Shown: positions 1 through 64,000 of the stretch, piece by piece
How positions within the stretch are numbered: position 1 is the first letter of the stretch
How the letters are laid out: every line of letters starts with the position of its first letter
Assembly: GCF_035917275.1 (NCBI RefSeq)
Contig: NZ_CP108509.1
Span: forward strand, 1,240,001 to 1,304,000
DNA length: 64,000 nt
DNA from: Streptomyces sp. NBC_01237
GTDB taxonomy: Bacteria > Actinomycetota > Actinomycetes > Streptomycetales > Streptomycetaceae
Reading direction: 5' to 3'
Program-made: the position numbers and the translations under genes
The notes under the pieces: generated by a model
Seen by the model: the letters and a program-made list of their open reading frames with translations, nothing else
What the model was told of the DNA's origin: nothing
Databases searched by the model: none

Positions 1-2
1 TA

Positions 3-647
3 CTGGAGTCGCACCGGACGCCCGGCTCGGCTGCCGAGCTCTCCGGTGTCTCGACCTGGCTCATCGACCAGAAGGCGAGGTTCAGCCTCGACGTCACACG
101 GACCGGTCTGCGGGGGCTGGACGGGTGGATCTGCGACGACGACAGCATCCGCCATCGTGACGGCCGCTATTTCGAGATCATCGGCATGTCGGTACGGGCC
201 ACCAGCCGTGAGGTCGGTGCGTGGTGGCAGCCGATGCTCGAACCGCGCGCCGGCAACGTCGTGGCCCTGATCTGCCAGCGGCGTGCCGGGGTACTGCGAT
301 TCCTCGCCCAGGCCATGGTCCAGCCGGGTCTGACGGACCGGCTCGAACTCGGACCGTCCATACAGTTCGTCCCCGGCGCGTACCGCGGGCCGCAGGACCA
401 CCCGCCGCTGAGCGAGTATCTCGAAGCACCTGAATCCTGGATCCGGCTGCGGACCGTCCAGTCGGAGGACGGCGGACGCTTCTCCCGGGCCGACACCCTT
501 CACGTCGTGATCCAGCTTCCCGAGGACCACAGCATCGAAGTCCCGGACAACTACCGGTGGATGACCCTCGGTCTGCTCAATCGCATGAACCGGCTCGGTT
601 ACCACCTCAACGTCGAGGTGCGAAGCCTGGCCGCCTGTCTTCTGTGA
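3..647 (+). CDS. NDP-hexose 2,3-dehydratase, C-terminal part
   Basis: The left window edge cuts this gene. It is open in frame from base 3, leaving 214 C-terminal residues of a family normally about 450-480 long. Family members (EvaA/TylX3 type) remove the C2 hydroxyl of dTDP-4-keto-6-deoxyglucose, the first committed step to 2,6-dideoxysugars. Stretches typical of the family are GNVVALICQRRAGVLRF and ELGPSIQFVPG. The next gene encodes the 3-ketoreductase that must act on this enzyme's unstable product, which supports the call. The 169 bp that follow hold no gene. The job is probably making a deoxysugar for a glycosylated natural product whose core genes lie to the left. Confidence 0.85.
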   Translation: MESHRTPGSAAELSGVSTWLIDQKARFSLDVTRTGLRGLDGWICDDDSIRHRDGRYFEIIGMSVRATSREVGAWWQPMLEPRAGNVVALICQRRAGVLRFLAQAMVQPGLTDRLELGPSIQFVPGAYRGPQDHPPLSEYLEAPESWIRLRTVQSEDGGRFSRADTLHVVIQLPEDHSIEVPDNYRWMTLGLLNRMNRLGYHLNVEVRSLAACLL

Positions 648-816
648 CGGCCGGCGCACCTGGAGCGGCAGGACCGGCGCCGGACGGCATCGCCCCCAGG
701 ATCCCCGCCTGCCGGTCCCCGGCGGCCGTACGTTTTGCACCCGCACGAGTTCCGCGCCCGGATGCCCGTCCGGGCGCCGTGCATCCGACTCCCCGACCGA
801 GAGCCGTGAGAGTGAG

Positions 817-1797
817 ATGGACTTCCTCCTGATAGGTATGTCTAGGTTCGCGCGGCGCCGCGTTCTGCCGGCCGCGGCGGCCATGAGCGGGATCGATTCC
901 ATCGACGTCGCCAGCGCGTACGCCGATGCCGAATCGGTCGGACAGCTCGCGAAGCTACGACGCGTCCACCGCGACTGGCGGGTGGCGCTGGACACGGCCC
1001 GCCCCGGCCTGGTCTATGTGTCGCTGGTGAACAGTGAGCACGCGGCAGCGGTGCGTCACGCCCTGAAGGCCGGTCACCACGTCGTGGTCGACAAACCCGG
1101 CCTGCTGGACCCGGACACGGCGCGGGAGATGGTGTCGCTGGCCCGGTCCTCGTCCCTCGTCCTGGCGGAGGCGGTGTGCTACAGCTTCCATCCGGCGTAC
1201 GCGCAAGTCACGTCGATCGCCGAACGGTTCGGAGGGATCACCAACGCGGTCGCGGTCTTCACGCCGCCGGTTCCCCGCGGCGACTTCCGCTACGACCGCT
1301 CCCGGGGAGGCGGCGCGTTCCTCGACACGGGTCCCTATATGGCGTCCCTGGGCAGGGTGCTCTGGCAGGCCGAACCCGAGCAGGTGAACGTGCTGGTGAG
1401 CGGGCGCACCGAGGACGGCCTGGAGACCGCGTACAGCGTGCTGGCGGGCTATCCGGGCGGCAGGACGGCCATCGGGCACTTCGGATTCACGACCGTGTAC
1501 CAGAACACGCTGCGGCTGCTGGGCAGTGGCTGCGCCATCGACATCGAGCGCCCGTTCTCGCTGCCCCCGGAGACGCAGGGCAGCATCCGAGTCCACTCCG
1601 GGGAGGCGCAGCACGTCCATCGGGTGGCCCGTGCCGACAGCATGCGGCTCTTCCTGGCCCGGGTCCTGGAAGCCGTGCGAACGGGCTCGCGGGAGTGGGA
1701 CGCCCCGCTGCTGAGCGACGCGCGAACGCTCGGCCGCATCATCGCAGCCGGGTCTTCCGCCGATCCCGCCCCCCGACGGTTCGCCGTCGGCTCGTGA
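817..1797 (+). CDS. NDP-hexose 3-ketoreductase (Gfo/Idh/MocA family)
   Basis: A 326-residue oxidoreductase with an N-terminal Rossmann fold and the Gfo/Idh/MocA signature in the form VDKPG (residues 91-95, Lys93; the family usually has EKP). The C-terminal substrate domain includes GGGAFLDTGPY, typical of the sugar-nucleotide branch. The likely reaction is NAD(P)H-dependent reduction of the C3 keto group of the 3,4-diketo-2,6-dideoxyhexose made by the upstream 2,3-dehydratase. It is followed 13 bp later by the sugar-activation remnant, so the four genes look like one operon. The start is the ATG at 817, behind a weak purine-rich site. Stereochemistry at C3 cannot be told from sequence. Confidence 0.85.
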   Translation: MDFLLIGMSRFARRRVLPAAAAMSGIDSIDVASAYADAESVGQLAKLRRVHRDWRVALDTARPGLVYVSLVNSEHAAAVRHALKAGHHVVVDKPGLLDPDTAREMVSLARSSSLVLAEAVCYSFHPAYAQVTSIAERFGGITNAVAVFTPPVPRGDFRYDRSRGGGAFLDTGPYMASLGRVLWQAEPEQVNVLVSGRTEDGLETAYSVLAGYPGGRTAIGHFGFTTVYQNTLRLLGSGCAIDIERPFSLPPETQGSIRVHSGEAQHVHRVARADSMRLFLARVLEAVRTGSREWDAPLLSDARTLGRIIAAGSSADPAPRRFAVGS

Positions 1798-1810
1798 CCA
1801 GCCAGGGAGC

Positions 1811-2242
1811 ATGAACATGAAAGCGCTCGTACTGTCCGCAGGCATGGGTTCCCGGCTGCGCCCGCTCACCGATCACATGCCCGAGCAGCTCATCCCCCGC
1901 GCCAAGAAGCCTGTGCTGATCCACTGTCCGGAACGGATTCGCGAGGCCGGCATCATCGACAGCGGCCGACGGGTGCGCGCGAGCCTGCACACCGGCTTCT
2001 GGCAGGACACCGGCCGGGAGGACTGCTTCGCCGGGCCGTACACGGCAGTGGGTGACCGCGCCACTCCGCGACGTGCCGGGATCGAGCGGAGCATCGTCCT
2101 GGACGGGGCGGAGCTGATCGACGCGGGCGACGTCCAGGACTCTCTGATCGGCCCCGAGGTCACGATCACCGAGGAGACCTCCGGTGCGCCGGGGTCCGGC
2201 CCGACGGCCGCCGACGGCGCGCGGGCGGTGGTCGGCATATGA
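1811..2242 (+). pseudogene. Glucose-1-phosphate thymidylyltransferase with its core deleted
   Basis: An intact 143-codon frame, but only the two ends of a roughly 355-residue RmlA-type enzyme. Residues 3-47 match the nucleotide-binding start: SAGMGSRLRPLT stands for the usual GGxGTRLRPxT, and MPEQL replaces PKQL, so the catalytic lysine is Glu. The frame then jumps to the C-terminal part: HTGFWQDTG corresponds to the family's WxDTG, followed by left-handed beta-helix-like repeats (SIVLDGAELID, DSLIGPEVTI). About 200 central residues carrying the sugar-phosphate site are missing. It cannot be a working thymidylyltransferase. It overlaps the following 4,6-dehydratase by ATGA, so it may persist as a coupling leader. 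A working copy would have to be elsewhere. Confidence 0.8.
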
Positions 2243-3210
2243 GGATCCTGGTCACCGGCGCCGCCGGGTTCATCGGATCGAACTACGTACGGGAACTGCT
2301 GGGCGGCAGTTACGCAGGCTACGAAGGCGCCCGGGTCACGGCACTGGACAGTCTCACCTACGCCGGCAACCTGGCCAACCTGCCCACCGGCCACCCGCGT
2401 CTGGAAGTCGTACGGGCTGACGTGCGCTCCAGGGACGCACTGCTCGATGTGCTCCCCGGGCACGACGCGGTCGTGCACTTCGCCGCCGAGTCGCATGTGG
2501 ACCGGTCCGTGGCCGATGCCGCGCCGTTCTTCAGCACCAATGTGCTGGGGACACAGAATCTGCTCGACTGCTGCCTGGCCACCGGGGTTCCGCGGGTGGT
2601 GCACATCTCCACGGACGAGGTCTACGGCTCCATCGCCGAGGGTTCCTGGGACGAGGCACAGCCGCTGCTGCCCAACTCGCCCTACGCCGCCTCGAAGGCC
2701 GCCTCGGACCTCGTGGTGAGGAGCTACTGGCGGACCCACGGGGTGGACGTCAGCATCACCCGCTGTGCGAACAACTACGGCCCCTACCAGTACGTGGAGA
2801 AGGCCATCCCGCGCTTCATCTCCAATCTGCTGGACGGAGGCACCGTTCCGCTCTACGGCGACGGGAGGAACGTACGGGAGTGGCTGCATGTGGCGGATCA
2901 CTGCCGGGCTGTGCAACTGGTGCTGGAGAAGGGGCGCGCCGGCGGCATCTACAACATCCGCGGCGGAACGGAGTTGACCAACCTCCAGCTCGTCGACCAC
3001 CTGTTGGAGCTGTTCGGTGCCGGCCCGGAGCGGATCCGGTGGGTCGCGGACCGCAAGGGGCACGACCTGCGCTACTCGCTGGACGACAGCCTGATCCGGG
3101 AGGAGTTGGGCTACCGGCCGCAGGTGGACTTCCGTCAGGGGATCGAAGAGGTCGTGGAGTGGTACCGCGACCACCGCGACTGGTGGGAGCCGGCGAAGCA
3201 CTCCGAATAA
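2239..3210 (+). CDS. rmlB: dTDP-glucose 4,6-dehydratase
   Basis: A 323-residue extended short-chain dehydrogenase. It shows GAAGFIGS (NAD-binding glycine motif, residues 7-14), the 4,6-dehydratase triad STDEVYG with Thr125-Asp126-Glu127, and YAASK with Tyr149 and Lys153. It converts dTDP-glucose to dTDP-4-keto-6-deoxyglucose, the substrate of the 2,3-dehydratase two genes upstream. Length is normal for the family. The ATG overlaps the stop of the truncated thymidylyltransferase (ATGA), implying coupled translation. It is the last gene of the deoxysugar operon; a hairpin at 3350-3366 separates it from the converging gene. The symbol is used in the generic sense (also strE or oleE-like). Confidence 0.92.
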   Translation: MRILVTGAAGFIGSNYVRELLGGSYAGYEGARVTALDSLTYAGNLANLPTGHPRLEVVRADVRSRDALLDVLPGHDAVVHFAAESHVDRSVADAAPFFSTNVLGTQNLLDCCLATGVPRVVHISTDEVYGSIAEGSWDEAQPLLPNSPYAASKAASDLVVRSYWRTHGVDVSITRCANNYGPYQYVEKAIPRFISNLLDGGTVPLYGDGRNVREWLHVADHCRAVQLVLEKGRAGGIYNIRGGTELTNLQLVDHLLELFGAGPERIRWVADRKGHDLRYSLDDSLIREELGYRPQVDFRQGIEEVVEWYRDHRDWWEPAKHSE

Positions 3211-3349
3211 GGGCCCACGCCCGGTGCGGGATCAGGTTGTCCGGGCTGCGGCCGCTCGGACACCCGGTGCTCGGGGGCCCCGCGATCCCACCCCCAAAGC
3301 CCGCGGTCCGGCGCCCAGTTCATCGAGAACGCGGGATCGCGGGCGGTGG

Positions 3350-3366
3350 CCCGCACTTCGTGCGGG
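3350..3366. terminator. Hairpin between converging genes
   Basis: A perfect 7-bp stem (CCCGCAC / GTGCGGG) with a 3-base loop, lying 11 bp past the stop of the minus-strand synthetase-like gene and 140 bp past rmlB. There is no T-tract, which is common for actinobacterial terminators. It probably acts in both directions. Confidence 0.5.
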
Positions 3367-3377
3367 GCTCGCACCGC

Positions 3378-4568
3378 TCAGAGGCCGAGAGCTCTCCGGA
3401 CGGATCCGGGCCAGTTACCCAGCTCAGGCCCGTACTGGCAGAAGAAGGAGTAAGCAAACCGTTCCAGACCGAAACCCACACACGCGGAACTCGCGGTGGA
3501 GCCGTCAGCCAACGCTATCTCGAACGGCTCCCCGAAGAGCGTGCCGTGTGCGTTGAATGACGCCACAGAGACAGTGCGCCCCGCTTCAACAGGCAGCCGC
3601 AGTTCGTATTTGAGGCCGCTCAGCCGCTGCGCAAGCATCCGCCGAGGGTTCCGCCCGTCCCCGAAGAACGGATCATTGGCTCCTTCGACATGACCGGGCA
3701 GACCCAGTTCATCGATGAGGTCGCACGACGCTTCGAGGAAGGACTGCCGAAGATCGGCAACTGCCTTGCCCTCCCCGAAGAAGACCATCTCCCGTATGGT
3801 GAAGTCCCACAGCCGCTCCACGGAGCGGCTGTAGCGCGACTCGTGACGGAATGATTTTCCGCGCGAAGTCACTGCGGTTCCACCGGAATCCAGCCTTTTG
3901 CCATGGAATTGCTGATAGGTGTGGAAGCACATGGTCGGCGGCAGGCAGTAGCCCGAGTGTTCGCCATACCTGGCCAGGCGTGCGCCGATATCCTCTGCGC
4001 TTTCCCCTTCGCCCACGAAGTCACTGTATGTGTCCACATCGGCATGGAGACGATGCGCAGACATGAGGAACTGGGGAAACGAATCGAGATAGCCGCCACG
4101 CCGAAGAGTCTCTGTGGAGATGAGCGTGGGGTACCGCTGCTCCTTTGCCCCGAATCTTCCGATGGCAAGGTTACGGATGCGTTCGTCAAGCGCATCGAGA
4201 GTGGCGGTGAAGAGTCCGCCGGAGGCAATCAACCCCTGTCCCATCTCATGGACCAGCCCAAGCGCAAGGAGCTGTTCATAGACTGCGCCATCAGCGAATC
4301 TCTCCGAATGGGGCGAGTTCCACACGCGCTCCACGGACGTGATCCGCTGGGGAAGAACATCTCGATCACTGATGAGGTTCACCTTGCGCGCGAGATCGTC
4401 GGTTCCGACCTCGCGTACAGTAGTCACCTCCACGGCCACTATGCGAAGTTCCTCTTCGATGAGCCGGAACGATTCGATATCCGACGACGCGTAATAGATG
4501 CGCTTCGCAAGTTCGTCACCGTGCGAGAGCGGCAGCGGAGAATCGAGCCGCAATTGGTGAATGTGCAT
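3378..4568 (-). CDS. Class-II aminoacyl-tRNA-synthetase-like protein, possible amino acid:carrier-protein ligase
   Basis: 396 residues from the ATG at 4568, preceded by AGGGG; an upstream frame to 4628 adds an unconvincing Arg/Lys-rich tail. Class-II motif 2 is seen as FRHESRYSRSVERLWDF (conserved Arg and Glu of the ATP site) and motif 3 as VGFGLERFAYSFF. CFHTYQQFHGKRL precedes motif 2, as in the SerRS-like family that lacks a tRNA-binding arm. Known members of that family charge an amino acid onto the phosphopantetheine of a carrier protein instead of tRNA. No carrier protein is visible in this window. Next to deoxysugar genes, it may supply an aminoacyl unit to a natural product. The substrate amino acid is unknown. 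Confidence 0.6.
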   Translation of the reverse strand: MHIHQLRLDSPLPLSHGDELAKRIYYASSDIESFRLIEEELRIVAVEVTTVREVGTDDLARKVNLISDRDVLPQRITSVERVWNSPHSERFADGAVYEQLLALGLVHEMGQGLIASGGLFTATLDALDERIRNLAIGRFGAKEQRYPTLISTETLRRGGYLDSFPQFLMSAHRLHADVDTYSDFVGEGESAEDIGARLARYGEHSGYCLPPTMCFHTYQQFHGKRLDSGGTAVTSRGKSFRHESRYSRSVERLWDFTIREMVFFGEGKAVADLRQSFLEASCDLIDELGLPGHVEGANDPFFGDGRNPRRMLAQRLSGLKYELRLPVEAGRTVSVASFNAHGTLFGEPFEIALADGSTASSACVGFGLERFAYSFFCQYGPELGNWPGSVRRALGL

Positions 4569-5257
4569 AGCCCCTGCCTTCACTGGATCCATCCGACGTC
4601 GCGATCCACCATCGGAGCGTTTCGGCACTGATGCACGGACCGCGCCGATCGCCCGATGCCGAATCGCAGACCCGAAGGTTCACGAAACTGACATTCTCGC
4701 GAATCTTTCCCCTACGCCGAGGCCGCGGCACGGCTGCCGGGAACAGCACGGACCGCCTTGGCTTCGTCGGTGGACGACGGTCACACCGCAGGGCGTACCA
4801 GCCGGCGTCCGGGTCCTGTCCCGGCCACTCGTGCGGTGCGGGTCACCGATCGCACCGCCCGGACACCGCCCGGGAATCCGCCGGCCACCGAGGCGATTCG
4901 CGGAGACCCCGTCGCAGCAGGCCGCCGCGGGACCGGATCCGTCCGGCGCAAAAGGAACACGACAGGCGGAACTCTCCGCCGGCGGTCGTTACGACGAAAC
5001 CCTCAACCACGCCGACGGGACCCTGCCGTGAACGGCAGCCCTCAGCCCGATGGAAGCGGGCCTCCGGCCGACGCCGCGCGCTTGCGTACCGAAAGGCTCC
5101 ACGGGGCAGGGACCTGCGGAGAGAGGCGGCGGATCCGCCCGTACCCGCTCCCATTCCCGCCGGAGCCCATCCAATACCCGCACCGGGTTTCCGTATTTGA
5201 CCGCCTACGGCGTACCCGATGCCCCCAGGAGAGCCCGGGGGCACCGCTCAGCCCACT
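4569..5257. other. 689-bp stretch without a recognisable gene
   Basis: Only low-complexity, Arg/Pro-rich frames on both strands and no family resemblance. The first 100 bp to the left must carry the promoter of the synthetase-like gene (minus strand). I see no convincing repeat or RNA gene. Confidence 0.5.
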
Positions 5258-5533
5258 TCACGAGCGTTCCTGAGCCATCGCCTCGAATCTTGCCTCTGCG
5301 GCAATCACAGCGGCTTCGACCCGCGAACGGACCCGGAGCTTCAGGAGAATGCGAGCGACATGCTCCCTGGAAGTTCTCTCCGATATCCCCAGCGCGGAAC
5401 CGATTTTTCGGTTCGTCATGCCCTTGGTCACGAGATGCAACACCTCAAGCTCACGCTTGCTCAGAGGATCCAAAGCCGCCGAGGGCTTAATCGACTGGTT
5501 GCTCGTGCTCCCTGGTTCATCCCGGAAAGCCAT
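5258..5533 (-). CDS. Single-domain LuxR-type DNA-binding regulator
   Basis: A 91-residue protein that is almost only a LuxR/GerE helix-turn-helix. LSKRELEVLHLVTKGMTNRK and SERTSREHVARILLKL give the scaffold and recognition helices. It has no receiver domain and no N-terminal ligand domain, so it is a short orphan regulator of the kind often found in biosynthetic clusters. The ATG at 5533 is chosen because GAGGAG lies 5 bases upstream; another ATG four codons earlier lacks a site. Targets are unknown; the neighbouring synthetase-like gene and the deoxysugar operon are candidates. Small regulators of this type may act without phosphorylation. Confidence 0.75.
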   Translation of the reverse strand: MAFRDEPGSTSNQSIKPSAALDPLSKRELEVLHLVTKGMTNRKIGSALGISERTSREHVARILLKLRVRSRVEAAVIAAEARFEAMAQERS

Positions 5534-6200
5534 GACACTCCTCAACTAACACACCTCGACAGCATCAAACATCCGCATTAGGACACAAGGGGCAAGCTTC
5601 GCTCCTCGCTGCCGCGTAAGCGCTTACAAAGCTAATAGATCACGGAACAGCTGTCTACGTCATCCACCAGCGGCCCGGTGAACCGGACGCTCCGACGAGT
5701 CTGATTTGCTGCGCTATGGCAGACAATTGGTTCTGCGGTTCTCGGGGTACCAGTGCCGCACATCGAGCGGGCCCGCCCATGGGCCGTTGGAGAGTCGCGG
5801 CCCGGTTCCATGGCTCGCCCTCCGGCCGGGAAGCCAAGCCTTCCCGCCGCCTGGGCGGGGTGTCGTGCCCGCTTGCGTGCCACCGGGACGTCCCGCGCTC
5901 CCGGTGCGGGACAGTTCGCGTCGACCGTCGCATTCACGAGTGACGACGGGCCCGGCGACCTGCGCGTTCCAGTGACAATTCAGGCCGAGTTGGCCGGAAT
6001 TCCACCGTGCGTCAGCTCCCGGGCCGACGCCGGCCGGGTCATGTCCGTCGTATCCGAGATGGATGGTGGGTCTTCTCGCCCTCCGGCCGGGCATCCTCGA
6101 CCACCCCGGCAGAGACGATCACCTCTTTACCAGGCGTTACTTCCATGATCGGGAGTCGCACCGTTGACCGTACGCACCCCGGCCACCCAGAATATTGATC
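5534..6200. other. 667-bp intergenic region, no gene recognised
   Basis: Lies between the divergent luxR-type gene and the ABC ATPase gene, so it holds both promoters. The 5560-5650 part is relatively AT-rich, fitting the luxR promoter. Frames here are compositionally biased and match nothing I know. Confidence 0.45.
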
Positions 6201-7205
6201 ATGTCGATCATTAGGGTAGCCGGGCTGGTGAAGGAGTTTCGCAGGCCCAAACGGTTCACTGGAGCATTCGGCGGTATGCGGACTCTGCTGACGCGGGAGT
6301 ACGTGAGCAAACTCGCCGTCGATGGAGTCGGGTTCACCATCGATGAGGGTGAGGTGGTCGGCTACCTGGGCCCGAATGGCGCGGGGAAGTCCACAACCAT
6401 CAAGATTCTCACGGGAGTTCTGCATCCCACGGCAGGCCACGTCGAGGTCGCCGGTGTCGTGCCGTGGCGCGAGCGCGAGCGCAACGCCCGTAATATCGGC
6501 GTCGTCTTCGGTCAGCGCAGCCAGTTGTGGTGGGACCTGCCGCTGCGGGACTCGCTCGATCTGATCGGCAAGCTGTACGGAGTCGAGCGTTCCCGTCATC
6601 GTGCCAACATCACGCGCTTCACCGAACTGCTCGGCCTCGGCCCCTTCCTCGACACCCCCGTGCGCCAACTGTCGCTGGGGCAGCGGATGCTCGGCGATCT
6701 CGCCGCCGCCATGCTGCCGGAACCTCGCATCCTCTACCTCGACGAGCCGACCATCGGTCTGGATGTCGTCGCCAAGGAGCGCATTCGCGAGTTCATCGGC
6801 GTACTCAATCGCGACGAGGGCGTCACCGCGATCCTGACCACGCACGACCTGGACGATGTCGAGCAGTTGTGCCGTCGCATCGTGCTCATCGACGACGGAA
6901 AGGTCCTCTACGACGGCGACGTGAACACGCTCAAGACCCGCTACGCCCCGCACCGGCAGCTGGTGGTGCAACTGGCCGAAAACCACCAGTGGCAGGGGAT
7001 CGCGTTGGATGGCGTGTTCCAGGACCCGCCCGGCGCCAAGGCCGACTCGGTCACGCTGCGCTTCGACCCGGAGCAGAACCAGATCTCCGACCTGATCAGC
7101 GCGGTCCTGGCCAGGCACGCAGTCACTGACCTTTCCATCATCGAACCCGAGCTGGAAGGCGTGGTCCGCACGATCTACTCGGCCCGCGAAGCCTGTTCGA
7201 GCTGA
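6201..7205 (+). CDS. ABC-2-type transporter ATP-binding protein, orphan
   Basis: A 334-residue nucleotide-binding protein. Walker A GPNGAGKST lies near residue 57, Q-loop VFGQRSQLWWDL follows, then signature LSLGQRMLGDLA (near 156), Walker B ILYLDEPTIGLD and H-loop TTHD, with a family-specific C-terminal extension. The WWDLPLRDS segment after the Q-loop is typical of ATPases that normally precede two ABC-2 permeases. No membrane gene follows: the next gene is argG after 317 bp. The permeases were lost or lie elsewhere. Start ATG 6201 is preferred over TTG 6195; neither has a clear ribosome site. It may once have exported the cluster's product. Confidence 0.8.
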   Translation: MSIIRVAGLVKEFRRPKRFTGAFGGMRTLLTREYVSKLAVDGVGFTIDEGEVVGYLGPNGAGKSTTIKILTGVLHPTAGHVEVAGVVPWRERERNARNIGVVFGQRSQLWWDLPLRDSLDLIGKLYGVERSRHRANITRFTELLGLGPFLDTPVRQLSLGQRMLGDLAAAMLPEPRILYLDEPTIGLDVVAKERIREFIGVLNRDEGVTAILTTHDLDDVEQLCRRIVLIDDGKVLYDGDVNTLKTRYAPHRQLVVQLAENHQWQGIALDGVFQDPPGAKADSVTLRFDPEQNQISDLISAVLARHAVTDLSIIEPELEGVVRTIYSAREACSS

Positions 7206-7522
7206 GAAGCCGGCTCCGGTCCGCGAGTTCGCCCCCGGAGCGTGTCTCTTGGATGGGCAGGCCGGTCGCCGACCGGCCGGACGCGGCGCCGGCCCCTTCC
7301 GGGGTGTCACGGAGCAGCTCCGCGCTTCAGGGGAGCGGCGGTCCGGCGGGGGCCGCGGCGTGGTGGCGGCTCTCGTGAGGCTGTGGGCCCCGGGGCGGGG
7401 GTGTGGTGCGTGCGGGATGGACAGACTCAGGGACGGGGCAGTCCGCGGCAGAGTGCCCTGGACGGTGCCGGCGGTGACGCCACCGGCGTCGCCCCTTGCC
7501 CGGCATCATCTCTGGAGGGCTC
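7206..7522. other. 317-bp gap before argG, no gene
   Basis: GC-rich with no recognisable product. This is where the permease genes normally paired with the upstream ATPase would be expected, but no membrane-spanning frame is present. The ribosome site GGAGGG for argG is at its end (7514-7519). Confidence 0.5.
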
Positions 7523-8695
7523 ATGAAGATCGTGCTCGCCTATTCAGGAGGTCTGGACACCTCCGTGGCCCTGCACTGGCTCAAGAAGCGGTACGACGCC
7601 GAGATCATCGCGTTCTGCGCGGACATCGGCCAGATCGAGTCGCTGGACACGATCGAGGAGCGGGCGCTGCGTACCGGTGCCTCGAAGGTGTATGTCGAGC
7701 CGCTCACCGACCGGTTCCTGAAGGACTTCGCGCTGCCCGCCATGCGGGCCCACGCCCGTTACGAGAACAAGTACCTGGTGGCCGCGCCGCTCTCACGTCC
7801 GCTGATCGCCCAGCGCATGGTCGAGGTCGCCCATGCGGAGAGGGCGGACGCGGTCGCCCACGGAGCGACGGGCAAGGGAAACGACCAGGTGCGCTTCTTC
7901 ACCGGCGTCACCGCTCTCGACCCCAGCCTGCGGGTCCTCGCACCCGTCATCGACTGGGAACTGACCACCCGGGAGTCGGAATTCGCGTACGCACGGGAAC
8001 ACGGCATCCAGGTGCCGGTCACCCCTGACAGCCCCTACAGCATCGACACCAACATCTGGGGCACCAGCATCGAGTGCGGCGAGCTGGACGACATCGGCCG
8101 GCCTCCGCCCGCGGGAGCCTGGCAGCTCACGGCCGATCCCGGGACGGCCCCGGACCGGGCGGAGCGGGTCACGATCGGATTCGAGACCGGGATCCCCGTC
8201 GCCCTCGACGGCGAGAGGCTCCAACTCGCCGAGCTGGTGCACCGGCTCAACACGCTCGCCGCACGGCACGGAGTGGGCCGCGTCGACATCGTCGAGAACC
8301 GCATCGTCGGCTTCAAGACCCGCGGCATCTATGAAGCGCCGGCCGCGACCGTACTGATGACCGCACACGAGGAACTCGAAGCGATCGTCCTCGACCGCGA
8401 GACACTCCACCACAAGCAGTCCATGGCCCTGCGCTACGCCGAACTCGTCTACTACGGCTACTGGTTCTCCGACCTGCGCCGCGCCCTGGACGCGTTCGTC
8501 TCCAGCCTCCAGACCGCCGTGACCGGCGACATCACCCTGGAGCTGTACAAGGGCTCGCACACCGTCGTCGCCCGGCACTCCCCGCACTCCCGTTACAGCG
8601 GTTCCCTGGCCACCTACGAAGCCGGCGACACCTTCAACCACCAGGCAGGCGCCGCATTCGCCTACGTATGGTCCCTCCCCCTGACCCGTCCATAA
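7523..8695 (+). CDS. argG: Argininosuccinate synthase, divergent copy
   Basis: A 390-residue N-type ATP pyrophosphatase that joins citrulline and aspartate with ATP. The P-loop is AYSGGLDTS (residues 6-14); further signatures are HGATGKGNDQVRF, SPYSIDTNIWG and YEAPA. Start ATG 7523 follows GGAGGG. From family knowledge, the housekeeping Streptomyces enzyme reads differently after the P-loop, whereas HWLKKRYDAEIIAFCADIGQ resembles the form common outside Actinobacteria, so this may be an acquired second copy. No argininosuccinate lyase gene is nearby. It may serve arginine synthesis, or ligate aspartate to another amine in a biosynthetic pathway. The enzyme class is firm; the role is open. Confidence 0.88.
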   Translation: MKIVLAYSGGLDTSVALHWLKKRYDAEIIAFCADIGQIESLDTIEERALRTGASKVYVEPLTDRFLKDFALPAMRAHARYENKYLVAAPLSRPLIAQRMVEVAHAERADAVAHGATGKGNDQVRFFTGVTALDPSLRVLAPVIDWELTTRESEFAYAREHGIQVPVTPDSPYSIDTNIWGTSIECGELDDIGRPPPAGAWQLTADPGTAPDRAERVTIGFETGIPVALDGERLQLAELVHRLNTLAARHGVGRVDIVENRIVGFKTRGIYEAPAATVLMTAHEELEAIVLDRETLHHKQSMALRYAELVYYGYWFSDLRRALDAFVSSLQTAVTGDITLELYKGSHTVVARHSPHSRYSGSLATYEAGDTFNHQAGAAFAYVWSLPLTRP

Positions 8696-9101
8696 CCGGA
8701 AGAACACCGAACGGAGTGGAGTCCAGGACATCGCCCGCCCCCCGTGGTGCGGGCCTGCCACCCCGGAGCAGTGCTGCATGCCGACGACGGCCCCACCGGG
8801 GAGGCGCTGATCAGCGAACGTAACCGCCTCACTCCACCGATCACCGTGATCGGTTCGGCAGGGGAGGCCGAGTCGTGAGCTTCCTCGAATCTGCGTTTCG
8901 TCACGGATCGGAACACGGGGGCCCGGTGAGGAGCCGGTGACGGATCGGGCGGACTTCCGAATGCCGGCAGGGCGCACCGGGCCCAGGACATCAGATCCCC
9001 GTCTCTGGGTCGGTCCCGGCATGGAAAGCAATCACTGACGGTCTCGTGACATGCCGTCTCAGAGGCGTTGGGCTCGGCTCCAAGCGTCCTAACGTGGGCG
9101 T
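8696..9101. other. 406-bp gap, no gene recognised
   Basis: No frame in this interval has convincing codon use or family resemblance. It contains the promoter of the epimerase gene that starts at 9102. Confidence 0.45.
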
Positions 9102-10184
9102 ATGCGCGTATTGGTTACCGGCGGAGCCGGGTTCATCGGGTCGGAGATCGTCCGGACTCTCGCCCATGCCGGACATGAGGCGGTGGTGCTCGACGCTCTG
9201 TTGCCCTCGGCGCACGGCGGCAGCGCGGTCCGGCGGTCCGCCGTCGAGGGCCGCGGGCGGATGATCATCGCGGACGTACGTGACCGCGAGGCCGTGGACC
9301 GCGCCTTGCTGGGCGTCGATGTGGTCTGCCATCAGGCGGCGATGGTCGGTCTGGGCAAGGATTTCGCCGATGCCCCGCAGTACGTGGGGTGCAACGACCT
9401 GGGAACTGCTGTGCTACTGGCCGCGATGGCCGCTGCCGGGGTGCGGAGTCTGGTGCTCGCCGGATCGATGGTGGTCTACGGAGAGGGGCGCTACTCCTGC
9501 CCCCGTCATGGCGGGGTCCGGCCGGGCCCGCGGGCGGAGGCCGACCTGGTGGCGGGCCGGTTCGAACCGCGCTGTCCGGACTGCGGTGCCGAGCTGGTCT
9601 CCGGGCTGGTCGCGGAGGACGCTCCGGCCGACCCGCGCAACGTGTACGCGGCTACCAAGCTCACCCAGGAGCATCTGGCCGCGGCCTGGGCACGGGCGAC
9701 GGGGGGCAGCGCGGTGTCACTGCGGTACCACAACGTGTACGGGCCCGGGATGCCGCGCGACACCCCGTACGCCGGTGTCGCCTCCTTCTTCCGTTCGGCC
9801 CTGGCCCGGGGCGAGTCGCCCCGCGTTTTCGAGGACGGCCGCCAGCGGCGGGACTTCATCCATGTGCGGGACGTGGCCTGCGCGAACGCTGTGGCGCTGG
9901 AGGCGGTCGGGGGAAGGGGGCCGGGCAGCTTCGCCGCGTACAACACCGGGAGCGGAGAGCCTCACACCATCGGTGAGATGGCCGCTGCCCTGGCTGCCGC
10001 CCACGGGGGCCCCGCGCCGGTGGTCACCGGTGAATACCGGCTCGGGGACGTACGCCACGTCACGGCGGACTCGCGACGACTGCGCGAGGAACTGGGCTGG
10101 AAACCGGAAGTGGGCTTCGCCGAGGGGATGGTGGAGTTCGCGGCCGCGCCGCAGCGGGAAGCGACCGAGGCACTGCCCGCCTGA
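9102..10184 (+). CDS. NAD-dependent sugar epimerase/dehydratase with a cysteine-knuckle insertion
   Basis: A 360-residue extended short-chain dehydrogenase. GGAGFIGS (7-14) binds NAD and YAATK gives Tyr182 and Lys186. The oddity is an insertion between the catalytic Ser region and the Tyr: YSCPRHGG (Cys133) and RCPDCGAEL (Cys158, Cys161) with a nearby His form a likely zinc ribbon absent from ordinary GalE or RmlB proteins. It probably acts on an NDP-sugar for the glycosyltransferase operon at 12.3-14.5 kb. Its stop lies 3 bp from the end of the converging histidine kinase gene. The substrate cannot be told from sequence. Confidence 0.8.
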   Translation: MRVLVTGGAGFIGSEIVRTLAHAGHEAVVLDALLPSAHGGSAVRRSAVEGRGRMIIADVRDREAVDRALLGVDVVCHQAAMVGLGKDFADAPQYVGCNDLGTAVLLAAMAAAGVRSLVLAGSMVVYGEGRYSCPRHGGVRPGPRAEADLVAGRFEPRCPDCGAELVSGLVAEDAPADPRNVYAATKLTQEHLAAAWARATGGSAVSLRYHNVYGPGMPRDTPYAGVASFFRSALARGESPRVFEDGRQRRDFIHVRDVACANAVALEAVGGRGPGSFAAYNTGSGEPHTIGEMAAALAAAHGGPAPVVTGEYRLGDVRHVTADSRRLREELGWKPEVGFAEGMVEFAAAPQREATEALPA

Positions 10185-10187
10185 GGC

Positions 10188-11294
10188 TCACGCCGGGGGG
10201 AGGGTCACCTCGAAGCAGCAACCGCCGGTGACGTTGCGGACCTCCGCCCGGCCTGCGTGTGCCTCGACGATCCCCCTCACGATGGCGAGCCCCAGGCCCG
10301 CGCCCGCCGGGGGCGTACGGGCGTGGCTGCCGCGCCAGCCGGTGTCGAAGACCCTGGGCAGATCCTCCTCCGGGATCCCACCGCAGCCGTCGGTGACCGA
10401 CAGGACCACACCCTTCTCCGACCGGTGCGCGGCCACCGCCACGGTGCCGTCGGCAGGGGTGCGACGGATCGCGTTGATCAGGAGATTGCCCAGGACCCGG
10501 CTCATCTCCTTGGCGTCCACCTCGACGGGAACGGCCTGGACCCGGTCGCCGACGAGCCGCACACCGTGTTCGCGGGCCAGCGGGTCCGCCCCGGCGAGCG
10601 CGTCGCCCACCAAGTCGTACACGGAGATCCGGGTGGGGGTCAGGGCGAGTGAACCTGCGTGGATACGGGAGAGTTCGAAGAGGTCGCCGACCATGTCGTT
10701 CATCCGCTCGACCTCTGTGCGTATCTGTCCCAGATAGCGCTGCGAGTCGACGGCCATGCCGTCCTCCAGCGCCTCGGACATGGCGCGCAGACCGGCGAGC
10801 GGGGTGCGCAGATCGTGCGAGATCCAGGCGACCAGCTCGCGCCGCGAGGTCTCCAGGGCGCGCTCCCGCTCCCGTGATCTGTCGAGCTTGGCACTGGTGG
10901 AGGCCAGTTCACGGGTGAGAGCGGCGAGTTCGGCGGTGGCCGGGGCCTCGGGGGCCGCGAAGGTGCCGCCGTCCCCGAAGGAACGAGCGGCGAGGGTCAG
11001 GTCGCGGCTTCTCGCCGCCACCCAGCGGCCGAGCAGTGTCGCGGTAGCGAGCGAGACGACGGCTGCCATGGCGACGACGGTCGTGACCACCGTCAGGTCG
11101 TGCGGCGACAGGAACATCGCCCAGGCGACGGCCAACGTGCCGACGAGCATCGCGGTCACGGCGACGGCAACCACCACGGTCAGCGAGACGATGAGTGAAC
11201 GATGCCGGGAGAACCGCAGCACGAGGGCGCCGAGCAGGCCGGCCGCGGCAGCGCCGAGGAAGGCGAGGAGCCCGATGAGGAGGATATCGGTCAC
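10188..11294 (-). CDS. Sensor histidine kinase
   Basis: A 368-residue membrane kinase. Three hydrophobic segments within residues 1-95 form a small sensor with little extracellular part, followed by a HAMP-like linker and a short coiled region. The phospho-acceptor is His160 in ISHDLRTPL. ATPase boxes are NLLINAIRRT (N), DGCGGIPEEDL (G1) and GAGLGLAIVRG (G2). The GTG start overlaps the stop of the response regulator (GTGA), so the pair is translationally coupled. Since the partner regulator is frameshifted here, the kinase may lack a working cognate target. The signal is unknown; with only membrane segments as sensor, membrane or envelope state is plausible. Confidence 0.88.
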   Translation of the reverse strand: MTDILLIGLLAFLGAAAAGLLGALVLRFSRHRSLIVSLTVVVAVAVTAMLVGTLAVAWAMFLSPHDLTVVTTVVAMAAVVSLATATLLGRWVAARSRDLTLAARSFGDGGTFAAPEAPATAELAALTRELASTSAKLDRSRERERALETSRRELVAWISHDLRTPLAGLRAMSEALEDGMAVDSQRYLGQIRTEVERMNDMVGDLFELSRIHAGSLALTPTRISVYDLVGDALAGADPLAREHGVRLVGDRVQAVPVEVDAKEMSRVLGNLLINAIRRTPADGTVAVAAHRSEKGVVLSVTDGCGGIPEEDLPRVFDTGWRGSHARTPPAGAGLGLAIVRGIVEAHAGRAEVRNVTGGCCFEVTLPPA

Positions 11295-12224
11295 GAGGGC
11301 GTCCAGGAGCGGGAATCGATGGTGGTGGCGCCGGAGGCCGGGCCCGGGGGAAGGTCCAGGCGGTAGCCGATGCCCCAGACCGTGCGGATCAGGCCGGGGC
11401 GGGCCGGGTCGGCTTCCACCTTCCCGCGCAGACGGCGGACATGGACGGTCACCGTCGAGAGGTCACCGAAGTCCCAGCCCCAGACCTCGCGCATCAACTC
11501 CTCCCGGGTGAACGCCCGTCCAGGATTGCGCAGGAGAAAGGCGAGCAGGTCGAACTCCCTCAGGGTGAGGGCCAGTACACGGCCCTCCCAGGTCGCACGT
11601 CTGGCCGCGGGGTCGAGGACGAGGCCCGCGCCTTCGAGCATCGCCGAGCGGCGGGACGGTGTTGCGTCCCTCTCGGCGCGGCGCAGCACGGAGCCGACGG
11701 GGACGGTGTTGCGTCCCTCTCGGCGCGGCGCAGCACGGAGCCGACGGGGACGGTGTTGCGTCCCTCTCGGCGCGGCGCAGCACGGAGCCGACGCGCAGGA
11801 CGAGCTCGCGGGGGCTGAACGGCTTGGTGACGTAGTCGTCCGCCCCTGTCTCCAGACCGAGGATGCGATCGTCCTCATCGCCGCGCGCCGTCAGCATGAT
11901 GACCGGCACCGGCGCGTGCGCCCGCATGCGACGGCACACCTCAAGTCCGTCCATACCGGGCAGCATCAGGTCCAGTACGGCCAGGTCGGGGCGCCGGAGT
12001 GCGTACTGTTCGAGCGCGGCCGGGCCGTCCGCTGCTCGGGCCACGTCGTATCCGGCTCCGGTCAGGTATTGGGTGACGACTTCCGCGACGGTGGGGTCGT
12101 CGTCCACGACGAGTACGTGACCGCGGGCGGGGTCACCGTGCGCCGCACGGGCAGGCCGTTCGGGCCGATCCGGAGGCACCCCGTCGGCAGGACAGGGGGG
12201 CGGAGCGTCCGGGGTCGTCTGCAT
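11291..12224 (-). pseudogene. OmpR-family response regulator frameshifted by a tandem repeat
   Basis: ATG at 12224 follows AAGGTGG. The receiver domain is complete: VLVVDDDPT, the phospho-Asp in LDLMLPGMDG, the Thr in MLTARGDE and the Lys in VTKPFSP. After RELVLRVGSVLRRAERDA the frame runs into three tandem 47-bp units and is lost. The winged-helix domain (LTLREFDLLAFLLRNPGRAF, then VTVHVRRLRGKVE and WGIGYRL) continues in another frame to 11291. Removing two units (94 bp) restores one seamless protein, so a single-unit ancestor is implied. As it stands, translation gives a receiver plus nonsense ending at 11463 with no DNA-binding domain. Reversible switching by repeat number, or a sequencing artefact, remain possible. 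Confidence 0.85.
11656..11793. repeat. Three tandem 47-bp units inside a response regulator gene
   Basis: Units begin at 11656, 11703 and 11750 with ACGGTGTTGCGTCCCTCTCG and are identical where they overlap; the third stops at 11793, three or four bases short. The unit length is not a multiple of three: one or four copies leave the regulator in frame, two or three do not. None of the three reading frames through the unit contains a stop. Confidence 0.95.
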
Positions 12225-12339
12225 GTCACCCACCTTGGCACCCATGGCGGCGCACCGCCGACACTCCCGCGCCACCACCTGACGGCGTCCATATTTCGTA
12301 AGAATCCGGAACCCGAAATGTCGGTTTTCGCTCCGTAGG

Positions 12340-13053
12340 GTGAGCCACGTGATCTCTTCCTCCGATACTTCCGACCTCCGTGCCGACATCGTCCTGCCCT
12401 GTCTGGACGAAGTCGCCGCACTGCCCGGGGTGCTGGCCTCGGTCCCTCATGGCTGGCGTGCGATTGTCGTGGACAACGGCTCCACCGACGGCTCGGCGGA
12501 ACTGGCCCGCTCCCTCGGTGCGACCGTGGTGCATGAACCGCGGCGCGGTTTCGGCTCGGCCTGCCATGCGGGGCTTCTCGCCTCCGACGCGGAGTTCGTC
12601 TGCTTCTGCGACTGTGACGGCTCCCTGGACCCCGGGCTGCTGGCCGGCTTCGTCCGCCGGATCGCCGACGGTGAGAGCGACTTGCTGCTCGGTCGTCGTC
12701 GTCCCGAAGGGCGTGGCGCCTGGCCGCTGCACGCGCGGGCGGGGAACGCGGCGCTGGCCCGGATGCTGCGCCGCCGCACGGGACTGCGACTGCGTGACCT
12801 CGGGCCGATGCGAGCCGCGCGCCGCGCCGATCTGCTCGCGCTCGATCTCACCGACCGGCGCAGTGGTTACCCGCTGCAGATGGTGGTGCGCGCGGCCGAC
12901 GCGGGCCTGCGGGTCACCGAGACGGATGTCCCCTACCTCGCGCGGACCGGGAAGTCGAAGGTCACCGGCACATGGCTGGGCACCTGGCACGCGGTGCGCG
13001 ACATGCGGGCCGTGCTGAGCGGGCCGCCGGTCCGGGCGGGGGCCTCGCGATGA
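12340..13053 (+). CDS. Family 2 glycosyltransferase
   Basis: A 237-residue GT-A fold protein: IVLPCLDE at the start of the domain, VDNGSTDGSAE (nucleotide binding) and CDCDGSLDP (the DxD-type metal site). It lacks the usual C-terminal membrane anchors, so it is probably soluble. The GTG at 12340 is the first in-frame start after the promoter gap shared with the divergent response regulator. Its stop overlaps the next start (ATGA). Being paired with a DUF2064 protein matches the known 'transferase 2/transferase 1' gene couple (TIGR04283/TIGR04282). Donor and acceptor are unknown. Confidence 0.82.
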   Translation: MSHVISSSDTSDLRADIVLPCLDEVAALPGVLASVPHGWRAIVVDNGSTDGSAELARSLGATVVHEPRRGFGSACHAGLLASDAEFVCFCDCDGSLDPGLLAGFVRRIADGESDLLLGRRRPEGRGAWPLHARAGNAALARMLRRRTGLRLRDLGPMRAARRADLLALDLTDRRSGYPLQMVVRAADAGLRVTETDVPYLARTGKSKVTGTWLGTWHAVRDMRAVLSGPPVRAGASR

Positions 13054-13727
13054 AGCCGCCCGAGCACGGCGCTGCCCGACCGGTCTCAACCGGGGCGACG
13101 ACCGTGTTGGTCATCGCCAAGGAGCCGCTTCCCGGCCGGGTGAAGACCCGGCTCACGCCGTCCTTCTCACCCGGCGAGGCGGCCCAGCTGGCCGAGGCGG
13201 CGCTCGGCGACACCTTGCGTACCGTTCGCGCGCTGCCCGCCGCGCGGCGCGTGGTCGTCCTGGACGGGGCGCCCGGACCGTGGCTGCCGCCCGGCATCGA
13301 GGTGATGGAGCAGGGCACAGGGGGTCTCGACGAACGACTCGCCGCCGCGTTCGGCGCCTTCTCGGGGCCGACGCTCCTGATCGGAATGGACACCCCCCAG
13401 ATCACTGTGGCCGATCTGGCCCCTGCCCTCTCACCCGTTGCGTGGGACGGCTGCGACGCCTGGTTCGGCCCCGCGGAGGACGGCGGATTCTGGGCGCTGG
13501 GCCTGGCCGAACCAGATCCCGAACTCCTGCGCGGTGTGCCGATGTCCGTGCCCGAGACCGGCGCCGTACAGCGGCGTCGGCTGATCGATGCCGGACTGAC
13601 GGTTCGCGAGCTTCCCCTGCTGCGGGACGTGGACACGGCGGCCGACGCCGCGCACGTCGCCGCTGTCGCGCCGCACGGGCTGTTCGCCGCCGCTCTGGCC
13701 CGGCTGACTCGGGCGGCGATCCGATGA
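13050..13727 (+). CDS. DUF2064 (TIGR04282-type) nucleotidyl/glycosyl-transferase-like protein
   Basis: 225 residues with the GT-A-like signature VLVIAKEPLPGRVKTRLTP near the N-terminus (like nucleotidyltransferases of the MobA/CofC kind), then LLIGMDTPQ and GPAEDGGFWALGL. Family members occur beside a GT2 gene; their reaction is not established, and sugar or phosphosugar transfer is assumed. It overlaps both neighbours by ATGA (13050 and 13724), so GT2, DUF2064 and methyltransferase form one tightly coupled operon. The start at 13050 is fixed by that overlap; an upstream in-frame ATG inside the GT2 gene is ignored. Confidence 0.8.
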   Translation: MKPPEHGAARPVSTGATTVLVIAKEPLPGRVKTRLTPSFSPGEAAQLAEAALGDTLRTVRALPAARRVVVLDGAPGPWLPPGIEVMEQGTGGLDERLAAAFGAFSGPTLLIGMDTPQITVADLAPALSPVAWDGCDAWFGPAEDGGFWALGLAEPDPELLRGVPMSVPETGAVQRRRLIDAGLTVRELPLLRDVDTAADAAHVAAVAPHGLFAAALARLTRAAIR

Positions 13728-14530
13728 GCCGCACGATGTCGGAACCCGGTCTGACCGGCCCGTCGCTCAGGGACGCCCTCTCGTGGACCACCGACCCGTA
13801 TGCCAACGCCTTGCGCAAGGAGCGCGGTCCGCTCTTCCTCCGCCGTACGGACGGCTGGCTTCTACCGCTGGACATCGAGCGCTGGTGCGCCGACGCGGAC
13901 GCCACGGACCTGTCGGCACTGCGCCGCTGCGAGGGCCCCGTCCTGGACATCGGCTGCGGCCCGGGGCGGCTGGTCGCCGCGCTGACGGCCCACGGCCACC
14001 GCGCACTCGGCATCGACGTCAGCGAGGCGGCGGTCGCCCGCACGCTGCGGCTCGGCGGTTCCGCGCTGCGCCGCTCCGTCTTCGAACCGCTCCCGGGCGA
14101 AGGACGGTGGGGCACCGCCCTGCTCATCGACGGCAACATCGGCATCGGGGGCGACCCGCGGCATCTCCTCCACCGCACAGCCGCCCTGGTCGCCCCCGGC
14201 GGGCTGCTCATCGCCGAGACAGCGCCCCAGGACATCGACGAGCGGTCAGAAGTGCGGCTGGACGATGGAAGGACCGCCCGCTCCGGGACGGCAGCGCCGC
14301 AGTTCTCGTGGGCGCGGCTCGGCGCTCCCGCACTGCTGCGATACGCGCAGCCTCTCGGCTGGCATCCGGTGGATCAGTGGGAGTCGGACGGCCGCCCGTT
14401 CGTCTCCCTGCGACGCAGCCGGGCCGTCCTGACGACCAGCCAGAGCCCCGAGACCGTGAACAGTGCGGCAGTCACCAGCAGCCAGTTCCCGAGGAACACA
14501 TCAGGTGACAGTCCGCTCGCCGGATCGTAG
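13724..14530 (+). CDS. SAM-dependent class I methyltransferase
   Basis: A 268-residue protein with the SAM motif VLDIGCGPGRLVAALTAHG, motif II ALGIDVSEAAV and post-motif LLIDGNIGIGG. An N-terminal extension of about 75 residues precedes the fold. It is coupled to the DUF2064 gene by ATGA. The last 157 bp (14374-14530) overlap the 3' end of the converging membrane-protein gene, and the final 40 residues look unrelated to methyltransferases. The true end may therefore once have been earlier, with stop loss extending the frame. The acceptor is unknown; the context suggests a glycosylated small molecule or polysaccharide. Confidence 0.78.
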   Translation: MSRTMSEPGLTGPSLRDALSWTTDPYANALRKERGPLFLRRTDGWLLPLDIERWCADADATDLSALRRCEGPVLDIGCGPGRLVAALTAHGHRALGIDVSEAAVARTLRLGGSALRRSVFEPLPGEGRWGTALLIDGNIGIGGDPRHLLHRTAALVAPGGLLIAETAPQDIDERSEVRLDDGRTARSGTAAPQFSWARLGAPALLRYAQPLGWHPVDQWESDGRPFVSLRRSRAVLTTSQSPETVNSAAVTSSQFPRNTSGDSPLAGS

Positions 14531-14859
14531 TGGTCTGCCTGCCGAGTAATCAGCGGAAACCACACGAGCAGCAGCAGTCCGGAGAGGAATGCCGGCACCC
14601 GGACAAAGTTGACCAGCCCGGAACGGCGGCCGGCCGACCGGCAGAGCAGTCGGTCCACCGACGCGTACACCGGAACCAGCACCAGGTCGTGCACGAGGGC
14701 CGCTCCGACGAACCACACGATGACACCGAAGGTGTCCCCTGCCAGAAGCCGCACACCCGCATAGCCCGCCAGGGCGAAGGAAGCGGCCATCAGGAGGAGG
14801 TGCAACGGGCCCTCCCCGTACCAACGCCGAACGACGGTGCGCGGGTCCACTCTGCTCAC
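14374..14859 (-). CDS. Small integral membrane protein downstream of a molybdo-oxidoreductase
   Basis: 161 residues starting with GTG at 14859 in a GTGA overlap with the oxidoreductase. It has about four hydrophobic helices: LLLMAASFALAGYAGVRLL, VIVWFVGAALVHDLVLVPVY, VPAFLSGLLLLVWFPL and WLLVTAALFTVSGLWLVV. HDLVLVP, with a His in the second helix, is a motif I have seen in Streptomyces hypothetical membrane proteins. Coupling suggests that it works with the membrane-anchored oxidoreductase, maybe as an assembly or electron-transfer partner. The 3' 157 bp overlap the converging methyltransferase gene. Function not known. Confidence 0.7.
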   Translation of the reverse strand: MSRVDPRTVVRRWYGEGPLHLLLMAASFALAGYAGVRLLAGDTFGVIVWFVGAALVHDLVLVPVYASVDRLLCRSAGRRSGLVNFVRVPAFLSGLLLLVWFPLITRQADHYDPASGLSPDVFLGNWLLVTAALFTVSGLWLVVRTARLRRRETNGRPSDSH

Positions 14860-16166
14860 CACTCTCCGAAGGTCAGCCGGGACACCCATTTGGTGTTGAG
14901 TACTCCGGGGGCGGCCGGGACGATGATGCGTGCCGGGTATCCGTGGTCGGGCGACAGGTCCTCGCCGTTGACCTGCACCGCCAGCAGGGAACGCGGATCG
15001 CGCACCTGGTTGTCGCGCAGCGCCGCCCGGCGGAACGGCCCTCCGCGCTGAACCGACTCCACCAGCACCCCGGGCGGATGGTCCGGGTATCCGGCGAGCG
15101 CCGCGAGATCGCTCAGCCGTACACCGCGCCACCACTGGTCCGAGGTCGACCAGCCCTCGACACACGCGATCGGCAGCGCCGCGCTGTACTGGTCCATGGC
15201 CAGCAGTTGTTCCCGGGTGAACCGCAGGTCTCCGCCAGGCCCGCTGACCGTGAGCCACCAGCCCTCCCCGGTCTCGGCCGTGGTCACGCCGACCGAGGCG
15301 GCGGTCTTGTTGATCTGGAAGCCGTTGGGGCCGGAGCCGGGCTCGGCACCGCCGTGCGGGGTGAGCACCGCGAGACGCCGCAACGGCCCGTCGAAGCTCC
15401 GGCCGGCCGAAGTGATCAGCAGGACCAGTGAACCGGCGCCCACCATGGCCAGCGCCCCGCGGCGGGACAGCGTGGGCGCGGCCGGCGCGGGGGGCTCCAG
15501 AAGGTCGCCCCGGACCGTCCCGCTCAGCCCGCCCTGCCTCAGCACCCGTACGGCCTGAGGCGCCCGCAGACCCACATGTGCGAGGAACGCGGCGAAGAAT
15601 ACCCACGCCCCGTAGAAATGCAGCGGGTAGAACGACCCGGGGAACAGATACTCCAGCTGGATGTTGAGCAGCCCGGTGACGAATTCGAACAGCGCCCCGC
15701 CCACCAGGAGCAGCAGCGAGAGCCGCTCCAGCGCATGTCCGAAGGACCGGGCGGGCGGCAGCGCGAAGAGCTTCGGCACCACCGACCAGAGTTTCGCCAG
15801 CAGAACGGGGACGAGCACGATGCCGAGGGTGACGTGGATGCCTTGAGTCATCCGGTACAACCAGTGCGGCCCGGTCGGCCAGGCGAAGAGATAGAAGCCC
15901 AACAGCCCTTTGTCCGGCGTCTTGTCATTGACCGGGTTCAGGTCCGGGTTGTAGGCGGCGTACGACAAAAGGCCCGTCACGAAGAGCAGGGTGATCCCGA
16001 CGAGCAGGACGAGGCCGAGCACGGCGGTGAACCGCACGCCACGCACCGGGCTTCGCCAGAACCCCGGTGCCGATGGCAGGCGTTCAGGAATCGTCGTGGC
16101 ACGTACGGAGAAGAGACGGGAGAAGGAAGTGGCAAGGGTCGGACTTTTCCGATGGCTGTCGCCCAT
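14856..16166 (-). CDS. Membrane-anchored molybdopterin-dependent oxidoreductase (sulfite-oxidase fold)
   Basis: 436 residues. The N-terminal half is a four-helix cytochrome-b-like membrane part with His in the helices (TGPHWLYRMTQGIHVTLG, FYPLHFYGAWVFFAAFLAHV). A twin-arginine-like SRRGALAMVGAG precedes the periplasmic-type domain of the sulfite-oxidase/YedY family, whose Mo-ligand cysteine is Cys335 in IACVEGWST; GYPARIIVPAAPG follows. It probably reduces or oxidises a small molecule outside the membrane, with electrons passed through the b-type part. Known relatives repair oxidised methionines or act on sulfite; the substrate here is unknown. It is coupled by GTGA to a small membrane protein. 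Confidence 0.83.
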   Translation of the reverse strand: MGDSHRKSPTLATSFSRLFSVRATTIPERLPSAPGFWRSPVRGVRFTAVLGLVLLVGITLLFVTGLLSYAAYNPDLNPVNDKTPDKGLLGFYLFAWPTGPHWLYRMTQGIHVTLGIVLVPVLLAKLWSVVPKLFALPPARSFGHALERLSLLLLVGGALFEFVTGLLNIQLEYLFPGSFYPLHFYGAWVFFAAFLAHVGLRAPQAVRVLRQGGLSGTVRGDLLEPPAPAAPTLSRRGALAMVGAGSLVLLITSAGRSFDGPLRRLAVLTPHGGAEPGSGPNGFQINKTAASVGVTTAETGEGWWLTVSGPGGDLRFTREQLLAMDQYSAALPIACVEGWSTSDQWWRGVRLSDLAALAGYPDHPPGVLVESVQRGGPFRRAALRDNQVRDPRSLLAVQVNGEDLSPDHGYPARIIVPAAPGVLNTKWVSRLTFGEW

Positions 16167-16364
16167 GCCCCGACGCTATGCCCGGGGTAGCGGAGTGGGA
16201 CGGTTGCGACTCCTGACGAAACGGTGACGTCACCCCCCGGGACGCACCAGCCCGGCGCCCCGGCCCTTTCCGCCTTGCACCTTGCAGGTGGTCCGAATCC
16301 GACGGTTCGATGACGCGCCCGTCGCAACCCCACCGCGGCGTCCCGTCGTGCGTACGGTGCCTGC

Positions 16365-17759
16365 GTGAAGACCGAGCAGCGCACCGCACACACCACCGAG
16401 CCGATGCCCCCGCACAACTCCGGGCACCGCCGCGACCTGGCGGCCGCCTGCGCGGGCGTCGTACTGGTCACCGCCGCCGCGCTGATCGGCTCGGCCATCG
16501 AGCGCGCCGACCACACCCTGTATGTGCACTGGCCACCTCTGTTGGCGACCTGGTTCCCGCACGTCGGCCCCGGCACAGCTGCCGCGCTCGCCGTGGCCGT
16601 GGCCGTGATCGCCTACGGCCCCGTGCTCGCCGACCGGCTGCGCTGGCGGACGCTGCTCCTCGGCGTGTACGCCGCGTCCCTCTCCTGGGTCCTCTCGCTC
16701 GCGCTGATCGACGGCTGGGAACGCGGGATCGCCGGACGGCTCACCACCAAGAACGAGTATCTGAGGGTCATCGGCCGCTTCGACGACATCGGCGCCGCTC
16801 TGCGCGGATTCGACGAGCACATCCTGATCGGGCCGCCGGGCAACTGGCCCGCGCACGTCGCCGGACACCCGCCGGGCGCCACCCTCACCTTCGTGCTGCT
16901 GGACCGCATCGGGCTCGGCGGCGGTGCCTGGGCCGGAATCTGGTGCATCGTGATCGGAGCCAGTGCTGCGGTAGCGGCGCTGATCGCCGTCCGCACCCTG
17001 GCCGACGAGCACACCGCCCGCCGCGCCGCACCGTTCCTGGCCCTCGCACCGGTCGCGGTCTGGGCCGGCACCTCGGCCGATGGCTACTTCACCGCCGTCG
17101 CCGCCTGGTCCATCGCCCTGCTGGCCCTGGCCGCGACCCGCAAGGTCCGCAGCCCCGCGACCGCCGCGCTGTGCGCCGGTCTCCTGTTCGGTCTGGTCTG
17201 CTACCTGAGCTACGGCCTGACACTCATCGCCGTGCCGCTTCTGGCCGTCCTCGTACTCACCCGCACCGTCCGGCCGATCCCCGTCTTCGCCCTGGGGGCC
17301 CTGGTGGCGCCGGTCGTCTTCAGCCTGGCGGGCTTCAACTGGTGGGAGGCGTACCACCTGCTCGTCGAACGCTACTACCAGGGGGCGGGAGGGCTCCGGC
17401 CGTACTCCTACTGGGTCTGGGCCAACCTCGCCTGCACCGCGATCGCCGTCGGACCGGCCGCCCTCGCCGGTCTGCGCCGGGTCGCCGCAGGTGCCCCGGC
17501 GGCCGTACGAACCCTGCGAACCGGAACAGCGAATTCACCACAGAAACTGATCCTGTTCGTATCGGCAGCGCTCCTCGCGCTGCTGATCGCCGACCTGTCC
17601 GGGATGAGCAAGGCGGAGACAGAACGGATCTGGCAGCCCTTCGTCCTCTGGCTGCTCCCCGCCGCCGCGCTCCTGCCCGCACCGCACCGGCGTGGCTGGC
17701 TGGCCGCCCAGGCAGCTGTCGCCCTTGCGGTCAACCACCTCCTCTGGACCGGATGGTAG
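16365..17759 (+). CDS. Polytopic membrane protein, GT-C glycosyltransferase-like
   Basis: 464 residues with about ten to twelve hydrophobic helices. A large first loop (about residues 100-170) contains Asp/Glu pairs and HILIGPPGNWPAHVAGHPPG, resembling the catalytic extracytoplasmic loop of lipid-linked-sugar-dependent mannosyl- or arabinosyl-transferases. WWEAYHLLVERYYQGAGGLRP is another conserved-looking loop. The GTG at 16365 is used, divergent from the oxidoreductase gene across a 198-bp promoter gap. It may add sugars to an extracellular polymer or lipid using products of the GT2 operon; this is inferred from topology only. Confidence 0.6.
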   Translation: MKTEQRTAHTTEPMPPHNSGHRRDLAAACAGVVLVTAAALIGSAIERADHTLYVHWPPLLATWFPHVGPGTAAALAVAVAVIAYGPVLADRLRWRTLLLGVYAASLSWVLSLALIDGWERGIAGRLTTKNEYLRVIGRFDDIGAALRGFDEHILIGPPGNWPAHVAGHPPGATLTFVLLDRIGLGGGAWAGIWCIVIGASAAVAALIAVRTLADEHTARRAAPFLALAPVAVWAGTSADGYFTAVAAWSIALLALAATRKVRSPATAALCAGLLFGLVCYLSYGLTLIAVPLLAVLVLTRTVRPIPVFALGALVAPVVFSLAGFNWWEAYHLLVERYYQGAGGLRPYSYWVWANLACTAIAVGPAALAGLRRVAAGAPAAVRTLRTGTANSPQKLILFVSAALLALLIADLSGMSKAETERIWQPFVLWLLPAAALLPAPHRRGWLAAQAAVALAVNHLLWTGW

Positions 17760-17798
17760 GAGCGGTGCCGGCCCGTATCCGGCCGTGGAGCGGGGCGG

Positions 17799-18071
17799 TC
17801 ACCGGTCCGTGGACGTGGCGGAATCTCGCAGCGGGTCCGGGCGGGGCGGGAGGTGCTCCGAGCGGGGTGGATCGGGGTGCGCGAGCAGGCTGCGAGCGGC
17901 GGCCAGAGCGTTCGGCTCGTCGCGAGTGCCGGTCAGGACACAGAGCGTGTAGACGACACCCTCGATTCCGGGGTTGATCGAGGATCCCCGGCGGGGTGCG
18001 TCGAGACTCCGAAGCTTGTCGTAGCGGTGGACCAGCTCACGCACGACTTTGGGGTCGGCCTTCAGTGCCAT
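17799..18071 (-). CDS. DUF5133 domain protein
   Basis: 90 residues from the ATG at 18071, which has GAGGAGGG just upstream; the longer frame to 18287 is discarded. The core KADPKVVRELVHRYDKLRS and the later VVYTLCVLTGTRDEPNALA match the small DUF5133 family found almost only in Streptomyces. The function of the family is not known; members often lie near sigma-factor or secondary-metabolism genes. The tail after residue 70 is Pro/Arg/His-rich and probably disordered. The gene stands alone between two divergent neighbours. Confidence 0.72.
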   Translation of the reverse strand: MALKADPKVVRELVHRYDKLRSLDAPRRGSSINPGIEGVVYTLCVLTGTRDEPNALAAARSLLAHPDPPRSEHLPPRPDPLRDSATSTDR

Positions 18072-18301
18072 GGGCCCTCCTCGGGTCCGGTTGCGTCCGG
18101 GCGTCTCTCCGATGGTGCGGTGTCCGCTCGGACCTTGCCACCGTAGACGGACATCGTTCAGGGAAAAGCGGTGCGCCGACCGGGTGACCGGTTGCGCTCC
18201 CGCTCGGTCGCCCCGGAACTCCGACTTCTCCGCGAAAGGCGGAGAGGGGATTGCGTCGGGGTTGAGGAACATGCGAGGGGTGAACATTCTTACCAGGGCA
18301 C

Positions 18302-18598
18302 ATGATTGCTAAGACATGCCCAGGACCGCTCCCGTTCGGTACATATCCTTCCTTTTCGTTCCCGTTTTCGCGATGTGAATTAAATTCCATGAGTGGAATT
18401 CTTTATTTTCTTCTCATTTCACTTCCAGTAAACCCCTTCCTTTCCCTCGCTTTCGCGAATACCTTTCCTTTCACAATTCCGTGCAGCAGTGGCGGGAATT
18501 CCCCTGCCTCCAGGCAATGCGTAGACGGCAGCGTTCTGAACCATCCGTCTCACTGTTCGGGTTCACCGGGCTGCACGAATTCGCGAAAGAGGTGGGAA
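18302..18598 (+). promoter_or_regulatory. Unusually AT/pyrimidine-rich leader of the HAD gene
   Basis: From about 18340 to 18500 the sequence is rich in T and TTTCC/TTCTT runs, far from the GC level around it. It includes AATTAAATTCC and several near-identical CTTTCCTTTC blocks. The open frame that crosses it is not a plausible protein start. A regulated promoter or imported segment is the likeliest reading. The HAD start codon follows at 18599. Confidence 0.5.
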
Positions 18599-19297
18599 GT
18601 GCTGGAATCCAGAGGAAAAGCATGGTCCCCCAGAGCGGTCGTGTTCGACTGCGATGGAACCCTGATGGACAGTGAGAAGCACTGGGTGGACGCCCGCAAG
18701 CAGGTCCTCGATGAATACGGAGTTGTCCCGGACAGGAAGTTCTGGGAACTCTCGCAGGGAATCCACTACACCGAGTGCGGGAGGCTCATGGCGCGGGTGG
18801 CCGGGCGGAAGGAATTGGCGTCGCAGATGACGGATCAACTGCTGGGCGCGTTCCGGATGCTGGCTTCCGCCGAGCCGGTGACATGCCTCGGCGCGTCCGC
18901 GGTGGTGGAGGCCGCGGCCGGAAAGCTGCCGCTCGCGGTGGCCAGCAACTGCCCCGGGGACGTGGTGGAGGCCTGCCTGGGTTCGGCAGGGCTCCTCGGG
19001 CACTTCCGCCACGTTGTGGTGCCGGTCGGCCGGATGCGGCCCAAGCCCCATCCCGACGTGTACACCCGCGCGGCGGACCTGCTGGGTGTGGAACCCGCCC
19101 ACTGCCTGGCCATCGAGGACTCGCTGTGCGGGATCCAGTCCGCCGTGCACGCGGGGATGCCTGTCATCGGTGTCGGCGCGGGTTCTTCCCCTGAGTGCGC
19201 CGCGCTCGCCGACGCCTGGGTCGAGTCCCTGGAGGACGAGGTACTGGCCGCCTGGATCGCAAGCTGGGGCGACCGGGACCCGACGACCACGGGCTGA
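18599..19297 (+). CDS. HAD-superfamily phosphatase (beta-phosphoglucomutase-like)
   Basis: 232 residues from the GTG at 18599, which has GAGGTGGG at the right spacing; the open frame upstream is leader. Motif I FDCDGTLMDSE has the catalytic Asp pair. The cap domain spans about residues 30-95. Motif II is VASNC, motif III RMRPKPHPD (Lys), and motif IV IEDSLCGIQSA. This is subfamily IA, which includes sugar-phosphate phosphatases and beta-phosphoglucomutase. A single-gene unit behind an unusual AT-rich leader suggests specific regulation. The substrate is probably a small phosphorylated sugar or nucleotide; which one cannot be said. Confidence 0.85.
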   Translation: MLESRGKAWSPRAVVFDCDGTLMDSEKHWVDARKQVLDEYGVVPDRKFWELSQGIHYTECGRLMARVAGRKELASQMTDQLLGAFRMLASAEPVTCLGASAVVEAAAGKLPLAVASNCPGDVVEACLGSAGLLGHFRHVVVPVGRMRPKPHPDVYTRAADLLGVEPAHCLAIEDSLCGIQSAVHAGMPVIGVGAGSSPECAALADAWVESLEDEVLAAWIASWGDRDPTTTG

Positions 19298-19324
19298 GGG
19301 CACCGTACTCCCGCACCGGAAGGC

Positions 19325-21079
19325 TCACCCCGGTGCGGGAGTTCGCGATCCCCCGAGGTCATCGGCGCGGGTGACCTCGGCGGGGTCGGGAAGAGCGGCG
19401 GCCGGGCCCGGTTCGTGAACACGCGCGAGCGCGATGAGGACGAGGGCGATCGCGACCGCGCCGGGATCGGGCTGCCCGGTGCCGTGGGCGCCGGTGTAGC
19501 TGGCCCTGCCTCGGCGGGCGGGAAGTGCCGCGCTGGCGAGGGCGCCGTCGATGGCTGCCCGCGCCGCAGCGGTCACCGGCTGGCGGTGGCTGCCCGGTGA
19601 CGCGGCCGTGAGGGATACGGCCGCGGGGGCGAGCGCGTCGAGCAGAGTACGGTCACCGGGCGCCGCACCGCCGATGGCGCTGATACGGGTGAGCGCCTGC
19701 TGGAGGGCGGCGGCGAGATGGGCGATGTCCGGCGGGGTGTGGTCGGCAGCAGGCTCCAGAGCGGTGAACAGGAGGCCGAACAGGGGACCGCTGGAGCCGC
19801 CGACACGGTCACGGAACGTTTCGGCGAGCGCGGCTGTGCCGGCGAGCCGGTTCTCGCGGGCACACCGCACGGCGGCAGTGACGCCACCGCAGAAGTTGTC
19901 GCCGAAATCGCCGTCCCCCGCCGCCTGGTCGAGGGCGGTGAGGTCTGCGTGCGCCGCCAGACATATCCGGTGCAGTTCGTCCAGGAAGGCGCCTCCGGCT
20001 CGTGACCCGACAGCGGGCGAGGCGTGAAGGGGAGCTCGGCTGAACCCGTCCGGGGGTTCGAGGAGCACGCCGCCGGGGTTCGCCGGGCCGGGGAGGCACA
20101 GCGGTGTGTCCGCGGGTGCCGTCCACAGTTCCAGCCATCCCGGGGCCACACGGGTGAGGGTGATACTGAACCCCGCCATGTCCAGAGCGGTGGCGTAGAC
20201 GCCCGTGGCCAGGGAGCGTACCGGGACCCCGCGTGCGGTCAGATTCTGGTGGACGAGCGCACTGATCGCCCTCAGTTCCAGCTCCCCCGTCCCTCCCAGC
20301 CCCGATATCACGGCGATGACCCCGTCCCCGGCCAGCGGGAGATCGGCCAGCAGCTCGTCGAGCATGCAGCCGACGGTGTCTTCGACCGGACGGGAGGCAG
20401 TGACGGTGCGGGCAGCCCGTTCGCCATGGATCCCGACGCCGTAGTCCAGAGCGCCCGGCGGCAGAGCGAACGCGGGCGACCTGAGCGCCGGGGACGTGTG
20501 GGCGCGTGCGCAGACGGCGAGGCTCCGCGTGGCGGCCACCACCTGGGTACCCAGCCCGGTCAGATCCCCCAGGCCGGCGCCCCGGTCGGCCATCGCCCCC
20601 AGCATCTTCTCCACCACGAGCACGCCCCCCGTCCCGCGCCGTCCCGCCGCCGTGCACGCGGTGGCGAGATCGTCGTCGACCACCACCTCGTCCACCCTGA
20701 TCCCGGCGGCGCGGACCCGCTCCGCCGCGAGAGCGAAGTTGATCCGGTCCCCGGTGTAGTTCTTCACGATCAGCAGGACAGCGCCACGCGAGCCGACCGC
20801 GGCGGCGGCCAGGGCTCCCGCTTCCACCTGGGCGCCTGTCGGAGAGGTGAACACCGGGCCCGGCACCACGGCGTCCACGCCACCGCGCCCCAGCAGTCCG
20901 CCGTCGAGTGGCTCGTGTCCGGCGCCGCCCCCGGCCACCAGCGCCACCTTCCGTCCTGGCGCCGGCCGGGTCGCCAGCATGTACAGCGGGTCCGGACACA
21001 CCCCTATGCCTGGATGGGACAGCGCCAGCCCCTGGCATCCCGCCAGGACCGCCTCGCGATCAGGAAGGAAGAAGCTCAT
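19325..21079 (-). CDS. Fused dihydroxyacetone kinase (DhaK-DhaL), ATP-dependent type
   Basis: 584 residues. The DhaK domain (about 1-330) shows GGGAGHEPLDGG and YGVGIHGE, whose His forms the covalent hemiaminal with dihydroxyacetone. The DhaL domain (about 380-570) has the Mg/ATP motif GDGDFGDNFCGG. Single-chain fusions like this use ATP rather than a phosphotransferase chain. The start is the ATG at 21079 with GGAGG before it; the longer frame to 21217 is rejected. It stands as a one-gene unit, converging on the HAD gene with 27 bp between stops. It makes dihydroxyacetone phosphate for glycolysis; some relatives phosphorylate other C3/C4 sugars. Confidence 0.9.
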   Translation of the reverse strand: MSFFLPDREAVLAGCQGLALSHPGIGVCPDPLYMLATRPAPGRKVALVAGGGAGHEPLDGGLLGRGGVDAVVPGPVFTSPTGAQVEAGALAAAAVGSRGAVLLIVKNYTGDRINFALAAERVRAAGIRVDEVVVDDDLATACTAAGRRGTGGVLVVEKMLGAMADRGAGLGDLTGLGTQVVAATRSLAVCARAHTSPALRSPAFALPPGALDYGVGIHGERAARTVTASRPVEDTVGCMLDELLADLPLAGDGVIAVISGLGGTGELELRAISALVHQNLTARGVPVRSLATGVYATALDMAGFSITLTRVAPGWLELWTAPADTPLCLPGPANPGGVLLEPPDGFSRAPLHASPAVGSRAGGAFLDELHRICLAAHADLTALDQAAGDGDFGDNFCGGVTAAVRCARENRLAGTAALAETFRDRVGGSSGPLFGLLFTALEPAADHTPPDIAHLAAALQQALTRISAIGGAAPGDRTLLDALAPAAVSLTAASPGSHRQPVTAAARAAIDGALASAALPARRGRASYTGAHGTGQPDPGAVAIALVLIALARVHEPGPAAALPDPAEVTRADDLGGSRTPAPG

Positions 21080-21646
21080 CTGGACCTCCAGGGCGAGCGC
21101 CTCACAGGAACGGTCCCCACGGGCCACTTCCCGACGACCAGTTGGCGGGCCCGCAGAACCAGCGGCCCGGGGGGACATCGCGGAACCCCATTGTCGCCTC
21201 CGGCGGGCCGGCCGCAACGCGAACGGGTCTCACCGAGAACACCGCTCGTCGCCCACCGTCCGCGTCTGACCGTCTGCCCCCGTGAGTCGCCCACGTGCGC
21301 CACCGGCTTCAACAAATAAATGAATGTCAAATTCTGCAATTCACTACATGCTGTGTTGGCTGTGTCCGCAGGCAGCCACGGACACGGCACCAGGCGGTGC
21401 GTCGGGGGCCGGGGGCGGGTGGCCGTCCACGACAGAAGCCCTCGGGCCCCGCGCATGCGTATCCGCGAACTGAACGGCGACGCCGGAGGCTTCGGCTGGC
21501 CCGTGGTCAACCGGCTCCCCCGCATCACTGCGGCGGCAGGACCGTCAGCGCCGACCTCGCCCGGCAACACTGCGGCCCTGGAACACTCCGGTAGGGCCAT
21601 CGTGGTTCGCTACACCGCGGCTCGCCCCTGGAAAGTAGCGACCTGG
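21080..21646. other. 567-bp gap with an AT-rich patch
   Basis: Contains the promoter of the dihydroxyacetone kinase gene (minus strand). At 21305-21360 the composition drops sharply in GC (AACAAATAAATGAATGTC is visible), so an extra regulatory site or small transcript is possible. No protein frame is convincing. Confidence 0.45.
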
Positions 21647-22432
21647 TCAGTAAGCGGCCAGAAGGATGGCGACGTAGTGTGCGGTGAACGCTGCCACGGT
21701 GAGCGCGTGGAACACCTCGTGGAAGCCGAACCAGCGAGGTGAGGGATCGGGGCGCTGGAGTGCGTAGACGACCGCGCCCGCGCTGTAGAGGAGACCGCCG
21801 ACCACGATCAGGGTGAGTACTGCCGCTCCTCCGGTGTGCAGGAAGTCTGCCAGGTACCACACCGGCGCCCACCCCAGAGCCAGGTAACACGGGGTGTACA
21901 GCCAGCGTGGCGCTCCGACCCACAGCGCCCGGAAGGCAATACCGGCCGACGCGCCGGCCCACACGGTCCACAGCAGCACGGACCTATCGCTCGGCGGCAG
22001 AAGCAGCACGGCCAGGGGGGTGCAGGTACCTGCGATGATCAGGAAGATGTTGGCATGGTCGAGACGTCGCAGAAGAGCCTCCCCTAGCGGCCCCCAGGTA
22101 CCGCGGTGGTAGATGGCACTCGTCGCGAACAGCAGCCAGGCAGTGACCGCGTACACGGCGCAGGCCCAGACCGCCTGCGGCGTGCGAGCCAGCCAGATGA
22201 GCGCGATGCCCGCGGTCAATGAGGCGGGGACCATCCCCGCATGCAGCCAGCCACGCAGCCTCGGCTTGACCGGCTCCACCAGGTCGGCAGCCTGCTCCAC
22301 CAGAGCAGCGCCCAGATGACCACTCTCCGCTCCACCGTCACCCTGCGCTTCGCGGGGCAGTGCGACTTCGCCGCGCTCTCCACGCCCTGAGCCGACGTGG
22401 ACACTTCCGGCCTCAGCTGCATCGCGGGACAT
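21647..22432 (-). CDS. PAQR / hemolysin III family membrane protein
   Basis: 261 residues from the ATG at 22432 (GGAGG 10 bases upstream; an earlier ATG at 22477 lacks a site). Residues 1-65 are hydrophilic and acidic, longer than in most relatives. Seven hydrophobic helices follow, with family hallmarks SAIYHRGTW and DHANIFLIIAGTCTP in the first half and GFHEVFHALTVAAFTAHY at the end; the His and Asp residues form the metal site shared with PAQR receptors. Members are called hemolysin III, but evidence points to lipid or ceramide hydrolase-like chemistry and membrane homeostasis. A single gene with its own promoter. Confidence 0.85.
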   Translation of the reverse strand: MSRDAAEAGSVHVGSGRGERGEVALPREAQGDGGAESGHLGAALVEQAADLVEPVKPRLRGWLHAGMVPASLTAGIALIWLARTPQAVWACAVYAVTAWLLFATSAIYHRGTWGPLGEALLRRLDHANIFLIIAGTCTPLAVLLLPPSDRSVLLWTVWAGASAGIAFRALWVGAPRWLYTPCYLALGWAPVWYLADFLHTGGAAVLTLIVVGGLLYSAGAVVYALQRPDPSPRWFGFHEVFHALTVAAFTAHYVAILLAAY

Positions 22433-22684
22433 AGCTTCCCGACCTCCACCGGACTCATGGGCGTCACTGGCAATCATGCGCTCATGCTAGGAAAGTCCGT
22501 GCGAGACCCTTCCAGAGGTCCGGGCGAAAGGGCTTGTCGCCGATGCGGGACCGTCGCCGCCATGCGAGCCGCCGCGACCCCGAGGTCGGTTGGGCCTTCC
22601 GGAGCAGAGTAGACCGGCTGGCCGTGGGGAACGATCAGGGCTTCCGAACCGGCATCTCCGCTCGCCTACCCGCAAGGATCGCCA

Positions 22685-23239
22685 ATGCTTCCTGAGGTTC
22701 GTCCCCACCTGTCCACCCCTCTGACCGATCAGTTGGAACATCAGCTGGGCCCCGCTTCGGAAACCGGTCAGCTCGATGTGGAGCGCGTCGCAGGCATCGC
22801 AGTCGTCGCAGCTGCCCACTCCGGTGGTTACGCGGCAATCGGCCATCTCCTCGGACTGCTGGCCGCGCTGCCGGTTCCCACCGGGGCAGGAGAACGCTTC
22901 TGGTCGGACCTGTGGAGGTCTTCAGGCACCGCCTACCTGCTGCCCGGCACTATCAGGGCCGGCGTACTCGAATCACTGACAGGCGAGGGAACCACCCTGG
23001 CCCGGCAGATTCTGTCGGCCGTCGACGAGATGACCCCGCCCCAACGCCTCGCAGCTGGAGAGGTGATCGGTCAAGCCCTCATCGAGTCCGACCACCTTCC
23101 CGACCTCAAGACACAGGTCATCGGTGAACTGTGGCTCCGCGATCTCGAACTCACCGCGTGGCACGTCCTGCACGCCGACCGCAGGTCGGACGGTGCTGCT
23201 GGACGGAAAGCCTTCCTCGAAGCTTGGTCGAACGTCTAA
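22685..23239 (+). CDS. Hypothetical protein
   Basis: 184 residues with good codon use and AAGGA six bases before the ATG, so probably real. I recognise no family. It is an alpha-helical-looking soluble protein; a central part (RIGHT-side residues about 85-150) is rich in Leu/Ala/Glu with PPQRLAAGEVIGQALIESD. No signal peptide, no membrane segment and only one Cys-poor core. It is the last gene before the tRNA fragment that marks the island edge, so it belongs to the chromosome side. Confidence 0.6.
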   Translation: MLPEVRPHLSTPLTDQLEHQLGPASETGQLDVERVAGIAVVAAAHSGGYAAIGHLLGLLAALPVPTGAGERFWSDLWRSSGTAYLLPGTIRAGVLESLTGEGTTLARQILSAVDEMTPPQRLAAGEVIGQALIESDHLPDLKTQVIGELWLRDLELTAWHVLHADRRSDGAAGRKAFLEAWSNV

Positions 23240-23789
23240 ACGCAGGCCCTCGCCCACTGGGACCGCCAATGACGCGCCCTCGGCGGAGGGCCGCCAGCTC
23301 ATCTCGGATACGTCCAGCCGAATCGTGAGTGAGGCGCTACAGCCTTGCGGCACACCGCGAGGCCGTCTCCCTCGAAGCGCTTTGCCCGCCCCCGAGCGGT
23401 CGCCGCGCTCCTGCACACAGCGAGGGAGGAAACGGCGGACGGCGATCAACAGGTCGGCCGGAACAGCGACGGCCAGCTGCTCAGAGATGCCCTCCGCATG
23501 TCGGAACAGCACAGGCCCTTCCGCCGCCGACCCCCTTCCCCAGGCACCCGAAGCTGTCTCCATCCCATGGAAAGCGAAGGTATCCCTGACGTAGCGTCAC
23601 GCTTGTCCATCGGCTGTCCACCGAACCATTTGGCTGCTCGATCACCCGAAGGGCTCAGCCATACCGGATCTGCAGGTCAAAGCCTTGCCGTAGCGCGCAG
23701 GCGACAGCGAGACGACCCTGCGACCTTCGCAGTGAAGTGCAGAGGCCATAAGTGACCGATCTACCGTAGCTTCGAGGTCAGCAGAAGGG
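23240..23789. other. 550-bp region without a gene, chromosome side of the island edge
   Basis: Frames on both strands look like shadows (Ser/Arg/Pro-rich) and match nothing known. I see no tRNA and no inverted repeat until the terminator at 23790. Confidence 0.45.
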
Positions 23790-23823
23790 AAAACCCCAGG
23801 TCATGGAGCTGACCTGGGGTTTT
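23790..23823 (-). terminator. Strong intrinsic terminator of the tRNA-Thr gene
   Basis: A perfect 14-bp stem (AAAACCCCAGGTCA and its complement) with a 6-base loop, T-runs on both sides. It lies 3 bp past the tRNA 3' end, so it is most likely the original terminator of a minus-strand tRNA-Thr gene; it would also stop plus-strand transcripts. Confidence 0.85.
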
Positions 23824-23826
23824 TCT

Positions 23827-23869
23827 GAGCCGCCTTCGGGATTCGAACCCGGGACCAACGCATTACGAG
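23827..23869 (-). other. 3' fragment of tRNA-Thr(CGT): probable attachment site of an integrated island
   Basis: Read on the minus strand, 43 bases run from the anticodon loop (CTCGTAATGCG) through the T-arm (GGTTCGAATCCC) to the 3' acceptor GGCGGCTC. This agrees with my memory of the Streptomyces tRNA-Thr(CGT) 3' half apart from about two bases. Upstream of the anticodon the match stops abruptly: TCAGT stands where ACGCA must be, so no anticodon stem, D-arm or 5' acceptor can form. Such a 3' half is the classic duplicated core left by tyrosine-integrase elements. Orientation puts the chromosome at lower coordinates (with the tRNA terminator) and the element, ending in the complete tRNA, at higher coordinates beyond this window. 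Confidence 0.75.
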
Positions 23870-23928
23870 ACTGAAAGCGTTCATGTCATGCGGTGCCGCG
23901 CGATGCCACCACATGACGTTTTCCCTGA

Positions 23929-24318
23929 TCAGAGCATGTGTGCTGGTCTTTCCCGTGGTGCCTCGTACTGCCCCGTCACGGGAACGACCTTGGCGAGGGC
24001 CTCGGCCAGCGAGGAACCTCGCCCTTCTGCTTCTGCCCGACGCACCATCCTCGGGCAGAGCTCGCGCACCATGGCGCCGCACGACCCCGAAGGCGTGACG
24101 ATGGCGTCGTAGTCGGCGAAGACGTCGGCAAACCGGTGAGCGAGCAGTCCGGCCTTGCGCCGGTAGCCGGTGTTGTAGTGCGGCTGACCGCAACAGGTCT
24201 GTCCGAGCGGGAAGTCGACGTCGACGCCGAGCCGGTTCAGCAGTCGCACCACACGGCGCGGCCTGTGCCCGGGGTGGAGCGTGTCGTTGACACAGGTGAG
24301 GAAGAGAACGACACGCAT
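23929..24318 (-). pseudogene. lutA: N-terminal half of LutA-like lactate-oxidation subunit
   Basis: 129 codons that match the first half of LutA/YkgE (about 245 residues): VVLFLTCVNDTLHPG, then the first CCG iron-sulfur-associated motif GQTCCGQPHYNTGY, and PSGSCGAMVRELCPRM. The match stops near LAKVVPV, and the last 15 codons are unrelated. The second CCG domain is missing and no lutB or lutC is present. The island end at 23827-23869 lies about 60 bp beyond the stop, so truncation coincides with the boundary. In intact clusters LutABC oxidises the L-lactate formed by RhaD from lactaldehyde, which explains its place behind rhaIDB. Here it should be non-functional. Confidence 0.8.
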
Positions 24319-24402
24319 CGCGGCCCTTCGGTTCGGGTGGCAGGGCTCCGGATGGGCGCGGTGTCAGGTTCCGCGCCCATCCGGAGGTTCGGGCGTCCGG
24401 TC

Positions 24403-25854
24403 TCAGCCGGAGATCCGCCGGGCAGCGGCATCCCAGGCCGCTCGGTCGCCGGACGGTTCGTAGCGGTGCAGCGGCTGGCTGTCCGCCACCTGCTGCCGCA
24501 TCTGGGGGACGTCGCCGACCAGGCCGAGTGCGCGGGCCTGGACGAGTACGTTGCCCAGGGCGGCGGCTTCCACCGGGCCTGCGACGACGGGCAGTCCGGA
24601 CGCGTCGGCGGTGAGTTGGCACAGCAGCCTGTTGCGGGCGGCGCCGCCCACCATGTGGATGATGTCGACGTGGCGGCCGGAGAGCTCCTGTGCCTGCTCG
24701 ATCGCGCGCCGGTGGGCCAGCGCGAGGGAATCGAGGATGCACCGCGTGATCTGCCCGCGCGTGACCGGCTCGGGCTGTCCTGTGGCCGAACACGCTTGTG
24801 CGATGCGTCGCGGCATCAGGCCCGGTGCGAGAAAGGCCGTGTCGGAAGCGTCGATCACCGACCGCAGCCCCTTTACCGAGGCGGCCTCCCGCAGCAGTCC
24901 CACCACATCGTCATCACCCCAGTCGCGCATGCATTCCTGGAGCAGCCACAAGCCCATGACGTTGCGCAGGTATCGCACGGTGCCGTCGATACCGGCTTCG
25001 TTGGTGAAGTTGGCCAGCCGGCTGGCTTCGGTCAGCACGGGTGACGACAGCTCCAGGCCCACGAGTGACCAGGTGCCGGTGCAGATGTAGGCGAAGTGGT
25101 CCTTGCGGCCGGCGGGCACCGCGGCGACAGCGGAGGCGGTGTCGTGGGACGCGACCGTGGTGACCGGTACCTGCCGCTGCAAGTCCAGTTGCTGGAGCAC
25201 GTCCGGCAGCAGGGTGCCGGCCTTGTCGCCGGGGGCGCGCAGTGGGGCGAACAGGCTCAGGTCGATGCCGAGAGGGCGGGCGATGTCCTCGGCCCAGGTT
25301 CCGGTGCTCGCGTCGAGAAGCTGGGTGGTCGAGGCATTGGTGACTTCTGTGCCCTGCTCGCCGGTCAGCCAGTAGGTGATCAAGTCAGGGATCAACAGCA
25401 GTCCTGAGGCGATCGACGCCTGTGCTGTGCGCTGGGCGGCGACGAGCTGGTAGAGGGTGTTGAACGGGGCGTGCTGGATACCGGTGCGGGCGTACAACTG
25501 CTCGGCGGGGACGGTCTGCCAGACCTGCTCCGGGACGTTGTCCGTGCGCGTGTCGCGGTAGTGGACGGGAGCGGAGAGCAGGTGGCCGTCGGCGTCGAGG
25601 AGTCCGTAGTCCACGGCCCAGCTGTCGATGCCCACGCTGTCGACTTCCCCGGCTGCTTTCAGTCCGTCGAGGACCCCCGTGTAGAGGGCGTGGATGTCCC
25701 AGCGCAAGCCTTCGGGCAGACGGACAGGGCGGTTCGCGAACCGGTGGATCTCGGTGAGGTCGACTCGGCCGGCGGTGACGCGACCGGTGATGACGCGGCC
25801 GCTGCTGGCGCCGAGGTCGACGGCGGCGAGGACCGCGCTGTCGGGTGTGCTCAT
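24403..25854 (-). CDS. rhaB: L-rhamnulokinase
   Basis: A 483-residue FGGY-family sugar kinase that phosphorylates L-rhamnulose to rhamnulose 1-phosphate. The N-terminal ATPase fold begins AAVDLGASSGRV; GIDSWAVDYGLLD is the rhamnulokinase signature; CTGTWSLVG binds adenosine and phosphate, and VGGAARNRLLCQLTADA is the C-terminal glycine motif. The start overlaps the stop of rhaD (ATGA), so the two are coupled. It is the last intact gene of the minus-strand rhaI-rhaD-rhaB operon; an 84-bp gap separates it from the lutA remnant. Confidence 0.93.
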   Translation of the reverse strand: MSTPDSAVLAAVDLGASSGRVITGRVTAGRVDLTEIHRFANRPVRLPEGLRWDIHALYTGVLDGLKAAGEVDSVGIDSWAVDYGLLDADGHLLSAPVHYRDTRTDNVPEQVWQTVPAEQLYARTGIQHAPFNTLYQLVAAQRTAQASIASGLLLIPDLITYWLTGEQGTEVTNASTTQLLDASTGTWAEDIARPLGIDLSLFAPLRAPGDKAGTLLPDVLQQLDLQRQVPVTTVASHDTASAVAAVPAGRKDHFAYICTGTWSLVGLELSSPVLTEASRLANFTNEAGIDGTVRYLRNVMGLWLLQECMRDWGDDDVVGLLREAASVKGLRSVIDASDTAFLAPGLMPRRIAQACSATGQPEPVTRGQITRCILDSLALAHRRAIEQAQELSGRHVDIIHMVGGAARNRLLCQLTADASGLPVVAGPVEAAALGNVLVQARALGLVGDVPQMRQQVADSQPLHRYEPSGDRAAWDAAARRISG

Positions 25855-27893
25855 CGAAGGAAGGCCGGGGCGACACCCGCGTCGACGGGGATGTGCAGAC
25901 CGGTGGTGTGGGTGAGGTCGCCCGCGGTGAGGGCGAAGACCGCGTTCGCCACGTGCTCGGGCAGGACTTCCCGCTTAAGCAGGGTCCGCCGGGCGTAGAA
26001 CTCGCCGAGCTTGTCCTCCTCGATGCCGTAGGTGGCTGCCCGCTGGGCGCCCCACCCACCGGCGAATATCCCCGAACCACGGACGACGCCGTCGGGGTTG
26101 ACTCCGTTGACGCGGATGCCGTGCTGGCCCAGCTCGGCCGCGAGAAGGCGCACCTGGTGGGCCTGGTCTGCCTTGGTGGCGGAGTAGGCGATGTTGTTCG
26201 GGCCGGCGAAGACGGCGTTCTTCGAGACGATGTAGACGATGTCGCCGCCGAGGCCCTGCTCGATCATGAGCCGGGCTGCTTCGCGGGAGACGAGAAAGGA
26301 GCCGCGGGCCATGATGTCGTGCTGCAGGTCCCAGTCCTTCGCAGTGGTCTCCAGCAAGGGCTTGGAGATGGAGATGCCGGCGTTGTTGACGACCAGGTCG
26401 ACGCCTCCGAACGCGAGGACGGCCTCGCGAAACGCGGCGGCGATCTCTTCCTCGTCCGTGACGTTCATGGTGACGGCAACCGCCCGGTCCGGTCCGCCGA
26501 GTTCGTCCGCGACCGCTTCGGCGCTGTCCGCGTCGAGGTCCGCGACGATGACACAGGCGCCTTCGGCGGCGAGCCGGTGCGCGATCGCCTTCCCGATGCC
26601 GCTTCCGGCTCCGGTCACCAGGGCGACCCGGGTGGCGAGGGGCTTGGGCTCGGGCATGCGCCGCAGTTTGGCCTCCTCCAGTTCCCAGTACTCGATGCGG
26701 AACTTCTCGGACTCCTCGATCGGGGTGTAGGTGGAGACGGCCTCGGCGCCGCGCATCACGTTGATCGCGTTGACATAGAACTCTCCGGCGACCCGGCTGG
26801 TCTGCTTGTCCTTGCCGAAGGAGAACATCCCCACCCCGGGCACGAGGACGATCACCGGGTCGGCTCCGCGCATCGCGGGCGAGTCGGCGGTCGCGTGCCG
26901 CTGGTAGTAGGCCGCGTACTGCTCGCGGTAGGCCGCGTGGAGCTCCTTGAGCCGTCGTACGGTCGTCTCCAGCGGTGCGGTGGGCAGCAGGTCCAGGACC
27001 AGAGGGGCGACCTTGGTGCGCAGGAAATGGTCGGGACACGAGGTACCGAGAGCGGCGAGTCGGGGGTGCTCGGCGCGTGACACGAAGTCGAGGACGACCT
27101 CTGTGTCAGTGAAGTGTCCGACCTGAGGACGGTCCTGTGAGGCAAGGGCTCGGATGTGAGGGGCCAGGGCAGCAGCCCGCTCGTGGCGTTCCCTGACGGG
27201 GAGCGCCTGGTAGCCCTCGATCACCGGCCCGAAGGGCTCGGGTCGGCCACGGTCGGCGAGGAAGGCTTCGGCGGTGCGGATGATGCGCAGGGAGTTGTTC
27301 TCGCACTCTTCGGACGTGTCGCCCCAGGCGGTGATGCCATGGCCGCCGAGAACGCAGCCGATCGCCTGCGGGTTTGCCGCCTTGACTGCGGCGATGTCCA
27401 TCCCGAGCTGGAAGCCCGGGCGGCGCCACGGCACCCAGACCACGCTGTCGCCGAAGCACTCGGCTGTCAGCTTCTCCCCGCCGGCAGCGCAGGCGAGTGC
27501 GATGCCGGAGTCGGGGTGGAGATGGTCGACGTGGGCCGCCTCCACCAGCCCGTGCATGGCGGTGTCGATGGAGGGGGCGGCGCCGGCCTTGCCGAAGGCG
27601 CAGTGGTCGAAAGCGGCAACCATCTCGTCCTCACGGTCAACGCCCGGATAGACGTCCTTCAGAGCGCGAAGCCGGTCGAGCCGGAGCACGGCGAGACCGT
27701 CTTCGGTCAGAGTTCCCAGGTCGCCGCCTGATCCCTTGACCCACAGCAGGTCGACCTCTGCACCGGTGACGGGATCAGCCCCGGCTCCCTTTGCCGACGT
27801 GTTCCCGCCGGCGTAGTTCGTGTTGCGGGCATCGGAGCCGAGGCGGTGCGAACGCTTCAGCAGATCGGAGGCGGGGCGGCGGACGGAAGACAT
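25851..27893 (-). CDS. rhaD: Bifunctional rhamnulose-1-phosphate aldolase / L-lactaldehyde dehydrogenase
   Basis: 680 residues. The N-terminal class-II aldolase domain (about 1-400) shows RNTNYAGGNTSAK, the Zn ligands in VDHLHPDSGIAL and GGHGITAWG. The C-terminal short-chain dehydrogenase domain (about 425-680) has VTGAGSGIGKAIAHRLAAEG, NNAGIS and YSATK. One chain therefore cleaves rhamnulose 1-phosphate to dihydroxyacetone phosphate and L-lactaldehyde, and oxidises the latter to L-lactate. ATG 27893 is chosen because AGAAGG sits six bases before it; an in-frame ATG two codons upstream abuts that site. It overlaps rhaB by ATGA and follows rhaI after 94 bp. Confidence 0.92.
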   Translation of the reverse strand: MSSVRRPASDLLKRSHRLGSDARNTNYAGGNTSAKGAGADPVTGAEVDLLWVKGSGGDLGTLTEDGLAVLRLDRLRALKDVYPGVDREDEMVAAFDHCAFGKAGAAPSIDTAMHGLVEAAHVDHLHPDSGIALACAAGGEKLTAECFGDSVVWVPWRRPGFQLGMDIAAVKAANPQAIGCVLGGHGITAWGDTSEECENNSLRIIRTAEAFLADRGRPEPFGPVIEGYQALPVRERHERAAALAPHIRALASQDRPQVGHFTDTEVVLDFVSRAEHPRLAALGTSCPDHFLRTKVAPLVLDLLPTAPLETTVRRLKELHAAYREQYAAYYQRHATADSPAMRGADPVIVLVPGVGMFSFGKDKQTSRVAGEFYVNAINVMRGAEAVSTYTPIEESEKFRIEYWELEEAKLRRMPEPKPLATRVALVTGAGSGIGKAIAHRLAAEGACVIVADLDADSAEAVADELGGPDRAVAVTMNVTDEEEIAAAFREAVLAFGGVDLVVNNAGISISKPLLETTAKDWDLQHDIMARGSFLVSREAARLMIEQGLGGDIVYIVSKNAVFAGPNNIAYSATKADQAHQVRLLAAELGQHGIRVNGVNPDGVVRGSGIFAGGWGAQRAATYGIEEDKLGEFYARRTLLKREVLPEHVANAVFALTAGDLTHTTGLHIPVDAGVAPAFLR

Positions 27894-27987
27894 GAGCATC
27901 CTTCTGGAACGGGCGGGAGGGCGGGGTGGGGCGGCAGCTGGGGAGTCGCGATGGGCCGAATGAACGCCGGCGCGCGAGGGCGTGGGG

Positions 27988-29157
27988 TCAGGCGCCCCAG
28001 CCGGCCTGCTCGCCACCGACTCGCTCGGTGACGGTCTTCTCGGACCAGCCGGATGCTGCGTACGCGGCGACGGGATCGGCGTTCAGGCCCGCCTCCTCGC
28101 GTACCTCACGCAGGAGCGGGCGTACATCGGTGGCGTAGGCGTCCATCAGGACGGCGTTGGCGGCGAGCACGTCTCCGGTCCGCTGAGCGGATGCGAGAGC
28201 GTCGTGGTCGACCAGGAGAGCCTTGGCCGTTGCCTCCTGCACGTTCATCACCGAGCGGATGACCGCTGGGACTTTCGCCTCGATGTTGTGGCACTGGTCG
28301 AGCATGAACGCGATCCCGGTCTCCGCCGCCAGTCCCCCGCCCCGGATCACCTCGTACATGATCCGGAAGAGCTGGAAGGGGTCGGCGGCCCCGGCCATCA
28401 GGTCGTCGTCGGCGTAGAAGCGCGAGTTGAAGTCGAAGCCCCCGAGCCGGCCCTCTCGCAGCAGCAACGCCACGATGAACTCGATGTTCGTGCCCGGCGC
28501 GTGGTGCCCGGTGTCGACGACCACTTGCGCTTTCGGGCCCAGCTTGAGGCAGTGGGCGTACGCGGTGCCCCAGTCCGGGACATCGGTGGTGTAGAACGCC
28601 GGCTCGAAGAACTTGTACTCCAGCAGGATCCGCTGATTCTCGCCGAGGCGCGCGTACACCGTGGCGAGGGACTCGGCCAGCCGCTCCTGCCGGGCGGAGA
28701 CGTCGTCCTGACCGGGGTAGTTGGTGCCGTCGGCGAACCAGAGCTTGAGGTCCGGCGAGCCGGTCACGTCCATGATGTCGACGCACGCCAGCAGGTGGTC
28801 CACGGCGCGGCGTCGCACGTGCGCATCCGGGTGGCAGACGCTGCCCAGCTTGTAGGCATCGTCCTGGAAGGTGTTGGCGTTGATGGCACCGAGCTTCAGG
28901 CCATGGTCTTCGGCGTACGCGGCCAAGGCCGCGTAGTCCTCGACCTCGTCCCAGGGGATGTGCAGCGAGACCTTAGGCGCGACACCGGTGTATGCGTGCA
29001 CCTTCGCCGCATCCTCCAGCTTCTCCCACGGCGTGCGGGGAACGCCGGGCTGGGCGAACACCTTGAAGCGAGTCCCGGAGTTCCCATAGCCCCAGGAGGG
29101 TGTCTCTATGGTCTGGGCCCTGAGCGTGGCCTTCACGGCCTCCCGCACGACAGTCAT
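27988..29157 (-). CDS. rhaI: L-rhamnose isomerase (RhaI type)
   Basis: 389 residues from the ATG at 29157 (GAGG upstream; the frame to 29274 runs into the operator and is rejected). A TIM-barrel aldose-ketose isomerase converting L-rhamnose to L-rhamnulose. Metal and proton-transfer residues are visible in LEYKFFEPAFY (Glu), VVVDTGHHAPGTNIEF (Asp, His, His) and GGFDFNSRFYADDDLM (Asp). The sequence is of the Pseudomonas/Rhizobium RhaI class rather than E. coli RhaA. It is the first gene of the operon, divergent from its LacI regulator. The C-terminal tail ends in an island-typical spacer before rhaD. Confidence 0.92.
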   Translation of the reverse strand: MTVVREAVKATLRAQTIETPSWGYGNSGTRFKVFAQPGVPRTPWEKLEDAAKVHAYTGVAPKVSLHIPWDEVEDYAALAAYAEDHGLKLGAINANTFQDDAYKLGSVCHPDAHVRRRAVDHLLACVDIMDVTGSPDLKLWFADGTNYPGQDDVSARQERLAESLATVYARLGENQRILLEYKFFEPAFYTTDVPDWGTAYAHCLKLGPKAQVVVDTGHHAPGTNIEFIVALLLREGRLGGFDFNSRFYADDDLMAGAADPFQLFRIMYEVIRGGGLAAETGIAFMLDQCHNIEAKVPAVIRSVMNVQEATAKALLVDHDALASAQRTGDVLAANAVLMDAYATDVRPLLREVREEAGLNADPVAAYAASGWSEKTVTERVGGEQAGWGA

Positions 29158-29202
29158 GGTCAACCTCGGAACCTGGGGCGCCGCGTCGACGCCATTGATG
29201 AA

Positions 29203-29219
29203 TCGTTTCATAGAAACGA
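29203..29219. promoter_or_regulatory. LacI-type operator in the rhaI promoter
   Basis: A perfect interrupted palindrome, TCGTTTC-ATA-GAAACGA, 46 bp upstream of the rhaI start in the gap shared with the divergent LacI gene. Position and symmetry make it the best candidate site for that repressor. Confidence 0.6.
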
Positions 29220-29265
29220 AAGCACTTGCGGCGAAGCCCGTCAAGAGGATGCGGTTGACGCGTAA

Positions 29266-29277
29266 TGAAAGCATTCA
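29266..29277. promoter_or_regulatory. Second operator-like site in the rha divergent promoter
   Basis: TGAAAGCATTCA has TGAA/TTCA arms around a GC-containing centre, as in many LacI-family operators. It lies about 60 bp from the perfect palindrome, so two repressor dimers could bind this gap, one facing each gene. Confidence 0.45.
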
Positions 29278-29344
29278 ACGCACACGGCTGCGCCGACTAG
29301 GATGGCGTTCGCTCAGATCGAAGAGGAACGGATGGCCGGCTGTG

Positions 29345-30352
29345 GTGGGGATCAAGGAGGTAGCACGCGAAGCAGGAGTATCCGTGGGCACGGTGTCCAA
29401 CGTCCTGAACCGGCCGGACCAGGTGTCCGAGCAGACGCGTGCACGTGTGCAGGCGGCCATCGAAATCCTCGGGTACGTCCGGAGCGAATCGGCACGTCAA
29501 CTCCGCGCGGGACGAAGCCGCATGCTGGGCTTGCTCGTGACGGACACCGGCAACCCCTTCTTCGCCGCCCTGGCACGGGGTACGGAAGAGGCGGCGGTCC
29601 GGGCCGGGCTCGGGGTGATGGTCTGCAACAGTGCCGAGAGCCAGTCCGCCGAGCAGGCCTACCTGTCGCTCTTCGCCGAGCAGCGGATGCGCGGCGTGCT
29701 GCTGGCGCCCGTCGACTCGCACGGGGCACCCTGGCACGCGCTGAGCCGCCAGAACATCCCCTTCGTCGTCGTCGACCGGGCGGTCGGCGAGAACGAGGTG
29801 TGCTCGGTGGCCGCCGACGACGTTCTTGGCGGACTGCTGGCAGGCCGGCACCTCCTGAAGGCCGGACACCGCCGCATCGCCTACGTGGGCGGCCCCGAGC
29901 AGCTGCGGCAGGTCCGTGACCGGCGGGACGGCCTCCTGCGTGCTGTGCAGGAAGCCGGCATGAGCGCCGACACCGTCGTCGATGTGCCGGTGCACCGGCA
30001 TGACGTACGAAGCGGCCGGGACGCCGGTCACCGCCTCATCGGCCTCAGCCCGCGGCCGAGCGCTGTCTTCTGCGCGAACGATCTGCTTGCCTTGGGCATC
30101 ATGCAGACCGTCTTTGACGCAGGAGTGCGGGTGCCGGATGATCTCGCGGTCATCGGGTACGACGACATCGAATTCGCCGAAGCCTGCCTCATCCCGCTGA
30201 CCTCCGTCCGCCACCCTGCTGGTGAGATCGGCCGTCTGGCCGCCGAGCTCCTCCTGAAGGAAATCGACCCGTCATCGGAGGGCCACCGGCACGAGAGCAT
30301 CGTGCTCCAGCCGGAGCTCGTAGTACGTCGCTCCACCGTTCCCAGGGCCTGA
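29345..30352 (+). CDS. LacI-family regulator of L-rhamnose catabolism
   Basis: About 335 residues. The N-terminal helix-turn-helix GIKEVAREAGVSVGTVSNVL and hinge NRPDQVSEQTRARV are followed by a type I periplasmic-binding fold (LGLLVTDTGNPFFAAL, VVDRAVGENE, AYVGGP, DDLAVIGYDDIEFAE). GTG at 29342 or 29345 begins the domain; a GAGGA lies somewhat far upstream. Transcribed divergently from rhaI across a gap with two palindromes, it most likely represses the rhaIDB operon and itself until L-rhamnose or a metabolite binds. It converges on the aromatic operon with a strong shared terminator. Confidence 0.88.
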   Translation: MGIKEVAREAGVSVGTVSNVLNRPDQVSEQTRARVQAAIEILGYVRSESARQLRAGRSRMLGLLVTDTGNPFFAALARGTEEAAVRAGLGVMVCNSAESQSAEQAYLSLFAEQRMRGVLLAPVDSHGAPWHALSRQNIPFVVVDRAVGENEVCSVAADDVLGGLLAGRHLLKAGHRRIAYVGGPEQLRQVRDRRDGLLRAVQEAGMSADTVVDVPVHRHDVRSGRDAGHRLIGLSPRPSAVFCANDLLALGIMQTVFDAGVRVPDDLAVIGYDDIEFAEACLIPLTSVRHPAGEIGRLAAELLLKEIDPSSEGHRHESIVLQPELVVRRSTVPRA

Positions 30353-30395
30353 GCCCCCCTGACCGTGGCTGGTCGGATTAGGGCTCAAGGCCGCG

Positions 30396-30429
30396 CGGTA
30401 CCGAGCCACCGCCTTCTGGCTCGGTACCG
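30396..30429. terminator. Bidirectional terminator between the rhamnose and aromatic blocks
   Basis: A perfect 13-bp stem (CGGTACCGAGCCA and its complement) with an 8-base loop, centred between the stops of the LacI gene (30352) and the last gene of the minus-strand aromatic operon (30448). It keeps the two regulons apart. Confidence 0.8.
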
Positions 30430-30447
30430 GCCCGACCGCATGGCGGC

Positions 30448-31311
30448 TCAGCTGCGGCGGTCTCCCGGCCGGGACGCGTAGGAGGTGGCCTGGGAGCCGT
30501 CGACGGACACCTCAAGCCGTCCGATGCTTTCGATCTCCACGACGACGCGGTCCCCGTGGGCGAGCGGGCCGACCCCGGCCGGCGTGCCCGTCGCGATCAC
30601 GTCGCCCGGGTACAGAGTCATCACCGAGGAGGCGTAGGCGATCAGTTCACGGACTCCGAATATGAGGTCGGCGGTGTTGGTGCGCTGCCGGGTCTCCCCC
30701 GCCACGTCGCAGCGCAGATGGAGCCGGCCGGGATCGGGAATGCCGTCGGCGGTGACCACCCACGGCCCGATGGGGGTGAAGGTGTCGAAGGACTTACGGG
30801 TGGACCGGTCCTCACCGGACCTGACGGTGATGTCGAGCAGGCAGGTGTAGCCGAAGACGTGGTCCAGCGCGTCCTCGGCGCTCACTCGCGACGCGGTGCG
30901 GCCGATGACGACGCCCAGCTCGCCTTCCTGGTCGGTGCGCTGGTCGGAGTAGGGCAGGACGATGGCCTGACCGGGGCCGATCACCGATGAGTTGGCTTTC
31001 AGGAAGACGCCCAGGTCGGCGATGGACGTGGGGTAGTCCATCTCGGCCTTGTGATCGAGGTAGTTGACCGGGGCACCGATGATCTTTCCGGGGCGGGGCA
31101 GTGGCGCTTCGAGCGTCACCTCCGACAGCGGCGCCCGGCGGCCGCGTGATGGCACCAGTACCGGGCCGGTTCCCTCGGCCAGCGTCTCGATGTAGTGGTG
31201 GAGTGCACCGGCCGCGCCGGTGGAGGGAGAACCGGCCTGGTCGGTCACGTCGATGATCGTGTCGCCGTCGACGACACCGAGCCGTCCCTGGTTGAAAAGG
31301 GCCAGACGCAT
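30448..31311 (-). CDS. FAH-family hydrolase next to gentisate dioxygenase (fumaryl/maleylpyruvate hydrolase-like)
   Basis: 287 residues with the fumarylacetoacetase fold: GAPVNYLDHKAEM, the metal ligands in EGELGVVIG, and the C-terminal GDVIATGTPAGVG. Together with the adjoining gentisate 1,2-dioxygenase it would split the ring-cleavage product to pyruvate plus fumarate or maleate. No maleylpyruvate isomerase gene lies in the window, so it may hydrolyse maleylpyruvate directly or rely on an isomerase elsewhere. It is the last gene of the 12-gene minus-strand operon. The family also contains isomerases and decarboxylases, so the exact reaction is an inference from context. Confidence 0.78.
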   Translation of the reverse strand: MRLALFNQGRLGVVDGDTIIDVTDQAGSPSTGAAGALHHYIETLAEGTGPVLVPSRGRRAPLSEVTLEAPLPRPGKIIGAPVNYLDHKAEMDYPTSIADLGVFLKANSSVIGPGQAIVLPYSDQRTDQEGELGVVIGRTASRVSAEDALDHVFGYTCLLDITVRSGEDRSTRKSFDTFTPIGPWVVTADGIPDPGRLHLRCDVAGETRQRTNTADLIFGVRELIAYASSVMTLYPGDVIATGTPAGVGPLAHGDRVVVEIESIGRLEVSVDGSQATSYASRPGDRRS

Positions 31312-31347
31312 CGTGGCCTCCTTGGGGGTGTCAGAGGGGTGGGGTGG

Positions 31348-32385
31348 TCAGGCGCCGGGGTCGGCGCTCTCGGTGCGGTAGAGGCCCAGGGAGCGCATGA
31401 CCGGCTCGTCGCTGTAGGAGAACAGGACCGCGTCGCCGGACGTGGAGGTGTTCAGGTGCCGGTAGGAGGCCCAGCCGGGTATGGCGAAGGTGTCGTTCTC
31501 GGTCCAGTCGAGGCGCGTGCCGTCGACGATGGTGGCGCCTTCGCCGCGGACGACATTGAAGATGGTCGATGCGGTCTGGCGGCGGCCGGCTCCGTCGAAG
31601 CCCGGGCGCAGCCTCTGGACACGGCAGCCGATGGTGGGCATGACGGGCCCGCCGGTCCAGGGGTTGGTGTACTCCAGCACGATGCCGTCGACGTCGCTGC
31701 CTGCGGCCGTGTCCGCGATGGCTTCCAGTGCCCGGTCGGTCTCCTGCCAGGTGTAGCGGGTGACAGGAGAGTTGGGTCCCTGCGGAGTGATCCACGCCGG
31801 AGTCAGGCGGCCGTGGAGGAACTGACGGGACCCGGCGTCGTCGGGCAGGGTCACGGGCTGGAGGCGTTGAGGATACTTCTCGTAGAACCCTGCCTCCAGG
31901 GCGTTGACGAGGGGGTAGTCCAGCGCGTCGAGCCAGATCATCGGCACGTCGCCCTCGTGTGTGTGGTCGTGCCAGTGCCACCCGGGGGTGAGCAGGAGGT
32001 CGCCGGGGGCCATGAAGACGCGTTCACCGTTGACGGTGGTCCAGGCGCCGTCGCCCTCCAGGATGAAGCGGAAGGCGTTGGAGGTGTGCCGGTGTGCTTG
32101 GGCCGTTTCACCGGGGAGGATGACCTGCAGCCCCGCGTAGAGAGTGTTGACCGTGGCCGGTGGATCGGTCAGGCCGGGATTGACGAGCATGAGGACCCGT
32201 CGTTCGGCCTCCTCCAGAGACAGCGTCTGGGAGAAGTGCAGCAGGTGGGGCCGCAACTCCTTCCAGCTCCACCGGTGGGGCACGGCCCGGCTGCGGGGCT
32301 GGGCGGGGAACAGGTTTCCGTAGAAGCGCCACAGCGGGGCGGCGCCGAGGCCGTCGAGGGCCTTGTAGGCGGGGTCGTCGGTCAT
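31348..32385 (-). CDS. Gentisate 1,2-dioxygenase-like bicupin
   Basis: 345 residues from the ATG at 32385 (GAGGAG before it). Two cupin domains: the first carries the iron ligands in AHRHTSNAFRFILEGDG and TPGWHWHDHTHEG; the second, nearer the C-terminus, is degenerate (VVRGEGATIVDG), as is usual in this family. The enzyme opens 2,5-dihydroxybenzoate between C1 and C2 to maleylpyruvate. It lies between an FAH-family hydrolase and a 3-hydroxybenzoate 6-hydroxylase-like gene, giving the three expected steps from 3-hydroxybenzoate. Salicylate or 1-hydroxy-2-naphthoate dioxygenases are close relatives and cannot be excluded. Confidence 0.82.
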   Translation of the reverse strand: MTDDPAYKALDGLGAAPLWRFYGNLFPAQPRSRAVPHRWSWKELRPHLLHFSQTLSLEEAERRVLMLVNPGLTDPPATVNTLYAGLQVILPGETAQAHRHTSNAFRFILEGDGAWTTVNGERVFMAPGDLLLTPGWHWHDHTHEGDVPMIWLDALDYPLVNALEAGFYEKYPQRLQPVTLPDDAGSRQFLHGRLTPAWITPQGPNSPVTRYTWQETDRALEAIADTAAGSDVDGIVLEYTNPWTGGPVMPTIGCRVQRLRPGFDGAGRRQTASTIFNVVRGEGATIVDGTRLDWTENDTFAIPGWASYRHLNTSTSGDAVLFSYSDEPVMRSLGLYRTESADPGA

Positions 32386-32407
32386 TTCGTCTCCTCGCGG
32401 GGGTCGC

Positions 32408-33628
32408 TCACGGGGCGGTCGATGCCTCGGGTTCGGTGGTCGGGGTCCACACCCAGGCGATGTCGTCGAAGTCGTCGGGGGCGCGGGTGGCCAGGAGCTG
32501 ATTGCGCATGACGGCTCCCATGCCGTCCAGGTGGCAGATGTCACCGAACCGCCGGGCGTTGGTCTGGATGCCTGTGGCTCGTTCACTGCGCAGGCCGGCG
32601 TAGGAAGTGAAGGCATCCGCCGGGTCGGTGTGCTCGCGCAGAGACCTTCCCAGGGCCACCGCGTCCTCCAGGGCCTGGCAGGCACCCTGAGCCAGGTACT
32701 GCAGCATCGGGTGAGCGGCGTCGCCCAGCAGCACGATTCGTCCATGGACCCAGTCGGCGACCGGCAGCCGGTCGAACAGGGGCCAGCGCCGGTCCCGCGC
32801 GACCAGAGGCAGGGCGTCGCGCACCGTACTGCACGCTCCGGCGAACCGCTCCTCCAGCTCCGCCTCGGTGCCCCAGTCGTCCGAGTCGGGGGTGTAGTGG
32901 TCGCTCTCGAAGACCGCGACCTGGTTGTAGAGCTCGCCGCGCCGTACGGGGTACTGCACGAGATGCATCCGCGGACCGGCCCACACGATCACCGATTCCG
33001 ACGACGCGTGCTGGGACATGGATCCGGTCATGCTGCTGACCGGCAGGGCTCCTCGGTAGGCCACGTAGCGGGAGCAGACGGGGTCGCCGTCGCCCACGAG
33101 GAGCTGCCGCAGACGCGAGTGGAGGCCGTCCGCCGCCACCACCGCGTCCGCCGTCAGCCGCTCGGGCGTCTCGGCGAAGTCCAGGCGCACCTCGTGCGGT
33201 GTCTGTTCCGCGCCGGTGACGGTGTGTCCGGTGCGCAGACTGATCGAGGGGTGCTCCTGGCAGGCTGCCAAAAGTGCCTGGTGCAGATCGGTGCGGTGGG
33301 TGACGAGGTAGGGATGCTTGAAGCGGCTGCGGTAGGCGTTGCTTCGCAGGTCGAGGGCGGCTATCTGCTCGCCGCCGAGTGCGTCCATCATGACGAGTCG
33401 CGGCGGCGCGACTGCTGAACGTTGTACGGCGTCGAGAACGCCGAGTTCCGCAAGAGCGAGCGAGGCGTTCGGGGCCAGCTGGAGGCCGGCTCCGATCTCT
33501 CCGAAGCGTGCGGCTCGCTCCACCAGTGTCACGCGGTGGCCGGTCCGGGCGACCGCGAGGGCTGCGGCCAGCCCACCGATGCCGCCTCCGACGACGGCGA
33601 TGTGCAGGGGCGGAGAAGTCAAAGGCAC
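32408..33628 (-). CDS. FAD-dependent 3-hydroxybenzoate 6-monooxygenase-like
   Basis: 406 residues of the single-component aromatic hydroxylase family: FAD site AVVGGGIGGLAAALAVA, the NADPH/FAD bridging DG motif AADGLHSRLRQ, and VLLGDAAHPMLQYLAQGACQ. Together with the following gentisate dioxygenase it points to para-hydroxylation of 3-hydroxybenzoate to gentisate; salicylate hydroxylases look alike. It follows the CoA-transferase genes after a 127-bp gap that could hold an internal promoter. Cytosolic and NAD(P)H-dependent. Confidence 0.8.
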   Translation of the reverse strand: MPLTSPPLHIAVVGGGIGGLAAALAVARTGHRVTLVERAARFGEIGAGLQLAPNASLALAELGVLDAVQRSAVAPPRLVMMDALGGEQIAALDLRSNAYRSRFKHPYLVTHRTDLHQALLAACQEHPSISLRTGHTVTGAEQTPHEVRLDFAETPERLTADAVVAADGLHSRLRQLLVGDGDPVCSRYVAYRGALPVSSMTGSMSQHASSESVIVWAGPRMHLVQYPVRRGELYNQVAVFESDHYTPDSDDWGTEAELEERFAGACSTVRDALPLVARDRRWPLFDRLPVADWVHGRIVLLGDAAHPMLQYLAQGACQALEDAVALGRSLREHTDPADAFTSYAGLRSERATGIQTNARRFGDICHLDGMGAVMRNQLLATRAPDDFDDIAWVWTPTTEPEASTAP

Positions 33629-33754
33629 CAGGGCCTCCTTGGAGGGGGTCGGTCCGCGTCCATTGCGGTCGCTGTGTCGGGATCGTTGTCGTGCGGACCA
33701 TCAGGGCGGAAGGGCGGCAGGTTGCTGCGGGTCCTCGGGGTGACCCGCGAAGGC

Positions 33755-34405
33755 TCAGCAGGCGGCAGCCGCGCTGTCGATGTGCACGGGTGCACCGGTG
33801 TGGGCGCGGATGTCTTCGACGGTGACACCGGGCGCGGTCTCCACCAGGACCAGACCGCGGTCGGTGACGTCCAGGACGCCGAGATCGGTGATGATCCGGC
33901 CGACGCAGAGGCGGCCGGTCAGCGGCAGGGTGCAGTCCTGGACGATCTTCGCAGAGCCGTCCTTGGCGGTGTGCTCCATCAGCGCGATGACTCGGCGTGC
34001 GCCGTGGACGAGGTCCATGGCTCCACCCATGCCCTTGACCATCTTGCCGGGGACCATCCAGTTCGCCAGGTCGCCTCGGTGCGAGACCTGCATGGCTCCC
34101 AGTACGGCGGTGTCGATGTGACCGCCGCGGATCATCCCGAACGACAGGGCCGAGTCGAAGAAGGACGCGCCCGGAAGGACGGTGACGGTCTCCTTGCCCG
34201 CGTTGATCAGATCGGAGTCGATCTCGTCCTCGGTGGGGTAGGGGCCTGTGCCGAGGATGCCGTTCTCCGAGTGCAGCACGACGTGCACACCGGCTGGTAC
34301 GAATGCCGGGATGAGGGTGGGCAGACCGATGCCGAGATTGACGTACGAGCCGTCGGTCAGCTCGTTGGCGGCCCGCGCGGCCATCTGGTTGCGGTTCCAG
34401 GCCAT
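33755..34405 (-). CDS. 3-oxoacid CoA-transferase, subunit B
   Basis: 216 residues of the family I CoA-transferase beta chain. The catalytic glutamate is in SENGILGTG, preceded by [30 protein letters not shown] and [15 protein letters not shown] follow. It moves CoA from succinyl-CoA to a 3-oxo acid, most often 3-oxoadipate or acetoacetate. The start touches the stop of subunit A (TGATG), as expected for a heteromer made in equal amounts. Its presence says that at least one branch of this pathway ends in a beta-keto acid. Confidence 0.88.
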
Positions 34406-35160
34406 CAGCTGCGCACCGTCCTCTTCTCGATCTGCTTGTCGGCCGCCTGGGCGGGGGTGAGGGGCACGACGCGCTGGACGAAGACGCCCGGCAGATGCAC
34501 GTGGTCCGGGTCGAGGTCTCCCGGCTCGACGAGCTCCTCGACTTCGGCGATCGTGATGCGGCCGGCCATGGCGGCCAGTGGATTGAAGTTGGCTGCGGCG
34601 TGGCGGAAGACGAGGTTGCCGTGCCGGTCGCCCCGCCGGGCGCGCACGAGCGCGAAGTCAGCGGTGATGCCGCGTTCGAGGACGTGGGTCCGGCCGTCGT
34701 ACTCCCGGGTCTCCTTGGGCGGGGAGGCGAGGGCCACAGCGCCGTCGGGCGCATACCGCCAGGGCAGTCCGCCGTCGGCGATCTGGGTGCCGACGCCGGC
34801 GGGTGTGTAGAAGGCGGGGATGCCGCAGCCTCCGGCACGCAGCCGTTCTGCGAGGGTTCCCTGGGGTACGAGCTCGACTTCGAGTTCGCCGCCGAGGTAC
34901 TGCCGGGCGAACTCCTTGTTCTCGCCGACGTAGGAGCCGGTGACCCGGGAGATGCGTCCGGCCGACAGCAGGATCCCGAGCCCTCGGCCGTCAGTGCCGC
35001 AGTTGTTGGACACGACCTTGAGGTCGGTGGTGTTCTGGCTGTGCAGGGCTCGTATCAGCGTCTCGGGTATGCCACTGAGGCCGAACCCGCCGACGGCGAT
35101 GGACGCGCCGTGAGGGATGTCGGCGACGGCCTCCGTGGCTTCATGGATGACCTTGTCCAC
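34405..35160 (-). CDS. 3-oxoacid CoA-transferase, subunit A
   Basis: 251 residues of the alpha chain: [18 protein letters not shown] near the N-terminus, the CoA-binding [15 protein letters not shown], then [14 protein letters not shown] and [18 protein letters not shown]. The ATG at 35160 opens the gene 125 bp after the SDR stop. It forms the enzyme with subunit B downstream. Whether it serves 3-oxoadipate or another acid cannot be decided; a thiolase, needed to finish a beta-ketoadipate route, is not in the window. Confidence 0.88.
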
Positions 35161-35285
35161 GGTTCCAGATTCCTTTCAGGTCAGTGGGCTGGGCAGCACG
35201 GCCAGCCTCCAGCCGTCGGCGACGGCCCGGCCGGTGCCACCGGCCGTGCCGAAGTTCAGGTCGGCTTTCCCTTCGTGCACTCCCA

Positions 35286-36029
35286 TCAGCCGGCCTCGGT
35301 ACGCAGTGCGTCGGACACCGACTTCACACCGCCGTGCGAGGTGAGGCCGCCGTCCACCGGTATGTCGGCGCCGGTGATGAAGGACGACTCTTCCGAGAGG
35401 AGGAACACCACCAGGGGGGCAACCTCCTCGACTCGTCCGACGCGGCCCAGCGGTGTTTCCGCGATGTTCGCTTTACGGAATGCCGGTGCCGCTGAAGCCG
35501 TCATCTCTGTTTCGATGAAACCGGGGTGGATCGTGTTCACCCGGATTCCGCGCGGTCCGAGCTCAAGGGCAGCGGTCTTCGACAGGCCCCGCAGCGCCCA
35601 CTTGCTCGTGGTGTAGGCAACGGGGTAGTGCGCTGTGAGCGCGGCGGAGGAGCCGACGTTCACGACCGACGCCCCAGGGGGCATCAGCGGAGCAAGGTGC
35701 TGCATACCCAGCAGTGGTCCGTGGACGTTGACGGCGTGGACGCGGCTCATGTCCTCGGAGGTGATCTCGTCCAGCCGGGCACGCCAGGTGATGCCGGCGT
35801 TGTTGACCAGGCCGTTGACCGTCCCGTAGGTCTCGCGCAGGTAGCTGGCGAGGTCGGCCCAGTCCTCGGCCAGGGTGACATCGAGCCGACGTACGTTCTC
35901 GCCGCCACGCACATCGGTGGCGACGACGGTGGCGCCCTCGCGCGCCAAGGCCGCAGCCTCGGCAGCGCCCTGCCCCCGTGCCGCTCCGGTGACGACGATG
36001 ACTTTTCCTGCGAGCCTTCCGCTGCTCAC
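35286..36029 (-). CDS. Short-chain dehydrogenase/reductase
   Basis: 247 residues of the classical SDR family: VTGAARGQGAAEA (cofactor), NNAGITW, Ser in VGSSAAL and YTTSK as the catalytic Tyr-Lys. The C-terminal FITGADIPVDGGLTSHGG resembles 3-alpha-hydroxysteroid or cyclohexanol dehydrogenases. GTG at 36029 overlaps the stop of the preceding FAH gene (GTGA). In this operon it could oxidise a hydroxy intermediate or reduce a carbonyl of the aglycone's C-ring. The substrate is unknown. Confidence 0.82.
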   Translation of the reverse strand: MSSGRLAGKVIVVTGAARGQGAAEAAALAREGATVVATDVRGGENVRRLDVTLAEDWADLASYLRETYGTVNGLVNNAGITWRARLDEITSEDMSRVHAVNVHGPLLGMQHLAPLMPPGASVVNVGSSAALTAHYPVAYTTSKWALRGLSKTAALELGPRGIRVNTIHPGFIETEMTASAAPAFRKANIAETPLGRVGRVEEVAPLVVFLLSEESSFITGADIPVDGGLTSHGGVKSVSDALRTEAG

Positions 36030-36997
36030 GGCCGCTCCCGGTTGCGGCGCCGCGCGCGGGGCAGCTGGACCGGAGCCACGCCGGGCGTGATGCGAGTGGT
36101 GAGCGACCCGAGACCTTCCACGGTCAAGGTGACCGTGTCGCCGGGCCCCAGTGGCGACGGGCTCTGTTCGCCGGAACGGCCCCATAGTTCGGCCAGGCAG
36201 CCGCCGTTGCCGCAGGTGCCCGACCCCAGGACGTCGCCGGCGACGATGCTGGTGCCGCGCGAGGCGTAGGCGGCCATTTCCTCGAAAGTCCAGCTCATGT
36301 TGGACAGGAGGTCGTTGCCGACCTTTGCACCATTGATCTCGGCGGTCAGCGCGAGGCGCAGAAAGCCTTCGCTGTCCCGGTAGGGCTCCAGCTCGTCGGC
36401 GGTCACCAGGTAGGGGCCGAGAGTGGAGGCGGTGTCCTTCCCCTTGCACGGTCCGAGACCCACCTGCATCTCTGCCGACTGCAGGTCCCGCGCGGACCAG
36501 TCGTTGAAGATCGTGTAGCCGACGATGTGGTCCTGCGCCTGTGCCGAGGTCAAGTCACGGCCGTCCCGTCCGATGACGGCTGCCACCTCCAGTTCGAAGT
36601 CGAGTACGGAGGATCCGGGAGGCATGGGAACGTCGTCGTGGGGGCCGAACACCGCGTGCGGGTTGGTGAAATAGAAGGTGGGTGCCTCGTACCACTGCTC
36701 GGGAACGCCCGCTTCGCCGCTCACGGACCGGCGTACACCTTCTACGTGTTCTTCGAAGGTGACGAAGTCCCTCACGGACGACGGCTGCAGGGGTGCCAGG
36801 AGCCGCACCTGGGAGACGTGCGGGCCGGGCGGCACGTCCTGGGCCACCGCCGCGGCGGCGAGCAGGCCGGCCAAGCCACCGGTTTCACGAATCAGGTCGG
36901 TCAGCGAGGTGACGCCCGGCAGGGGGAAGAGTGTGCCGTCGTCGTCCACTACAGCGACACGCGGGCGGTGGCGGTACTCGAAAGCGGCGAAGCGCAT
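36026..36997 (-). CDS. FAH-family hydrolase (second copy)
   Basis: 323 residues from the ATG at 36997 (TTGGAG upstream; a longer frame to 37270 is rejected). Family marks are FELEVAAVIGRDGRD (metal Glu residues), YTIFNDWSARDLQ and GDVLGSGTCGNGGCLAELW, the last very like authentic fumarylacetoacetases and 4-fumarylacetoacetate-type carbon-carbon hydrolases. It lies between the extradiol dioxygenase and the SDR, so it probably cleaves the acyl product of ring opening. It shares little with the two other FAH-fold proteins in this operon, implying three different steps. Confidence 0.8.
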   Translation of the reverse strand: MRFAAFEYRHRPRVAVVDDDGTLFPLPGVTSLTDLIRETGGLAGLLAAAAVAQDVPPGPHVSQVRLLAPLQPSSVRDFVTFEEHVEGVRRSVSGEAGVPEQWYEAPTFYFTNPHAVFGPHDDVPMPPGSSVLDFELEVAAVIGRDGRDLTSAQAQDHIVGYTIFNDWSARDLQSAEMQVGLGPCKGKDTASTLGPYLVTADELEPYRDSEGFLRLALTAEINGAKVGNDLLSNMSWTFEEMAAYASRGTSIVAGDVLGSGTCGNGGCLAELWGRSGEQSPSPLGPGDTVTLTVEGLGSLTTRITPGVAPVQLPRARRRNRERP

Positions 36998-37179
36998 GAT
37001 GCGGCTCCAAGAGGGAGGGGAAACGAGGTCGAATACACGACGCGCCGGCCTGGACACGCCAGGCGAGTGGCGGGACCACGGGGCGGGCTCAGGGCCGGAC
37101 GCCCTCGACCGGGAGCGCGGAGGCAGGGGTCCCAGCGGGACACCGCCCCCGCGCTCCCGGGGGCAACGCGGGCCGGAGG

Positions 37180-38121
37180 CTAGACCGGTGGGGCGACGAA
37201 GCTGCCGCGGTCGGGGTCGTTGAAGGACTCCTTGGCGACAAGTTCGTTCATCGGGTTCGCCGTACCCCACTGGTCGGCGACCTCGGGCTGGGAGAAGTCG
37301 TAGACGTGGGGGTGCCAGGTGTCCTCGTCGAGTTCCTCCAGCTCGGTGGTGTACTCGACGGTGTTGCCGTGGGGGTCGAGGAAGTAGGTGAACGTGTTGT
37401 CACCCGCCGTGTGCCGGCCCGGGCCCCAGATCTTGGTGAATCCGGCCCGGGTCACTCGCCCTGAGCCGCGCATGTACTCGTCGATGCCACGCATCTCGAA
37501 GGAGATGTGATGGAGCGATGTGTGCGGTCCCTTGGCCAGTGCCATGGAGTGGTGCTGGCTGCTGATGCGCATGAAGTGCATGACGTCGCCCATGTGGGGC
37601 GAACTGAGCGTGTCGGAGAGCCGGAAGCCGAGGTGCTGCTCGTACCAGGTCCGGGTCCGCTCCAGGTCGGGCGAGTTGAGCACGACGTGCGACAGCTTGA
37701 CCGGGATCGCCTCCTTCTCCTCGATCTTGCGGTGACGCCGGACCTCGACGTCCGCGGAGACTTCGATGGTGCGTCCGTCGACGTCGAAGAAGCGGAAGCC
37801 GTAGCCCCCTCCTGGGGTGTTGCCGGTGCCCGGCTGCGAGATCAGTTTCACGCCTGTGGACAGGAGCTGTTCGGCGAGCGTGTCGACGTCCGCCGGAGTG
37901 GCGGCGCCGTAGGAGACGAGGTCCAAGCGCTTCTCGTCCGCCTTGCGCAGCCGGACCACATACTGCTCCGGGCTGCCCTCGGCAGCGAGGAAGGAGATGC
38001 CGGAATCCTCGGCGACCTTGGTGAGTCCCCAGACACCGGCGTAGAAGTCGAGCTGTTTGTCGTAGTCGGGCACGGCGAGGTCCACGTGCCGAAGGTGGGT
38101 CAACAGGCGGCTTGTGCTCAT
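37180..38121 (-). CDS. Extradiol ring-cleavage dioxygenase (VOC, catechol 2,3-dioxygenase type)
   Basis: 313 residues from the ATG at 38121 with GAGGAGG upstream. Two vicinal-oxygen-chelate modules: the N-terminal one begins LRHVDLAVPDYDKQLDFY; the C-terminal one holds the Fe(II) ligands LSHVVLNSPDL (His), TSLHHISFEM (His) and HGNTVEYTTE (Glu). It cleaves a catechol-type ring next to the hydroxyls. The long spacing and tail LEELDEDTWHP resemble type I enzymes for bulky, multi-ring substrates. It lies just after the FAD hydroxylase and amidohydrolase genes, so the hydroxylated product is its likely substrate. Confidence 0.85.
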   Translation of the reverse strand: MSTSRLLTHLRHVDLAVPDYDKQLDFYAGVWGLTKVAEDSGISFLAAEGSPEQYVVRLRKADEKRLDLVSYGAATPADVDTLAEQLLSTGVKLISQPGTGNTPGGGYGFRFFDVDGRTIEVSADVEVRRHRKIEEKEAIPVKLSHVVLNSPDLERTRTWYEQHLGFRLSDTLSSPHMGDVMHFMRISSQHHSMALAKGPHTSLHHISFEMRGIDEYMRGSGRVTRAGFTKIWGPGRHTAGDNTFTYFLDPHGNTVEYTTELEELDEDTWHPHVYDFSQPEVADQWGTANPMNELVAKESFNDPDRGSFVAPPV

Positions 38122-38134
38122 GCGGGTTGCCTCC

Positions 38135-39139
38135 TCAGGCGGGAGAGATGTTGAGCAGTGCGGCGGCGTTCCGGCCGCGGATGGCGTCGAGATCGGCCTC
38201 GTCCAGTTCGGCGGACCGCAGGGCGGCGACAGGGTCGGCCGCACCCATGTCGAAGGGGAAGTCGGAACCGAGCAGCACCCGGTCGGCTCCTGCGGCTCGC
38301 ACCAGTGCCCGGAGCACCTGCGGGTCGTGCACCAGGGAGTCGAAGTACAGCCGCCGCAAATAGCTGCTCGGGGGCTGGGCGCAGTCGGCGGACGCGTCGT
38401 TCCGGGCGCGCCAGGCGTGGTCGCTGCGCCCGATATGGGTCGGCAGGTAGCCGCCGCCGTGCGCCGCGATGATCTTCAGTCCGGGATGCCGGTCCAGGAC
38501 CCCGGAGAAGATCAGGTGGGACAGGGCGACGGCGTTTTCGCTGGGTTGACCCACGGTGTTGGACAGGTACCACTGGTCAAGACGCTCGTCGAGCGTGCAG
38601 CCGAAGGGGTGCAGGAAGATGACGGCGCCCGTCTCCTCGGCACGCGTCCACAAGGAGTTGTAGGCGGGATCGGACAGTTCCCGACCGGGGGCGTGGCTGG
38701 AGATCTCCACCCCGGCCAGGCCCTGTTCGAGGGCGTGATCCAGTGCCGCGACGGTCTGCTCGGGGTGCTGGAGGGGTACCAGGCCGAGGCCCCGGAGCCG
38801 GTCCGGTGCCTGGGCGCAGTGGGCTGCTGTGGCCTCGTTGGCGAGTCGGTAGACCTTCTCGGCCGTCGGAGCGTCGGTCCAGTAGTGGTAGTGCGAGGGT
38901 GAGGGGCTGACCAGCTGGACGTCGACGCCCTGCGCGTCCATAGCGGCCAGGCGTTCCGTCACTTCGGTCAGACGGGGCAGGCGGTCGCGGACCATCGGGC
39001 CGCTGACCGCGAGAGCGGCGGGGCCGTTGCGCCGGGCGTCGAGCTCCTTGGCCAGCGCGTACCCGGGCTGATCGGCCAGGAGAGCCTCGACCTGGGGGAG
39101 CAGGACGTGGGCGTGCACATCCACGGTGGGGGCGGTCAC
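38135..39139 (-). CDS. Amidohydrolase-2 family decarboxylase/hydrolase (ACMSD-like)
   Basis: 334 residues. Metal site residues: VDVHAHVLLP (HxH), FLHPFG, AAHGGGYLP and GSDFPFDMG (Asp). This subfamily contains 2-amino-3-carboxymuconate semialdehyde, gamma-resorcylate and carboxyvanillate decarboxylases, so non-oxidative decarboxylation of an aromatic or ring-opened acid is the likely chemistry; plain hydrolysis is possible. The GTG start at 39139 overlaps the stop of the FAD monooxygenase gene (GTGA), so the two enzymes are made together. It precedes the extradiol dioxygenase by 13 bp. Confidence 0.8.
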   Translation of the reverse strand: MTAPTVDVHAHVLLPQVEALLADQPGYALAKELDARRNGPAALAVSGPMVRDRLPRLTEVTERLAAMDAQGVDVQLVSPSPSHYHYWTDAPTAEKVYRLANEATAAHCAQAPDRLRGLGLVPLQHPEQTVAALDHALEQGLAGVEISSHAPGRELSDPAYNSLWTRAEETGAVIFLHPFGCTLDERLDQWYLSNTVGQPSENAVALSHLIFSGVLDRHPGLKIIAAHGGGYLPTHIGRSDHAWRARNDASADCAQPPSSYLRRLYFDSLVHDPQVLRALVRAAGADRVLLGSDFPFDMGAADPVAALRSAELDEADLDAIRGRNAAALLNISPA

Positions 39140-40266
39140 GGCAGCTCCCTGAGCATCGTCATCGTACGGGCCATCAGCCCCGGCACGTCGGCGTCCCGGA
39201 CGTGGTCGAGCTGCCACTGGCCGATCTGGACGGACGCCTCGACGACGGGGCGAACCCGGCTGATCCGCCGCTCGTAGTAGGCCTGCAGCAGTTCCCCGTC
39301 CCAGACTTCGGCCTCGGTCAGCAACTGTGCGAGCACCCACGCGTCCTCCAGCGACAGCGCGGCGCCCTGCGCGAGGGTCGGGGGGCAGCAGTGGGCTGCG
39401 TCGCCGATGAGGACGACGCGGCCGCGGTGCCACGAACCCTCGACCAGCAGCCGGTCGAACCAGGTGTAGTTGACCTTGGACGGGTCGGTGATCGTGGCGG
39501 TGATGGCCGGCCAGGCACCTCCGTACGTGGAGGCGATCTTCCGCATCTCCTGCGCGTACGACTCGGGCGGTATGGAGGCGCGGTCCCGGTTCCTCTCCAC
39601 CACGTACGCGTACAGGGTGGTGTCGCTGGTGGGGCAGTAGCCGGCGATGAATGCCGCGCCGCCGTAGGCGAGGTCGGTGCGCTCGACTCCGGCGGGTCTC
39701 GGGGCGGCCGCACGCCAGATGGCCATGCCGGTCGGTTCCGGCTTGTCCGTGATGCCGATCTGTGCGCGCGTGGCCGAGCCCAGTCCGTCGGCGGCGATGA
39801 CCAGGTCGTAGCAGTGCTTGCTGCCATCGCTCAGGCGGACGGAGACGCCGGTGTCGTCCTGGGTCTCGATGGTGGCGGTGGTGCCCAGACGGATGGTCGC
39901 GCCACTTGCACGGACGGCCTCGATGAGGATGTGCTGCAGACGCGGGCGCTGCATGCCCACGGTTGCCGGAAGGTCGTCGCCGCCGGTGCGCAGGTCGCGC
40001 TGGACGTGCAGGACGGTGCCGTCGGGGGCGGTGATCCCGACCGACCCGAACGCGAACCCGGAGGCCTTGACGTCCTCCCAGACGCCCAGTTCGCGTAGCA
40101 CCCGCAGGGCGTTTCCCTGGAGGGTGATGCCGGATCCGGCGGTGGCGTTCCAGTCGTCCTTCGCTTCGACGAGGTCGACCTCGATTCCGGCGCGGCGCAG
40201 CAGGATGGTGACGGTGTTGCCGGCTGCTCCGCCTCCGATGACCAGGACTTTGCGAGGTGTGCTCAT
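39136..40266 (-). CDS. FAD-dependent aromatic-ring monooxygenase
   Basis: 376 residues: FAD motif VIGGGAAGNTVTILLRRAG, bridging motif AADGLGSATR and GDAAHCCPPTLAQGAALSL. ATG 40266 follows GGGAG. The SGITLQGNALRVLRELG stretch after the first domain is typical of single-component hydroxylases for large phenolics. It is coupled to the amidohydrolase and near the extradiol dioxygenase, so it probably adds the second ortho hydroxyl needed for ring opening. The flavonoid 8-hydroxylase FdeE of Herbaspirillum plays the same role in a similar gene set; equivalence is my inference. Confidence 0.82.
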   Translation of the reverse strand: MSTPRKVLVIGGGAAGNTVTILLRRAGIEVDLVEAKDDWNATAGSGITLQGNALRVLRELGVWEDVKASGFAFGSVGITAPDGTVLHVQRDLRTGGDDLPATVGMQRPRLQHILIEAVRASGATIRLGTTATIETQDDTGVSVRLSDGSKHCYDLVIAADGLGSATRAQIGITDKPEPTGMAIWRAAAPRPAGVERTDLAYGGAAFIAGYCPTSDTTLYAYVVERNRDRASIPPESYAQEMRKIASTYGGAWPAITATITDPSKVNYTWFDRLLVEGSWHRGRVVLIGDAAHCCPPTLAQGAALSLEDAWVLAQLLTEAEVWDGELLQAYYERRISRVRPVVEASVQIGQWQLDHVRDADVPGLMARTMTMLRELP

Positions 40267-40304
40267 GGGGAACTCCCTTGTTCCTCGGGCTGTGGGCCCC
40301 GGGA

Positions 40305-41261
40305 CTACTTGACGGCGATGGGGTTGACGGGTGACCCGACGGCGCCGGTGATGGGCAGGGGTGCGGCAGTGAGCCAGAACTCGTAGACGCCGTCGGCCGC
40401 GCAGTCCTCGGCGAGAGCCTCCAGGTCCCACATCTCGCCGATGAGCAGGCCGATGTGGGGGATGACGACTTGGTGCAGTGGCTGGAAGGCGTGGTCGAAC
40501 TCGTTGGGCCGTACCTCGAAGCCCCAGGTGTCGGTGGCGATCGCGGCGATCTCGCTGCCGTGGAGCCAGGGCGCCGTGGTGAAGGAGAGCCCCGGGGCAG
40601 CGCCGCCGGCGTAGTCGCCCCAGCCGTCCCGGCGCACGCGGGCGAGCTGCCCGGTTCGGACGAGGACGATGTCGCCGCGGCCGACCGTCACCGCGTGGGC
40701 TTCGGCGGCGGCCACCAGGTGCTCCTCGGTGATGGCGAACCCGTCGGGAAGTTCACCGTCCTCTCCGGTCGTCCGGCCGACGTCCAGCAGCACGGCTCGC
40801 CCGGCGATGTGTGGCGCCATGTGCTCGATGCCGGTGACCTGGTCGCCGTCGGAGGTGACGACCTGCTCGGCCGGCCGGCCGTTCCACGCCTTGCCGTGGT
40901 CGAAGATGTGGCCCAGGCCGTCCCACTGGGTGGAGCACTGCAGCGGCATCGCGATCACGTCGTCGGCGCCGCCGATGCCGTGGGGAAGTCCCTGGTTGCC
41001 CAGGGCTGCGTCCGTGCCGGTGTCGAGCATGGTGTGGACCGGGTTGGTCCGCCGCCGCCAGCCCTTCTGGGGGCCGTTGATGTCGAAGCGCTGGGACAGG
41101 GAGAAGCTGACGCCTCGCCGTATCAGGGCCGCGCCTTGACGGCGCTTGGCCTCGTCGAGGTAGTTCACGGTGCCGAGGCGGTCGTCCTCGCCCCAGCGGC
41201 CCCAGTTGGAGCACTGCTCGGCCGCTTGAGCGACCGCGCCCGCGGGGTCGGTGCGGTTCAT
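40305..41261 (-). CDS. Cyclase-family (PF04199) metal-dependent hydrolase
   Basis: 318 residues. The family's metal signature appears as CSTQWDGLGHIFDHGKAWNG, the longer variant of HxGTHxDxPxH, with further His in HQVVIPHIGLLIGEMWDLE. Relatives include kynurenine formamidase and isatin hydrolase, which open amide or lactam bonds; others act on lactones. ATG at 41261 overlaps the stop of the preceding FAH gene (ATGA) with GGAGGGG before it. In this operon it may open a lactone or the heterocyclic ring of the substrate. The exact bond is unknown. Confidence 0.8.
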   Translation of the reverse strand: MNRTDPAGAVAQAAEQCSNWGRWGEDDRLGTVNYLDEAKRRQGAALIRRGVSFSLSQRFDINGPQKGWRRRTNPVHTMLDTGTDAALGNQGLPHGIGGADDVIAMPLQCSTQWDGLGHIFDHGKAWNGRPAEQVVTSDGDQVTGIEHMAPHIAGRAVLLDVGRTTGEDGELPDGFAITEEHLVAAAEAHAVTVGRGDIVLVRTGQLARVRRDGWGDYAGGAAPGLSFTTAPWLHGSEIAAIATDTWGFEVRPNEFDHAFQPLHQVVIPHIGLLIGEMWDLEALAEDCAADGVYEFWLTAAPLPITGAVGSPVNPIAVK

Positions 41262-42256
41262 TTCCCCTCCGCGACACATCGGGTGCGCTGGGCGCCCAGT
41301 CCGGAGATGGAGGCGTCCATGACGTCGCCGTCGCGCAGCAGGCGCCCCCAGTGCATGCCATTGCCGGCCGGCGACCCGGTGAGTACGAGGTCGCCGGGGA
41401 GCAGGCGCGCGCTCTGGGAGGCGTACGCGACCATGCGCGCCACGTCGAAGATCATGTCCTTGGTGGACTCGTCCTGCATGACCTCGCCGTTCAGCTTCAA
41501 GGTGAGCTGCAGGTCGCCGGTGTCGCCGATCGATTCGGCGGGCACGATCCACGGCCCCAGGGGGGTGAACCCGGGAGCGTTCTTGCTGCGCAGCCAGTCC
41601 GTTCCAATCTGTGGCATGTCCCTGCGGAAGACGGTGGCCCGGTCGGTGAGGTCGTTGGCGATCGTGTAGCCGGCCACGTAGTCCAGCGCCTCCTGAGGGG
41701 AGACCTGGTAGGCGGGGCGGGCGATCACCGCGGCCAGCTCCAGTTCCCAGTCCGGCTTTGCCGCCCACGCGGGCAGCGTGACGTCGTCGTTGGGGCCGGA
41801 GATGGAGCTGGGCAGGCCGATGAACATGTACGGAAGATCGTCGGCGGCACGTCGGTCCATGATCTCGGCCGCTTCGGCGCGCGCCTCCTCCTCGGAGCGC
41901 CCGTCGGACGGATCGCGGTGTGCGACGTGCAGGTCGATGACGTGCTGGCGGTAGTTGGCGCCCGACTGGAAGATCTGCCGCGGTTCCACGGGAGCGAGGA
42001 CACGGAAGTCGGCCAGAGGACGGCGGGGCAGTCCCTCCTCGGCTGCGAGATCACGCAGCAGCGGGAGAATGGTCGGCCACTGCTCCAGCAGGGCCCGCAT
42101 GGTCAGCGCCGGATCGGCCAGGGCCGTACGCAGGTCGAGGACCTGACTGTCGCGGTCGACGAGAGCGGGGAAGGCCGGGCCGTCAGCGGTTGAGAGGGTG
42201 CCCAGGGCGAAAGGCCCGGCAAATGAGTCAGAAGCGGATCGAGATTTCACCGGCAT
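41258..42256 (-). CDS. FAH-family hydrolase/isomerase (first gene of the aromatic operon)
   Basis: 332 residues with an N-terminal extension of about 95 residues, then SGANYRQHV, the metal ligands in WELELAAVIARPAYQVS and YTIANDLTDRATV, and GDLVLTGSPAGNGMHWGRLL. The insertion after RQHVIDLHVAHRD is acidic and helical. As the promoter-proximal gene it is divergent from the LysR regulator with 128 bp between starts. Fold and metal site are clear; hydrolase, isomerase and decarboxylase activities all occur in this family, so the step it performs is open. Confidence 0.8.
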   Translation of the reverse strand: MPVKSRSASDSFAGPFALGTLSTADGPAFPALVDRDSQVLDLRTALADPALTMRALLEQWPTILPLLRDLAAEEGLPRRPLADFRVLAPVEPRQIFQSGANYRQHVIDLHVAHRDPSDGRSEEEARAEAAEIMDRRAADDLPYMFIGLPSSISGPNDDVTLPAWAAKPDWELELAAVIARPAYQVSPQEALDYVAGYTIANDLTDRATVFRRDMPQIGTDWLRSKNAPGFTPLGPWIVPAESIGDTGDLQLTLKLNGEVMQDESTKDMIFDVARMVAYASQSARLLPGDLVLTGSPAGNGMHWGRLLRDGDVMDASISGLGAQRTRCVAEGK

Positions 42257-42314
42257 GTCCTCCTGGTTGCGGTGGGACTAATCTGGACCCGCTCCCAGCA
42301 ATCAGGGAAATCGA

Positions 42315-42348
42315 TTATCTGGATCACTACCATTCACCAGGCAGATAA
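42315..42348. promoter_or_regulatory. Inverted repeat in the LysR/aromatic operon divergent promoter
   Basis: TTATCTG (42315-42321) and CAGATAA (42342-42348) form a perfect 7-bp inverted repeat with a 20-bp spacer, in the least GC-rich part of the gap. Placement between divergent lysR and its operon fits a LysR-type recognition/activation pair, although the spacer is longer than the classic T-N11-A box. Confidence 0.55.
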
Positions 42349-42384
42349 CCTCTGGTGGCAGCGCACGTGAAGGGAAGCCGTCCC

Positions 42385-43299
42385 GTGAACCTGGCCCGTC
42401 TCGACCTCAACCTCGTCGTGGCCCTCCGTGCCCTCCTCGAAGAGCGCAACGTCACCAAGGCGGGGCAGCGTGTAGGGCTCAGCCAGCCCGCGATGAGTGC
42501 CGCGTTGGGCCGGCTGCGGCGGCATTTCGGCGACGAGCTCCTGTCCCGCGTGGGGAGCCAGTACGAACTCACCGCGCTCGGCCAGGTCCTCCTGGACCGC
42601 ACCGCCACCGCATATGACGTCATCGAACGGCTCTTCGCCAGCCAGGCCGCCTTCGACCCGTCCACGGAGACCCGCGAGTTCCGCCTCGTGGCCTCCGACT
42701 ACGCCGTCGACGTCTTCGGCGTCGAACTGGCCCGCGTCATCCACGAGGAGGCCCCGGGAATCCGGCTGCGCTTCACCCGCACCCCCATCACCATCGTCGA
42801 TGACACCGCGAGCCTGCTCAGCGCCACCGACGGGCTACTGATGCCCCACGGCGTCATCAGCGACTTCCCCGCCACCGATCTGTACGACGACCGCTGGGTC
42901 TTCGTCGTCGCCGACGACCACCCCAGCATCGAGGACCGGTTGACCCGCCAGGACCTTGCCCGGCTGCCCTGGGTCACCTACCAACGCACCTACGACGCCC
43001 CCGCCGTACGCCAGCTCGGCATGCTCGGCATCGAACCGCGCGTCGAGGTCTCCGTCGACAGCTTCCACGCCCTTCCCGCCCTTGTCGCCGGGACCCGCCG
43101 CATCGCACTCGTCCAAGCCCGCCTCGCCCGCCTGCTCGCCCCCATCGCGGCCGTACGCGTACTCGATCCTCCTTACGAGGCGGTGCCGCTGCGCGAAGCG
43201 CTCTGGTGGCACCCGGTCCACACGCACGACGCCGCCCACATCTGGCTCCGCGAAACCGCGGCCAGGGTCGGCCGGCGCGTCGCCGATGCGGAGATCTGA
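42385..43299 (+). CDS. LysR-family regulator of the aromatic operon
   Basis: 304 residues from the GTG at 42385, which has GAAGGGAAG upstream; an earlier in-frame GTG at 42355 is less likely. The winged helix-turn-helix is LDLNLVVALRALLEERNVTK and GLSQPAMSAALGRLRRHFGD, with the ligand-binding domain after residue 90. The NodD/LinR-like N-terminus (NLARLDLNLVVAL) is notable, because members of that branch often sense flavonoids or aromatic acids. Divergent from the 12-gene operon, it most likely activates it in response to the substrate or an intermediate. Confidence 0.88.
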   Translation: MNLARLDLNLVVALRALLEERNVTKAGQRVGLSQPAMSAALGRLRRHFGDELLSRVGSQYELTALGQVLLDRTATAYDVIERLFASQAAFDPSTETREFRLVASDYAVDVFGVELARVIHEEAPGIRLRFTRTPITIVDDTASLLSATDGLLMPHGVISDFPATDLYDDRWVFVVADDHPSIEDRLTRQDLARLPWVTYQRTYDAPAVRQLGMLGIEPRVEVSVDSFHALPALVAGTRRIALVQARLARLLAPIAAVRVLDPPYEAVPLREALWWHPVHTHDAAHIWLRETAARVGRRVADAEI

Positions 43300-43356
43300 C
43301 GCCTTCGCCTGTCGCGCGGGGCCCACAGGCAGGGCGTGAGAACGTCGCTCAGATGT

Positions 43357-43373
43357 CATCCATCTGATGGATG
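43357..43373. promoter_or_regulatory. Palindrome upstream of the MFS gene
   Basis: CATCCATC-T-GATGGATG, a perfect 8-bp inverted repeat with one central base, 160 bp before the MFS start and 57 bp after the lysR stop. It could be an operator; its AT-content is too high and its loop too short for a good terminator. Confidence 0.4.
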
Positions 43374-43532
43374 GAACACATCGTGAACACAGATGACGCA
43401 AGGGGTGGGCAGCGCGTTCACCGGCACGCATAGTCGAGGGCACCTCCGCCCCTCGTTCCACGCCGCCCCGGCCAGACGGGCGGCAGGACCAGGCGCAGCC
43501 CTCTTCCCCTTCGCGCGCTCTGGAGTGCCGCC

Positions 43533-44762
43533 ATGCCAGCGTCCCACGCCCCGCTGTCGTCCGACCATGCCGCAGCGCCCGCCGGCCGTCTTCCAGCCGC
43601 TGTGCTCATGGCCGGCAGTTGCCTGCCCGTCCTCGGGGCGGTGCTCCTTGCCCCCGTACTGCCGCGCATACAGGAGCACTTCGACCACGTCCCCGGTAGC
43701 GCGGCCCTGGTCCCTGTCGTCCTGACCGTCCCCGCGCTCGCGCTCGCCCTGCTCGCCCCGTTCGCCGGCGTCATCGTCGACCGGCTCGGGCGTAAGCGGC
43801 TCCTCGTCATCGCCACGGCGCTCTACGCGGTGTTCGGAACCGCTCCCCTCTGGCTGGAGTCGCTCCACGCCATCGTCGTCAGCCGCGTACTGGTCGGCGT
43901 CACCGAAGCGGCCATCATGACCGCCTGCACCACTCTGATCGGCGACTACTACAGCGGCGAGGTACGCGACCGCTACCTTGCCCTGCAGACCATGTGCGCC
44001 TCAGCTTCTGCCACGGTCTTCTTCGTCCTCGGCGGGGTACTGGGAGCGGCTGACTGGCGTGCTCCGTTCTGGCTGTACGCGGCGGGTTTGCTCGTCGCTC
44101 CGGTGATGGCCCGCGTCCTACCGAAACCCGCCCTCCCGCAGAAAGAACAGGGGGCATCCGCCCGGTCGGCCCAGCACCCCTTCCCGGTGCGCCGCATGGC
44201 CGGGATCTGCCTTCTCACGGTCTTCGGCGCCGTGGTCTTCTACACGGTCCCCGTGGAGATGGCATATCTCCTGGATGATCTCGGCATCGACTCCACCAGC
44301 GCCATCGGTGTCGTCACCGCGGCGGCCAGCGCCGCCACCGTCCTCGGTTCCGTCATCTTCGCCCGGCTGCCCCAGCACCGACGTCTCCGGCTCCCCGCGC
44401 TGTTCGCCTGGTGCGCTGCCGGCTTCCTCGTCATGGGCCTGGCCGACAGCCTCCCGCTGCTGATCACCGGAGCCGTCATCAACTGCGTGGGCACCGGCAT
44501 GCTTCTGCCGTCGCTGGTGACCCGCGCCATGTCCAGGCTCGGATTCGCCGACCGCGGCCGCGGCATGGGCCTTTGGACTGCGGCCTTCTTCCTCGGTCAG
44601 TTCCTCTGCCCCCTGGTCCTGTTGGCCGGCAAGGGCGCCGTAGGCAGCCTCGCAGTCGCCGTCGCCGCTCTCGGTGCCGCCACCGCCATCACCGCCGCCC
44701 TGATCCTCCCGGCAGCACGCCGGAACTCCGTCGACGCAGAAGTGACGACGGGCGACCGGTAG
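43533..44762 (+). CDS. MFS transporter, probably for the aromatic substrate
   Basis: 409 residues with twelve predicted hydrophobic helices. The loop 2-3 signature GVIVDRLGRKRLL is the MFS motif A, and SRVLVGVTEAAIMTACTTL marks helix 4-5 of the DHA1-like branch. Central loop residues about 195-215 are charged (KPALPQKEQGASARS). Next to the LysR gene and in the same direction, it probably moves an aromatic substrate or drug-like phenolic. Uptake versus export cannot be told from sequence; efflux relatives are common in this branch. Confidence 0.8.
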   Translation: MPASHAPLSSDHAAAPAGRLPAAVLMAGSCLPVLGAVLLAPVLPRIQEHFDHVPGSAALVPVVLTVPALALALLAPFAGVIVDRLGRKRLLVIATALYAVFGTAPLWLESLHAIVVSRVLVGVTEAAIMTACTTLIGDYYSGEVRDRYLALQTMCASASATVFFVLGGVLGAADWRAPFWLYAAGLLVAPVMARVLPKPALPQKEQGASARSAQHPFPVRRMAGICLLTVFGAVVFYTVPVEMAYLLDDLGIDSTSAIGVVTAAASAATVLGSVIFARLPQHRRLRLPALFAWCAAGFLVMGLADSLPLLITGAVINCVGTGMLLPSLVTRAMSRLGFADRGRGMGLWTAAFFLGQFLCPLVLLAGKGAVGSLAVAVAALGAATAITAALILPAARRNSVDAEVTTGDR

Positions 44763-45118
44763 GCGATGTCATCAGCCAACAGCAGTGTCGACACACGCCG
44801 GACATGCCTCCGTACGTCCACGCCGGTCGTCAGCACCCCGTGAACATCGACGTGAGCCGTTCCTTGGGCCGTCTGCTCGGTGAGCCGGCGGCCCCCAGGC
44901 ATGTCCGCGGGACGTCTGCCGGCCCCCTGTACAACGCGGGAGTCATCGGCCACACCTCACTGGTTGACCGGAGCACCGCAGGGGCTCAACGGCTATGGGA
45001 AAGGCCCGCGTTGGCGCCAGGCGTGGAACCTCCCCGAGCCCCTGACGGCACGTGTGGCCGACGAGGTCCGAGCCGGTGCGAGGCCGGGCAGGGGGCGGCG
45101 GCCTCTTGGGCACTGCTC
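44763..45118. other. 356-bp gap between converging genes, nothing recognised
   Basis: Separates the MFS gene from the minus-strand LacI gene. No convincing frame and no strong hairpin found by eye; long frames here only continue from neighbours in wrong registers. Confidence 0.45.
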
Positions 45119-46168
45119 CTACGGGAGACTCGGTGCCGCCGTGCTGCGCCGCACCACCAGCCGTGGGGTCATCGTGGTCCGCATGGCCCGGTCGCGTCGG
45201 CCTTCCACCCGCTCGATCAGCATCCGCGCGGCGGCCAGGCCCATGGTGTGTCCTGCCTGGTCGACGCTGGTCAGCTGGACCGGGGCGAGCGAGGCGATCG
45301 CGGTGTTGTTGTAGCCGACGAGAGAGATGTCCCCGGGGATCGACAGACCGAGGTCGGCGGCGGCTCGGTAGATGCCGAGGGCTGCTACGTCAGCTCCGGC
45401 CAGGATCGCGGTGGGCCGCTGCGCACCGGACAGAAGCGCGAGACCGGCTGTATGGCCGCCGTCGTCGGAGTAAGCGGAGTGGTGCACCCGCGCCCGGTCG
45501 GCCAGTCCGTGCCGGTCCATCGCCTGGAGGAATCCGTCGGCCAGAGCGATCTCCGGAGGTCGCTGCCAGCGTCCGCTCCTGCTGCCGGGCGCGGAGACAA
45601 GGGCGATGTCACGGTGGCCGAGTTCGACAAGGTGGTCCACCACCAGCCCCGCCCCGACATCGTCCGCGTCGATGACGGAATCGTGCACGTCAGAGCTGTC
45701 GTGGTGTCCGATGACCACGGTAGGAGTCGTTGCCGCCATGCTCAGAACCTCGGAACGCGGGGTTCCTGGAGCGATGAGGACCAGACCGTCCATCTGGCGG
45801 TCCACCATGGCACGGATGGTCCGGGACTGCTCGTCCGCACCGAAGCCTGCCGCTCCGATCAGCACCGTGTACTCGCTGTCGCTCAGCTCCTCGCGGATGC
45901 CGTCGAGGACGTCGGCGAAGAACGCGTTGCGGACGTTGTCGAGCAGGACACCGATCGTGTACGTACGTCCTCGCATACCGCGGGCGGCCGCGTGTGGGCG
46001 GTACTCCAACTCGGCCATGGCGGCCCGGACCCGCTCCTGCATGCCCGGGCTCACGCCGTAGGCGTTGCGCATGACCTTGGATACGGCGGCGGTGGACACG
46101 CCTGCATGACGGGCGACATCGGTGATCGTCACCCGTTTCGTTTCTCTGGGCGAGCTGTCCGCAGCCAC
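45119..46168 (-). CDS. LacI-family regulator of the rhamnoside uptake operon
   Basis: 349 residues from the GTG at 46168 (GAGG five bases upstream; a longer frame to 46219 is possible). DNA-binding domain: TITDVARHAGVSTAAVSKVM, hinge RNAYGVSPGMQERV. Effector domain: IGVLLDNVRNAFFADVLDGI, VVIGHHDSSDV, DISLVGYNNTAIASL. Divergent from the binding-protein gene, whose promoter region contains two palindromes. It probably represses the ABC transporter and alpha-rhamnosidase operon until a rhamnosyl sugar binds. It is a different protein from the rhaI regulator: the two share only family features. Confidence 0.87.
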   Translation of the reverse strand: MAADSSPRETKRVTITDVARHAGVSTAAVSKVMRNAYGVSPGMQERVRAAMAELEYRPHAAARGMRGRTYTIGVLLDNVRNAFFADVLDGIREELSDSEYTVLIGAAGFGADEQSRTIRAMVDRQMDGLVLIAPGTPRSEVLSMAATTPTVVIGHHDSSDVHDSVIDADDVGAGLVVDHLVELGHRDIALVSAPGSRSGRWQRPPEIALADGFLQAMDRHGLADRARVHHSAYSDDGGHTAGLALLSGAQRPTAILAGADVAALGIYRAAADLGLSIPGDISLVGYNNTAIASLAPVQLTSVDQAGHTMGLAAARMLIERVEGRRDRAMRTTMTPRLVVRRSTAAPSLP

Positions 46169-46275
46169 AAGAACCTCATTCTCCTCACAGTTGGTGTAAC
46201 GGTCTACACGCACGGCCACAGGAGGACCGGGTCATTCGACCATGCAAAGTCGATGTTACGCGCCTGTGTCTTGAC

Positions 46276-46295
46276 GACGCCATAGAGATGGCGTC
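46276..46295. promoter_or_regulatory. Operator-like palindrome upstream of the uptake operon
   Basis: GACGCCAT-AGAG-ATGGCGTC, a perfect 8-bp inverted repeat, in the gap between the LacI gene and the binding-protein gene. It could be a binding site for the repressor or the stem of the transcript leader. Confidence 0.5.
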
Positions 46296-46317
46296 ATGGT
46301 GTGACCATCTTAAATGG

Positions 46318-46327
46318 AGAACGTTCT
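46318..46327. promoter_or_regulatory. LacI-type operator AGAACGTTCT
   Basis: A perfect 10-bp palindrome with the central CG typical of LacI-family operators, about 90 bp before the start of the binding-protein gene and 42 bp from the centre of the other palindrome. It is the best candidate for the site of the divergent repressor. Confidence 0.6.
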
Positions 46328-46415
46328 ACACGACTCCATTCTCTCAGCGGCCGCCCCACCGCCGCCCCGCGCCTGCTCGGCGCCCCCTCTCCTTCACGAT
46401 CCCTGGGAGTCACCA

Positions 46416-47726
46416 GTGCCCCATCGCATGATCCGCGCCCGCCGTACTCGTCTGACCCTCTTCTCGGCCGGCGTCACGTCCCTGGCCCTTCTCGCTTCCG
46501 CTTGCGGCGGCAGTGGCACCTCCGCGGCACCCAAGGATTTCAAGTACCTCAGCGTCACTGAGAACACGACCACCAGAACGGCACTGACCAAGCTCTCCAA
46601 AAGCTCCTGCAAGGCCGAGAACGATGCCCTGCCGCTGAAGGTCGAAACCGTGCCTCAGGCGAGTCTGGACCAGAAGCTCCAGCTGCTCGCTGGCCAGGAC
46701 GCACTGCCCGCCCAGTTCGCCGCCGGCAACGCGCCCGCGCTCACCAAGCAGCTCGCCGAGTCCGGCAAGGTGGCCAACCTGGATCTCGAACTCGAACGGC
46801 TCGGCGTCTTCGATGAGCTCGAGCCCGCTGCCGTCTCCACCATCAAGGCCCTGTACGACGGCAAGGTGCAGACGCTGCCCTACGAGTACAACATCGAGGG
46901 AATCTTCTACAACAAGAAGATTTTCAAGGAGAAGGGTATCGAGGTCCCCGGCACCTGGGACGAATTGATCGCGGCCTCGGACAAGCTCAACGCCAAGGAC
47001 GTCCAGCCCTTCGCCGCCTCCGGCCAGCAGGGCTGGCCGATCACCCGCCTCATCAGCGGGTACCTCTACCGGAGCCTTGGGCCCGACGCTCTCGACAAGG
47101 TCAACGCCGGCCTGGCCCAGCTGACCGAGCCCGAGTACGTCAAGGCCGCCGAGGAGATCGCTGCTCTCGGCAAGAAGGGCTACTTCGGCAAGGGGGTCGG
47201 TTCCATCGACTACGACACGGCGATGAACCAGTTCCTCACCGGCAAGTCCGCCATGTTCTACATGGGCAGCTGGGCCCTGGCCAACATCTCCGACCCCAAG
47301 CAGAACAAGGTCGGCGCCGAAAACGTCGGCTTCATGCCTTTCCCCGCCGTCACCGGCGGCGCCGGCTCCGCCGACCAGTACCCCTCCAACGTGGGTCTGG
47401 CCGTCACCCTCGGCTCGAAGAACTTCGACAAGAAGACCGACGCCTGGGTGCGCTGCATCGCCAAGAACTACGGCAGCACCGCGCTCAAGGACCACGGCTC
47501 CATCTCCGGCTTCAAGGTCAACACGCCGGTCAAGGACGCCAACGAGGTCACGACCACCGTGCGCAAGACGATCAGCTCCTCCCAGCAGAACGTCCTGTGG
47601 TTCGAAGCGTTCTTCAGCACCAAGGCGACCACGGCCAGCCAGACCAACGCCGCCGGACTAGTCACCGGCAGCGTAAGTCCCAAGCAGTTCATGGAGACCG
47701 TCCAGAGCGCACTCAGCAGCAAGTAG
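46416..47726 (+). CDS. ABC sugar-binding lipoprotein
   Basis: 436 residues from the GTG at 46416 (GGGAG upstream). A lipoprotein signal peptide with an Arg-rich start and lipobox LLASACGG is followed by a family 1 extracellular solute-binding fold (YNIEGIFYNKKIFKEKGIEV, FMPFPAVTGG). It captures an oligosaccharide outside the cell and delivers it to the two permeases downstream. Codon use has many AAG lysines, and the mature protein is rich in Lys. Location next to an alpha-L-rhamnosidase suggests a rhamnosyl di- or oligosaccharide. A strong hairpin follows its stop. Confidence 0.88.
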   Translation: MPHRMIRARRTRLTLFSAGVTSLALLASACGGSGTSAAPKDFKYLSVTENTTTRTALTKLSKSSCKAENDALPLKVETVPQASLDQKLQLLAGQDALPAQFAAGNAPALTKQLAESGKVANLDLELERLGVFDELEPAAVSTIKALYDGKVQTLPYEYNIEGIFYNKKIFKEKGIEVPGTWDELIAASDKLNAKDVQPFAASGQQGWPITRLISGYLYRSLGPDALDKVNAGLAQLTEPEYVKAAEEIAALGKKGYFGKGVGSIDYDTAMNQFLTGKSAMFYMGSWALANISDPKQNKVGAENVGFMPFPAVTGGAGSADQYPSNVGLAVTLGSKNFDKKTDAWVRCIAKNYGSTALKDHGSISGFKVNTPVKDANEVTTTVRKTISSSQQNVLWFEAFFSTKATTASQTNAAGLVTGSVSPKQFMETVQSALSSK

Positions 47727-47738
47727 AGCCCGGCTGAC

Positions 47739-47770
47739 GGACGGCTCGCCACCCGGCGGGCGAGCCGTCC
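47739..47770 (+). terminator. Intercistronic hairpin after the binding-protein gene
   Basis: A perfect 12-bp stem (GGACGGCTCGCC and complement) with an 8-base loop, 13 bp past the binding-protein stop and 50 bp before the first permease. Placed inside an operon, it most likely attenuates or protects the mRNA so that the binding protein is made in excess over the permeases. Confidence 0.75.
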
Positions 47771-47819
47771 CCCGGATACCTGGCCGGCCCCTCCACCTGA
47801 AACGAAGTGGACACCACTC

Positions 47820-48704
47820 ATGCACCGCGTACTCGGTGACCGCAGAGCGATCATGATCCTGCTCGGTCCCGCACTCCTCGTGTACACCCTGATCATGCTC
47901 GTCCCCACGGTGTGGTCGCTCGGGTACTCCTTCACCAAGGGCAACTCCATCGACGGCTTCACCGGCAACGGTCTGGCCAACTTCACCAGGCTCCTCTCCG
48001 ACCAAGCCGTCCACGACGCCCTCTGGTTCACCGTGAAGTACGCGGTCCTCGTCACCGTCGGGCAGGTCATCGCCGGCTACCTCCTGGCCCTGCTCTACGT
48101 CTTCTTCCTCAAGAAGGCGTCCGCGCTCATCCGCACCCTGGTCTTCTTCCCGGTCGTCCTGCCCACCGTCGCCGTCGGCCTGCTCTTCCAGAAGTTCTTC
48201 CAGGTCGCCCCACAGACCGGACCCGTCAACTCCCTGCTCAACACCTTCGGCTTGGAGTCCATAGACTTCTTCGGCAGCGCGGGAAGCGCCTTCTGGGTGC
48301 TGGTCAGCATGGACATCTGGCGCTCCATGGGCTTCTACGCCGTACTCCTGTTCGCCGGCCTCGTCGACATCCCCGACGAGGTCCTCGAATCAGCCCGCCT
48401 CGACGGCGCTTCCGGCCTTCGCCTCATCCGCCATATCGTCCTGCCGCTCTCCCTGCCGGTCCTCATGTCCTCCTTGATCTTCAGCATCAACGGCACTCTC
48501 AAAGTCTTCGACTCCGTCGTCGCCCTCACCAACGGCGGCCCCGGAAGCGGCACCACCCCGCTGACCCTGTACATGTTCCAAACGTCGTTCACCTACAGCG
48601 AGTACGGCTACGGCAGCACCATCGCGCTGCTCCTCACCGTCGTCTGCCTTCTGGTGAGCCTGGCGGTCTACCGCGTCTCGCGACGCGACATCACGGAGGG
48701 CTGA
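47820..48704 (+). CDS. ABC sugar transporter permease (MalF-like)
   Basis: 294 residues with six hydrophobic helices: the first is AIMILLGPALLVYTLIMLVP. The cytoplasmic coupling loop EAA-type motif reads ESARLDGASGLRLIRHIVLP. It forms the membrane channel together with the following permease. No ATPase gene is in this operon; in Streptomyces many such importers share the multi-purpose ATPase MsiK, encoded elsewhere. The stop lies 5 bp before the next start. Confidence 0.9.
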   Translation: MHRVLGDRRAIMILLGPALLVYTLIMLVPTVWSLGYSFTKGNSIDGFTGNGLANFTRLLSDQAVHDALWFTVKYAVLVTVGQVIAGYLLALLYVFFLKKASALIRTLVFFPVVLPTVAVGLLFQKFFQVAPQTGPVNSLLNTFGLESIDFFGSAGSAFWVLVSMDIWRSMGFYAVLLFAGLVDIPDEVLESARLDGASGLRLIRHIVLPLSLPVLMSSLIFSINGTLKVFDSVVALTNGGPGSGTTPLTLYMFQTSFTYSEYGYGSTIALLLTVVCLLVSLAVYRVSRRDITEG

Positions 48705-48709
48705 ACGCC

Positions 48710-49612
48710 ATGGCCATCGAAACTCCCCTCAAGCCCGCCTCTCCCGGACAAGGGCGCACCAGGCACCAGAAACGCAATCCCGTCCGCAAGTCGGGCGGCC
48801 GTCTCTGGATCAAGATCGCCGTAACCTTCCTGCTGGTCATCGAGGTCTACCCGCTGATCTGGATGTTCCTCACATCGCTGAAGTCCAACAGCGACTACCT
48901 CAACAACTCCACCTGGAGCCTTCCCACCACCTGGGAGTGGGGCAACTACACCGAAGCCTGGACCACAGGGAACATAGGTCTCTATGTCCAGAACAGTCTG
49001 CTGGCCGTCGTCCCCGCCCTGGCCCTCATCCTGCTTCTTGGCACCGCGGCCGGATTCGCCCTGCAGATCATGGTCTGGAAGGGCCGAAGCCTGACCCTCC
49101 TGGTCTTTCTCGCAGGAATGATGGTCCCGCCGCAGATGATCCTGCTGCCCCTGTTCACCGTCTATTTCCAGGCCGGCCTCTCCGGAACCTTGTGGCCGCT
49201 CATCCTTACCTACACGGGCACGGGCCTCCCGTTGACCGTATTCATGATGGCCACCTATTACCGAACCGTGCCCCGAGAGCTCTTCGAAGCGGCGACTCTG
49301 GACGGTGCCGGGATCTTGCGTGCTTTCTGGACCATCAGCGTGCCGATGGTCCGCAACGCACTGCTCACGGTCGGGCTGGTGCAGTTCTTCTTCATCTGGA
49401 ACGACCTCCTCATCGCCCTCACCTTCACCAACAGCCAGGATCTGCGCACCATTCAGGTCGGTCTGCTGAACTTCACCGGCGACTTCGGTGCCACCCAGTA
49501 CGGCCCGCTGTTCGCAGCCATCTGCATCAACGTGTTCGGCACACTCGTGATCTACCTGTTCCTCAACCAGAAGGTCATGAAGGGCCTCACCTCAGGAGCG
49601 GTCAAGGGCTGA
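48710..49612 (+). CDS. ABC sugar transporter permease (MalG-like)
   Basis: 300 residues from the ATG at 48710. An N-terminal basic stretch precedes six hydrophobic helices; the EAA-type coupling loop is EAATLDGAGILRAFWTISVP. It pairs with the MalF-like permease. Codons run in step with the upstream gene at a distance of 5 bp, so both are co-translated. The gene is followed 44 bp later by the alpha-rhamnosidase, tying transport to cytoplasmic hydrolysis of the imported sugar. Confidence 0.9.
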   Translation: MAIETPLKPASPGQGRTRHQKRNPVRKSGGRLWIKIAVTFLLVIEVYPLIWMFLTSLKSNSDYLNNSTWSLPTTWEWGNYTEAWTTGNIGLYVQNSLLAVVPALALILLLGTAAGFALQIMVWKGRSLTLLVFLAGMMVPPQMILLPLFTVYFQAGLSGTLWPLILTYTGTGLPLTVFMMATYYRTVPRELFEAATLDGAGILRAFWTISVPMVRNALLTVGLVQFFFIWNDLLIALTFTNSQDLRTIQVGLLNFTGDFGATQYGPLFAAICINVFGTLVIYLFLNQKVMKGLTSGAVKG

Positions 49613-49656
49613 ACCACCCCCGCCCCGCACTCCCGAGCACACGAAAGGTCCCTTCC

Positions 49657-52245
49657 TTGCAGTCCCTCCAGCCTTCCCCGGTGCGCTTCGAGCATCTGCC
49701 GGACGGCCTCGGCATCGGAACCAGCACCCCCCGCCTGTCCTGGACCTCCCCGCCCGAAGCCGGGGACCAGCATGCCTACGAAGTCGAGCTTCGCCGCGAC
49801 GACCGACTCCACCGCACGGGCCGTATCACCGCACCCGACCACCTGCTCGTACCTTGGCCCGACGAACCACTCAGCTCACGCGAGCGTGTTGCCGTGCGCG
49901 TGCGCACCTGGTCGACAGAAGGCGGCGCGCCCTCGCCGTGGAGTCGGCCCGCGGTCGTCGAGGCCGGCCTGTTCGAGCCGGGTGACTGGACCGCTCTCCC
50001 CGTCGGTGCCGCCTGGCAGGAGGACCCTGCAGCCGAACGCCGCCCGGCCCGCGTCCGTAAGCACTTCCGAGCGGACGACAAGCCGGTCGAGCGCGCCCGG
50101 CTCTACATCACCGCCCATGGTCTGTACGAGGCGGAGATCAACGGGACCCGAGTCGGTGACGAGACCCTGGCACCCGGCTGGACCGTCTATCAACATCGTC
50201 TGCGCTACCGCACCTACGACGTCACCTCCCTCCTCGCCTGCGGCACCAACACCATCGGTGCCTGGCTCGCGGACGGCTGGTACCGCGGCAAGTACGGCTT
50301 CGACGGCGGCACACGCAACATCTACGGCACCGACCAGTCCCTCATAGCCCAACTCGAGATCACCTACACCGACGGAACCAGCACGGTGGTCGCCACCGAC
50401 CACACCTGGCACGCCGCCTTCGGCCCCATCCTGACCAGCGGCCTGTACGAAGGCGAGACGTTCGATGCCCGGCTGGACGACCCGCACTGGGCCACTCCGA
50501 GCGCGCCCCAGGACAACTGGACACCCGTACGCGTCGGAAGCCGAGACCCCAGGACACTGGTCGCGCCCGAAGGTCCCCCGGTCCGGTGCACCCAGGAAAT
50601 CGCTCCTGTGTCCGTCACCCGCACCTCCGACGGCCGGCACCTGATCGACTTCGGGCAGAACCTGGTGGGCCGTCTACGGATCACCGCGGAGGGGCCGGCC
50701 GGCGCCACCCTCATCTTCCGGCACGCAGAGGTCCTCCAGAACGGAGAACTCGCCACCCTCCCCCTGCGCGAAGCACACTCCACGGACATCCTCGTCCTGC
50801 CGGGCAACGGTCCCTATACGTGGGAACCTCGCTTCACCCTCCACGGCTTTCGCTATGCAGAGATAAGGGGCTGGACCGGCGAGCTCGCCCCGCATGCCGT
50901 GACCGCGCGCGTCCACCACACGGACATGCGTCGCACGGGCTGGTTCGAGTGCAGCGATCCCCTGGTCAACCGCCTCCACGAGAACGTCCTGTGGAGCATG
51001 CGAGGCAACTTCGTCGACATCCCGACCGACTGCCCTCAGCGCGATGAGCGCCTTGGCTGGACCGGAGACATCCAGGTCTTCACCCCCACCGCGAGCTTCC
51101 TCTACGACTGCGCCGGCATGCTCAACTCCTGGCTCACCGACGTGGGCAGGGAACAGCTGCCGGATGGCACCATCCCCTGGTACGTGCCGGTCATCCCCGG
51201 CAATGCGATGTGGACCCCGATCCAACCGGGGGCCGCCTGGGGAGACGTCGCCACCCTCACTCCCTGGGCCCTGTACCAGCGCTTCGGTGATCTCGAACTT
51301 CTACGGCGTCACTACCCCATGGCCAAGGCGTGGGTCGACCTCGTCGAGAAGCTCGCCGGCCCCGAGCGACTCTGGGACACCGGGTTCCAACTAGGGGACT
51401 GGCTCGACCCGGCCGCCCCACCGGATGACCCCGCCGCCGGCCGCACCGACCGCCACCTCGTCGCCACCGCCTACTTCGCAAACTCCACCCGGCACCTCGC
51501 CCGTGCCGCCCAAGCGCTGGGTCGTACAGGCGAAACAGATCGGTACGACACACTCGCCGACGAAGTCACCACGGCGTTCCGACGACGCTACGCCCAACCC
51601 GACGGCCGCCTGTCGAGCGACAGCCCCACCGCGTACGCCATCGCCATCGTGTTCAACCTTCTTGAGACCCCACAGCGTGTAGTGGCAGGCGACCGTCTTG
51701 CCGAACTCGTCCGCCAGGACGACGCGCGCATCGCCACAGGCTTCGTCGGGACCCCTCTCATCTGCGACGCACTGACGGATACCGGCCACCTCGACAGCGC
51801 CTACCGTCTGCTTCTGCAGACCGAATGCCCGTCGTGGCTCTACCCCGTCACCATGGGCGCCACCACCATCTGGGAACGCTGGGACAGTCTCCGCCCGGAC
51901 GGAACCCTCAACCCAGGCGGCATGACTTCCTTCAATCACTACGCTCTCGGTGCGGTCGCCGACTGGCTCCACCGAGTCGTCGGAGGCATCGAGGTCACAG
52001 CGCCGGGCGCTGCCACACTTGCCTTCCGACCCCGCCCCGGCGGCGGCATCACGTGGGCCCGCACCCGCCATGAGACGCCCCACGGAACCGCCGCGATCTC
52101 CTGGCAAACCACTCCGGCCGGCATCAAGGCCCAGATCACCGTGCCCCCGAACTGCACAGCACTCGCCGAGCTGCCGGGCTACGCAGCCCAAACTCTCGGC
52201 CCCGGCACACACATATTTCCTCAAGAAAATCGCAGAATCGACTGA
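49657..52245 (+). CDS. Alpha-L-rhamnosidase (GH78)
   Basis: 862 residues from the TTG at 49657 (AAAGG nine bases upstream; a GTG at 49681 is also in frame, and longer frames reach into the permease gene). N-terminal beta-sandwich domains carry SGLYEGETFDARLDD and FGQNLVGRLRI; the (alpha/alpha)6 barrel holds the general acid Glu464 in CPQRDERLGWTGDIQ and the base Glu740 in GATTIWERWD. No signal peptide, so it works in the cytoplasm on imported rhamnosides, releasing L-rhamnose for rhaI. Length and motifs are normal for GH78. It is the last gene of the ABC operon. Confidence 0.93.
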   Translation: MQSLQPSPVRFEHLPDGLGIGTSTPRLSWTSPPEAGDQHAYEVELRRDDRLHRTGRITAPDHLLVPWPDEPLSSRERVAVRVRTWSTEGGAPSPWSRPAVVEAGLFEPGDWTALPVGAAWQEDPAAERRPARVRKHFRADDKPVERARLYITAHGLYEAEINGTRVGDETLAPGWTVYQHRLRYRTYDVTSLLACGTNTIGAWLADGWYRGKYGFDGGTRNIYGTDQSLIAQLEITYTDGTSTVVATDHTWHAAFGPILTSGLYEGETFDARLDDPHWATPSAPQDNWTPVRVGSRDPRTLVAPEGPPVRCTQEIAPVSVTRTSDGRHLIDFGQNLVGRLRITAEGPAGATLIFRHAEVLQNGELATLPLREAHSTDILVLPGNGPYTWEPRFTLHGFRYAEIRGWTGELAPHAVTARVHHTDMRRTGWFECSDPLVNRLHENVLWSMRGNFVDIPTDCPQRDERLGWTGDIQVFTPTASFLYDCAGMLNSWLTDVGREQLPDGTIPWYVPVIPGNAMWTPIQPGAAWGDVATLTPWALYQRFGDLELLRRHYPMAKAWVDLVEKLAGPERLWDTGFQLGDWLDPAAPPDDPAAGRTDRHLVATAYFANSTRHLARAAQALGRTGETDRYDTLADEVTTAFRRRYAQPDGRLSSDSPTAYAIAIVFNLLETPQRVVAGDRLAELVRQDDARIATGFVGTPLICDALTDTGHLDSAYRLLLQTECPSWLYPVTMGATTIWERWDSLRPDGTLNPGGMTSFNHYALGAVADWLHRVVGGIEVTAPGAATLAFRPRPGGGITWARTRHETPHGTAAISWQTTPAGIKAQITVPPNCTALAELPGYAAQTLGPGTHIFPQENRRID

Positions 52246-52279
52246 GCAGGCGCCGCAAAAGTCCCAAATACCCTCGCTC

Positions 52280-52314
52280 ATGCCCGGCATGACTCCACCT
52301 TTCATGCCGGGCAT
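52280..52314 (+). terminator. Terminator of the rhamnoside operon
   Basis: A perfect 13-bp stem (ATGCCCGGCATGA and complement) with a 9-base loop, 34 bp after the rhamnosidase stop, followed by TT. It separates the ABC/GH78 operon from the GH3 gene. Confidence 0.8.
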
Positions 52315-52605
52315 TTGCGTGCCTTGAAAGGTCACCTGCATCCATGAGGCGGATGGCCGTCATCTAAATTTCGTATGGATGCTTCACTAAATCGTCAGCC
52401 ATGCAGTGGAGAAATTCATCACCCTGCCGAAATTTTGAGCATCCGTGCAGATCAGGGGCAGCTCAGCGAATTCACGGCGCCTGAGGGGTTGACCAGAAAC
52501 ACTGAGAGCCATAACTTTCCGAATCACGCAAGGCGCTCAACCGTCGAGCCCTTGAAAAGTCCTCGGTAAGGGTCGCGGGACGCACAAACCCGCCCAGGAC
52601 AGTAA

Positions 52606-52640
52606 TTCGGATAAATCCGAACCGGCGAATTATCCGCCGG
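52606..52640 (+). promoter_or_regulatory. Two adjacent inverted repeats before the GH3 gene
   Basis: TTCGGAT-AA-ATCCGAA (52606-52621) is directly followed by CCGGCG-N7-CGCCGG (52622-52640), 60 bp before the GH3 start. The first is operator-like, the second hairpin-like; they suggest that the GH3 gene has its own promoter and control within the 454-bp gap after the rhamnosidase. Confidence 0.5.
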
Positions 52641-52699
52641 ATGGCAACACCGACGTCGACGGGTCCCCACCCCGCCGCCCCACTCCTCGGAGAGCCGCC

Positions 52700-55177
52700 G
52701 TGAACCGACGCACCTTCCTGTCCTCCGCCATCGCCACCGCACTCGCCGTCACCATGGTCCCCACCGCCAACGGTCAGGCCATCGCCGCGACTGATCCCCG
52801 CGCCTTCGACCGCGCCGACGCTCTTCTCGCCCGGATGTCCGCTGCCGACAAGGACGCCCTCATCCGGTGCGACTTCGCCGCCCTCAGCCACCTCGGTATC
52901 CCCGCCCTCACCATGGTCGACGCCTCCGCCGGACTGCGTGGCGAACAGAACGTCACCGCGTTCCCCGTACCCCTCGCCCAGGCCGCCACCTTCGACGAGG
53001 ACCTCACGCGCCGCATCGGGGCCGCCATCGGCACCGAGGGACGCGCCAAGGGGTACAACAGCCTCCTCGGGCCGACCATCGATCTGACGCGGACCTGGCA
53101 CTTCGGGCGCCAGGCCGAGAGCCTGGGAGAAGACCCGTTCCTCGCGGGCCGCCTCGGCGCCGCCCTCACCACCGGCATGCAGAGCCGTCAGGTCACGGCC
53201 ACGGTCAAGCACTTCGCGGCCTACACCCAGGAAGTGAACCGCTTCTTCAGCGACACCCTGGTGTCCGACCGCGCGATGCACGAGATCTACCAAGCGCCCT
53301 TCCGCCGCGTCATCGCCGCCGCGCCCACCACCTCGGTCATGATGGCCTATCCCAAGATCAACGGGACCTTCGCCACCCAGAGCCCCACCCTCTTCAACGA
53401 CGTCAAGTCCCGCCTCGGCCTCCAGGGTTACACCGTCCCTGACTTCTGGGCCGGCGACGACCAGGTAGCCGCCGCCAAGGCCGGCATGGACCTCGCAGGG
53501 CTCGGCCCCGGCGGCGTCAAGCTCGCACCCGGTGAGCTCACCCGCAGCGTGTCCACCGCACGGCTCGACGACGCCGCGCGCCGCATCCTCGTCACCATGT
53601 TCGCCAACGGCCTCGTGGACAACCCGGTCCCGGCACCGGCTCAAGACGTCAGCACCGCCGAACACAAGAGCCTCGCCCACGAAGCAGCCCTCGCCTCCAC
53701 CGTGCTGCTGGCCAACCGTTCCTCAGCCCTGCCTCTGCCCACCAGGCTCAGGTCGCTCGCCGTCATCGGGCCCGCCGGAACCGACGCGCTCACCGGCGTC
53801 GCCGGCTCCACCTACGTCGACCCCGGCACCTGGACCACTCCCCTGCAGGCCATCAAGGCCCGTGCCGGCAGCGGCATCACCGTCACACACGCCCAAGGCA
53901 CCACCGGCGACGTCCCCCTCAGCACCGTTCCCTCCGGCGTGCTGCGCACCACCACCGGTAAGGTCCCCGGCCTCACCGGCCGCTACTACGCCTCCCCCGA
54001 GCCCACCGGCACACCGGTCGTCACCCGCACCGACAGCGTCATCGACTTCACCAGCACTCCGGTCGACACCCTTCCCGCAATCTGGTCCGCGACCTGGTCA
54101 GGCACGCTGACCCCGACGCACAACGGCCTGCACCGCTTCTCCCTCCTGGCCGCGGGCACCGCCACCCTGAAGATCAACGGCGTCACCGTGGTCACCGGAT
54201 CCCGTGGCACACGGCGCTTCTTCCTCGGCACTTACGACTATCCCCTCCAGGGCACCATCGACCTGGCCGCGGGCAGAACCGTGTCCCTCGAACTCACCTA
54301 CAGCAACGCCACCGCCGACCCCGGCACCAGCGGCCTCACCCTCGGCTGGCAGCCCGGCTCCCTGATACCGGCCGCCGTCCAGGCCGCCACCAAGGCCGAG
54401 GCCGCCGTCGTCTTCGTCAACCGCATCGCCGGCGAAGCCATGGACCACGAACAGCTCGCCCTCCCCGCAGACCAGAACCAGCTCATCACCGCCGTCGCCG
54501 CCGCGAACTCCCGCACCATCGTCGTCCTGAACACGGACGGCCCCGTCGCGATGCCCTGGCTGAACGACGTCGAGGCCGTCATCCAGACCTGGTACGGAGG
54601 CCGCGGCATGGGCACCGCCCTCGCGGCCGTCCTGTTCGGCGACAGCGACCCCTCGGGCAGGCTGCCCATCACCTTCCCCGCCGACGCCTCCCAAGGCCCC
54701 GGCACCACGGCGGCGACGTACCCGGGCAAGAACGGCACCGTCTCCTACGACGAGGGAACCGCCATCGGCTACCGCTACTACGACGCCAAGGGGCAGCAGC
54801 CCCACTTCCCCTTCGGGCACGGCCTCTCCTACACGACCTTCGCCCACGGCTCCCCCGAAGCCTCCTACAGCGCCGCCAGCAGGATCGTGACTCTCTCCGT
54901 CACCGTCACCAACAGCGGTAGCCGCCCGGGCACCGAGGTCGTCCAGGTCTACGCCACCCTCCCCACGGCCGCGGCCGCCGAGGCGCGCCGACTCGTCGCT
55001 TTCCGTAAGACGACTCTCGCTCCCGGAGCCAGCCGGCGTCTCACCTTCACCATCTCCACCGACGACCTCACTGTCTGGACGTCCGGAACGTGGGCCCTGG
55101 TCCCCGGCCTCTACACCTTCGCAACGGCACGCAACGCCCGAGCCGTCACCGCGCAGAGGAGCCTCACCATCGGCTGA
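52700..55177 (+). CDS. Secreted GH3 beta-glycosidase with PA14 domain
   Basis: 825 residues. The N-terminus NRRTFLSSAIATALAVTMVP is a Tat-type signal peptide, so the enzyme is exported folded. The GH3 N-terminal barrel has a nucleophile candidate Asp248 in GYTVPDFWAGDD; a PA14-like insertion (about residues 415-550, GLTGRYYASPEPTGTP) sits in the C-terminal sandwich domain, as in beta-glucosidases that act on aryl or large substrates. The acid/base candidate is Glu579 in AGEAMDHEQLALP, and a fibronectin-III-like domain ends the protein. It probably removes glucose or another beta-linked sugar outside the cell, working beside the cytoplasmic alpha-rhamnosidase. Confidence 0.88.
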   Translation: MNRRTFLSSAIATALAVTMVPTANGQAIAATDPRAFDRADALLARMSAADKDALIRCDFAALSHLGIPALTMVDASAGLRGEQNVTAFPVPLAQAATFDEDLTRRIGAAIGTEGRAKGYNSLLGPTIDLTRTWHFGRQAESLGEDPFLAGRLGAALTTGMQSRQVTATVKHFAAYTQEVNRFFSDTLVSDRAMHEIYQAPFRRVIAAAPTTSVMMAYPKINGTFATQSPTLFNDVKSRLGLQGYTVPDFWAGDDQVAAAKAGMDLAGLGPGGVKLAPGELTRSVSTARLDDAARRILVTMFANGLVDNPVPAPAQDVSTAEHKSLAHEAALASTVLLANRSSALPLPTRLRSLAVIGPAGTDALTGVAGSTYVDPGTWTTPLQAIKARAGSGITVTHAQGTTGDVPLSTVPSGVLRTTTGKVPGLTGRYYASPEPTGTPVVTRTDSVIDFTSTPVDTLPAIWSATWSGTLTPTHNGLHRFSLLAAGTATLKINGVTVVTGSRGTRRFFLGTYDYPLQGTIDLAAGRTVSLELTYSNATADPGTSGLTLGWQPGSLIPAAVQAATKAEAAVVFVNRIAGEAMDHEQLALPADQNQLITAVAAANSRTIVVLNTDGPVAMPWLNDVEAVIQTWYGGRGMGTALAAVLFGDSDPSGRLPITFPADASQGPGTTAATYPGKNGTVSYDEGTAIGYRYYDAKGQQPHFPFGHGLSYTTFAHGSPEASYSAASRIVTLSVTVTNSGSRPGTEVVQVYATLPTAAAAEARRLVAFRKTTLAPGASRRLTFTISTDDLTVWTSGTWALVPGLYTFATARNARAVTAQRSLTIG

Positions 55178-55257
55178 TCCGGCAAGAGAATAACGGGTGC
55201 AGGAAGCAGAAGCCGATGCGAGCCGACAGACCATCACTTCGTCTGCGGTCCCATCAG

Positions 55258-55292
55258 CCCCCGTGGAGCGTCGCCCGCGACGACCACGGGGG
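55258..55292 (+). terminator. Stem-loop after the GH3 gene
   Basis: CCCCCGTGG (55258-55266) pairs with CCACGGGGG (55284-55292), with an inner GTCGC/GCGAC stem, giving a nearly closed hairpin 80 bp past the GH3 stop. It probably ends the GH3 transcript. Confidence 0.65.
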
Positions 55293-55349
55293 CAGCACCG
55301 TGGCCTGCAAGCCTCGCTCACGGCGTCGTGCTGGGCAGCCAGCCGGGGC

Positions 55350-55719
55350 ACCGCCTTCTGCGATGTCTACCTCAACATGATCGAGGCCCCTGCCGAACCC
55401 GCCCGCCTCGCAGCCGCCTTGGTCCGCTTCACTCCTGGCGCCCGCACCGACTGGCACAGCCACGCCAACGGCCAGATCCTCTACATCACCGACGGGATCG
55501 GCCTGGTCGGTACGCGCGACGGCAGCGTTGTGTGTCAGTGCCGGACAGACCGTCAAGTGCCCAGCCGGTGAGGAGCACTGGCACCGCGGTACCGACACCA
55601 GGCTCATGGCGCACATCGCCATGGTCGTAGGCGACACCGGCGGCGACGGCACCACATGGCTCGAACCCGTCACCGACGAGCAGTACACCCACGCCCTCAA
55701 CAGTACGACCGGGAGCTGA
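55350..55719 (+). pseudogene. Cupin-domain protein, frameshifted
   Basis: The first frame reads VYLNMIEAPAEPARLAAALV and then the metal-binding TPGARTDWHSHANGQILYIT, ending in noise after DGSVV. The second half continues one frame away: SAGQTVKCPAGEEHWHRGTD, MAHIAMVVGD, WLEPVTDEQYTHALN. Joined, they give a normal single-cupin protein of about 140 residues, related to the (R)-mandelonitrile-lyase-like/carboxymuconolactone-associated cupins. The shift is near 55520-55535, inside a GTTGTGTGT run, so a one-base slip is likely. The N-terminus before VYLNM is also poor. It may once have been a ring-cleavage accessory gene. Confidence 0.7.
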
Positions 55720-57109
55720 CCCGCCCGCACGCCACCAGGCCGCGACGTGAAACGACCGGAAAGGAAACTGGTCAGCAGGCTGGACCGTGCCACGAAGCAC
55801 GAGATCCCACAACACCGAAGCCAGTCGCATGCCGAGGACGCCGGCACCTGGAGAACTGCTGCTCGGGAACGCGCTTTGCCCTCGTAGTCGGTGACGGCAA
55901 CAGTGACGGCGCCACCGACTGGAGCTGGTCACCGACGGGCAGTGCGCAGACTCCCTCGCCAGGGGCCCTGCCTGGTCGGCGCGCCCGCCGCTCTCCCACA
56001 CCACCTCGCCGGAAGGCGGCGGGCTGCCTCATATCCGGAAGCAGCCGCATGCCCTCGACGACCATAACCGCCCTGTCCGGGGCACCGCCCCGACTGGCAC
56101 AGCGCCTGGTATCCGCGCCCGAACCGAGGCCAGGGACCGTGGTCCGCGCCCGCACGGTGGCGCTCAACAGCGCGGATACGTCCGTGCTCGCCGCCGACTA
56201 CGAGCGCAGTCCATTCAGCAAGGCCGTGGGCGACGGGTTCCTGCGCGACATTCCAGCAGGGGCGTATCGAGCCGCGAGACGCCGGCACGCAAGCTGCACC
56301 CATCCGGATTCCTCTGAAGCCTGTACATACCTCGATTGTCCGGCGCGTACCGGGGAAGGGGAAAATTCTGCAAGGAGATGAGGCCACCGGCTCGGTTGCC
56401 GAGGGTAAGGAGACAGGTCTATGAGCAGTGTGTGGATGTACGGGCAGGACAGCGGCTACATGTCCCGGCAGTCGTTGGTGGGCTCACCAGGGCCCCGTGG
56501 GCCGGTCGCCCCTCCGCCGGGGGCGGCATGGAGCCCAGAGAGCGCAGCATGGTGTTGCGCTGCTCCAGTGCCCGGGCGGTGGTCGGGAAGAGCGTGAAGG
56601 CTGCCCAGGCGGTGGCGGAGCAGTGGCGGTGGCCTGCTCCCTGAACGGCGATGGCCTGCACGAGCGGACGGACCGCTCAGTGGCGCGAAGCGGTCGACGA
56701 CGCGGCCCGGACCCCGAACCCCGGACCCCGAAGGGCTGCGGCTGACCCTGCCCTTCGAGCGGACGGCGCGGTGGCGGAGCTGGCCACGGCCGAGCAGCAG
56801 CGCTGTCCCTTCTTCGGCTTCCGGCGTGCCTGGCTGTCGGGCGGCCGGTGCCGGGCTGCCGGGGGTGCCTGGGTCAGGGGACGATGCGGGCGATCAGAGC
56901 GAGGAGTACGAGTGCTCCGAGCACGATCGCGGTGATCTGCCAGGTTCGCTTCTGCGAGGGAAGCACCAGCACGTGCGGGCCCCCGGAGGCGGGGAGCGGC
57001 TCGGCGGACTCGGTGTAACACCCGACAAGCCTGTGCCCGCTCCGGTGAAGGCGCACGCGGCGAAAGGGGCGGGCCGGCTGACAGCACCCTTCCGGCGGGG
57101 GGCGCGGCC
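55720..57109. other. 1.4-kb gene-poor stretch of decayed DNA
   Basis: Frames on both strands are broken and without known families, apart from one small frame at 56421. A C-terminal hydrophobic run, AIVLGALVLLALIARIVP, occurs on the minus strand near 56874-56940 and might be the end of a lost membrane protein. The composition remains high in GC. It looks like a graveyard between the glycosidase block and the RpiR regulator. Confidence 0.5.
56421..56597 (+). CDS. Small frame, possible fragment of a PRC-barrel-like protein
   Basis: 58 codons with a good site (AAGGAGA, 7 bases before the ATG). The start MSSVWMYGQDSGYM and then LVG resemble the first residues of Streptomyces PRC-barrel proteins, but the rest is Pro/Gly-rich and unrelated, so it is probably the truncated head of one. 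Low confidence. Confidence 0.3.
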   Translation: MSSVWMYGQDSGYMSRQSLVGSPGPRGPVAPPPGAAWSPESAAWCCAAPVPGRWSGRA

Positions 57110-57253
57110 CTTGCCCGGTACCTCCAGCGCGAAGGACACGAACGGCCGAGGAAACACGAAGAACCGGTCGACATCGACGGCCAACAGCACATCGTGAAGC
57201 TTGGTGTGTTCATCAGCAACACCAAGAGCCGTGGGGCGATGAGGCGAGGCTAG
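57110..57253 (+). pseudogene. C-terminal fragment of a helicase-associated-domain protein
   Basis: About 47 codons: YLQREGHERPRKHEEPVDID, then GQQHIVKLGVFISNTKSR, matching the repeated helicase-associated domain of large actinobacterial proteins (the family has a Gly-His-x-x-Val-Pro start and VxLGxWLxNxRxR end). It stops early after GAMRRG. No helicase core is upstream, so it is a remnant. Confidence 0.5.
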
Positions 57254-58104
57254 TAGGCGTGGTCGGCTGTGACGTCCGCCGAGAGGTCGAGAGCCCGTTG
57301 GGCGGCCGTGGCGCGTTGGGCCATGAGGGTCTGGGTGAGGGCATCGACAGTGGCGAGGTGGGCGATGCGGCTGGCGGTGGTCTCCAGGCCGAACACGAGG
57401 TCCTGCCCGCCTGCCACGAGAGTGTGGGTACTTGTCTCACTCAGCGGGGACTGGGCGTAGCTGGTGAGGGCGACGACGGTGGCGCCGGCTTCACGGGCGC
57501 GGCGTGCGGTGTCGACCGTGCTGCGGGTGGCGCCGGTGTGGCTGATCGCCAGGCACACGGCGCCGGCGGGGAGTTGGGCAGCGGCCAGTTGGGCGGTGAG
57601 GGGGTCGGTGGGGGCGTCGACGATGCAGCCCAGGGCGCGCAGGCGGTAGGCGGCGTCGATGGCCACGGCCGCGGAGAGCCCGGCGGCGGTCACGACGACA
57701 TGGGGGGCGGCGTTCAGTGCGGCTGCTACTGCCTGGAGTTGCGCCGGGGTAAGGGTCGTGGTGAGTCCGTCGAGGGCTTCGTGGGAGGCGCGCAGGGTGT
57801 CATTGAGGGCGCGTGATGCGGGGTCGTCGTCAAGGTCGGGTGCGGGCATGCGGGCGGGGATCTGTCGCGCGGCGGCGATCTTCAGCTCCTGGTAGCCGCG
57901 GAACCCCAGGCGCTGGCACGCGCGGACGACGGAGGAGGACGCGGTGCCTGCGAGCTTGGCGACATCGCTGACGCTGAGCGCGACGAGATCGGGGCCTTGG
58001 TCGAGGATCACTTGGGCGACTCGGGCCTCGGTCTCGCGGAGCTCCGGGAGCCTCGCGCGCAGGTGGGACGTGAGACTGTATCCCGGTGCGGAATTTTGTT
58101 CCAT
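57250..58104 (-). CDS. MurR/RpiR-family regulator
   Basis: 284 residues from the ATG at 58104. The N-terminal helix-turn-helix (LSVSDVAKLAGTASSSVVRA) is followed by a sugar-isomerase (SIS) domain with VCLAISHTGATRSTVDTA as the phosphosugar-binding loop. Family members sense phosphorylated sugars or related metabolites. The start codon lies within two bases of one GGAA-N5-TTCC site, and a second lies in the divergent promoter, so it very probably controls itself and the EamA transporter. The metabolite is unknown. Confidence 0.87.
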   Translation of the reverse strand: MEQNSAPGYSLTSHLRARLPELRETEARVAQVILDQGPDLVALSVSDVAKLAGTASSSVVRACQRLGFRGYQELKIAAARQIPARMPAPDLDDDPASRALNDTLRASHEALDGLTTTLTPAQLQAVAAALNAAPHVVVTAAGLSAAVAIDAAYRLRALGCIVDAPTDPLTAQLAAAQLPAGAVCLAISHTGATRSTVDTARRAREAGATVVALTSYAQSPLSETSTHTLVAGGQDLVFGLETTASRIAHLATVDALTQTLMAQRATAAQRALDLSADVTADHAY

Positions 58105-58133
58105 GTGCTTAGAGTAGCGCGGAAATATGTTCC
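58090..58133. promoter_or_regulatory. Duplicated GGAA-N5-TTCC operator between rpiR and eamA
   Basis: GGAATTTTGTTCC (58090-58102) and GGAAATATGTTCC (58121-58133) share arms and the central T-G, and their centres are 31 bp apart (three helix turns, so on the same face). They flank the rpiR start and precede the transporter. Probable binding sites of the RpiR protein. Confidence 0.75.
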
Positions 58134-58167
58134 CCACCTGTTCCTGGCCGTCAGGAGTTCCCTCTCC

Positions 58168-59034
58168 ATGCCCTCTTTCCTACCCGCGGGCGCCTTCGTT
58201 CCTGCGGCGGTGCTCAGCGCCGCCGTCCTGCATGCCGTGTGGAATGCCATGGCTCACCGCATCCCCGACAAGCTTGTCGGCTTCACGCTGATCAACCTCG
58301 CCTATACCGGATGCGCGGCCGTCATGGTCTGCTTCGTGCCGTTTCCTCCCGCCTCGGCGTGGCCGTTCATCCTGACCTCGGCCGTCCTTGAGGTGCTCTC
58401 ACAGCTCTTCCTGCTGCGCGCCTACCAGCTCGGCGACTTCGGTCAGATGTACCCGCTGGCGCGCGGCACCGCTCCGTTGCTGGTCGCTTTCGCCGCAGTG
58501 AGCATCCTGGGCCAGTCCCTGACCGCGGTCGAGACCGCGGGCATCGTGGCCATCTCCGCAGGTCTGGCGGGGCTGGCCTTCGCCAACGGGTGGCCCGGAC
58601 GCGCCCAGCTGCCCGCTCTGGCCGCAGCGGTGGCCACCGGCGCGGTCATCGCCGCGTACACCGTCATCGACGGCACCGGGGTACGCCACTCGGAGACGGT
58701 GGCCGGATACATCGCCTGGCTCTTCCTCCTCCAGGGACCGGTCCTGCCGCTTCTCGCCCTGGCCCGCCGCGGCCGCGCCCTGCCCGCCCAGCTCCGGCCC
58801 GACCTCGCCGTGGGCCTGCTGGGCGGCACCCTCTCCCTGCTCGCCTACGGACTCGTCATCTGGGCACAGGCCCACGGCGACCTCGCCACGATCGCCGCCC
58901 TGCGCGAGACCAGCATCCTCATCGCCGCGCTCATCGCCACCCTCATGTTCCGTGAACGCTTCGGCCGCCTGCGCCTGGCTGCGAGCGCGGCCGTCCTGAC
59001 AGGCATAGCCGTCCTGGAACTCGCCCATCCTTGA
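58168..59034 (+). CDS. EamA/DMT-family membrane transporter
   Basis: 288 residues with ten hydrophobic helices in two EamA halves. AVLEVLSQLFLLRAYQLGDF and RETSILIAALIATLMFRERF are the typical ends of helices 3-4 and 8-9. The ATG at 58168 has AGGAG about 12 bases upstream. It exports or imports a small metabolite such as an amino acid, nucleoside or sugar; the substrate is not visible. Divergent from, and probably regulated by, the RpiR protein through the duplicated operator. Its stop is followed by pseudogene debris. Confidence 0.85.
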   Translation: MPSFLPAGAFVPAAVLSAAVLHAVWNAMAHRIPDKLVGFTLINLAYTGCAAVMVCFVPFPPASAWPFILTSAVLEVLSQLFLLRAYQLGDFGQMYPLARGTAPLLVAFAAVSILGQSLTAVETAGIVAISAGLAGLAFANGWPGRAQLPALAAAVATGAVIAAYTVIDGTGVRHSETVAGYIAWLFLLQGPVLPLLALARRGRALPAQLRPDLAVGLLGGTLSLLAYGLVIWAQAHGDLATIAALRETSILIAALIATLMFRERFGRLRLAASAAVLTGIAVLELAHP

Positions 59035-59052
59035 ACGTAGCCACGCCACTAA

Positions 59053-59420
59053 GAACACGGCCGACTCCCTCGCGACGCCGCCACCGCCGACACCCTCCAC
59101 GACGACCTCGCCTGCGGGGAGGGGATCTCGGGGCCAGCCGCAAGGCGTGCGATCCACGCCGCCGCCCAGGCACCCACGTTCGCCGGATCGATCCGCGCCC
59201 TCCGTCAGGCCCGGGACATCCTCGACAACCCGGCCCTGACCGTCTACGACAACCCGCGCTCCTTCCTGATGTGCGTCTACAACCGCGAGCGGGCCCTGTG
59301 CCACCGCCTGGACACCGCTGAGACCCCGAGCCTGGACTGGTGCTGGCCGACCTGCGCGAACGTGGCGCGCACCGACCAGCACGCCGCCCAACTCCGCAAC
59401 CACGCAAGTACCTTGGAAAA
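59053..59420 (+). pseudogene. Fragment resembling the C-terminal region of a Streptomyces integrase-like protein
   Basis: Open without a start: RDILDNPALTVYDNPRSF, CVYNRERALCH and CWPTCANVARTDQHAAQL resemble, as I recall, the Cys-containing tail of large site-specific integrase-like proteins in Streptomyces mobile elements. It lacks the catalytic domain. The following codons turn into noise. It may be the relic of the integrase that brought the island. Identification from memory only. Confidence 0.35.
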
Positions 59421-59663
59421 GCGGCCACGCCCGGCACCGCCCGGGCCCTCGAAGCCGCACACCTCGGGCTTGAGTGCCACGGCCATGGCCACAGGGTCGG
59501 GCGCTTCTCCGTGCTCGTTCCGTAAAACCGCCCCACAACCGGTTCGGGCACCGCTCTTCGCCGTCAGCCGGCAGGTCCGACGGCTGAAAGAGCTACGAAC
59601 CGCGGATGCAGAAGAAGTCGCCCGGCTCACCGCTGACGTCGAGGCACTCGTGGGCGCCCCGAG

Positions 59664-60284
59664 GCCGCCCGGATCGTCACCCAGGCCGCCACTCCCGAGA
59701 AGGTCGGCGTGGGCACCGGACTGCTCCTGTAATGCCTGCGCCACCAGAGCCCGGACGAAAGCCTCGCCGTCGCCGAGACCGCCCTCAGGCACCGGAACAT
59801 CGTCGCCGGCCTCGACCTCGCCGGCGACGAAACCCTGTACACCGCCCAACCCCACAGGGCCGCCTTCGACCTCGCCCACAGTGCTGGCATGCCATGCACC
59901 GTCCACGCCGGAGAAGCAGCAGGCCCCGAGAGCATGTGGGAGGCGATCGACATCCTCGGCGCCCGTCGCATCGGGCACGGTGTGCGCTGCACCTCCGACA
60001 CCGCACTCCTGAACCGGCTCCGTACCGAGAGAATCGCCCTGGAGATGTGCCCCACCAGCAACGTGCAGACCGGCGCCGTCCGCAACCTGCCCGGCCACCC
60101 CGCCATCCCTCTCCTGGCTGCCGGGCTGCCTGTCACCATCAGCACCGACACCCGAACCACCTCCGATACGACCCTGCAACGCGAATCCGACGCACTACGG
60201 CACCTCAGCGGATGGACCAGCGAGTACGAGGCGCTCGCACAACAGAACGCCGCCCAGGCGTCCTTCAGCCCCCAAAGTGAATAG
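59664..60284 (+). pseudogene. Adenosine deaminase remnant
   Basis: Only the C-terminal part of an about 340-residue adenosine/AMP deaminase-like protein. After an in-frame TAA (59730-59732) the frame continues LAVAETALRHR, VAGLDLAGDE, then PCTVHAGEAAGPESMWEAID (active-site His and Glu), RIGHGVRC and CPTSN. The late metal-ligand segment reads ISTDTRT where the family has STDDP or STDNR. The C-terminal 40 residues are shortened. The stop and the missing first third make it non-functional. Confidence 0.72.
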
Positions 60285-60303
60285 AGGCTAGTGATCTTGC
60301 TTT

Positions 60304-60420
60304 GTGGATCATGGCGTTGCGATACGTAGACATGAGTTGTCCGATGCCAAGTGGGATCGGATACGTCCGTGGATACCCCACCCTGTGCTGGGGCGGCCCC
60401 GGCTGAACGACCGGACAGTA
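60304..60420 (+). pseudogene. N-terminal fragment of an IS5-type transposase
   Basis: MDHGVAIRRHELSDAKWDRI and RPWIPHPVLGRPRLNDR are the start of IS5-family transposases (ELSDxxWxxIxPLLP...GRPRxxxR). After about 40 codons the frame loses similarity; the catalytic DDE part is missing. Confidence 0.65.
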
Positions 60421-60542
60421 GGTCAACGCCGGCGGGGAGGGCGACCTGCCCCGACGAGCACTGACCGATACCACAGCGGACCTCAACCGTCGACGAAGAG
60501 CGAAGACGCACCGCTGGGCACCGTGGCCCCACGTCATCGCTC

Positions 60543-60566
60543 TCAAGTTCAACACGTTGAACTTGA
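60543..60566. repeat. 24-bp palindrome among transposon debris
   Basis: TCAAGTTCAA-CACG-TTGAACTTGA is a perfect 10-bp inverted repeat. It lies at the edge of the Tn3 fragment and may be a junction scar, a resolvase or IS-end site, or a terminator. Confidence 0.6.
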
Positions 60567-60574
60567 CAGAGAAC

Positions 60575-60855
60575 AACTTAGGCGCCAGCTCCCGCGCACG
60601 CACCCGCTGCAGCTTGTTCACCTCCGTCAGCAGACTGTCCAGGCGCAGCGCCCCCGGCTCCGCCTTCAGCTCGGAGAAGAACGTCACCCCGCCGCCCGCC
60701 GAGTCCTCGACACCGCCGTCCTCAGCGACCAGGTTGTCCAGCCGGGACCGAGTCACCGCCGAGAGCCGATCCACGGTGGCCTCGCAGAACCGTTCGTGGA
60801 AGGTGGTGACCGCCGAACCGACCAGGCGGGCGACGCGTCCCGGTGTCGGCGGCTC
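60575..60855 (-). pseudogene. Internal fragment of a Tn3-family transposase (DUF4158-type region)
   Basis: EPPTPGRVARLVGSAVTTFH, then SRLDNLVAEDGG and SELKAEPGALRLDSLLTEV match the N-terminal region of Tn3-type transposases (IEPPTxGRxxRxV... LKxDPGxxxLxTLLxEIxKL). Both ends are lost: upstream it is joined to an IS3 OrfA head, downstream it runs into unrelated codons. A dead relic. Confidence 0.6.
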
Positions 60856-60945
60856 AGCGACCTGCCGGATCCTCGCCTCGGGCCGCGACTTGTACAGCGC
60901 GACCGCATCCGCCGTGAACTGCGGCGGACAGTTCATCACGACCAC
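60856..60945 (-). pseudogene. N-terminal fragment of an IS3-type OrfA
   Basis: NCPPQFTADAVALYKSRPEA, then RIRQVA is the helix-turn-helix head of IS3-family OrfA proteins (normally continuing with LGVxxETLRNW). It ends where the Tn3 fragment starts, so the two were joined by insertion or deletion. Confidence 0.6.
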
Positions 60946-61034
60946 GAGATGTCCGTTCCCCGATCCTCAGGATCCAGTGTCTCGTGTGTCCATGATTCGA
61001 ACTCAAGGCCGCGCCCGGTTCTGCCAGCCCTGCC

Positions 61035-62279
61035 CTACGACCGAGTGCCCAGCAGTACAGGAACGTCCAGCCGGCCATTGAGCATGAGGGAGGGGAAGTG
61101 CTGGAGGGCTGCGGCGGGTACGGCGATACGGATGCCCGGGAATCGTTCGAACAGTGCAGGCAGCGCTGTGGTGGCTTCGAGTCGGGCCAGCGGCGCACCG
61201 ATGCACACATGAGGTCCGTGACCGAAGCCGGTGTGTCCGCCTTGCGGGCGTCGGGTGATGTCGAAGGTGGACGCCTCAGGACCGTAGCGTTCAGGGTCGC
61301 GGCCCATGGCCAGATAGTTGACCAGCAGAGGGTCTCCGCGCCGTACATCCGCGTCGCCGATCCGCACGGTCTGCGTGGCGTAGCGAGCAAAGAATGAGGC
61401 GAGGGGAGCGTCGTAGCGCAGGATTTCCTCGACAGCACCGGCCCACAGTGCCGGGTCTTCCGACGCGCAACGCAGTTGCTCAGGGTGGGCGAGCAGCGCA
61501 CGAAGACCATTGACCAAGACGTGCACCGTGGTTTCGTGGCCCGCCCCGATCACCACCAGGAGGGTGCCGATCAACTCCTCGTCGGAGTAGGGTTCGTCGG
61601 CGCAAGCGGCCAGCAAGCCGCTGACGAGATCATCCCCGGCCTCCATCCGGCGACGAGTAATCAACTCGGTGATGAGCTCACGGATTCCCCGGACAGCGGC
61701 ACTCTTCCGCTCGGCGGTCACGGCTTCACTGAAGAAGTCCTCGAACAGCACGCGCAACGTCTCATGCCAGCCCTCTGGGATCCCCAATAAAGCGCCAATG
61801 ACCTTCATCGGAACCTGGAACGCGAAAAGGGTGCGGTAGTCGACGATCCCTCCGTCGCTGGCCGCGGATGCCTCGGCAAGTCGGTCCAGTTGCTCCTCGA
61901 CGATGGCGCTCACCCGGCCACGCAGAGCTTCCACTCGTGTCGGCGTGAGTGTCCGGGCGAGCGGGGCCCTCAGTCGGCGATGCTCCACGCCGTCCACGGT
62001 GATCATGCTACGTGGCGTGTCCACGACGGCCCGCAAAGGCCAATCCGCCGGGACCTCTCCACGCTGCCAGGCGTGCCATACAGCGATGTCCTTCACGAAG
62101 CGAGGGTCGACCAGCAGTGCCCGCCCCAACGCGTCGGACGTCACCACCCAGGCAGCCAAGCCGCCTGGGAGCTCGACAGGGACAAGCGGTCCGAAGTGCC
62201 GGAGACGAGCCGCTTGACGGTGCAGATCACCGTCGGAGGGGGCGATCCGGAGAGCGGGGCGGGACAAGGCCAGATCCAC
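61035..62279 (-). CDS. Cytochrome P450
   Basis: 414 residues, normal for bacterial P450s. The I-helix oxygen motif is VIGAGHETT, the K-helix ExxR is EEILRYDAP, and the heme loop GFGHGPHVCIGAPLAR has Cys359. It is soluble and needs a ferredoxin and a reductase, neither of which is encoded nearby. It lies alone among transposon remnants, so it may be cargo of an older element. Many CYP105/107-like enzymes in Streptomyces hydroxylate natural products or xenobiotics; a phenolic substrate of the island is possible. Start ATG 62279. Confidence 0.9.
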   Translation of the reverse strand: MDLALSRPALRIAPSDGDLHRQAARLRHFGPLVPVELPGGLAAWVVTSDALGRALLVDPRFVKDIAVWHAWQRGEVPADWPLRAVVDTPRSMITVDGVEHRRLRAPLARTLTPTRVEALRGRVSAIVEEQLDRLAEASAASDGGIVDYRTLFAFQVPMKVIGALLGIPEGWHETLRVLFEDFFSEAVTAERKSAAVRGIRELITELITRRRMEAGDDLVSGLLAACADEPYSDEELIGTLLVVIGAGHETTVHVLVNGLRALLAHPEQLRCASEDPALWAGAVEEILRYDAPLASFFARYATQTVRIGDADVRRGDPLLVNYLAMGRDPERYGPEASTFDITRRPQGGHTGFGHGPHVCIGAPLARLEATTALPALFERFPGIRIAVPAAALQHFPSLMLNGRLDVPVLLGTRS

Positions 62280-62521
62280 GGGCGGTACTCCGTTTACCTA
62301 GGGGGGCAGGAAGGGGTAGGCCCCTGCTGTTTCCTCGCACCAGCATGAGGGAAATCGCACTCACGACGAAAGTGTCTCGGCTGAACTGCCGAGGCCAGCC
62401 TCAAAAGGATCAGTGAACCCTCGGGCGACAGAGCTCGGCACGTCGTGATCTGAGTCCACACGGCATGTCTCGTGCTCAGAGATGGGTGTCAAAGCCCACA
62501 GTGCCCAGTGCCCGAAGCTGG

Positions 62522-63118
62522 TCAGGGCCGTGGCGGCACCCGCACGAGACTGTCTCCCGCTCTCCTGGGTATCGGGGCCATGGATGGCTCCGACCCCAGG
62601 TGAGACCAAGGCGCGTTCTCCGATTCTCCGTCGACAGCGGACGACCGACCCCGGCTCATGTCGGCACTGCACAGCGAGACCCCGCACCATCGCCCGGGGT
62701 CTTGTGCTGTCGGCTGCGGTGACTGTTGGTGGTTCAGGTCGGGGGCGGCCTGGAGACGGTCGAGGCGTTCGTAGAGCGCGCGGACGAGGCGGGCCCGGTT
62801 CTGCACACTGCGCAGGGTGCCCTGGTGGGCTGTGTCGAGGCGGCGTTGTGTTTCGGCGAGGATGATCTCGGCCAGGGCGCGGGGCCCGGTGTCCTCGTCG
62901 AGGAGATCGGCATGGTGGCGGACGTCGGTGGCGACGGCGCGGGCGTAGCCGGTCAGCTGCAGGGCGATCTGCTCGAAGTCGTGCGGGGTGAGAGCGGCCG
63001 GGTCGGTCCAGGACAGGACTGCGGCGACCAAGCGTTCGTAGGGGGCGCGGTCCAGGGGTAACCGGGCTCCGAACATCCCGTGCGGGTCGTAAAGCACGGT
63101 GTGCGTGTTCGGTTTCAT
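62522..63118 (-). CDS. DUF6415-like accessory protein
   Basis: 198 codons. LTGYARAVATDVRHHADLLD, GPRALAEIILAETQRRLDTA and RSVQNRARLVRALYERLDRL look like the alpha-helical DUF6415 proteins, small Streptomyces accessory proteins often annotated with natural-product genes. The real protein may end near residue 125: after DLNHQQSPQP the frame runs through a hairpin repeat (62677-62702) and loses plausible codon use. Function is not known. Confidence 0.5.
   Translation of the reverse strand: MKPNTHTVLYDPHGMFGARLPLDRAPYERLVAAVLSWTDPAALTPHDFEQIALQLTGYARAVATDVRHHADLLDEDTGPRALAEIILAETQRRLDTAHQGTLRSVQNRARLVRALYERLDRLQAAPDLNHQQSPQPTAQDPGRWCGVSLCSADMSRGRSSAVDGESENAPWSHLGSEPSMAPIPRRAGDSLVRVPPRP
62688..62714. 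repeat. Hairpin repeat, copy 1
   Basis: A 27-base segment starting CATCGCCCGGGGTC recurs at 63414-63440 with one difference. Here AGACCCCG (62677-62684) pairs with CGGGGTCT (62695-62702) to form an 8-bp stem. Each copy lies near the 3' end of a small minus-strand accessory gene, so it may be a shared terminator. Confidence 0.6.
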
Positions 63119-63390
63119 CAGCCCTCACCCCGGGTGGTTTCTCCTGGTCACCGGCGGCCGGCCGCCACCTGATGATCATTCGCCACCGTCACCCCCGCCG
63201 GATGGGTCTCCCCCGATTGCAACCTTATGCAACCCCCACTCACCCGCTCCGGACCAGGACGGCACGCCGGGACATCCTGGCAGGAATGCCACCCTCGCGC
63301 GGCACAAACAGGGAACTGCCGGAGCGGACACCGGCACGGCCGGGCGGTGTGGGACACCGGCCTGTCCGGTCGTTGAACCAGGTGGACGCG

Positions 63391-63711
63391 TCAGTGCGCA
63401 GAGAGGCCCCGGGCATCGCCCGGGGTCTCGTGCTGTCGGCGTGGTGTGCTCGTGGGTCGGGCGGGCTGGAGGCCGGCGGTCACGAGGCTGCGGATCATCT
63501 GTGCGCGGTCAGGTGCCCTCGGCCGCGGCCCGTGCGTCCAGAGGGCCGCCAGGACGTCGTCCGGGAGCCGGGTCCCGGCCTTCGTGCCCACCGCGGGGCG
63601 CCCGCCGACACTCGTGGGGCCGCACTCCTCCTCCACCGGGCCGAACAACATCTCCACGACGACGTCGTCCGCGTTGCGCTGCAGCCAGTCCTTCGCAGCA
63701 GCGTCACCCAT
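63391..63711 (-). CDS. Small ribbon-helix-helix-like protein
   Basis: 106 residues from the ATG at 63711. The C-terminal half GTKAGTRLPDDVLAALWTHG followed by RAQMIRSLVTAGLQ resembles ribbon-helix-helix DNA-binding proteins (RLPxxLxxxL...RxxxIRxLVxxGL). The N-terminal half MGDAAAKDWLQRNADDVVVE is acidic. The last 15 codons run through the second hairpin repeat. Could be a plasmid- or element-type regulator or an antitoxin-like protein with no partner visible. Function not known. Confidence 0.45.
   Translation of the reverse strand: MGDAAAKDWLQRNADDVVVEMLFGPVEEECGPTSVGGRPAVGTKAGTRLPDDVLAALWTHGPRPRAPDRAQMIRSLVTAGLQPARPTSTPRRQHETPGDARGLSAH
63414..63440. repeat. Hairpin repeat, copy 2
   Basis: Same 27-base unit as at 62688-62714 (one mismatch), 726 bp away in the same orientation. 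Its stem is CCCCGGGC (63407-63414) with GCCCGGGG (63418-63425) around a 3-base loop. Confidence 0.6.
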
Positions 63712-63788
63712 GAACGTGCAGCCGCCTGCGGACGCCGAAACCGTTGTCCTGACGGCTGCTCCGAGGAAGAGGCGTAGGTCCTTCGGCC

Positions 63789-64000
63789 TCAGGAGGTGCG
63801 GTGGACTCCGCCTTCCGCGCTGGTGACTCGCCATTCGCCGCTCTCGCGGGTCAGGTGAATAGCCATGGACGCTTTGGGGTTCTTGTTCACGGTCGTCACG
63901 ATGGCGGTGTTGTCACTGGCAGGTTCGACGACTCGGCCTCCCACCCCTCTGCGAAAGCACGCTGGTCCTCCGGAACGGTGCTTGCCTCTGCCTCGGCCTT
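63789..64000 (-). pseudogene. C-terminal part of an unidentified protein, probably frameshifted, cut by the window edge
   Basis: The C-terminus in one frame, PASDNTAIVTTVNKNPKASM and then ESGEWRVTSAEGG, is well-formed protein ending at TGA (63789-63791). In the last 80 bp towards the edge the convincing frame is another one (EDQRAFAEGWEAE). A one-base shift near 63920 would join them. It resembles the tail of small secreted lipoprotein-like proteins; the family is not certain. Confidence 0.4.

Follow-up and report, generated by a model that had tools for sequence, protein, structure and literature searches.

A candidate modular catabolic island for rhamnosylated aromatic glycosides in Streptomyces

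Plant phenolics enter soil largely as glycosides, and the catabolism of their sugars and of their rings has mostly been studied separately. Searches of an open literature library listed no account of an island that joins the two. On the sugar side, the main text of PMC3870299 describes an actinomycete L-rhamnose regulon with a bifunctional RhaEW, a LacI-type regulator (RhaR) and uptake of rhamnose oligosaccharides. On the ring side, the available text of PMC11069340 describes the flavonoid clusters ifc and fde, in which the A ring is opened by a flavin hydroxylase and a glyoxalase-fold dioxygenase.

The locus studied here lies in a window of 64,000 nt from Streptomyces sp. NBC_01237 (NZ_CP108509.1, positions 1,240,001 to 1,304,000, forward strand); gene starts are from our own gene calling, domains were assigned with Pfam and NCBIfam profiles, and coordinates are window positions followed by strand. 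Between 24.4 and 55.2 kb we found rhaIDB, an aromatic operon of twelve minus-strand genes (running from 42256 to 30448), a LysR regulator, an MFS transporter, a LacI regulator, a sugar ABC importer, a GH78 and a GH3, confirming the initial annotation in placing rhamnose catabolism, an aromatic operon, and rhamnoside uptake and hydrolysis side by side. The left edge of the island is a truncated lutA-like gene (23929..24318, -; 129 aa, 57% over 115 of 251 aa to a longer neighbour of rhaB in genome G352) adjoining a tRNA-Thr remnant; at E<=1e-3 the window contains no match to either of the two genes that follow the long copy in G352. The remnant is the 3' part of a tRNA-Thr(CGT) (23815..23884, -), 93% over 55 bases to C1:4011624 in the same genome, which ARAGORN calls tRNA-Thr(cgt); tRNA calling across the window returned none.

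The rhamnose genes match actinomycete rhamnose catabolism, with the L-rhamnose isomerase rhaI (27988..29157, -; TIGR02635 646 bits, cutoff 531) and the bifunctional rhamnulose-1-phosphate aldolase/lactaldehyde dehydrogenase rhaD, or RhaEW (25851..27899, -; TIGR02632 1093 bits, cutoff 568), above their equivalog cutoffs and the rhamnulokinase-type rhaB (24403..25854, -; TIGR02627 461 bits, cutoff 528) below. LacI1 (29384..30352, +; NCBIfam LacI-family matches), divergent from rhaI, probably regulates rhaIDB.

The aromatic operon begins with a six-gene core, FAH1-CYC-FMO-AHS-VOC-FAH2, and divergent from it lie the LysR regulator (42385..43299, +; Pfam), which accompanies 70 of the 74 named loci with a full core, and the MFS transporter (43533..44762, +; PF07690). 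The FAH-fold hydrolases FAH1 (41258..42256, -) and FAH2 (36026..36997, -), both PF01557, are conserved with the core; between them lie CYC, a PF04199 hydrolase (40305..41261, -; 5ibz E 4e-57), the group A flavin hydroxylase FMO of the PRK06847 family (39136..40266, -; NF005313 451 bits, above cutoff), AHS (38135..39139, -), and the extradiol dioxygenase VOC (37180..38121, -; TIGR02295 and TIGR03211 below cutoffs, 3b59 E 8e-75). A protein search with FMO returned only near copies with generic names among the best 120 of 4865 matches. AHS is an ACMSD/LigW/LigY-type amidohydrolase (PF04909; ACMSD structures E ~1e-50; no NCBIfam match) from a decarboxylase/C-C hydrolase family, and it carries HxH, H177, H227 and D293, which we take to be the metal ligands. 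The top solved structure for FAH1 is an L-2,4-diketo-3-deoxyrhamnonate hydrolase; we rejected a role in rhamnose catabolism, since members of the FAH1 cluster are present in 118 of 140 core loci and the FAH1 score of 170 falls short of that model's cutoff of 500. We found no published description of this putative six-enzyme pathway.

Every enzyme named in the initial annotation is present (FAD hydroxylase, VOC dioxygenase, cyclase type, ACMSD-like amidohydrolase and three FAH-fold enzymes), but that reading overlooked a gentisate block in the last three genes and a 3-oxoacid CoA-transferase pair. After an SDR dehydrogenase (35286..36029, -; PF13561) come the CoA-transferase subunits CoTA (34405..35160, -; TIGR02429 249 bits) and CoTB (33755..34405, -; TIGR02428 334 bits), both above cutoff. 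The block then comprises 3HB6H, of 3-hydroxybenzoate 6-hydroxylase type (32408..33628, -; PRK08163 395.5 bits, below the cutoff of 459, E 3e-118; 4bjy E 1e-85), GDO, of gentisate 1,2-dioxygenase type (31348..32385, -; TIGR02272 342.6 bits, below the cutoff of 442.1, E 2e-102; PDB 2d40 E 8e-81), and FAH3, assigned by similarity only to the maleylpyruvate/fumarylpyruvate hydrolase type (30448..31311, -; 6jvv maleylpyruvate hydrolase E 6e-67, residues 1-271). Aligned to 4bjy, 3HB6H keeps the residues corresponding to H213, Y217 and Q301 of the Rhodococcus enzyme (RHA1 numbering), presumably catalytic, and GDO has the motif HRH. GDO relatives fall at 83-100% in 15 genomes, then at 65%, then at 45% or less; the block in relatives is accompanied by MarR-like and IclR-like regulators and an MFS-like gene. 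The island's chemistry might be of an orcinol/acetoacetate kind; in Corynebacterium occultum an acetoacetate-CoA ligase adjoins a VOC and an FAH, and the island has its CoA-transferase.

The importer module is headed by the regulator LacI2 (45119..46132, -; PF00356/PF13377), which travels with the sugar-binding lipoprotein SBP (46416..47726, +; PF01547), followed by two ABC permeases (47820..48704 and 48710..49612, both + and PF00528). Next are the GH78 alpha-L-rhamnosidase (49681..52245, +), with five GH78-type Pfam domains and 739 bits to NF041573 (below its cutoff of 1720), and a beta-glucosidase-type GH3 with a PA14 domain (52700..55177, +; PF00933/PF01915/PF07691; NF052330 346 bits, below its cutoff of 1300). 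In a crude hydropathy look the N-termini of GH3 and SBP were hydrophobic and no such N-terminus was found for GH78; GH3 is probably secreted and GH78 apparently intracellular. The GH78 domains, sugar importer and LacI identified by Pfam form a conserved module of the kind expected of a GH78 rhamnoside utilisation locus, and its substrate would be a rhamnoside.

Across 394 Streptomycetaceae genomes the core VOC (at least 83% identity; three partial matches) occurs in 75, SBP (at least 68%) in 19 and GDO (at least 83%) in 15. SBP occurs with VOC in 18 of 19 genomes (p 3e-13), GDO with VOC in 14 of 15 (p 4e-10) and GDO with SBP in 13 of 15 (p 4e-18), by Fisher tests that ignore relatedness. The distance from SBP to the core VOC is at most 15 kb in 13 of 18 genomes, and that from GDO to the VOC at most 22 kb in 11 of 14. 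In gene maps these modules and GH3 appear in at least four orders; comparison with other genomes recovered recurrent linkage of the modules, with the order itself shuffled. A single ancestral operon was rejected because relatives differ at the module borders CoTB|3HB6H and SDR|CoTA. In a tree of 93 cores, made of the named loci plus manually added rows (five linked and ten others), the rhamnoside label (21 rows) requires 14 changes, at least 10 of them on starred branches; of the 16 rows linked to gentisate genes, 15 carry the rhamnoside label too.

Linkage is recurrent and partial. Among 74 named full-core loci, drawn from the nearest 80 of 463 relatives, a rhamnoside module lies within about 10 kb in 15 and none is shown in 59, a gentisate block lies within that distance in 12, and rhaI or rhaD in three (6 of 80 loci when edge-cut genes are counted). 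The outcome named beforehand as refuting the joined island, absence of rhamnose modules from all related loci, was not observed. A second set of 37 full cores has three with rhamnoside genes, six with gentisate genes and none with both; on the LysR side its sequence covers just 6.5 kb, a limit that excludes an importer in the window's arrangement. The SBP module lacks shown core linkage in 5 of 18 genomes (two of them, G108 and G145, stop at contig borders) and occurs without the core in G040; more distant SBP relatives (54-55%) accompany GH78 and permeases without the core in G083 and G209, and the gentisate block stands alone in G188 and G259. Farther afield, in a distant Rhizobium locus, GH3 and a sugar ABC importer stand together with AHS-VOC-hydroxylase-FAH. 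Another actinobacterial family has a VOC core, mostly with FMO, FAH2 and CYC, in which an alpha/beta hydrolase replaces AHS and FAH1. Three loci (L228, L229, L231) hold the core only in part; a locus in which an acetoacetate-CoA ligase lies over a VOC match (H11) has no other annotated core gene nearby, and in Rhodococcus DK17 and Rhizobium CIAT894 a CYC relative occurs without the remaining core genes.

Operator-like palindromes may also connect the modules in some relatives. The palindrome TGAATCGTTTCA (29199..29210), before rhaI, and AGAACGTTCT (46318..46327), between LacI2 and SBP, each have their sole perfect match in the window there. In 23 stretches from 21 genomes, the palindromic LacI-type rhaI operator TGAAWCGWTTCA has eight perfect intergenic copies, seven before rhaI (in all seven stretches that have rhaI) and one between GH3 and 3HB6H; the importer operator has nine, seven between LacI2 and SBP and two between 3HB6H and GH3. 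At the LacI2-SBP position it is perfect in seven, and has one mismatch in ten more, of 19 SBP-bearing stretches. One or other operator stands between gentisate and GH3 genes in four relatives, all of one other genus (g14); such copies are absent from the window, and they may serve GH3 alone.

The modules exist, are conserved and travel together. Because the same blocks recur jointly, reordered, in other species, we suggest that they form one working system, and we give a probability of roughly 0.6 to a modular island for the catabolism of rhamnosylated aromatic glycosides. GH3 would trim an outer beta-linked sugar outside the cell, the importer would take up the rhamnoside, and GH78 would free L-rhamnose for conversion by RhaI, RhaB and RhaD to DHAP and lactate. 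FMO would ortho-hydroxylate the aglycone ring and VOC open it, after which AHS, CYC, FAH1 and FAH2, as carbon-carbon and lactone hydrolases, would yield pyruvate and a 3-oxoacid for activation by the CoA-transferase. 3-Hydroxybenzoate, coming either from a second ring or from a portion of the mixed substrates, would pass through 3HB6H, GDO and FAH3. LacI1 may sense rhamnose, LacI2 a rhamnoside and LysR an aromatic intermediate. The core probably also serves sources other than rhamnosides, as the 59 of 74 loci lacking a nearby rhamnoside module indicate.

The blocks could instead be separate operons, for rhamnose from pectin, for hydroxybenzoates and for a further phenolic, co-located in an accessory region since plant litter supplies all, with no single shared substrate. 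Each block has its own regulator and is also found alone, but the at least four distinct orders, the 14 label changes, the near-exclusive pairing of GDO with SBP and the operators shared in relatives of one genus make this rather unlikely, and together with the co-occurrence give the joining of rhamnoside and aromatic halves good support. A more specific form of the island hypothesis, which we put forward tentatively, is an actinobacterial system dedicated to two-ring phenolics that bear rhamnose: one ring would be opened by the core, an extradiol pathway of six enzymes that is widespread and that in another family has an fde/ifc-type alpha/beta hydrolase in place of its carbon-carbon cutting part, the other would exit as 3-hydroxybenzoate through a specialised gentisate block, and in some species the rhamnose and rhamnoside repressors would reach into aromatic genes.

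Which aglycone is involved is a narrower question. The initial annotation named naringin, hesperidin or rutin; a flavanone, flavone or flavonol would then be 8-hydroxylated on its A ring and meta-cleaved as by fde and ifc. We used as a stand-in for the Fde and Ifc sequences the Rieske-bearing FMO-VOC cluster of Massilia putida. The island FMO is 39% to its Rieske-linked hydroxylase (for FdeE/IfcA) and 35-39% to four sphingomonad FMOs, the alpha/beta hydrolase replacing AHS and FAH1 in the other family (G442 copy) is 51% to that of the Massilia cluster, and the A ring is opened by like enzymes in ifc and fde (PMC11069340, available text). Against this stand-in the hydroxylase resembles its counterpart and the dioxygenase does not, being 35% over 137 residues to the Massilia VOC (for FdeC/IfcB) and lying on a long separate branch; no Rieske domain was found by Pfam among 20 island proteins, and we set aside membership in the fde operon. 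The core, moreover, mostly lacks a rhamnosidase nearby. Naringin, rutin and hesperidin flavonoids have 4-hydroxy or 3,4-dihydroxy B rings, which the gentisate route, suited to 3-hydroxybenzoate, does not fit; its presence suggests an aglycone other than those of naringin or rutin, one ring of which exits as 3-hydroxybenzoate, and the flavonoid version is unlikely. Other candidate classes are anthranoid, xanthone or benzophenone rhamnosides, in which cleavage of one ring would leave a 3-hydroxybenzoyl or 3-hydroxyphthalate unit; its decarboxylation or release would supply 3-hydroxybenzoate to 3HB6H-GDO-FAH3. Consistent with these are the retained 3HB6H residues, the co-occurrence of gentisate and core modules, the decarboxylase/C-C hydrolase family of AHS, and G442, of a different family, in which non-orthologous GDO (39%), 3HB6H (46%) and FAH3 (60%) adjoin a core. 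No island enzyme is diagnostic for such substrates, however, the pathway chemistry is conjectural, and in the other family the gentisate block lies near one of eight core loci and a 3HB6H of that kind occurs in two of seven VOC genomes; we consider these classes quite unlikely.

A transferable island handling both sugar and ring would, if real, give Streptomyces a testable route to eat or disarm plant defence glycosides. The core VOC is carried by about a fifth of sampled Streptomycetaceae genomes, and one scan of named genomes gave the 463 relatives; the core operon's substrate, once found, would annotate hundreds of loci together.

Among described systems, the actinomycete L-rhamnose regulon shares RhaEW, a LacI regulator and rhamnose oligosaccharide uptake with the island, whereas the main text of PMC3870299 holds no match for aromatic or flavonoid. 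The 3-hydroxybenzoate/gentisate pathway likewise has 3HB6H, gentisate dioxygenase and an FAH-fold hydrolase, in one block in the island, but the island's GDO and 3HB6H miss the curated equivalog cutoffs and its GDO forms a clade of its own. The isoflavone ifc cluster of Variovorax V35, in the available text of PMC11069340, resembles the island in its FAD hydroxylase, glyoxalase-fold dioxygenase and probable C-C cleaving hydrolase; it has an alpha/beta hydrolase and cupins, whereas the island carries AHS, CYC and the two FAH proteins of its core. The naringenin fde operon of Herbaspirillum seropedicae SmR1 shares an FAD hydroxylase and a ring-cleaving dioxygenase (PMC8552027 and PMC11069340, available text), and the island may work like it. 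In contrast to fde, the island shows no Rieske protein among the 20 scanned and has its VOC on another branch than the Massilia stand-in; it adds AHS, CYC and the gentisate block, and couples them to rhamnoside uptake.

Gene calling with a model trained on the window (G000:C2:1240001-1304000, part of a 10.19 Mb genome), together with Pfam and NCBIfam, bore out the island genes of the initial annotation. The aromatic genes form a minus-strand operon of 12 genes (FAH1, CYC, FMO, AHS, VOC, FAH2, SDR, CoTA, CoTB, 3HB6H, GDO and FAH3) with intergenic gaps of -4 to 182 bases; the gene set described initially stands, and to it we add a gentisate block (the last three genes) and a CoA-transferase pair (CoTA and CoTB), both previously unnamed. 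All enzyme roles in the island are assigned by homology. The first six genes, including the flavin hydroxylase FMO, the ACMSD-like amidohydrolase AHS, the PF04199 hydrolase CYC and the extradiol dioxygenase VOC, are here called the core; the rhamnoside module comprises an importer (SBP and two permeases), LacI2, GH78 and GH3, and the rhamnose side rhaIDB and LacI1. At window 23815-24318 a tRNA-Thr(CGT) remnant adjoins a truncated lutA-like gene. The two genes downstream of the lutA-like gene in the related genome G352 have no counterpart in the window, which suggests an old site of integration or deletion at this border. At 55377-55719, two short overlapping ORFs in different frames, by eye pieces of one cupin protein, are perhaps a broken cupin gene.

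Among 394 Streptomycetaceae genomes, SBP orthologues (at least 68%) occur in 19, GDO orthologues in 15 and the core VOC in 75; SBP is found with VOC in 18/19 (Fisher p 3e-13), GDO with VOC in 14/15 (p 4e-10) and GDO with SBP in 13/15 (p 4e-18), all uncorrected for relatedness. SBP and VOC lie at most 15 kb apart in 13 of 18 genomes, and GDO and VOC at most 22 kb apart in 11 of 14; module genes are split over different contigs in G275 and G284, and the SBP of G337 and the GDO of G188 are more than 1 megabase away from VOC. The window and G024 share the order rhaIDB-gentisate-core-MFS-importer-GH78-GH3, also found in G352 without a LacI1 match. Without rhaIDB, G390 has gentisate-core-MFS-importer-GH78-GH3, and G226 additionally lacks MFS. 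Other arrangements are importer-GH78-core-GH3-gentisate (G250), the same preceded by rhaIDB (G129), core-GH78/importer-rhaI-rhaD-gentisate-GH3 (G185), and importer-rhaI-rhaD-rhaB-gentisate-GH3 with a separate contig carrying the core (G108 and G145, whose stretches end at contig borders and where SBP-GDO spacing is 11-12 kb); two lack the gentisate block, core-importer-GH78-GH3 (G278) and importer-GH78-GH3-core (G387). Because module order is shuffled while content is retained, we favor joint selection on the modules, without which such constancy is hard to explain. Rhizobium brockwellii, from clover (L227, NZ_CP053440), has an AHS-VOC-hydroxylase-FAH operon (VOC 34% and AHS 34% to the window) beside genes for GH3 and a sugar ABC importer, an independent and distant second case in which sugar and aromatic genes are joined.

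Candidate operators may extend the connection in some relatives. The palindromes AGAACGTTCT, between LacI2 and SBP, and TGAAWCGWTTCA, before rhaI, are each the sole perfect copy of their kind in the window. In ~116 kb of intergenic sequence, drawn from 23 stretches in 21 genomes, AGAACGTTCT has nine perfect copies, seven at LacI2-SBP and two between 3HB6H and GH3 (G108, G145); allowing one mismatch gives 26, of which 20 are at LacI2-SBP, three between 3HB6H and GH3 (the third in G185) and three elsewhere. TGAAWCGWTTCA has eight perfect copies, seven before rhaI and one between GH3 and 3HB6H (G129). All four relatives with a 3HB6H-GH3 operator belong to one genus, g14, different from that of the window, where neither palindrome type has a perfect copy near GH3 or the gentisate genes. 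Judged from these sites, sugar regulators probably control GH3 in the g14 relatives, and possibly the gentisate genes as well.

The core is far more widespread than the island, and together with a LysR gene it forms a conserved unit. The 80 named loci, the best 80 of 463 VOC relatives, include 74 with a full core (six genes, each at least 60%), 70 of them with the LysR gene; the best VOC-protein matches in this set of 80 nearest are Streptomyces sp. man185, S. globisporus and S. cyaneofuscatus, at 99%. VOC was detected at E<=1e-40 in 119 of the 394 genomes; in 75 of these the identity is at least 83% (three being partial matches). Of 396 genomes sampled across the phylum, 6 have VOC at E<=1e-90, including two from other families. 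The six core genes also keep their order in G467, which lies within the phylum but outside the class, and Novosphingobium plasmid EMRT-2 carries homologues of VOC (47%), FMO (36%), FAH1 (44%), AHS (45%) and FAH2 (29%) in a single cluster. CoTA accompanies 37 and CoTB 39 of the 74 full cores. Corynebacterium occultum has VOC (67%), an FAH gene, an acetoacetate-CoA ligase and an acyltransferase inside ~12 kb, and the parallel between this arrangement and the window's 3-oxoacid CoA-transferase hints that a 3-oxoacid is the end product. In a second architecture (L077-L083, L086; 41-69% to the window), VOC-FAH1 and FMO-AHS-CYC lie on opposite strands; some genomes with this architecture also carry the first. 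On Streptomyces angustmyceticus plasmid NZ_CP104318 (L222), FMO and VOC relatives lie beside a type I polyketide synthase and styrene-monooxygenase-like genes, which hints at a further setting in which the FMO-VOC pair is employed.

Within ~10 kb of the 74 full cores, the rhamnoside module is present at 15, the gentisate block at 12 (11 with both) and rhaI or rhaD at three; counting edge-cut genes, rhaI or rhaD reaches 6/80 loci, and one more locus, L162, has a LacI2 match. With the rhamnoside module near just 15/74, the core must also serve other sources. A further 37 full cores, outside the named loci, carried the rhamnoside label in three cases, the gentisate label in six and both in none, the last because the LysR side covered 6.5 kb only. 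Gene maps show the SBP module without the core in G040, distant relatives of that module without the core at loci from G083 and G209, and the gentisate block on its own in G188 and G259. On a FastTree phylogeny of six concatenated core proteins from 93 loci (named and hand-picked), the rhamnoside label, borne by 21 rows, requires 14 changes, of which at least 10 fall on starred branches; every one of 500 shuffles required more (mean 19.2). For the gentisate label, borne by 16 rows, the figure is nine, and 15 of these rows, all except L111, also bear the rhamnoside label; as named loci cover only ~10 kb per side, some label zeros may be misses.

The gentisate block resembles known enzymes. The nearest solved structure to 3HB6H is 4bjy (E 1e-85), from the Rhodococcus jostii RHA1 enzyme; the alignment retains counterparts of its key residues H213, Y217 and Q301. 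GDO matches the gentisate dioxygenase structures 2d40 (E 8e-81) and 3bu7 (E 2e-78), and FAH3 the maleylpyruvate hydrolase 6jvv (E 6e-67). Because GDO and 3HB6H both score under the curated NCBIfam equivalog cutoffs and GDO forms its own clade (83-100% in 15 genomes, 65% in one, at most 45% in the remainder of 109), the actual substrate may be a compound related to gentisate.

Among the matches listed, open-library titles and abstract openings yielded no description of the six-gene core or the joined island. The rhamnose half is known in actinomycetes (PMC3870299, in whose main text neither aromatic nor flavonoid is matched), and PMC8749437 suggests a Streptomyces rhamnosidase as possibly active on naringin or rutin.

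The operon had initially been likened to the naringenin-opening fde genes of Herbaspirillum, a member of the Oxalobacteraceae. As a stand-in we used a Massilia plasmid (Oxalobacteraceae) with adjoining FMO, VOC and Rieske genes: the window FMO is 39% identical to its counterpart there, and the window VOC only 35% over 137 aa (the Massilia VOC sits on a long, separate tree branch, where placement is unsure). No Pfam Rieske domain is present in the 20 island proteins scanned. FdeE functions together with a Rieske partner, FdeD (PMC8552027). We therefore do not claim fde membership; the island may work like fde. Massilia putida plasmid NZ_CP019037 (L233) looks like a plasmid-borne fde-like locus, with an FMO-VOC-Rieske-SDR-FAH-alpha/beta hydrolase cluster adjoined by a second operon, AHS-VOC-FAH-hydroxylase.

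Another actinobacterial family offers a comparison: of 206 genomes, seven have VOC at E<=1e-90, giving eight loci of ~20 kb each (34 kb for G442), one with the gentisate block near the core. FMO is unmatched in L246 and L251, and CYC in L249 and L251, within ~20 kb per locus. AHS and FAH1 occur in two loci (L246, L247), an alpha/beta hydrolase at least 50% to the G442 copy in six (G442 itself being the query), and both together in 0/8. Across 60 + 80 loci from Streptomycetaceae and their relatives, the G442 hydrolase has a single weak match (31%, L056); it is 51% identical to one adjoining the Massilia putida FMO-VOC-Rieske cluster and 47-49% to counterparts in two sphingomonad FMO-VOC clusters. 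This gene exchange between loci suggests that AHS and FAH1 perform the carbon-carbon cutting done by the alpha/beta hydrolase in fde/ifc-like clusters.
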